Shown: positions 1 through 28,654 of the stretch, in pieces
Position numbering within the stretch: position 1 is the stretch's first letter
Layout: the number at the start of each line of letters is the position of its first letter
From: a virus
Length of the DNA stretch: 28,654 bases
Strand: one strand, 5' to 3'
Virus record (IMG/VR): IMGVR_UViG_3300043015_002321
Location: 1 to 28,654 of that record
Notes under the pieces: model-generated
Told to the model about the DNA's origin: nothing
Seen by the model: the letters and a program-made list of their open reading frames with translations, nothing else
The model's database searches: none
Program-made: the position numbers and the translations under genes

Positions 1-7216: not shown

Positions 7217-7309
7217 CGCCCAAGGTGAGCCATGCGATCCGAACGAAAGACGATGAAAAACACAAAAGAAGATACAGAGGATAGCATTGGCTCCACCGCC
7301 TTGTTAGGC
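7211..7309 (+). repeat. attC: attC-like site (integron cassette recombination site)
   Basis: Reads in attC order. R'' box GGCTAAC (7211-7217), 6-base unpaired spacer, L'' GGTGAGCC (7224-7231), a variable stem-loop, L' GGCTCCACC (7289-7297), 5-base spacer, R' GTTAGGC (7303-7309, a perfect GTTRRRY core). L'' and L' pair fully except one extra C in L', the extrahelical base that marks attC sites. The stem continues inwards: ATGCGATCC (7232-7240) pairs with GGATAGCAT (7279-7287) with one mismatch. One mismatch also lies between R'' and R'. The upstream gene's stop is within R''. No integron integrase is in the window. Confidence 0.7.
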
Positions 7310-7325
7310 CATGCGGAGCCGCCAG

Positions 7326-7372
7326 CGGGACTGTACAGTGTACAGTCAGAGAGTGTACACTGTACAGTCCCG
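7326..7372. repeat. 19-bp perfect inverted repeat built from TGTACA units
   Basis: CGGGACTGTACAGTGTACA (7326-7344) and its exact reverse complement (7354-7372) flank a 9-base spacer. Each arm holds two overlapping 7-mers TGTACAG or TGTACAC, so four TGTACA palindromes are packed into about 40 bp. It lies between the attC-like site and the likely GTG start of the methyltransferase (7382), where an operator or attenuator would act. As RNA it would form a very stable hairpin; there is no T-run after it. Confidence 0.85.
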
Positions 7373-7381
7373 GTTGATACG

Positions 7382-8131
7382 GTGATATGTGCTGATAACT
7401 GCGAGATCATGAGACAATGGCACGATGGATTCGTGGATATGGTCGTAACGTCTCCACCGTATGACGATCTAAGAACCTACGGAGGGCATGAATGGGACTT
7501 CTACGGTGTAGCGTGGAACCTCGTAAGACTGTTGAAAGATGGCGGTGTGATCGTGTGGGTAGTAGGCGACCAGACAAAAGACGGAACGGAAACCGGGACA
7601 AGCATGAGACAGGCACTCCACTTCCAGAACCTGGGGTTAAATATCCACGACACGATGATTTACAACAAAATCAACTATGTCCCACTAACCCACAACAGAT
7701 GCGAGCAAGCTTGGGAATACATGTTCGTACTCTCGAAAGGAAAGCCCAAAACGTGGAATCCGCCGATGGTAAAAAGCGGGATGGTAAAAGGAGGTTCAAA
7801 GTTTCGTGAAAGTGATGGCTCTCAACACCATCATAAAGCGCCAATAGCCGCGAAAGAAGAGAAGATCAGAAGTAACGTCTGGGAATACTCAACCGGTGGG
7901 CAGTGCCAAGGGCATCCCGCGCCATTCCCTCCAAACCTTCCATCAGAATTGATTCAGGCGTGGAGTAATCCAGGGGATATAATCCTCGATCCATTCGCCG
8001 GATCAGGAACGACGCTAAAAGCTGCGAAAGAGCTAAACCGAAAATATCTCGGAATCGAGGTAAACCCAGAATATGCTGAGATGTGCCACAACCGAACCAT
8101 ACAGGAGGTTCTGGATCTTTTCTCGGCCTAA
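7382..8131 (+). CDS. DNA N4-cytosine/N6-adenine methyltransferase (beta-class order)
   Basis: 249 residues from GTG 7382. Motif IV TSPPY (23-27) comes first and the SAM-binding motif I DPFAGSGTT (203-211) near the end, the order of beta-class N4/N6 methyltransferases (N6_N4_Mtase family). TSPPY leans towards N4-cytosine but does not settle it. The frame is open from 7232, but that part runs through the attC-like site and the inverted repeat and adds no domain; the fold begins at VICADNCEIM, so GTG 7382 is preferred, with ATG 7253 as alternative. It likely protects phage DNA from restriction. The stop again lies in a GCCTAAC box. No partner restriction enzyme is seen. Confidence 0.9.
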   Translation: MICADNCEIMRQWHDGFVDMVVTSPPYDDLRTYGGHEWDFYGVAWNLVRLLKDGGVIVWVVGDQTKDGTETGTSMRQALHFQNLGLNIHDTMIYNKINYVPLTHNRCEQAWEYMFVLSKGKPKTWNPPMVKSGMVKGGSKFRESDGSQHHHKAPIAAKEEKIRSNVWEYSTGGQCQGHPAPFPPNLPSELIQAWSNPGDIILDPFAGSGTTLKAAKELNRKYLGIEVNPEYAEMCHNRTIQEVLDLFSA

Positions 8132-8132
8132 C

Positions 8133-8152
8133 AGTTGAAACATCAACTTTTT
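8133..8152. terminator. Weak intrinsic terminator between convergent genes
   Basis: AGTTGA (8133-8138) pairs with TCAACT (8143-8148) around a 4-base loop and is followed by TTTT on the plus strand. The stem is short and A+T-rich. It starts two bases after the methyltransferase stop and lies before the end of the convergent metallophosphoesterase gene. Confidence 0.4.
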
Positions 8153-8201
8153 CAGTGGATATGCACTCCAATAGGGTGGATATCACACTCAAGGCCAACC
8201 C

Positions 8202-9209
8202 TCAAGCCGTCTTCCGTGCCGTGTGAAAGAGCGGCAGAAGCAGGCTTTTCCCTTCCACGATCGGAACATTCAAATGCAGAAACTCGCCCGACTTGGCGAC
8301 GATCTGCACGGCGTAGCCGTTTCCCCATCCCGTCGGGCTGGTGTGCCTCCAAAGCGGTTGTTTGATACACAAACAGCCGGGATTCCAGGCGGCGATCGGG
8401 CCTACGTTGGGAAGTTCCGCGTGCGCCGAATCAATCCGGTGGGTGTGGCCGAACACCACATTCCCGCCTGCGCGGTCTAGAGTCGTGGCTGCGGCGTGTT
8501 TCGCGGTTGAAATTCCGTGAACGAACCAGCATTTTCCGAGCCGGAGCCATCCGGGGACCGTGGCACCGCGGTGCTTGTCACACTCCCGGTAATAGTGGAT
8601 TCCCCGTTCTTTGATCTGTAAGAGGGTGTGGGGGGAGATCAGGGAGCGCAGAAACTCCGCATCGGCTCCATTGCGGAGGGCTTTCGTCACGCAATACGTT
8701 TCGACCCGTCTTTCATGGTTGCCTTCCAGGAGGTGAAACTTCGCTTTCGGCGCGGCCTTTTGCAGCTCGTCGAACTGCTGGTTTGCCATCGTCACGTCAT
8801 CTTCATATGTGTAGCCGGTTTCCGCGACGAATCCGAGGGTGTGATGCTCCGCCAGAAAACCGCCGCAGTCGATCGAATCGCCGAGGTGGATGATTTCGTC
8901 CGGATCCAGCCGCTTGATGTCGGCGAGGACCGCAGCAAACGCGCCCGGGTCGATCTTGCTTCCGTGGGTATCGCTGATAATGACCCGCACCCAATCCTCT
9001 TTCTTCCGCTTCCGTGGCGTTGTCTTCGGGATGGGAGCCCGTTTGGCCCTGCGTGCATCCTGAAGCGACTTCTCCAGCTCCTTGGCATAGTCGGCCTTCT
9101 GTTTCAGCTTCGCCTGGAGAGCCTTCTTTTCGTCCTCCAGCTTGCTGAGTTTCTTTTCCGCCTGGGTGGGTGGGGAAGCCGAGAGTTTCGAAAGGTCTTC
9201 CGGCTTCAT
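8202..9209 (-). CDS. Calcineurin-like metallophosphoesterase with N-terminal coiled coil
   Basis: 335 residues. The metal-binding blocks are in order: SDTHG (D80, H82), LGDSID (D111), GNHE (163-166), WFVHG (H231) and GHTH (254-257), all expected for a two-metal phosphoesterase. Residues 15-55 form a Lys/Glu-rich coiled coil and 56-72 a basic linker. Phage proteins of this family cleave phosphodiester or phosphoprotein bonds; the substrate here is unknown, with nucleic-acid or protein targets both open. ATG 9209 overlaps the stop of the HTH gene upstream (ATGA), so the two are translated together and may cooperate. It is the last gene of the minus-strand lysis operon. Confidence 0.9.
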   Translation of the reverse strand: MKPEDLSKLSASPPTQAEKKLSKLEDEKKALQAKLKQKADYAKELEKSLQDARRAKRAPIPKTTPRKRKKEDWVRVIISDTHGSKIDPGAFAAVLADIKRLDPDEIIHLGDSIDCGGFLAEHHTLGFVAETGYTYEDDVTMANQQFDELQKAAPKAKFHLLEGNHERRVETYCVTKALRNGADAEFLRSLISPHTLLQIKERGIHYYRECDKHRGATVPGWLRLGKCWFVHGISTAKHAAATTLDRAGGNVVFGHTHRIDSAHAELPNVGPIAAWNPGCLCIKQPLWRHTSPTGWGNGYAVQIVAKSGEFLHLNVPIVEGKSLLLPLFHTARKTA

Positions 9210-9439
9210 TTGGTGAACTTAGGATTGACCACGAATTGCGAAGCGAGGCCTTTGACATAGAAAATCTGAATCGCGTTTTCCGGTTTCAGGGCCCGCCGGA
9301 TGGTGTTCGGGTCCATTTTCATTTGTTTGGCGAGTTCCACCACTTTGATTCCCTCCCCTTTTTTGAGTTTACCTGCCACCAGCAAAAGCCGGTCTTTGTT
9401 GGACAGTGATTGCAGTTCTTCCAGTTTTTCCACTTTCAT
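9206..9439 (-). CDS. Small HTH-containing protein
   Basis: 77 residues. A Leu-rich N-terminal helix is followed by a helix-turn-helix-like stretch (IKVVELAKQMKMDPNTIRRAL) with the pattern of AsnC/MarR-type small domains, then a strand-like end (AIQIFYVKGLASQFVVNP). It probably binds DNA. The stop overlaps the metallophosphoesterase start by ATGA; the gene begins 10 bases after the upstream membrane-protein gene. A regulator inside a lysis operon is unusual; it may instead be a DNA-targeting subunit of the downstream phosphoesterase. No closer family assigned. Confidence 0.65.
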   Translation of the reverse strand: MKVEKLEELQSLSNKDRLLLVAGKLKKGEGIKVVELAKQMKMDPNTIRRALKPENAIQIFYVKGLASQFVVNPKFTK

Positions 9440-9449
9440 ACGGTATCAG

Positions 9450-9725
9450 TCAAAACCCCTGGTATTCCTCCCGAATTTCTTTCACGTCGGGAATGTTCAA
9501 GTCGGGATTTTTCTTTTTGAATTCGGCCCAACTCTCCCGTTCCATGTAGTAGCTCCAGCGGTTGCCGAGCTTGCTTTCAAACCCCTGCAATTTCGTCTCC
9601 CATTCGACAACTCGTTTCGCCAGATTCCAGACTCCGACGCTGGTGGTGGATAAAAGAAGGATCAACAACCCGAGCGACAAGGGCACAATCGAGTCTTTGG
9701 AAAGTTCTTTGATTCGTTCAGTCAT
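9450..9725 (-). CDS. Single-span membrane protein of lysis cassette
   Basis: 91 residues. A membrane segment covers about residues 13-33 (IVPLSLGLLILLLSTTSVGVW), followed by a charged helical region (WNLAKRVVEWETKLQGFES) and a short acidic/basic tail. Short N-terminus, one span and soluble helical C-domain fit a phage lysis accessory protein such as a spanin-like or holin-regulator protein. It sits directly after the endolysin with an ATGA overlap. Holin is less likely because a two-span holin-like gene lies two genes upstream. Confidence 0.65.
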   Translation of the reverse strand: MTERIKELSKDSIVPLSLGLLILLLSTTSVGVWNLAKRVVEWETKLQGFESKLGNRWSYYMERESWAEFKKKNPDLNIPDVKEIREEYQGF

Positions 9726-11056
9726 ACCAATCGAAGCGCCTCCCTGAATACTTCTTTTGGCAGTTCAAGCCCGGCATAGTTCTCATACGCGGCCATCGCG
9801 GAAACGAGGTCGAAAAGCTGCCCCTCATCGTTCAGGCTCCCGTCTTCGTGAAAGAGGGAAAGCGGGGCCGTTGGGTGATGCCCCATCCGGCGCGAGACGA
9901 AAAGCGAATAGTCCCGTGGGGAATTCGGCGGGGCCCCGGGCAGACTTCCGATGGTATCACTCGCCGGAGCCCACCGGCTGAGAATGTCCGCAATCGTCCG
10001 CTTTTGGTGTCGGGTCCAGTAGCTGCGGAGCGTGATGATTCCCGCCCTCAATCCCTTTGCATAACTCGGGAAACGGTTGTGGCCGCGGCTGTCGTTGCCG
10101 AGCGAGTATTTCCAATCCGTGCCTTTCACGTTGAGGAGGTTCTTGTGCCGAACCCCAACCGTGTCTCCGGTCGGGTTCCAGGTCGTGAGATCGTCGAAGG
10201 AATCCGCCGGCGGCGGGGCTTCGGGTAGATTAATGTCGATTTCGTGCAGGTCGGTATCGTCCATCAAAGTGTAGGTGAACGAATTTCCCCAAGTATCAGC
10301 CGCCTTTTCACAAAGGGAGCGAAATTCGAGGAAATCCGCCACCGAGGCAAACACCTGGCAACCAGCCGAAGCGGCGTAGACCCTCTGCGCGATGTAGTTT
10401 TTGGTCGAGCTGGTCGGCGTCACCGGTGCGTGCAAATTGATTCCGAACATTCCCGACATCACGGAAGATGGGTTGAGGTCAAATTCTGTATCCCGGTCGT
10501 CGTCCCGGTAGACCCGAACCGGTCCACTTCGCTGGCAAAGGGCCCTGTATTTCCCATTGTGCGTATCGAGTCGATACACATCATATTGCCCCGGGCAGAG
10601 AATCGCCGCGCCTTTCGGGTTCAGTAGACGTTCCACCAGGTAGCGTCGGCCCGGGTAGGTCGTGCACTTCCACTCGATCCGCTTCCACAGGCCCGCCGGA
10701 GTCTTCCAGAAAGCGTTCATGGTGCAGGCGAATTCATCGAGCCTCGCGCCCGTGTCCCGCACTCCAACGATGTTCAGGTTGTAATCCTTTTCGTTGTTGT
10801 CGAAAATCTCATACCCTTTCGCCTCCATCGCCTTGGCGATCAGGGTCGCGGGGCCGTAATCCTCTTCCGGCAGGACCGGTTCCGGCATGTCGGGCAATTC
10901 GTATTGCTCCGGTTCTTCCGGTTCGGCGGGCACTGGATCCGGTGGAACCGGGGGAAAAGGGTCCGGTTCCGGGGTGGCGTTCGGCGGGACCGGTTTCAGG
11001 TCCGCATCGCGCCACCCTGCGAAAATCAGGGCGATGAGTTCAAAGAGAGCGTTCAT
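9722..11056 (-). CDS. Endolysin: YkuD-like domain plus P5-type muramidase
   Basis: 444 residues from ATG 11056, which overlaps the holin stop (ATGA); a frame start at 11077 lacks coupling. Residues 3-15 are hydrophobic (ALFELIALIFAGW), a possible signal-anchor. Then a Pro/Glu-rich linker (about 20-60). The central domain has GINLH followed 22 residues later by SAGCQVF, a His/Cys pair reminiscent of L,D-transpeptidase (YkuD-like) folds. The C-terminal part (NVKGTDWKYSLG; FPSYAKGLRAGIITLRSYW; ADILSRWAP) matches the pattern of P5-like lytic transglycosylases. It would therefore cut both peptide and glycan parts of peptidoglycan. The YkuD comparison is tentative; the glycosidase part is more certain. 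Confidence 0.75.
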   Translation of the reverse strand: MNALFELIALIFAGWRDADLKPVPPNATPEPDPFPPVPPDPVPAEPEEPEQYELPDMPEPVLPEEDYGPATLIAKAMEAKGYEIFDNNEKDYNLNIVGVRDTGARLDEFACTMNAFWKTPAGLWKRIEWKCTTYPGRRYLVERLLNPKGAAILCPGQYDVYRLDTHNGKYRALCQRSGPVRVYRDDDRDTEFDLNPSSVMSGMFGINLHAPVTPTSSTKNYIAQRVYAASAGCQVFASVADFLEFRSLCEKAADTWGNSFTYTLMDDTDLHEIDINLPEAPPPADSFDDLTTWNPTGDTVGVRHKNLLNVKGTDWKYSLGNDSRGHNRFPSYAKGLRAGIITLRSYWTRHQKRTIADILSRWAPASDTIGSLPGAPPNSPRDYSLFVSRRMGHHPTAPLSLFHEDGSLNDEGQLFDLVSAMAAYENYAGLELPKEVFREALRLV

Positions 11057-11607
11057 TTTCCGATATTGCCCGACCATTTCGAGGCGAAATAGCTTCCGAC
11101 GTGTTGCAGGCCCCGCGATCCGTAGTAGAAGCCGAGGACCGTCACTGCCACATCGGCGATCAATTCCCCGCGTTCGGCGGGCTTCTCCAGCGAAGTGAGC
11201 ACGCGCCAGGCGATCTGATCGGCGAGAAACGCCCCGACCACGATGTAACCGACGACCGGACGCCAGTTTTTCGACAGCTTGGAATCCCCCATCATATCCG
11301 CGGCATGGCGGGCAGTCACGTTGTCGCGTTCGTTCGCGGCGTCGGCAAATTCCGCTTCCTTTTCGCGCACAATCAATTCCGCAATCTTCGCCTTTTGATC
11401 CGGTGTTGCTGTTTCGAGAGCGTCGGCGATCACGTCGGCATCGGCTCCCTTCGAGATTCCGAGAACCTTGGCCGCTCCTTTAATGATGTTCCAATATCCG
11501 CCTGCTGGGGAAATCGAAATGACCGCATCAGCGGCATCCCCGAGGCCCGATTCCCGAAGTTTCCGGCCAATCTTCGAAAGGCCCTTGAACATGTCTTTTG
11601 GTTCCAT
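11053..11607 (-). CDS. Holin, GTA_holin_3TM-like
   Basis: 184 residues. A soluble N-terminal region with a hydrophobic turn (SPAGGYWNIIKGAAKVLGI), then a charged helix with KAKIAELIVREKEAEFADAAN, then NWRPVVGYIVVGAFLADQIAW and ELIADVAVTVLGFYYGS as two clear membrane spans. This layout, including the acidic helix before a WRP-start span, matches the three-TM holin family known from gene-transfer agents. It makes the inner-membrane hole that lets the endolysin out. ATG overlaps the fibre-gene stop (TAATG) and its stop overlaps the endolysin start (ATGA). Confidence 0.8.
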   Translation of the reverse strand: MEPKDMFKGLSKIGRKLRESGLGDAADAVISISPAGGYWNIIKGAAKVLGISKGADADVIADALETATPDQKAKIAELIVREKEAEFADAANERDNVTARHAADMMGDSKLSKNWRPVVGYIVVGAFLADQIAWRVLTSLEKPAERGELIADVAVTVLGFYYGSRGLQHVGSYFASKWSGNIGK

Positions 11608-13175
11608 TAGGAGATTTTTACCAGTTGAAGGACCGCAGATCGGAAGGCACTCGACGCATAAAGGTTTCCGGCGCGCCCTGTGTAGTGCTGCAATTCGTAA
11701 TTGTCCGAGGCGCTCGAAACTGTGAAAACCCCGAAAATGTGTGAAGAATTAGCGCTGCCAATACCGAACGAAGTGGCAACCGCAAAAGAAAATCCGGAAT
11801 CGTTATCATAGGCCGGCTCCCATGAGAAACTGTCCGCATGGGTAACGGTGACCACACCCGCGACGGCGCTGGCTGAAAACTTGGAATCCGCGTCGAGTGT
11901 CGTTGCCAGAGCCGAAGCCACCGCAGTGGCGCTATCTCCCGTGGAAACTCCGGTTACTTCAATGGACCGATTGCCCGTAAAAGAACCGGGTGTGCTTCCG
12001 GAATTATCAACATCAAACCAGACGCGAACGACCCCGTCATCGTCAAACAGATAAAATTCTTTTGTATCCAGGTTCCCCGCTACATCGGCAACACAGGTAA
12101 TTTCTTCTGTTTTTGGCGAGGGAATTCTGGCGATTGCTCCAATTCCTGACAATGCAGTCGCTGCCGATGTGGTATTTTGAATTCTGAGAGCGTGACCCCC
12201 AACACCGCGGGCAACCGCTGCCCCGACCACCCTGTAACTACCTGTCGACAGGTTAAAAACTCCCGAGGCAATCGTGCAATGAGATCCTGTATCAGATATT
12301 TCAGTAAGTGTTCTCTTGTTCCATGTTTCCGCCGATGAAGTTGGCGAACCGCTTTGTTGCAGAACGATCACGTCCCCCGCCCCGCTGCTGGTGCGCAACT
12401 TGAGAACCTTTTCATTAGTCGTCGTCGCGTAGTCATCGGGCCGGATCACGGCAGGAGCGTTTTCGGCGTCGGTTCCTGCCACCAGTTCATAAACCCGAAG
12501 AATGCCGGAATCGTCGTCGTCGAAGAAAGCGAACGCTTCGCCAACGCTGCGGCTCACGGTGGTGAGCGAATCGAGGTCGGAGGACGTTCCACCGATCTGG
12601 GAATTGACCCCCGGCAGGAATTGAATCGTGTCCGCAATCAGCGAATACTGATCCGGATCGCCCGCATTGACCGGTGTTCCCTCATTTCCGTAAATGATGT
12701 CGTGTTTGATCGTGACATCAATGTCATTCAGGGAGCTGCGCGGCTTTGCCCCGGTCGAGGCAATGAAGGTCAACTCCATTTGCGCGTTTTCGATCGCCGC
12801 CACATCGTCGGTATCGTCAGCGTCTCCCCGCTGCAAAAGTGTATCAATCGCCGTGGTATTGAAATCCAGCGTTCCCGTATAGGTTTTCGCCGTGGCATCC
12901 TCTACAAAAGTGGAGGTGCTGCAAAGCAGGGAACCATCCGAGTAGTCGCCGCTTTCCTTGATACCGATCGTCTGCGTGTGACCGGCTCCCAAAAGTTCCG
13001 CTGTCCAGGCTGCGGCCTCATACAATCCGCCCGAGGTGCTGGACTCCGAACTGCGCCCGTATTGGAGAACGATTTCCTCCCCGTCGCCCGCTTTGAATTC
13101 GAGACTTTCCAATGCGGTATCCTGCCCCGGGACAGTCACGAATTTCCGGAGGCGAAGGTCAAAATACAAATTCAT
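11607..13175 (-). CDS. Virion/tail fibre-like structural protein
   Basis: 522 residues from ATG 13175 (MNLYFDLRLRKFV), preferred over the ATG at 13196 because that start overlaps the RTAAC repeat element and adds only seven residues. The sequence is strand-rich, low in Cys, with many Ser/Thr/Gly and Asp turns. Residues 360-470 resemble a domain common in phage tail or fibre proteins (FDDDGVVRVWFDVDNSGSTPG; ATAVASALATTLDADSKFSA; AVAGVVTVTHADS). It probably forms part of the tail tip or a side fibre. It heads the lysis operon, being read together with holin and endolysin. Adsorption role is an inference. Confidence 0.7.
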   Translation of the reverse strand: MNLYFDLRLRKFVTVPGQDTALESLEFKAGDGEEIVLQYGRSSESSTSGGLYEAAAWTAELLGAGHTQTIGIKESGDYSDGSLLCSTSTFVEDATAKTYTGTLDFNTTAIDTLLQRGDADDTDDVAAIENAQMELTFIASTGAKPRSSLNDIDVTIKHDIIYGNEGTPVNAGDPDQYSLIADTIQFLPGVNSQIGGTSSDLDSLTTVSRSVGEAFAFFDDDDSGILRVYELVAGTDAENAPAVIRPDDYATTTNEKVLKLRTSSGAGDVIVLQQSGSPTSSAETWNKRTLTEISDTGSHCTIASGVFNLSTGSYRVVGAAVARGVGGHALRIQNTTSAATALSGIGAIARIPSPKTEEITCVADVAGNLDTKEFYLFDDDGVVRVWFDVDNSGSTPGSFTGNRSIEVTGVSTGDSATAVASALATTLDADSKFSASAVAGVVTVTHADSFSWEPAYDNDSGFSFAVATSFGIGSANSSHIFGVFTVSSASDNYELQHYTGRAGNLYASSAFRSAVLQLVKIS

Positions 13176-13184
13176 TCCCTTAGC

Positions 13185-13199
13185 GTAACATTTCATAAC
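13185..13199 (+). repeat. RTAAC direct repeat, site c
   Basis: GTAACATTTCATAAC on the plus strand: two RTAAC copies 10 bp apart, facing the plus-strand gene at 13244 and overlapping the start region of the minus-strand fibre gene. Member of the dispersed family seen also at 13880, 17363, 17585, 17840, 21902 and 27298. Confidence 0.6.
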
Positions 13200-13243
13200 A
13201 TTTTTTCAATGCGACGGGTGGAATTTGGTGATAGGTTGAAAAC

Positions 13244-13858
13244 ATGGCTTCCGACATCTTCGCCGACATTGACACCTCCGAACTGATGGAGGCGATGCAG
13301 TTTTATGAGAAAGTCACCAAAAAAGACGGGGTGGAGATCGTGAATCGTGCCGCAAAAAACGCCTGCATCGGCGGACGTGGATTGAAGGGAGCCTTGCAGC
13401 TCACGAAGAAGGCCGATTCCAAAGCCATCACCAAGTTTTCCCCTGCCAGGAAACGCGGGCGGGAATACGAGAACAACCTTTTCAATGCACTGGCCGCGAA
13501 AGGCGAGACGCGATTCGGAAAGGCTGTTCGCGGGAAGGGAAACCGAGCGAAGGCAATGGAGATTTACAACAGCCGGAAGCAGGCGATCGGATTTTCCAAA
13601 GCAATCTGGATTCAGATTGCGAAAGACCTTGGGGCCAATCTGAAAAGTAAGTTTTCCCTCAAAGGGAGTGCGCGAGGAACGAAGGCCACCTTCGCCCGTA
13701 TGAAGGCGACCATCGAAACCGGAACCCTGGAGGATGACCACGTTTCCCGCATTATGCAAGACGCCCTCCAGGAAGGCGTGAACAATGCCGCGGTTGATAT
13801 GCGCGAGTATGCACAGAAGAAACTGGAAGCCCGCGCCAGGCAATTTTCAGGACGATGA
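13244..13858 (+). CDS. Putative phage tail/head-completion-like protein
   Basis: 204 residues, basic (many Lys/Arg, GKAVRGKGNRAKA), helical, with a pattern of an N-terminal acidic helix (ELMEAMQFYEK), then EIVNRAAKNACIG and a C-terminal helix (AAVDMREYAQKKLEARARQ). The layout resembles HK97 gp10-like head-tail proteins and is loosely like the truncated gene at the left window edge. A Shine-Dalgarno-like AGG lies 8-10 bases before ATG. An opposite-strand frame of 216 codons covers the same DNA but is judged a shadow. It is odd for such a gene to stand alone on the plus strand between lysis and integrase genes, so a different function is possible. Confidence 0.6.
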   Translation: MASDIFADIDTSELMEAMQFYEKVTKKDGVEIVNRAAKNACIGGRGLKGALQLTKKADSKAITKFSPARKRGREYENNLFNALAAKGETRFGKAVRGKGNRAKAMEIYNSRKQAIGFSKAIWIQIAKDLGANLKSKFSLKGSARGTKATFARMKATIETGTLEDDHVSRIMQDALQEGVNNAAVDMREYAQKKLEARARQFSGR

Positions 13859-13879
13859 AAAACCCTCTGTATTCTCATC

Positions 13880-13901
13880 AAATAACGATCAAATAACGAT
13901 C
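13880..13901 (+). repeat. 11-bp tandem repeat with ATAAC cores, site g
   Basis: AAATAACGATC occurs twice in a row (13880-13890 and 13891-13901), immediately followed by AAAC. The ATAAC cores are 11 bp apart and face the plus-strand gene at 13916, whose ATG is 14 bases further on. It belongs to the dispersed RTAAC-repeat family or is a close variant with CGAT instead of CATT. Confidence 0.65.
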
Positions 13902-13915
13902 AAACATTCAGAAAA

Positions 13916-14092
13916 ATGAACGAAACCATGAAAGAATTCTGTGAATGCGGGAACGAGCTTCCCGATAAAAACCTGCACGTTTGCCCCGATTGCCTCTTCT
14001 TTGAGCGGGCCGACGAAAAACGAGTGTTTGGTGTGTCCGGTTGGGCGCTCGAAAAGGTGGAACGGGAACTGGATGAAAAGAAAGGGAATTGA
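13916..14092 (+). CDS. Small zinc-ribbon-like protein
   Basis: 58 residues. Two Cys pairs: FCECGNE (C9, C11) and HVCPDC (C23, C26) make a likely four-Cys zinc-binding knuckle, with acidic and basic residues after it and a helical Glu/Lys-rich C-terminus. Such tiny zinc ribbons are common in phage early regions and bind nucleic acid or protein. ATG 13916 lies 14 bases after the tandem AAATAACGATC repeat. A second ATG is four codons further in. Too short for many gene finders, but composition and position support it. Confidence 0.6.
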   Translation: MNETMKEFCECGNELPDKNLHVCPDCLFFERADEKRVFGVSGWALEKVERELDEKKGN

Positions 14093-14102
14093 TTCTGTCG
14101 CT

Positions 14103-14309
14103 ATGTCGAGAAACTTTCGACATGGTGACAAAACAGAGCGGCCCGACCTTTCCGGCTACGGATACCACCTTTCGGATAACGATTGCCACATACACGGAAA
14201 ACCGGACGGCGGCTACGTGACGCCCGAGGAGCACAAAGAAGAGGAATTCTTCGCCGCTGCTGCTGCCCTCCTTGATGCTACGCCGCTTTCCGAACCTTCT
14301 GCCGGGTGA
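14103..14309 (+). CDS. Small His/Asp-rich hypothetical protein
   Basis: 68 residues from ATG 14103, ten bases after the zinc-ribbon gene. The middle (GYHLSDNDCHIHGKPDGGYVTP) is rich in His, Cys, Asp and Gly, which could bind metal, and the C-terminus is an acidic then Ala-rich helix. The last 32 bases overlap the 3' end of the integrase gene on the other strand. A longer open frame begins at 13941 but runs through the zinc-ribbon gene in another phase and is less likely. Not recognised. Confidence 0.5.
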   Translation: MSRNFRHGDKTERPDLSGYGYHLSDNDCHIHGKPDGGYVTPEEHKEEEFFAAAAALLDATPLSEPSAG

Positions 14310-15513
14310 GACTCCAATACAAGTCAGACTCTTCCTTGCTCACCAGTTCGCGATAGCTCTGTTTCATTTCGCTGACGGTGTGGCCCATCATTTCCGCCGC
14401 CGCCCCGATGTGATCGCATTGCGGGATCAGGTGAGAGGCGCACGCTTTCCGGAGCCCGTTCGGAATCGGGGTCACTCCTGCCGCCTCGATCGCCTTCGCC
14501 AGTCGTTTCCGGTTCGTGCTTCCAATGCCGTTCTCGGTTTTTCCGTGGTAGACGGGGCCGGAAAAGCGGTTGAGCGGGATCAGCCAATCCACCAGGTTGG
14601 GCTGCATTTCGATAATGCGCGTTTGTCCCGTTTTCGTGATCGCCGACGTGGCGCGAATGATTCCCCGAACCGGATCCACATGTTTGCCCCACTCGACCCG
14701 GCATACCTCCGCCGATCGCAAACAGCCAAACGCCTGGAGCAACACCCAGGGCAGTAACTTTTCATCACATTTTGCAAGAATCGCGGCGATGTCCTCCGGA
14801 GAATAGCAGGAAATCGAGCGTATCTCCTTCACCTTCGGCAGATCGGAAACGGGGTTCCGGTTGGCGTAGCCTTTCCGCATCGCCCAATTGAAGACCGTAA
14901 CGAGACTTCCGCGGTGATTGTTGTAGGTTTTCGGCTCCCCTCCCCATTCCTCAAGGAACCGTTCCATTTCCGTTTTCCCGAGCGAGCCGATTTCCCGCGT
15001 GGGAAAACGCTCACAAAGACGAAAGAGGGTCAGGTTTTGATCTCGCCGGTATCGCTCCGACTTCCCGAGCCGCTCCAGTTCCGCTTTCAATTCCGTAGCG
15101 ACCTGTTCCACCGTGGCCGATTGCGCCGGGTTGCGTTGCAGGAAATCCGATACCGCCTCCGATGGGGTTTTCCCGGTAGGCTCCAGCGAATCCAGAAAGC
15201 CCCGGTATTCGCGGCAGACTTCCGCCGGTTTCCGGCCCGTGCCGAAAAGGGCATCTTTCGCCCCGAGAATTTCGAGGCGGTCGTGTCGGGTCAGATTCGA
15301 TTCTGTGCGACCCTTTGCCAGTTCCTCCGCGATCTGTTTCGCCCGACGTTGGGCCCGCTTCGGGTCGTGCTTGTCGACCGCCAGCATGGTGTGACGTTGT
15401 TTCCCTTCGCCGTCAAACCAGGAAAGACGATCCCGGGGACTCCCGTTCACCATTTTCCGCGCGCCGTAGACGTGAAAACGCCCGTTCTTCGAAGTTACCA
15501 GCCAATCCGCCAT
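14278..15513 (-). CDS. int: Tyrosine-type phage integrase
   Basis: 411 residues. Arm-binding and core-binding parts (1-220) precede the catalytic domain: R266 in FGCLRSAEVCR, K294 in ITKTGQT, N352-G-L-R355, GH at 377-378 and Tyr387 in QSYREL. The usual HxxR box starts with Asn instead of His. It would recombine attP with a host attB, probably a tRNA end, since a tRNA 3'-end fragment lies at 17441-17480. ATG 15513 lies just downstream of the terminase stop, so they may share a transcript. The catalytic-domain style, with SYREL at the Tyr, recalls integrases from Verrucomicrobiota; that is a weak host hint. The gene is convergent with the gene at 14103. Confidence 0.93.
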   Translation of the reverse strand: MADWLVTSKNGRFHVYGARKMVNGSPRDRLSWFDGEGKQRHTMLAVDKHDPKRAQRRAKQIAEELAKGRTESNLTRHDRLEILGAKDALFGTGRKPAEVCREYRGFLDSLEPTGKTPSEAVSDFLQRNPAQSATVEQVATELKAELERLGKSERYRRDQNLTLFRLCERFPTREIGSLGKTEMERFLEEWGGEPKTYNNHRGSLVTVFNWAMRKGYANRNPVSDLPKVKEIRSISCYSPEDIAAILAKCDEKLLPWVLLQAFGCLRSAEVCRVEWGKHVDPVRGIIRATSAITKTGQTRIIEMQPNLVDWLIPLNRFSGPVYHGKTENGIGSTNRKRLAKAIEAAGVTPIPNGLRKACASHLIPQCDHIGAAAEMMGHTVSEMKQSYRELVSKEESDLYWSLTRQKVRKAA

Positions 15514-15524
15514 AACTTCTCATA

Positions 15525-17354
15525 TCATTTTTTCATTTTGGCCGCAATTAATTTGTATTGAGGCCGGAGAACCCGTTCCGCACCGATCGCGTAGACCATC
15601 GTATCGAGCGGTTCATTTCTGGCGCGGTTCACATTTTCGAAGAAACGGACAAACTCACCCGTTTGGGTGCTCCGTTTCATGCGCGATTCCTCCGCCGTCA
15701 GTCCCTCGAAATAGCCGGTTCCCTCCCCGCCGGCCATCGGGCCGAATTCGTCCAGCTTGGGAACGTGGATATACCCCCGGGGGAATGATCCGCCCTCCTT
15801 CGGTGGAGGCAGGGCAAGGGATTGGTAAATCAAGTCCTTCGCCTCATGGGTTCCAACGTGGTATTGCGGAATCCGCCGGTTCCCCACCGCCGTGGGTCGA
15901 CCATCCATCAAAGGCCGGTCGATCGCTTTCGCCCCTTTGCAGGCGTAAACCCTCTGCCGGGTTCGCGGGAAGGTATATTGAAAGATGGAATCCTGCCATT
16001 TTCCGGAATCCACAAAGGTGCAGGCAATTTTGAGCGGCTGTTTCGCAATCGGATGATTCCATTCAAAGTCCCGCAGCTCGTCGACCTGTCGCCAGGTTTC
16101 CGGCGAAAGAGGCGACCCGGGAAAGATCCGGTAGGCCAAACACCACATTTCCCGATTCTCCCCGAATCCGATCACCTGGGCTTCCAGTCGGTCTTTCTGG
16201 CAGTCAATTCCCATCGTGATGACGAGAACCCCCGCCGGAAGCGTCTCAGTTGGCTTGTATAGCTCCCGACGCTGATACAGGGCGTGCGCCTCCGGTTTCT
16301 CTTCCGTGGCTTCTGCGTAGCTCTCTGCGTCCATCGTGTTCACGAACACCCTGCGGGCTTTCTCCGGATTCTCTGATTTTTTGACCCGTTCCTGTTCCGC
16401 CGCGACTTCGTGCAGGTATCCGGAATAAGCGGAATCATGGTCGCCCGTGTGCGCCATGCAACCGAGATGGAAGCCTCGAGCGCCGACCGGTTCCGGTTCC
16501 TCCAGGTTCTTGTTGAGGTAGCGTCCCTCCTTTGCCATCGCAAAGCGGGCCTGTTCATCGTGCTTCGTTCCGCATTCAGGGCAGGCAATCCGCGCCGTTT
16601 CCGGTTGGCCCGGGGTCCAGATCATTTGCCGGGTGTGCATTTCCCATAAATGCCCGCATTCCAGGCAATCCGCATACCAACGGCATCGGTCGGAAAGTTC
16701 GTAGTAGCTATCAATTTTCGATGCCCCTTTCAGCGACGGATACGAAGAACGCCATTTGAACTGCTCCCGCCTTCCCCGTCCGCGTTTCTCGAACTGCGCC
16801 ACCTTATCCCCCTCATCAGCGGAATCCTGTGTGATCGCGTCACACTCATCCGTGTACATCAAATCCGCTTCCAGTCGGCGAATCTGGCCAGAACTGTTCG
16901 CCCCGATCGCATACACCTCAGCGCCGGTCGTCCAGCTTTTGTAGCGTTTGAGATCCCGCGTTTTTTCGAGATCCTGAATTACCGGGGTTGCCTGGAAGAT
17001 TTTCTCCAGCTTTTCATTCACCCAATCTTCCGCCAGGATCTGGTTGGGAAACATCACCGCAGCGGCCATCCGGAGCTGTTCCACCGCATAGCAGAAGCCC
17101 GCCCCGAAAAGGTAGGTCTTCCCAGCTCCCGAAAACGCCCGAATTGAAATCGAGGTCAGCATCGGATTAAACAAATCCTTAGCCGGTTGAACCTGCGTGG
17201 GTCGAAACTGGAACGGCGTTCCGTCCGGATTAAGAATATGCTTCGGGGCCCAATCCGTGAATTCCAGCTTAGGCCGGTGAATCAGAAGCTCATCGGCGGC
17301 CCGCTGGATCTGTCGGGCCAGGGTAATCTGGCCGATGGTGTAGGCGTCAGGCAT
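15525..17354 (-). CDS. Terminase large subunit, lambda GpA-type
   Basis: 609 residues. Walker A FSGAGKTY (74-81), Walker B LMYTDECDA (165-173), a Cys4 zinc knuckle (C230-x2-C233 and C258-x2-C261), and nuclease-domain acids in MGIDCQKDRLE (D384) and TFVDSG (D449). This is the GpA family, which cuts concatemeric DNA and pumps it into proheads using ATP. The length is close to that of other GpA proteins. The ATG is eight bases from a triple RTAAC element, so any transcript starting there would have a very short leader. No small terminase or portal is next to it, and the integrase follows directly, which is an unusual order. Confidence 0.93.
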   Translation of the reverse strand: MPDAYTIGQITLARQIQRAADELLIHRPKLEFTDWAPKHILNPDGTPFQFRPTQVQPAKDLFNPMLTSISIRAFSGAGKTYLFGAGFCYAVEQLRMAAAVMFPNQILAEDWVNEKLEKIFQATPVIQDLEKTRDLKRYKSWTTGAEVYAIGANSSGQIRRLEADLMYTDECDAITQDSADEGDKVAQFEKRGRGRREQFKWRSSYPSLKGASKIDSYYELSDRCRWYADCLECGHLWEMHTRQMIWTPGQPETARIACPECGTKHDEQARFAMAKEGRYLNKNLEEPEPVGARGFHLGCMAHTGDHDSAYSGYLHEVAAEQERVKKSENPEKARRVFVNTMDAESYAEATEEKPEAHALYQRRELYKPTETLPAGVLVITMGIDCQKDRLEAQVIGFGENREMWCLAYRIFPGSPLSPETWRQVDELRDFEWNHPIAKQPLKIACTFVDSGKWQDSIFQYTFPRTRQRVYACKGAKAIDRPLMDGRPTAVGNRRIPQYHVGTHEAKDLIYQSLALPPPKEGGSFPRGYIHVPKLDEFGPMAGGEGTGYFEGLTAEESRMKRSTQTGEFVRFFENVNRARNEPLDTMVYAIGAERVLRPQYKLIAAKMKK

Positions 17355-17362
17355 TCCATCAC

Positions 17363-17384
17363 GTTACGATGTTATCAATGTTAC
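17363..17384 (-). repeat. RTAAC triple direct repeat, site b, before terminase
   Basis: On the minus strand GTAACATT, GATAACAT and CGTAAC follow each other, so three RTAAC cores with 9 and 8 bp steps. TTGACG lies at its upstream edge, 17 bp before TAACGT, so the last copy could serve as a -10 element. It ends eight bases before the terminase ATG. Confidence 0.6.
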
Positions 17385-17440
17385 GTCAAAACACCGAAAA
17401 CGGGAAACCCTTATAGAATAAGCCCTAGAGCGTGGAAGAA

Positions 17441-17480
17441 AAGCGGAGCGGACGGGACTTGAACCCGCGCAACGGTTTCT
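17441..17480 (-). tRNA. tRNA 3'-end fragment, probable phage attachment core
   Basis: On the minus strand the T arm is GCGGG, TTCAAGT, CCCGT (17452-17468), followed by the 3' acceptor strand CCGCTCC and discriminator G. Before it lies AAACCGTTGC. The matching 5' acceptor strand (GGAGCGG) and D arm are not present in the next 100 bases, so this is only the 3' part of a tRNA. Phages that integrate into tRNA genes carry such a fragment in attP, and one prophage end keeps it. The integrase gene is about 2 kb away, with the terminase in between. It could alternatively be a leftover prophage boundary. Confidence 0.6.
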
Positions 17481-17584
17481 TGTGGGTGGGTTGTAGTTAC
17501 GAAATGGGCTTAAAATGGCTCTTTGCGGGGCTGTTTACGGCTTTTCCGTCCTTTCAAATCGAATCGTTTTCCGATTTTTGGAAT

Positions 17585-17598
17585 GTTATTTATGTTAT
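17585..17598 (-). repeat. RTAAC direct repeat, site f
   Basis: ATAACATAAATAAC on the minus strand, two ATAAC cores 9 bp apart, overlapping the stop codon of the gene at 17590. The next annotated feature downstream is the tRNA fragment and then the terminase. The following bases (ATTCC) match those after the single ATAACATTCC copy at 23830. Confidence 0.5.
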
Positions 17599-17838
17599 TT
17601 TCTCTCTGAGATCCATGCTGACTATCTCTATTTCAACTTTCGCCACTGCCCTTCGGAATGCTGAGATATGCCCAAGCCATTGACCACGAAGGTAGTCACC
17701 TTTTTCGCGAGATGGGAAGTTGGCTTCTAGATTCTCTATCTCATTCATGAAGTTTTGGCGTAGACGCATCAGAGGTTCCTTAAGTTTTTTTCCTCGGTCG
17801 ATTTCGTCTCGCTTCTCTTTTCTTGGTTCAGTTTTCAT
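17590..17838 (-). CDS. Small charged helical protein
   Basis: 82 residues from ATG 17838; an upstream TTG would overlap the repeat element. It is rich in Lys, Arg and Glu and looks wholly helical (KKLKEPLMRLRQNFMNEIENL; FRRAVAKVEIEIVSM). No Cys, no membrane span. The DNA is more A+T-rich than the neighbouring tail genes. RTAAC repeats flank it on both sides: one covers its start region, the other its stop. Last gene of the tail arm before the tRNA fragment. Function unknown; a moron or regulatory product is possible. Confidence 0.55.
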   Translation of the reverse strand: MKTEPRKEKRDEIDRGKKLKEPLMRLRQNFMNEIENLEANFPSREKGDYLRGQWLGHISAFRRAVAKVEIEIVSMDLREKIT

Positions 17839-17839
17839 C

Positions 17840-17854
17840 GTTATCAAATGTTAC
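17840..17854 (-). repeat. RTAAC direct repeat, site d
   Basis: GTAACATTTGATAAC on the minus strand, cores 10 bp apart, filling nearly all of the gap between the stop of the gene at 17851 (whose TAA is the first core) and the ATG at 17838. TTGGTA lies 17 bp before the second TAAC. Because the ATG follows at once, it can hardly be a promoter for that ATG. Confidence 0.5.
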
Positions 17855-18696
17855 ACAGGATACCAATCATCCGAAGTTGTCCAGAATTCATTTGCGGAGA
17901 TGCTTACTGAATAGGTCAATCCTCCGTCGAGGTCTTCGTAGGTCCAGACGGGGACTCCTAGAAAATTGAAGTTCGTATCAAGGGTCTTCCCTGTTATCCA
18001 GGTATCCACGGCATTCAGGCCGATGACGCGGATTCGGTTGGAGGTTCCGGCGTCGGAATCGGAATAGTTGAGCGTTGCCGAAAGGTTGGGAAGGAGTGCG
18101 GTATCTACGGGGGCGGCGAAAAGGTTCTCGACGGGGAATCGCGCGCCAAGCCCGATCGTGAGGGAGAGGGAAAGAAACTCGGTTCCGTCGCTGTCGGAGA
18201 ATGTCCCCGAGGCCCCGAATTTGTATCTCTTGCCGGAAAGGGGACGGGTTCCCGGGCTCCCGTTCGATCCGCTGGCCCCTGCGTAGATGGTTTCCGAAAT
18301 GCTCTTTCCGCCGGCGCTGGCTGTCACCTGCCATGTCTTCACGTTGTAGTAGGCATTGCAGATCAGATCCTCATAGTAGAGCGGGTCTGTATCGCCGCGG
18401 TCTTCTGCGGTAAAGGGAGCATGTTCGGCGGGAACGTAGCCGTTTCCGATCGAGTCGACATCGCGAAGGTTGAGGACTTCGGCGAGTGGTTCGCCAAATT
18501 CTTCGGATTGCGACCAGGGGAAGGTTTCGGTTTGTCCTCCGACGCCGATGTAATATTCATCCGGTGTCGCGGCTTCGTCGATGGTGACGGCGTCCTCCGG
18601 TGTGTAACTGCCGGTGCTGTTGAGCGTCGATACGGGAACACTGGAGCGATGGCCCCGGGTGTAGAATCTGCCGGTGAAAATGGGAAACTCGCTCAT
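17851..18696 (-). CDS. Putative distal tail/tip protein
   Basis: 281 residues starting in an ATGA overlap with the gene upstream. Strand-rich and Ser/Thr/Gly/Asp-rich, with phrases typical of beta-sandwich virion proteins (GTFSDSDGTEFLSLSLTIGLG; TLNYSDSDAGTSNRIRVIG; GVPVWTYEDLDGGLTYSVSI). Aromatic-rich C-terminus ending NEFWTTSDDWYPV. No catalytic motif. As the third gene after the tape measure it likely belongs to the tail tip or baseplate. The family is not recognised. Confidence 0.65.
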   Translation of the reverse strand: MSEFPIFTGRFYTRGHRSSVPVSTLNSTGSYTPEDAVTIDEAATPDEYYIGVGGQTETFPWSQSEEFGEPLAEVLNLRDVDSIGNGYVPAEHAPFTAEDRGDTDPLYYEDLICNAYYNVKTWQVTASAGGKSISETIYAGASGSNGSPGTRPLSGKRYKFGASGTFSDSDGTEFLSLSLTIGLGARFPVENLFAAPVDTALLPNLSATLNYSDSDAGTSNRIRVIGLNAVDTWITGKTLDTNFNFLGVPVWTYEDLDGGLTYSVSISANEFWTTSDDWYPV

Positions 18697-19346
18697 GCCG
18701 TGATTTCACGACAGGAGAGAGACGGGACCAGCTCAAACGCGGAAACAACGTGCCCGGCGTCGTCCTCCTGTCGGGTGAGAATGAATTGCAGGTGATTGGC
18801 GGGGCACATCTTCCGCGCGTAGATGGTATCAGAAACGGAAACGGAAAAAGGTTCCCGGGGCTCCCCTTCTGCCGGTGGCGCTACGAATTCGTAAAGGGGA
18901 TAGTAATACTTCTCCACCTTCCACAGTCCCGACACTTCCACGGTGTCGATCGGCATCGGGTAGCCGGTCCATTGCGAAATCATTTTGAGTTCCGTGGTCA
19001 GGTCCGGTTCCACTTCGAGAACGAGGAATTTTCCCACCGCGGCGGTAAAAGTGGAATCAATCGCGGTGATGTCGACGGTTCCGGAATCGTCTAGGGCATT
19101 GGTTCGCTTGACGAAACCGGGGTTCACGATCTTGACGGTGTTGGTTGCCGCGTCCGTGATCGTCAGCGACCAGAGAACGAGGCCCGCGGTGTCGCCTCCT
19201 GCGGTGATCGGAGGGGGAACGACTCCGGCGCGGGATCGCTCCCAACCGGGCCGACCTTCGCACTGGATCCAGTTCTCATTGACTGCATCAATGATCTTGT
19301 TGAGGGTCTTTTTTGCGAAGCCCTTGTCTACCCGTTTGAGTCTCAT
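18693..19346 (-). CDS. Putative distal tail protein
   Basis: 217 residues. The N-terminus is helical and basic (LKRVDKGFAKKTLNKIIDAVNE), then a strand-rich body (LVLWSLTITDAATNTVKIVNP; GKFLVLEVEPDLTTELKM; YPLYEFVAPPAEG). The initial pattern, a helix ending in an Asn-rich segment before a strand domain, recalls phage proteins that present a collar of strands at the tail end. A 10-bp hairpin separates it from the gene upstream. Its ATGA end overlap with the next gene shows translational coupling. Role inferred from position. Confidence 0.62.
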   Translation of the reverse strand: MRLKRVDKGFAKKTLNKIIDAVNENWIQCEGRPGWERSRAGVVPPPITAGGDTAGLVLWSLTITDAATNTVKIVNPGFVKRTNALDDSGTVDITAIDSTFTAAVGKFLVLEVEPDLTTELKMISQWTGYPMPIDTVEVSGLWKVEKYYYPLYEFVAPPAEGEPREPFSVSVSDTIYARKMCPANHLQFILTRQEDDAGHVVSAFELVPSLSCREITA

Positions 19347-19359
19347 GGTTGGTTTTTCG

Positions 19360-19390
19360 GTGAGCGATATTTTCTCCGTTTATCGCTCAC
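19360..19390. other. 10-bp perfect stem-loop immediately after a stop codon
   Basis: GTGAGCGATA (19360-19369) and TATCGCTCAC (19381-19390) pair perfectly around an 11-base loop. On the minus strand the stem begins at the base after the TAA of the 19391 gene and ends 14 bases before the next ATG at 19346. There is no T-run after it, so an mRNA-processing, stability or ribosome-access role fits better than termination. Confidence 0.7.
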
Positions 19391-20023
19391 TTACGCGGTG
19401 TCATCGGGAACGACTCTTTCGGCCCATGTTTCGGTGACAGCCCACACTCCCCGGGCCAGCTCCGAGCGTTCAAAGCCCATCAGGCGGCTTTCCAGCTTGG
19501 TTTGTAGGGTTCCGGTGTAGGAAGCGGGGTAATGGCCGAAAAGAATGTTCGTCGGGACCGTGGAAGCGACTTTGAGCGGGTAGCGGGGGGAGGTCGGCGG
19601 GTTGAGCCCGTAGAAGATCCACCGGGTAGTGGTGCTCTGTCCGTTAAACTGCGCCTGGACGTTTTGCGCGTTCCCGTCGCTGTCGTTTTCGTCGGAAACA
19701 AAGGTTCCAGAACCAAGGGCAATGGAATCATCCACGGAAACAGGGTTGGAAATGGTCGTGGAGAGGTAGCCCGCGAAATCAAGAACCAGTTCGGCGAAGT
19801 TGGAGCCTCCGCCCTCCTGGCTGCGTTTCGTTTGCAGATACATGTTCGAGTATCCGAGGGAGGTAGCAACGCGTCCTTTTGTCCAGGCGGCGACTTCTGC
19901 GGCCAGTTCGGAGGTCTTCCCGCGCCGTACGACGGTGAGACGGTCGACCCCTTCCGAATCTTCGATTTCCGAGATCGAAACGGTGCGGAAACTGGTTCCG
20001 CCGATGTAGCTTCCGGCAGGCAT
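19391..20023 (-). CDS. Putative tail protein following the tape measure
   Basis: 210 residues beginning in a TGATG overlap with the tape measure stop. Strand-rich with a helical stretch near the start (ELAAEVAAWTKGRVATS). Phrases such as GGGSNFAELVLDFAGYLSTTI and ATSLGYSNMYLQTKRSQEG, and an ending with WAVTETWAERVV, suggest a structural adaptor like distal tail proteins. It occupies the position of the gene at 2427 in the other tail module. No catalytic residues or membrane spans. Not assigned to a family. Confidence 0.62.
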   Translation of the reverse strand: MPAGSYIGGTSFRTVSISEIEDSEGVDRLTVVRRGKTSELAAEVAAWTKGRVATSLGYSNMYLQTKRSQEGGGSNFAELVLDFAGYLSTTISNPVSVDDSIALGSGTFVSDENDSDGNAQNVQAQFNGQSTTTRWIFYGLNPPTSPRYPLKVASTVPTNILFGHYPASYTGTLQTKLESRLMGFERSELARGVWAVTETWAERVVPDDTA

Positions 20024-21864
20024 CAGGCGGAAAGGCCCTCCCGTAATAGACTCACTTCCTCTTTCATCAGGTCGATTTGTTCTCCGAGTCGGTCGTTGGT
20101 GGTTTCCACAGTGCCGTCTTTCTTGGCGATGGCGGCTCCTGCCTTCGCTCCTACGGCTTTCACGTCTCCGATTCCCCCGGTTCTGAGTCCGGAGGCGATG
20201 CCGAGGCGTTCGCGATCCTTGGCAAAGGAAGTTGCAGTGCCGACACCTATGCCCGCGGCTTTTTGTGCCTGGAGTTTGTCAAAGGCTCCCATGAGGGCCG
20301 GATTCTTTTTCAGCGCGATGTGGGGGGAAATGTGAACCGCTGGCTTGTTCATCAGATCGCGGGAAGGTCCAACAAAATCATCCCCGGGAGATCCAAAGGT
20401 TTTTTGCAGTCGATCGCCTTTCAGGCTGTCTTTTCGGATTGCTCCGTTTCTGTCGGTGGCCGATTTCCCGTTTCCACCCTGATTCCCCGCTGCGTCGTTG
20501 AGTTCTTCTTTCCCCTTATCAACGATGTCAGACAAACTTGTCCGTAAATTTTTGAGGGCATCATTCAACCCGAAGGGGTCTTCGTCGGATTTCATTTTCT
20601 CCGCGAAATCTTTCATACCCTGGGCCATTTTATCCCCGAGGGTTTCGCCACTGTCTTCGGCTTGACTATTGAGAAGTTTTTTCAGTTCCCTGACTTGAAC
20701 CCAGACCGGTTTTGTGGCGATAGAGGCGACTGCTAAAAGGGTTTTTTTGAGATCATCCCCCCATTTTTCCGTAACCTTTTTCAATACGAAATTGAAGGCG
20801 ATTTCCGCAAGAGTTGCCGCCATTTTAATCGTCTTCACCAACTGATTTCCCATGAAAGCGGCAACCACTTTCAGCATCAAAAGGAGAACAGTTTTTGCCC
20901 CGTCCACATCGAGGCCGGCGAGAAACTGCGGGCCCAACTGGCTGAAATCCAGCTTTCCAAGAGTGGAATTCAGTGCCGTGGTGATTTTGGTGATGGCAAT
21001 GGCGAGGCCCTCCCCGAGTTTGCCCGCCATGGTCGTCAGCTCCTGGATCTTCTTGATTCCGAATTCGAGCAAAGGTTTCAAAGCGTTGTTGATCGGCTCG
21101 CCAAATTTCGTTTTGAATTCGTCCCAATTCGAGGAAAGCGTAGAAATGAGGCCGGCGAAGGTGACGGATTGTTTTTTCAACATCCCTTCAAAAAGTCCCC
21201 CTTCCGCCGAAAGACCGGCAAGGGCTTTCCGCACGTCCTCGAACTTCAAACCCTTCTGAATCGCTTTCTGGAGAGCTTCGCCGGTCAACCCGGTGTTTTT
21301 CTCCAGTTCCGGCATGAGATTGATTCCACGTTCCAGGAATTTGTTCAGTTCCTCCGTTTGGAATTTACCTTTCGCGAATCCTTTCGCCATCGCATCGGAC
21401 AATTCCCCCACCTGTTCGGTGTCGCTGGAAACAGCCGCGATTTCCTTGAGCACGTCGACGACTTCATCCCCGGCGATTCCCGCCCCGAGAAGTTTATTCG
21501 TCGCCTCCTGCAATCCCCTCGTTTCAAACGGGGTCACCACAGAGAAAGCCGAAATTTTGTCCAGGACCGCCCGGGCTTTGTTGGCATCGCCCAGAAACGC
21601 GGTCATGCGTACACTGATTCCCTCATACGAGGAAGCCATTTTGGACGATGCCGCGACCAGTTTTCCGACTCCCACCACCGCCGCGGAAAACGTAATCGCC
21701 GAGGCAATAGTCGCGACTTTGGCGATAATCCCGCCAATCTTTTGAAAAGACGCCCGAACCGACTTTGCCGTGGCAGAAGCCGACATCCGGACTTTCCGCA
21801 CACCGGCGGAAAACGCGGTAGCGTCCAGGGAAATCGTGCTTTTTAGGTTTGCGGTTGCTGCCAT
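20023..21864 (-). CDS. Tail tape measure protein (minus-strand tail module)
   Basis: 613 residues. The N-terminal part has the classic tape measure pattern: a first strand/helix (LKSTISLDATAFSAGVRKVR), a hydrophobic Ala/Val/Ile segment (IIAKVATIASAITFSAAVVG), then the recognisable block EGISVRMTAFLGDANKARAVL through VTPFETRGLQEATNKLLGAGI (tape_meas_nterm-like). A second hydrophobic region near 300-360 and a charged C-terminal half follow. It sets tail length and would imply a tail of about 90 nm. The G/GT chaperone genes lie directly upstream. An RTAAC repeat is in the gap, 38 bases before the ATG. Confidence 0.9.
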   Translation of the reverse strand: MAATANLKSTISLDATAFSAGVRKVRMSASATAKSVRASFQKIGGIIAKVATIASAITFSAAVVGVGKLVAASSKMASSYEGISVRMTAFLGDANKARAVLDKISAFSVVTPFETRGLQEATNKLLGAGIAGDEVVDVLKEIAAVSSDTEQVGELSDAMAKGFAKGKFQTEELNKFLERGINLMPELEKNTGLTGEALQKAIQKGLKFEDVRKALAGLSAEGGLFEGMLKKQSVTFAGLISTLSSNWDEFKTKFGEPINNALKPLLEFGIKKIQELTTMAGKLGEGLAIAITKITTALNSTLGKLDFSQLGPQFLAGLDVDGAKTVLLLMLKVVAAFMGNQLVKTIKMAATLAEIAFNFVLKKVTEKWGDDLKKTLLAVASIATKPVWVQVRELKKLLNSQAEDSGETLGDKMAQGMKDFAEKMKSDEDPFGLNDALKNLRTSLSDIVDKGKEELNDAAGNQGGNGKSATDRNGAIRKDSLKGDRLQKTFGSPGDDFVGPSRDLMNKPAVHISPHIALKKNPALMGAFDKLQAQKAAGIGVGTATSFAKDRERLGIASGLRTGGIGDVKAVGAKAGAAIAKKDGTVETTNDRLGEQIDLMKEEVSLLREGLSA

Positions 21865-21901
21865 GAATCAGGGTTCCGGACGGAATCAGCAGCCGGAACA
21901 G

Positions 21902-21916
21902 GTTACAACATGTTAT
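21902..21916 (-). repeat. RTAAC direct repeat, site e, before tape measure
   Basis: ATAACATGTTGTAAC on the minus strand, cores 10 bp apart, 38 bases upstream of the tape measure ATG. TTGATT lies 17 bp before the second TAAC (TAACCT), so the site can be read as a promoter with an upstream copy in its spacer. Confidence 0.55.
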
Positions 21917-21924
21917 CGTTCAAA

Positions 21925-22155
21925 TCAAGACTCCCCGAGCCATTCGTCCGCCCATTCGCCGAGGGTTTCCATAACCTGTTTTCTCAGGCTGGTTCCGCCG
22001 GTGGGTTTCATCTTCACATTTTGACGCATCAGGCCGATGCTTTTGAGCTGGAGAAGGCGCGGCAGGTGGGTATCCATGATTTCATCGGGGCTCATGCTTC
22101 CTTCGGTGGCGATCGAGACGAACGAAATCAGTTCGGCCCAATCGCCTATGACTCC
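21925..22155 (-). CDS. Tail assembly chaperone C-terminal extension (gpT-like, by -1 frameshift)
   Basis: A 76-codon segment in the -1 frame of the upstream gene, directly before the tape measure gene. It has no convincing start codon of its own near the overlap; the frame is open back to 22368 only as shadow. The peptide (GDWAELISFVSIATEGSMSP; LPRLLQLKSIGLMRQNVKMK) is helical and compact. This is the standard arrangement of the lambda G/GT pair, where a few ribosomes slip back one base and make a fusion that guides tape measure folding. The run of five G at 22154-22158 (GTG GGG GAG) is the likely slip site. Confidence 0.75.
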   Translation of the reverse strand, partial: GVIGDWAELISFVSIATEGSMSPDEIMDTHLPRLLQLKSIGLMRQNVKMKPTGGTSLRKQVMETLGEWADEWLGES

Positions 22156-22709
22156 CCCACGCTTTCGCCGCTCGAGAGTCCGGTGGAATCCACTTCGGCG
22201 GAGGCGGAAATGATGGCATTCACGATTTCGGAAAAGGCGTCCAATACCTCCCCGTGCCGTGGGCTCCCGATGGTGATTCGGTGCTGGTCCATCCATGCCA
22301 TTGCTTCGGCCTGCACCGCAGTCGGAACGCGAAGGGCTTTCATCGCGACGGACTTGGGACGGGTGCAAAGGAAGATGGCAAGAATCGAATCCATGAAAAT
22401 TCCGTTGTAGGTGTTCGTTGCCTGCAATTCCTCGACCGCTTCCTGATCGAAGTTCAGAAACTTCATGCCGATGGACTGCGCCGCGGCCTGCCGTCGGGGA
22501 CTGAATGCCTGGAGTTTGCAGGCTCCGCCCCCGGGACCACCGAAAGAGAGATCGCGCCAGGCGTCGTTCTCCAGCAGAAAGGCGAGATCCTTTTCCGAAT
22601 GGGTCACGGTTTCCAGGCCGCTTTCTTCGTCGATCGTTTCCACCTCCGTTTCCGGTGCAATTTCGAGGCGGGGCAGGGTGTCGGTCGGGGTATCAGTTGT
22701 CAGGTCCAT
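22146..22709 (-). CDS. Tail assembly chaperone (gpG-like)
   Basis: 187 residues from ATG 22709, chosen because it overlaps the upstream stop by ten bases; an upstream start at 22853 lies in another gene. Acidic N-terminus (TDTPTDTLPRLEIAPETEVE), helical middle (RRQAAAQSIGMKFLNFDQEAV), and a short tail. Located two steps before the tape measure with a -1 frame extension, as in phages with a G/GT chaperone. It keeps the tape measure soluble and helps tail-tube assembly. The identification rests on gene order and frame relation more than on sequence. Confidence 0.75.
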   Translation of the reverse strand: MDLTTDTPTDTLPRLEIAPETEVETIDEESGLETVTHSEKDLAFLLENDAWRDLSFGGPGGGACKLQAFSPRRQAAAQSIGMKFLNFDQEAVEELQATNTYNGIFMDSILAIFLCTRPKSVAMKALRVPTAVQAEAMAWMDQHRITIGSPRHGEVLDAFSEIVNAIISASAEVDSTGLSSGESVGES

Positions 22710-23410
22710 CGTTCCAGTAGTTCTTTGAAGTGTGGGCCCTTTTCCAAGACGAGAGGCGGGAGGCCGTTTCCCCGATTGATTCGGATGCTTTGAGGAGCAT
22801 CTTTCCACAAATTGCGAAGTTCCAGGAGGTTGGCGCGGTAGCTTTTGAGCCATGCGACGATGGCCGGTTGCCAGTTTCGCGCCAATTTTTGAGCGATGGT
22901 CTTCCGGCCTTTCGGAGATCGCATTTCGGCGCTTTCCAGTGCCTCCGTGGAAAAGTAGTCGAGCGCGAGAATGGCCTTCTTTTCCTCGTCACTCGGATGG
23001 AACACGTCGGGCAGTTGGACCCGCCCGAGGGAGTGAAGCTTCATGTAGGCGACCGCGGCCCCCATGTAGAGAGAATCGAAGGAGAAAATCAGTTGCTGGA
23101 CGGTCTGCGGGTCGCTCGCGCTCTGGATGCGGGCGGGCAGGGATTCCGCCTCGCGTAACGCGGTTTCCGGATCTTTCCAGACGGTCACGAATTCGTTAAT
23201 ATTGATACCGTTCGCGAGGAGCGGTAAATACATCCGAACGTCACCGGGTTGCCCGGGTTCGTATTTGTGTTCGCTGTCGTAGCAGTTCGAAACTTTGGGA
23301 GTTCCTTCTGCGAGGTCGAATCCCACCGAAGCGGCAGCGGCTGCGAAATGCAGACGGGAATCGGTGTCGGTTTGTATGGCTTTGAAGCCAAGATCGAGGT
23401 GTTCTTTCAT
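22700..23410 (-). CDS. Hypothetical tail-module protein
   Basis: 236 residues between the tail-tube gene and the chaperone. Starts with MKEHLDLGFKAIQTDTD; the mid-part (VQQLIFSFDSLYMGAAVAYMK) is hydrophobic-helical, and a basic helix (KGRKTIAQKLARNWQPAIVAW) follows. No signal or catalytic motif. In related phages this slot often holds a tail-tube-associated or unknown structural protein. It overlaps the next gene by ten bases, so it is co-translated with the chaperone. Function not recognised. Confidence 0.6.
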   Translation of the reverse strand: MKEHLDLGFKAIQTDTDSRLHFAAAAASVGFDLAEGTPKVSNCYDSEHKYEPGQPGDVRMYLPLLANGININEFVTVWKDPETALREAESLPARIQSASDPQTVQQLIFSFDSLYMGAAVAYMKLHSLGRVQLPDVFHPSDEEKKAILALDYFSTEALESAEMRSPKGRKTIAQKLARNWQPAIVAWLKSYRANLLELRNLWKDAPQSIRINRGNGLPPLVLEKGPHFKELLERWT

Positions 23411-23441
23411 ACGTCTTCTCCGGTATCAGCCCGACACCTCT

Positions 23442-23825
23442 TTACGCAACGGTGACGCCATCCAGGCGGGTGAGGGTGATAGAGGCGGACTGGAACGCAT
23501 CGCGGGAAGCGGAGAGCTCCAGATCGTCGAGGGTGTAGTCTCCGGTCGTCGTGCCGTACGCGTCGGTGGCGTTGGCAACGGTCAGAGCCGCGCCATACGA
23601 AGCCGAAAAGACTGCGGTAAGGGCCGTTTTGATCTCGCCCTCCAACGTGGCGGTCGAGGAAGGGTCGTAGTCGTAGGCGTAGCCGGTGCGGCCCCCGTAG
23701 CGGTCGAAGATGTATTCTTTCGGGTTGTCGAAACGCTCGCGAAACGAAGAAATATTGATGCCTGCTTCAGCGGAGGTAATCCCCCGAACCTGAGAGCCTG
23801 CTTGAACGTAGGAAGGTGCTGCCAT
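23442..23825 (-). CDS. Major tail (tube) protein candidate
   Basis: 127 residues. Strand-rich with a typical tail-tube ending (YGTTTGDYTLDDLELSASRD, then SITLTRLDGVTVA) and an N-terminal AAPSYVQAGSQVRGITSAEA. Size and position, after the connector genes and before the chaperone, are as expected for a small siphovirus tail-tube subunit, the most abundant tail protein. A single ATAACATTCC copy lies just before the start. An alternative is another small structural protein of the neck, but the placement favours the tube. Confidence 0.68.
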   Translation of the reverse strand: MAAPSYVQAGSQVRGITSAEAGINISSFRERFDNPKEYIFDRYGGRTGYAYDYDPSSTATLEGEIKTALTAVFSASYGAALTVANATDAYGTTTGDYTLDDLELSASRDAFQSASITLTRLDGVTVA

Positions 23826-23855
23826 GATATGGAATGTTATTTGTGGGTGGTGGAA

Positions 23856-24281
23856 TTATGCGGCGGCGTCAGACACCTCTTGTGTCTGTGCCCAAATTCC
23901 AAAATTGTATTGAAAGTTTTCGTCGAGTTGCTGGCCCGATTTGGTGTTGCCGTCGATCTCGACCGCCTGCCCCTGAGGCATGACAAAGGAACCTGTTCCC
24001 TGCGTGCGGAGGGATCCGGCCAGCTCGTTGGCGTTGTCCATGAGTTCTTCCAGGTTGTGCAGGTCGGAATCGGAAAAATTGCCGTGAGCGATCACATTGA
24101 CATCGTGCGCGAAAATGCCGCTGGTGGGTGGATCCTCCGAAACGCGGACGGCGCGAACGAGAATGTAATCTTTTCCCGCCTCATCGGTTTCCCCGAAGTG
24201 GAGCGTCTGCGCATCGGTGAGCACAGCGGCAATCACTGCCTCTGTTGCCTCCTCAATGCGTTGCGCGAGCGGTTTTGCCAT
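23856..24281 (-). CDS. Head-tail joining/tail terminator-like protein
   Basis: 141 residues from ATG 24281 (MAKPLAQRIEEATEA), one base after the upstream stop; the longer frame to 24371 is discarded. N-terminal helix, then strands (KDYILVRAVRVSEDPPT; VNVIAHGNFSDSDLHNL) and a helix with acidic side chains. This helix-strand order fits tail terminator or neck proteins (gpU-like), which sit between connectors and the tail tube. No catalytic motif. The assignment comes from order: capsid, two small connectors, adaptor, this gene, tube. Confidence 0.65.
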   Translation of the reverse strand: MAKPLAQRIEEATEAVIAAVLTDAQTLHFGETDEAGKDYILVRAVRVSEDPPTSGIFAHDVNVIAHGNFSDSDLHNLEELMDNANELAGSLRTQGTGSFVMPQGQAVEIDGNTKSGQQLDENFQYNFGIWAQTQEVSDAAA

Positions 24282-24282
24282 G

Positions 24283-24594
24283 TTACGGGGAAATGAGGTC
24301 CAGACGGGTGCAGACGGTTCCTTCGGTCGTTCTCTGCGTGATCCGGTATTCCGTGCCGGAAATGTCAACAACGGTGGCCCGGGTGATCGCGGGAAGAGCG
24401 GTCGTCAAGACGGTGATCGCGGTTTCGGTTTCAAACTGCGTTGCCCCGTCCCCGTCGATCTCATGGCCGGTTTGCAGATCAAGCGGAAGAATGGCCTTGA
24501 TGTTCTCCGTTCCGCCGATCGTCACAAGCGCGCCGGAAACCTCATAGGCTTCATCAAATGCGCGGGTGTGATCGGTTGTGAGCGAAAGTGCCAT
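24283..24594 (-). CDS. Head-tail connector/adaptor-like protein
   Basis: 103 residues, Thr-rich and strand-rich (DLQTGHEIDGDGATQFETETA; GTEYRITQRTTEGTVCTRLDL). Similar short beta-barrel stoppers lie between capsid and tail genes in many siphoviruses. Its ATG comes directly after the T-run of an intrinsic terminator, so it is probably translated from read-through transcript or from its own start nearby. No catalytic or metal motif. Confidence 0.6.
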   Translation of the reverse strand: MALSLTTDHTRAFDEAYEVSGALVTIGGTENIKAILPLDLQTGHEIDGDGATQFETETAITVLTTALPAITRATVVDISGTEYRITQRTTEGTVCTRLDLISP

Positions 24595-24596
24595 TT

Positions 24597-24636
24597 AAAA
24601 AAATGACCCGGCGGAATCCCGAAGAATCCCGCCGGG
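24597..24636 (-). terminator. Intrinsic terminator within the head operon
   Basis: On the minus strand CCCGGCGG (24636-24629) and CCGCCGGG (24614-24607) form an 8-bp G+C stem with a 14-base loop, followed by TCA and seven T (24603-24597). It lies after the gene at 24675 and its T-run ends only three bases before the ATG of the gene at 24283-24594, so it would partly terminate the head transcript. Confidence 0.8.
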
Positions 24637-24674
24637 CCGGTTGGGGCTGATACCGTCGATGACGGATAAAAAAC

Positions 24675-24989
24675 TTATTTTGCTTTGGGCGGCTTCGGTG
24701 AAAGTTTGCTTTCTTCCGGCTGGACCGGATCGGGTGCGGGTCGTGCTTGCAGGAGGGAATCGGCGGCTTTAAGAATCAGTTCCGGTTCATAGCCGAGTAG
24801 CTTTCCCGCCTCTTTCCGGTCGTTTTCGTCGCACTTGTCGAACGCGGCCTTGTTGCGTTCCACATCATCGAGAATGCCGACTGCCGTTCCGGTGGAATGG
24901 CGGAGACTGTGGAGGAATTGCGCGGCCTTGGTGGCTCCGTTCGGGAGGGTTCCCGGGGCCAGGTAAGAGGGTAGAGAGGAAATTCGCAT
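24675..24989 (-). CDS. Hypothetical head-module protein
   Basis: 104 residues from ATG 24989, which overlaps the upstream stop as TGATG; an in-frame TTG one codon earlier is less likely. The middle is helical and acidic (VGILDDVERNKAAFDKCDEND), and the C-terminus is Pro/Lys-rich and flexible (PDPVQPEESKLSPKPPKAK). It resembles small accessory capsid-region proteins in composition only. It is bracketed by the gene at 24989 and a strong terminator. Function unknown. Confidence 0.55.
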   Translation of the reverse strand: MRISSLPSYLAPGTLPNGATKAAQFLHSLRHSTGTAVGILDDVERNKAAFDKCDENDRKEAGKLLGYEPELILKAADSLLQARPAPDPVQPEESKLSPKPPKAK

Positions 24990-25180
24990 CAATCAGACTT
25001 GCTAACCTTTTTCTTTGGGGCCGGTTTGGGCTCCTGCTTCGGAATCTCTCCTTTGAAAATGACCGCGCCGCCGGCAAGCAATGCGCCGATATGCTGGTCA
25101 TTGTCGGACTCGATAATGGTCCCCTTCTTTTGTGGCTCGCCTTTGTAGCGGAGACCGTCGCGAATGACTTTAACTTTCAT
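24989..25180 (-). CDS. Small phage protein, DUF7210-like
   Basis: 63 residues. It begins MKVKVIRDGLRYKGE, then a Lys/Gly turn and IIESDNDQHIGALLAGGAVIF, a pattern common in tiny phage proteins coded just after the capsid gene (a small barrel with Lys/Pro-rich tail PKPAPKKK). It follows the capsid gene after a hairpin terminator. Its ending overlaps the next ATG (TGATG). Structural or assembly role inferred. Confidence 0.6.
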   Translation of the reverse strand: MKVKVIRDGLRYKGEPQKKGTIIESDNDQHIGALLAGGAVIFKGEIPKQEPKPAPKKKVSKSD

Positions 25181-25193
25181 TGAATGAGGGGTA

Positions 25194-25228
25194 GGAAAAC
25201 CCCGCCCTTCCGTGAGGTCGGGCGGGGT
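25194..25228 (-). terminator. Intrinsic terminator after the capsid gene
   Basis: On the minus strand ACCCCGCCC and GGGCGGGGT pair as a 9-bp G+C stem with a 12-base loop (25228-25199) followed by TTTTCC. It lies between the capsid stop (25247) and the ATG at 25180, so the abundant capsid transcript would largely end here. Confidence 0.75.
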
Positions 25229-25246
25229 CCACTATGAATAGAGGGA

Positions 25247-27262
25247 TTAGGCGTGAGTCGTTCCGTTGTCTCCAATGATGAAGGCAGACGGCTGCTCAAG
25301 TCCGGTATCGGCGAATGCGTTAGCGAAGAGTTCGACCTGACCGGCGTTTTTGCTGGAGTATGGATCAACCACAAGGTCAATTCCTCCCCACATGGCAACC
25401 ATGAGGTAGCTGAAATCAGCGAGAACGACTTTGTTCGCGGTGATGTCGGTGTGATCGTAGTATTCGAAACCGAGGGCCCGCTGTGCGCCGGAAGGGGCTT
25501 CGTTGATAACGAAGGTATCATTTCCGGAAACTTTCGGAGTGGTCATCCAGTCCGCGGTGACACCAGGCTCGGAAAGCCACTTGGCGCGGCTCATCATCGG
25601 AAGCTTGTTGTCCCGAAGCTCTTTCCACTGGTCAACCGTGTTCTTGTGGCAGGAATCGCCAACAGCCCATGTTTTCGAGCCCGTGCCGGATGCGGCAAGT
25701 ACGCCCGTCATCGTGTCGCCAGTGCCGGGGCCGGTGAAGGCTCCGCGATCAATCGCAATCGCGATGTCGGCACCGAGGCGGCGGCGGATCCAGCTTTCGA
25801 AATCAATCGAGGACTGTGCCAGGAGTTGCAGCGAAACAGCGGTTCCGGCTCCGACACGTTTCGGCGAAAGAACGAGGTTCGCGGCAAACGTTGCATCTGC
25901 GTTGGCGATGGTGTCCGTTTCTGCATCCCACGTTCCGCTGTAACCGGCAGTCACGCGAGGGAAAGAGAGATTTCCGGTGGCATCGCGGAAGACCGTGGCA
26001 CCGAGCTTCGGGAGCAGGGAATAGTCTTCGAAATACTCGATCAGGGAACGCATTTCCGTGGCGACCGTGTTTCCGCCGGAGGTTCCGGTTCCTACAGTCG
26101 AAGCGTTGCGGATTCCGCCGGGGTCTCCGTGGGAAACTTCCCCAGGGATGAGAATTCCTTTCGGGCTTTCTCCGGTGGAATTGCGGAAACGGGAAGTCAG
26201 TTCCTCTTGAACTTCCTTCTCAAGCCCGGTCATGTTTCCGCCGCTCTTGGCGTATTCGCTGACAGCCTTGAGAATCGAGAAATTCTTTGCTTCGGGAGAT
26301 CCGATGTAAGTGGAATCGCCGCCCTTCTGCGCAACCGCAGCGCCAAAGGCTTCGGGGTTGAAATTCTCAATCACCTGGTTGCGGAATTCATCGAGCCCAA
26401 CTCCGTTGTCGATGGCTGCTTTGACTTCCTTGTCATCAACCTTGAAACGGTCGGCGATAGCTTCGATGCCTTCCCGGCGCGGCTTGTCCTGCGCGAGAAT
26501 GTCTTTGATGTTGGGGGCTTCCGGCGCTTTGTCCGGTGCGGGTTGTGGTTCACTCATAGGTGGTTCGGGTGTGTGATTGGTTGGGGTGGGTGTGGGTTCC
26601 GGCTTTTGCTCGGGTTCGGGTTCTTGGGGTGATTCCGTAGGGGCCGACGTGGAGCCGAAAACCAGTCCTGCAGGAAAATTGTTGTTCGGAAGTTTGGCCT
26701 TCCAATCTTCGGAGAGGGCCGCTGCTTTAACGGGCTCCAGCATGACGCTGGCGAAACCCTTCGAAACTGCTTCGGAACCGTCCATGTAGGTGGTCGCGTT
26801 CATCAGCTCCTGAATCTCGTCTTCGGAAAGGCCGGTGCGTTTGGCGTAGGCGCGAACGATGCCCGCCTGGATCTTCACCAGCGTTTCCGCCATGTTCGCC
26901 AGGTCGGTGGACTCTCCCCACGCTCCGGCAGTAGGATTGTGGATCATTTGGAAGGCGTTCTCGGGCTGTTCCACGGTGTCACACGCACAAAGAATCACCG
27001 AGGCCATTGAGCCTGCAAAGCCGACAACTCGACCGGTCACGGGGCCTTCGTGGGCTTTGATAACGTTGTAAATCGCCCAACCATCGAGAACCGAGCCCCC
27101 AGGGGAGTGGATCGAGAGGGAAACGGGTTGGCCTTTTTTCAGTCCCTTGAAGGACTCCATGAAAGCGCGCGCGGAACCTTCGCCGAATCCGATCTCGTCA
27201 TGGATCGAGATTTCAACGGTCTTTCCCTTGTCTTCAAATGTATACCAGGATGCCGGTTCCAT
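25247..27262 (-). CDS. ClpP-like prohead protease fused to HK97-fold major capsid protein
   Basis: 671 residues. Residues 1-200 are a ClpP-type protease with the full triad: Ser85 in GFAGSMAS, His108 in QMIHNP, Asp161 in YMDGSEAV; SIHSPGGSVLD (50-60) is the oxyanion strand. A Pro/Glu linker (207-250) follows, then a scaffold-like charged helix (250-310) and the HK97-fold capsid (about 310-671; VTAGYSGTWDAETDT, IAIDRGAFTGPGTG, YYDHTDITANKVVLADF). The protease would cut out the scaffold during maturation. Fusion is known in some phages. An internal ATG (codon 236, 26557) could let capsid be made alone. A 7-bp hairpin covers the start codon region, and an RTAAC repeat lies 36 bases upstream. Confidence 0.93.
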   Translation of the reverse strand: MEPASWYTFEDKGKTVEISIHDEIGFGEGSARAFMESFKGLKKGQPVSLSIHSPGGSVLDGWAIYNVIKAHEGPVTGRVVGFAGSMASVILCACDTVEQPENAFQMIHNPTAGAWGESTDLANMAETLVKIQAGIVRAYAKRTGLSEDEIQELMNATTYMDGSEAVSKGFASVMLEPVKAAALSEDWKAKLPNNNFPAGLVFGSTSAPTESPQEPEPEQKPEPTPTPTNHTPEPPMSEPQPAPDKAPEAPNIKDILAQDKPRREGIEAIADRFKVDDKEVKAAIDNGVGLDEFRNQVIENFNPEAFGAAVAQKGGDSTYIGSPEAKNFSILKAVSEYAKSGGNMTGLEKEVQEELTSRFRNSTGESPKGILIPGEVSHGDPGGIRNASTVGTGTSGGNTVATEMRSLIEYFEDYSLLPKLGATVFRDATGNLSFPRVTAGYSGTWDAETDTIANADATFAANLVLSPKRVGAGTAVSLQLLAQSSIDFESWIRRRLGADIAIAIDRGAFTGPGTGDTMTGVLAASGTGSKTWAVGDSCHKNTVDQWKELRDNKLPMMSRAKWLSEPGVTADWMTTPKVSGNDTFVINEAPSGAQRALGFEYYDHTDITANKVVLADFSYLMVAMWGGIDLVVDPYSSKNAGQVELFANAFADTGLEQPSAFIIGDNGTTHA

Positions 27263-27275
27263 AATTTCGGAACCG
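27254..27275. promoter_or_regulatory. Hairpin enclosing the capsid start codon
   Basis: CGGTTCC (27254-27260) pairs with GGAACCG (27269-27275) around an 8-base loop. On the minus-strand mRNA the AT of the AUG is in the loop and the G is the first base of the stem. It could limit translation initiation of the capsid fusion until opened. Confidence 0.5.
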
Positions 27276-27297
27276 TCAAAAACGAATCAGCCTCAGA

Positions 27298-27317
27298 TAA
27301 TGTTATCTAATGTTACC
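27298..27317 (-). repeat. RTAAC direct repeat, site a, before the capsid operon
   Basis: TAATGTTATC and TAATGTTACC stand head to tail on the plus strand (27298-27307 and 27308-27317), which on the minus strand is GTAACATTAGATAACATTA, cores 10 bp apart. TTGCGC lies 16 bp before the second TAACAT, so a promoter reading is possible. It faces the capsid gene, 36 bases away. Confidence 0.6.
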
Positions 27318-27367
27318 GATTGCGCAAGACAACCGATAAGATTTCCTGATTTTAGGGAAAAGAGAGA

Positions 27368-28168
27368 TTATAAATCGCCGTAAGCCAGTCCGGAACCGCT
27401 GTTGTAAATGTCGGCAATTTCATCCGTGGTCAGCGCCCTGTTCCAGAGTCCCACCTCGTCCATGTCACCGGAAAAATAAGAGTTTGTTAATCCCGATATA
27501 AAACCCATTTGCAAATCTCCGGATCGGTTCACAAGCGAGGTCGGAACCGTCCCGAGATACGTCCCCGAAGAAGTCACCTCGGAATTGTTTTTCCAAACTC
27601 GCAACCTGGTAGCATTTGTGCTTTCGCCTCCATCATAGCGGACCACCAGGTGATCGAATGAGCTCGTCGACAAGGTAAACGAGGTAAGGTTAAATTGAAC
27701 CCATCCGGCTGTGTTGTAGTTTAGAAATATTTTTAACGTATTTGCTGAATAACGATTATAAATATTAAACGAACAGCTAGTAAACGTGCCTTTTGCTAAA
27801 AAAACTTCGTAATCGCTGCCTGCATACGCAGTCTGCTTAATCCAAAGTGATGCAGTAAATTCTGTCGTGAAATCGAGGGCGGGATCGTCGGCGGCACTCA
27901 GATATTCGCTATTGGCTTTGTTGAAGAATGCAGAATTTGAAATCAGTCCTGTACTACTGCCTACAGTATTATTATCGGTCAAATCCAGCCCGTTCGAGTG
28001 GGAATCCGCCCTTGTTCCACTCGTTTCGTCGAGACTCCACCACGCGGCTAGTCCGGTCAGGAGTCCCGTACCACCACCTCCCCCGCCGGAAAAGGCGTGA
28101 GGGTTTAATATGCGCGTTTGATTCATAACGGGGTATTTCAGATGCGGCAATTCCGCCCGGGACTTCAT
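27368..28168 (-). CDS. LamG/concanavalin-like lectin receptor-binding protein
   Basis: 266 residues. A short start and Gly-run (FSGGGGGGTG) precede a jelly-roll of the Laminin_G_3/concanavalin type: AAWWSLDETSGTRADSHSNGLDL, EFTASLWIKQ, DHLVVRYDGGES, and DEVGLWNRALTTDEIADIY, the last being a hallmark of these lectin domains. It likely binds cell-surface sugar. ATG 28168 overlaps the upstream stop (TGATG); the ATG at 28126 is an alternative. The DNA is visibly more A+T-rich than around it, as in exchanged receptor-binding genes. It sits upstream of the capsid, where a portal gene would be expected. Confidence 0.85.
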   Translation of the reverse strand: MKSRAELPHLKYPVMNQTRILNPHAFSGGGGGGTGLLTGLAAWWSLDETSGTRADSHSNGLDLTDNNTVGSSTGLISNSAFFNKANSEYLSAADDPALDFTTEFTASLWIKQTAYAGSDYEVFLAKGTFTSCSFNIYNRYSANTLKIFLNYNTAGWVQFNLTSFTLSTSSFDHLVVRYDGGESTNATRLRVWKNNSEVTSSGTYLGTVPTSLVNRSGDLQMGFISGLTNSYFSGDMDEVGLWNRALTTDEIADIYNSGSGLAYGDL

Positions 28169-28654
28169 CACTCAGAGATTGTCCAGTCCTCGATGTCGTA
28201 ATCTTCACCGGCGTCAATGGCCGCGTTCAGAACCTGCTGGCGATCGCGGAGTTGGCGAACCACATCTTCCACGCCCTTCATCGCCTCGACCGATGCGGCC
28301 TGCTCGGCGGTGAGTTGCGCCCCGTCGCTTTTTCTCGCCAGTGCGCCGCCTGCTTCGATGAGAATGGCGGGATCTGCCGTCAGCGGGAACCGTTTGCGCA
28401 GCTCGTTTTGGAAAGCTGTTTCCACCTGGGCTTTCAATTCCTCCACCGGCAGTTTTACCGCCTCATGCGATTGCGCATACTCACCGACCGGAACTCCATC
28501 TGCCGGATCAACCGGGGGATCGAAATCGACCAGAGCCCACGTCGTGGCGATCGTATAGCGGTGATCAGCGTCGGGCGCGTCAGTTGATTTGCGCTTGTAG
28601 TAGGCGCGATCTGGATTGGCTCCGGCGATCGGGGCTCCATCGAGTCGCGGCCAG
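28168..28654 (-). CDS. Phage protein, 5' truncated at right window edge
   Basis: The frame is open to the window end with no stop, so the gene continues rightwards. The visible 161 residues have a strand/aromatic N-part (APIAGANPDRAYYKRKSTDA; RYTIATTWALVDFDPPVDPA), then a coiled-coil-prone C-part (LKAQVETAFQNELRKRF; VEAMKGVEDVVRQLRDRQQV) and an acidic end. Overlaps the LamG gene start (TGATG). The N-part resembles sequence from phage assembly or fibre-associated proteins, but no family is secure. A GTG at 28446 is a possible internal start but the extended frame is preferred. Confidence 0.65.
   Translation of the reverse strand, partial: WPRLDGAPIAGANPDRAYYKRKSTDAPDADHRYTIATTWALVDFDPPVDPADGVPVGEYAQSHEAVKLPVEELKAQVETAFQNELRKRFPLTADPAILIEAGGALARKSDGAQLTAEQAASVEAMKGVEDVVRQLRDRQQVLNAAIDAGEDYDIEDWTISE

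Follow-up and report, generated by a model that had tools for sequence, protein, structure and literature searches.

What recognizes the short RTAAC repeats that recur in the gene gaps of this phage? The initial annotation had read them, at seven gaps, as a phage-specific operator or late-promoter element bound on one face of the DNA. We analysed the whole stretch of 28,654 nt (hereafter the window), counting the repeats, locating them relative to genes and promoters, and comparing them with those of related phages and of phages with similar integrases.

A family of paired direct repeats

RTAACATT matches the window eight times against 0.64 expected, and none of 100 shuffled sequences reached eight. 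Same-strand RTAAC pairs with starts 8–11 bp apart number eight and occupy exactly seven places, as the initial annotation had it; none occurs elsewhere in the window. In the shuffled-sequence control that it had proposed, 300 dinucleotide shuffles gave a mean of 0.09 pairs and a maximum of 2, far below the eight observed. When every 5-mer with a single two-fold degenerate position is ranked by pairing, RTAAC comes first with a score of 9.69, which was reached in 0/40 shuffles (the nearest was T-rich, 8.86), and the best unrelated motif scores 5.08. A chance origin of RTAACATT or of paired RTAAC was ruled out by these shuffle comparisons. Listed in full, the distances of up to 80 bp between RTAAC copies on the same strand are 8, 9, 9, 10, 10, 10, 10, 11, 17, and 50, where 17 is the outer pair of a triple at 17362–17384.

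All seven places lie within or straddle gene gaps, which account for 1,936 of the 28,654 bases in the gene model used, and the sites are short, dispersed, and oriented with transcription, in line with their first description. TAACATT had been thought to be confined to the seven gaps; a single copy lies at an eighth place (23833–23839, minus strand), which is also a gap, of 30 bp. This unpaired ATAACATT (23833–23840) was not found ahead of the homologous gene in six relatives.

Positions relative to genes and promoters

Two pairs are on the plus strand. The pair at 13185–13202, GTAACATT-TC-ATAACATT with a spacing of 10, lies in a divergent gap before the plus-strand gene 13244–13858, and at 13882–13900 ATAACGATCAA occurs twice with a spacing of 11 ahead of the small plus-strand gene 13916–14092. 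The remaining sites are on the minus strand. The triple at 17362–17384 (spacings 9 and 8) stands directly ahead of the ATG (17354) of the large terminase gene (15525–17354, minus strand; PHROG 15), with its last copy 17 bp past TTGACG, and a pair with a spacing of 9 occupies 17582–17598. At 17839–17854, a pair with a spacing of 10 bridges the stop of gene 17851–18696 and the beginning of a small ORF; its first TAA doubles as the upstream gene's stop codon, and its last copy extends into the region of the start codon. The pair at 21901–21916 (spacing 10) covers the promoter TTGATT-17-TAACCT of the tape measure protein gene (20023–21864, minus strand), and that at 27299–27316 (spacing 10) covers the promoter-like TTGCGC-16-TAACAT before the gene of a fused head protease and major capsid protein (25247–27262, minus strand). 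The sites were said to precede genes, and they do so for the capsid, tape measure, terminase, and small plus-strand genes, but the 17585 pair is followed by a tRNA fragment and no gene start.

The initial annotation had also noted a TTG-like element 16–17 bp ahead of the last copy at four sites. Our count agrees: TTG is found at 4/7 sites, with a spacer of 16 at 27305 and of 17 at 21905, 17843, and 17366. Within gaps, 3.0% of positions have a TTG at that spacing (p about 3e-5, for a feature chosen post hoc), and three of the seven sites lack a correctly spaced TTG. A role of the first copy as the −10 element was rejected by eye, with no −35 element at the proper distance from it in any pair. 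The RTAAC sites make poor −10 elements, as illustrated by TAACCT in the window versus TATATT or TAAGAT in its relatives. A tape-measure promoter TTGATT-16-TATATT is present at the same place as that of the window in 5/5 relatives, which represent about two lineages; the L127 promoter is TTGAAA-17-TAAGAT, and the early promoter of the window at 6453 is TTGACT-16-TATATT. The sites are better explained as an operator superimposed on a promoter than as part of the promoter itself. In the early/switch region, the gap 6406–6486 holds two palindrome-like sites and a single RTAACAT at 6412, and no RTAAC pair.

An attP-like arrangement around a tRNA fragment

The 235-bp gap 17355–17589 contains a tRNA 3′ half together with two of the seven RTAAC sites. 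The fragment (37 nt, 17444–17480, minus strand) matches the 3′ ends of tRNA-Asp/Gly genes and has no 5′ half, and no complete tRNA gene occurs within the window. It is probably the attP core; such cores are identical to a host attB and commonly correspond to the 3′ part of a tRNA gene, into which the integrase would here insert the phage. RTAAC pairs in the same orientation and with a spacing of 9 lie on both sides of it, and the same-strand 5-mers paired at 8–12 bp on both flanks (up to 300 bp) all belong to the RTAAC motif. Such two-flank pairing was found at 8/274 random centres with 300-bp flanks and at 1/278 with 150-bp flanks. On this sequence evidence, the sites at 17362–17384 and 17582–17598 can be designated fairly firmly as putative integrase arm-type sites of attP, forming its proposed near and far arms, respectively. 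The presence of two sites in one gap of 235 bp is not rare if the family is gap-confined (about 0.2 by a rough hand estimate), and the family is not att-confined, with 5/7 places outside the att gap.

A tyrosine integrase gene (14278–15513, minus strand; Pfam PF00589, 34.6 bits, above the cut-off; PHROG integrase) is located about 2 kb from the tRNA-half core, with the terminase gene between them. The similarity search with this integrase gave matches only to Akkermansia phages, and no relatives were found in viral_contigs or plasmids. The virus is probably a phage infecting Verrucomicrobia/Verrucomicrobiota. In genomes of the phylum of the one genome hit (L126, genome G003), the tRNA half with up to two mismatches was found in 0/295 and a distant integrase match in 28/100; because this phylum may not be that of the host, both counts are uninformative on the host. 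The structure model of the N-terminal 72 residues of the integrase was moderately confident (pLDDT 76), and the full-length model (pLDDT 35) was not used. Foldseek and VIA searches with the N-domain model gave generic rows and no match to an arm-binding domain, and the search of solved structures gave a single weak match to a chain named Gp33 (E 0.0016). The N-terminal ~70 residues are a candidate binder of RTAAC.

Chambord, Chantilly, Moulinsart, and record G004 have tyrosine integrases similar to that of the window (24.8% for G004). All four carry one family of 10–11-bp direct-repeat pairs on both att flanks, with differing letters: GTAAC with a spacing of 11 in Chambord, TACGCC with 11 in Chantilly, GTGCAT with 10 in Moulinsart, and GGCGAA with 10 in G004. 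GTAAC is thus common to the window motif and the arms of the Akkermansia phage Chambord, and the arm-to-arm distance is 197 bp in the window versus 215 bp in Chambord. In the three isolates, the near arm lies towards the anticodon loop of the tRNA, whereas in the window it lies towards the 3′ end. Apart from one extra pair in G004, no motif pairs occur elsewhere in the four genomes. Because the arm motif is essentially att-confined in these phages, an arm motif scattered over promoters would be a novelty.

Conservation in related phages

RTAAC pairs are present in 0/6 relatives at the tape-measure gap and in 0/5 at the capsid gap, and TAAC-N4-7-TAAC is absent from 3/3 wider relative records. 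L123 is the same phage (99.7% identical to the window over 21030–26941) and was excluded from these counts. At the 13185 pair, the first copy is present in relative L124/L127 and the second is absent. Conservation of the sites in related phages, on which the initial annotation had let its reading depend, is therefore largely lacking. What stands of the operator or late-promoter reading is a set of phage-specific one-turn direct repeats over promoter-like sequence; against it are their poor conservation, the poor −10 elements, and the att-like character of two sites. Because these two sites flank a tRNA half with arm-type anatomy, a late-promoter element is incomplete as an account.

Many of the contigs retrieved by a 16-letter motif pattern (at least 120 match it) show further GTAACATT repeats. 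These contigs were not used as evidence because they had been chosen by the motif and because the seven compared with the window by tblastx showed no similarity.

Proposed function and alternatives

We tentatively favor, as a reading that is well possible if short of probable, that RTAAC is a half-site of the integrase (or excisionase) that forms the attP arms and, at five further gaps, represses late promoters. RTAAC(ATT) would be the half-site of one phage protein binding as adjacent subunits one helical turn apart. The likeliest such protein is the tyrosine integrase, by way of the arm-binding domain at its N terminus, followed by its excisionase. The triple and the 17582–17598 pair would be the two attP arms around the tRNA 3′-half core, and the same half-site would serve at the five other gaps, spaced 10–11 bp instead of 9. 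At three of these five, the half-sites would cover the spacer and −10 element of a sigma70-like promoter, where the protein, once bound, would stand in the way of RNA polymerase. As long as the sites are occupied, while lysogeny is established and maintained, expression of the capsid, tape-measure, and terminase-integrase operons would be held down; it would resume once the protein leaves. The sequences show the repeats and where they lie, the tRNA fragment, a tape-measure promoter shared with relatives, and a like arm layout in four other phages; the identity of the binder, its action as one protein at all seven places, and its repressive effect are our inference. Several findings count against this reading: the spacings of 9 and 8 at the att sites versus 10–11 elsewhere, which could mean two proteins or be a coincidence; the att-confined arm motif of the four comparison phages; the near arm on the other side of the tRNA; the chance of about 0.2 for two sites in one gap; the lack of pairs at the homologous gaps of all relatives examined; and the searches for an arm-binding domain and for the host tRNA, which gave no match. 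It is possible, with some doubt, that the integrase or excisionase acts as a genome-wide regulator. Its arm half-sites would then have moved out from attP into five more gaps, among them those ahead of the capsid, tape-measure, and small plus-strand genes, and it would keep late genes off and couple excision to virion production.

The same sites might instead be bound at all seven gaps by a dedicated late-gene activator or repressor other than the integrase, the proximity of the tRNA being a coincidence or reflecting shared control of the terminase-integrase operon. We consider this possible, with some doubt. The promoter-like sequence covered at 4/7 sites, the five sites away from att, the uniform half-sites, and the poor −10 elements, as activated promoters would have, all suit such a regulator. 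The window encodes a small winged-helix-like protein (9206–9439, weak GntR match), as well as other small proteins; however, this protein is nearly unchanged in L127, which has no RTAAC pairs, and is therefore unlikely to be the reader of RTAAC. A dedicated regulator also leaves unexplained why the tRNA fragment is flanked on both sides by this pairing alone, and likewise the GTAAC arms of Chambord.

Two other readings are less likely. It is improbable that the copies, with no special binder, are just −10-like elements arranged in tandem within normal sigma70 promoters of the host: TAACAT agrees with TATAAT at four of six positions and TTG stands 16–17 bp upstream at 4/7 sites, but TATATT is used by the early promoter at 6453 and by the tape-measure promoters of relatives, 3/7 sites miss TTG at the proper distance, the presence of another copy one turn upstream is left unaccounted for, and the last copy at 17840 overlaps a start codon region. 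Start-associated translation signals, like the SAS repeats of Cluster K mycobacteriophages, are very improbable. The sites are gap-confined, oriented, and often near starts, and most window genes lack a Shine-Dalgarno sequence (by eye); however, most of these genes have no RTAAC motif either, and the last copy stands at varying distances from the start codon (7, 12, 22, 41, 43, and 48 bp), with one site having no start codon after it.

Comparison with known systems

The P′ sites of lambda are attP arm-type sites of a tyrosine integrase. Arm-type sites are also described at attP of mycobacteriophage Clusters J and K, and arm-like sites at the integrase start in Cluster J phages (PMC3706429, PMC3203893). 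The window shares with them ~10-bp direct-repeat pairs or triples in the same orientation on both sides of a tRNA-derived core, which in the window is putative. It differs in that five more copies precede structural and small genes at distances of up to 10 kb. In the KplE1 prophage, an integrase arm site overlaps the −10 element of the integrase promoter, which is repressed by the integrase and the excisionase TorI (PMC2951348). A putative arm-type site over a −10-like element is also seen in the window, where repression is our proposal. The control described for KplE1 in PMC2951348 is of the integrase promoter inside att only, whereas in the window the capsid and tape-measure promoters would be controlled as well.

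Integrase arm sites are usually regarded as belonging to att and as regulating, at most, the integrase gene itself. If the integrase or excisionase reading is true, the integration state would be coupled to virion genes at the DNA level without a separate late regulator, and an arm motif over late promoters would make this coupling testable with one protein and few promoters. Should another protein be the binder, the seven sites still define a regulon motif. The phage group that carries it probably infects Verrucomicrobiota, and a limited literature search found no published regulatory site for this group.

P2 Cox is a dual-role excisionase. RdfS (PMC11963761) and XisF4 of Pf4 (PMC7379572) are described as taking part in excision and also affecting promoters or expression, and PMC11963761 reports RdfS as having no apparent consensus motif. 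One protein for excision and gene expression would be the common feature, the excisionase of the window being putative. L5-type stoperators are short and asymmetric; they are scattered through gene gaps and point in the direction of transcription. The dispersed, oriented gap sites of the window resemble them and differ in being paired direct repeats, linked to attP, with no pairs in the early/switch region. L5-type stoperators are named in PMC3203893, which also describes the Start Associated Sequences of Cluster K, a short repeat found genome-wide near gene starts. The window is similar in its near-start repeats and differs in their one-turn pairing and variable distance to the start.

RTAAC pairs and their spacing

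The window contains eight copies of the sequence RTAACATT, where 0.64 would be expected. Same-strand RTAAC copies with starts 8–11 bp apart form eight pairs at seven places (13185 and 13882 on the plus strand; 17362-17384, 17582-17598, 17839-17854, 21901-21916 and 27299-27316 on the minus strand) and nowhere else in the window. These are exactly the seven sites that the initial annotation had proposed as a phage-specific operator or late-promoter element. In 300 shuffles, the mean number of pairs was 0.09 and the maximum was 2. Among 5-mers with one two-fold degenerate position, RTAAC has the highest pairing score, which was reached by none of 40 shuffles. The one-turn spacing is sharp because the same-strand distances up to 80 bp (8, 9, 9, 10, 10, 10, 10, 11, 17, and 50) cluster at 8–11. 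Under the gene model of the report, 29 of the 47 RTAAC copies are coding and 18 non-coding; 15 are paired half-sites. The motif and its placement are real. A single unpaired ATAACATT is located in a 30-bp gap (23833-23840).

Candidate attachment site

The window is a 28,654-base virus record. Among its minus-strand genes, which lie between 28.6 and 8.2 kb, are those for a fused head protease/capsid, a tape measure, a terminase, and an integrase. Most genes of the window lack a Shine-Dalgarno sequence, as judged by eye. A small winged-helix-like protein (9206-9439) adjoins a metallophosphatase gene and is nearly unchanged in the compared contig L127. Relatives of the integrase were found in three of 50,697 phage records, all of them Akkermansia muciniphila phages, and the host is therefore likely to belong to Verrucomicrobiota.

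Two of the seven sites fall within a single 235-bp gap, bounded by the terminase gene and the next small ORF. Between these two sites lies a 37-nt stretch (17444-17480, minus strand) that matches tRNA 3′ ends. At all four plasmid loci fetched, the matched part was the 3′ half of an ARAGORN tRNA (three Asp and one Gly). No complete tRNA was found in the window. A tRNA 3′ half without its 5′ half is the usual form of the attP core in phages with a tyrosine integrase. The two sites are probably attP arms; 59 bp separate the nearer one from the tRNA 3′ end, and 101 bp separate the more distant one from the opposite edge.

For an unbiased comparison, 5-mers paired 8–12 bp apart on the same strand were sought in both 300-bp flanks of the core, with core limits chosen by eye for the window (17440-17490) and for G004, a relative reached via another gene; in G004, a tRNA 3′ half adjoins the gene for the integrase. 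The window yielded only TAACA/AACAT, with a spacing of 9 on both flanks. Each of three Akkermansia phage isolates with a tyrosine integrase yielded one family: GTAAC and its overlaps in Chambord (spacing 11), TACGC/CGCCA in Chantilly (11), and GTGCA/TGCAT in Moulinsart (10). G004 yielded only GGCGA/GCGAA (10). Random centres passed this test 8 times out of 274 in the window; the corresponding figures for the three isolates were 14/310, 22/374, and 24/317. Pairs of the arm motif are confined to att in the isolates, and G004 has one further pair. The arm-to-arm distance is 197 bp in the window and 215 bp in Chambord. However, the near arm of the isolates is 52–55 bp from the core on the anticodon-loop side (side judged by eye), whereas that of the window is on the tRNA 3′-end side, which counts against strict homology of layout.

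Probable promoters under the repeats

The TTG element that had been described 16–17 bp before the last copy at four sites was recovered at four of the seven, compared with 3.0% of gap positions. The triple at 17362-17384 overlies TTGACG-17-TAACGT just before the terminase-integrase gene pair. The tape-measure gap has TTGATT-17-TAACCT in the window and TTGAAA-17-TAAGAT in L127. TTGATT-16-TATATT precedes the tape-measure gene in all five of L148–L152, relatives of about two lineages by nucleotide identity with tape-measure proteins 45–61% identical. The promoter is therefore conserved, and the repeats are present in the window alone, with the −10 element spoiled. The early promoter of the window is TTGACT-16-TATATT, so TAAC does not just represent the −10 sequence typical of this phage. 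This canonical promoter is flanked by two palindrome-like sites, TACTCAATGGGTA and TACTCATCGAGTA, in the early/switch gap (6406-6486), which is probably a lysogeny operator.

Proposed mechanism

The reports on Cluster K (PMC3203893) and Cluster J (PMC3706429) phages describe a small N-terminal integrase domain that binds arm-type sites, with arm motifs differing between related phages; in Cluster J, arm-like sites not only surround the core but are also found where the integrase gene starts. In KplE1, the P′1 arm overlaps the −10 element of the integrase promoter, which is repressed by integrase and TorI (PMC2951348). The triple over TTGACG-17-TAACGT resembles this arrangement. The same action would be extended to the capsid and tape-measure promoters of the window, and control of late promoters by the protein proposed to bind the att arms would be plausible. 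A single protein serving both the attP arms and the late promoters is a reading that we offer tentatively. A dual-role excisionase in place of integrase as the RTAAC binder is a close alternative, with precedents in PMC11963761 and PMC7379572. The spacing is 9 and 8 at att versus 10–11 elsewhere, a difference that may reflect two binding modes or two proteins.

Conservation in relatives

No RTAAC pair precedes the tape-measure gene in any of six relatives or the capsid gene in any of five, and TAAC-N4-7-TAAC is absent from all three wider relative records. In the one comparable relative, the 13185 site has the first copy but lacks the second. If integrase binds RTAAC, the change of arm motifs between related phages would account for the lack of the motif in relatives with other lysogeny modules.

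The block 13863-21940 (integrase, terminase, candidate attP, and tape measure), the edges of which adjoin the pairs at 13882 and 21901, is replaced by ~0.8 kb in L127, where the tape measure sits elsewhere. In L148 and L149, the terminase precedes the capsid gene, the usual order. A 52-bp element of nested inverted repeats (6195-6246 in the window, 2727-2778 in L127, and 4641-4692 in the contig L130) is 98% identical across these three otherwise diverged phages. It has no Rfam match at the gathering score and may represent either a conserved RNA or an element for recombination.

Several GTAACATT repeats with a ~10-bp period occur in contigs unrelated to the window: L078 (7926-7946, 7633), L042, L027, L109 (5904-6128), L051 (1343-1503), and L111. 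These contigs were picked by the motif itself and thus provide no evidence. Three were tested, with terminase phrog_38 in all three and portal phrog_1216 in two; in the three with ORFs listed, the repeats are outside long ORFs. Two further contigs, L055 and L068 (14.1 and 14.7 kb), have inverted terminal repeats at both ends that are full of GTAACATT direct repeats.
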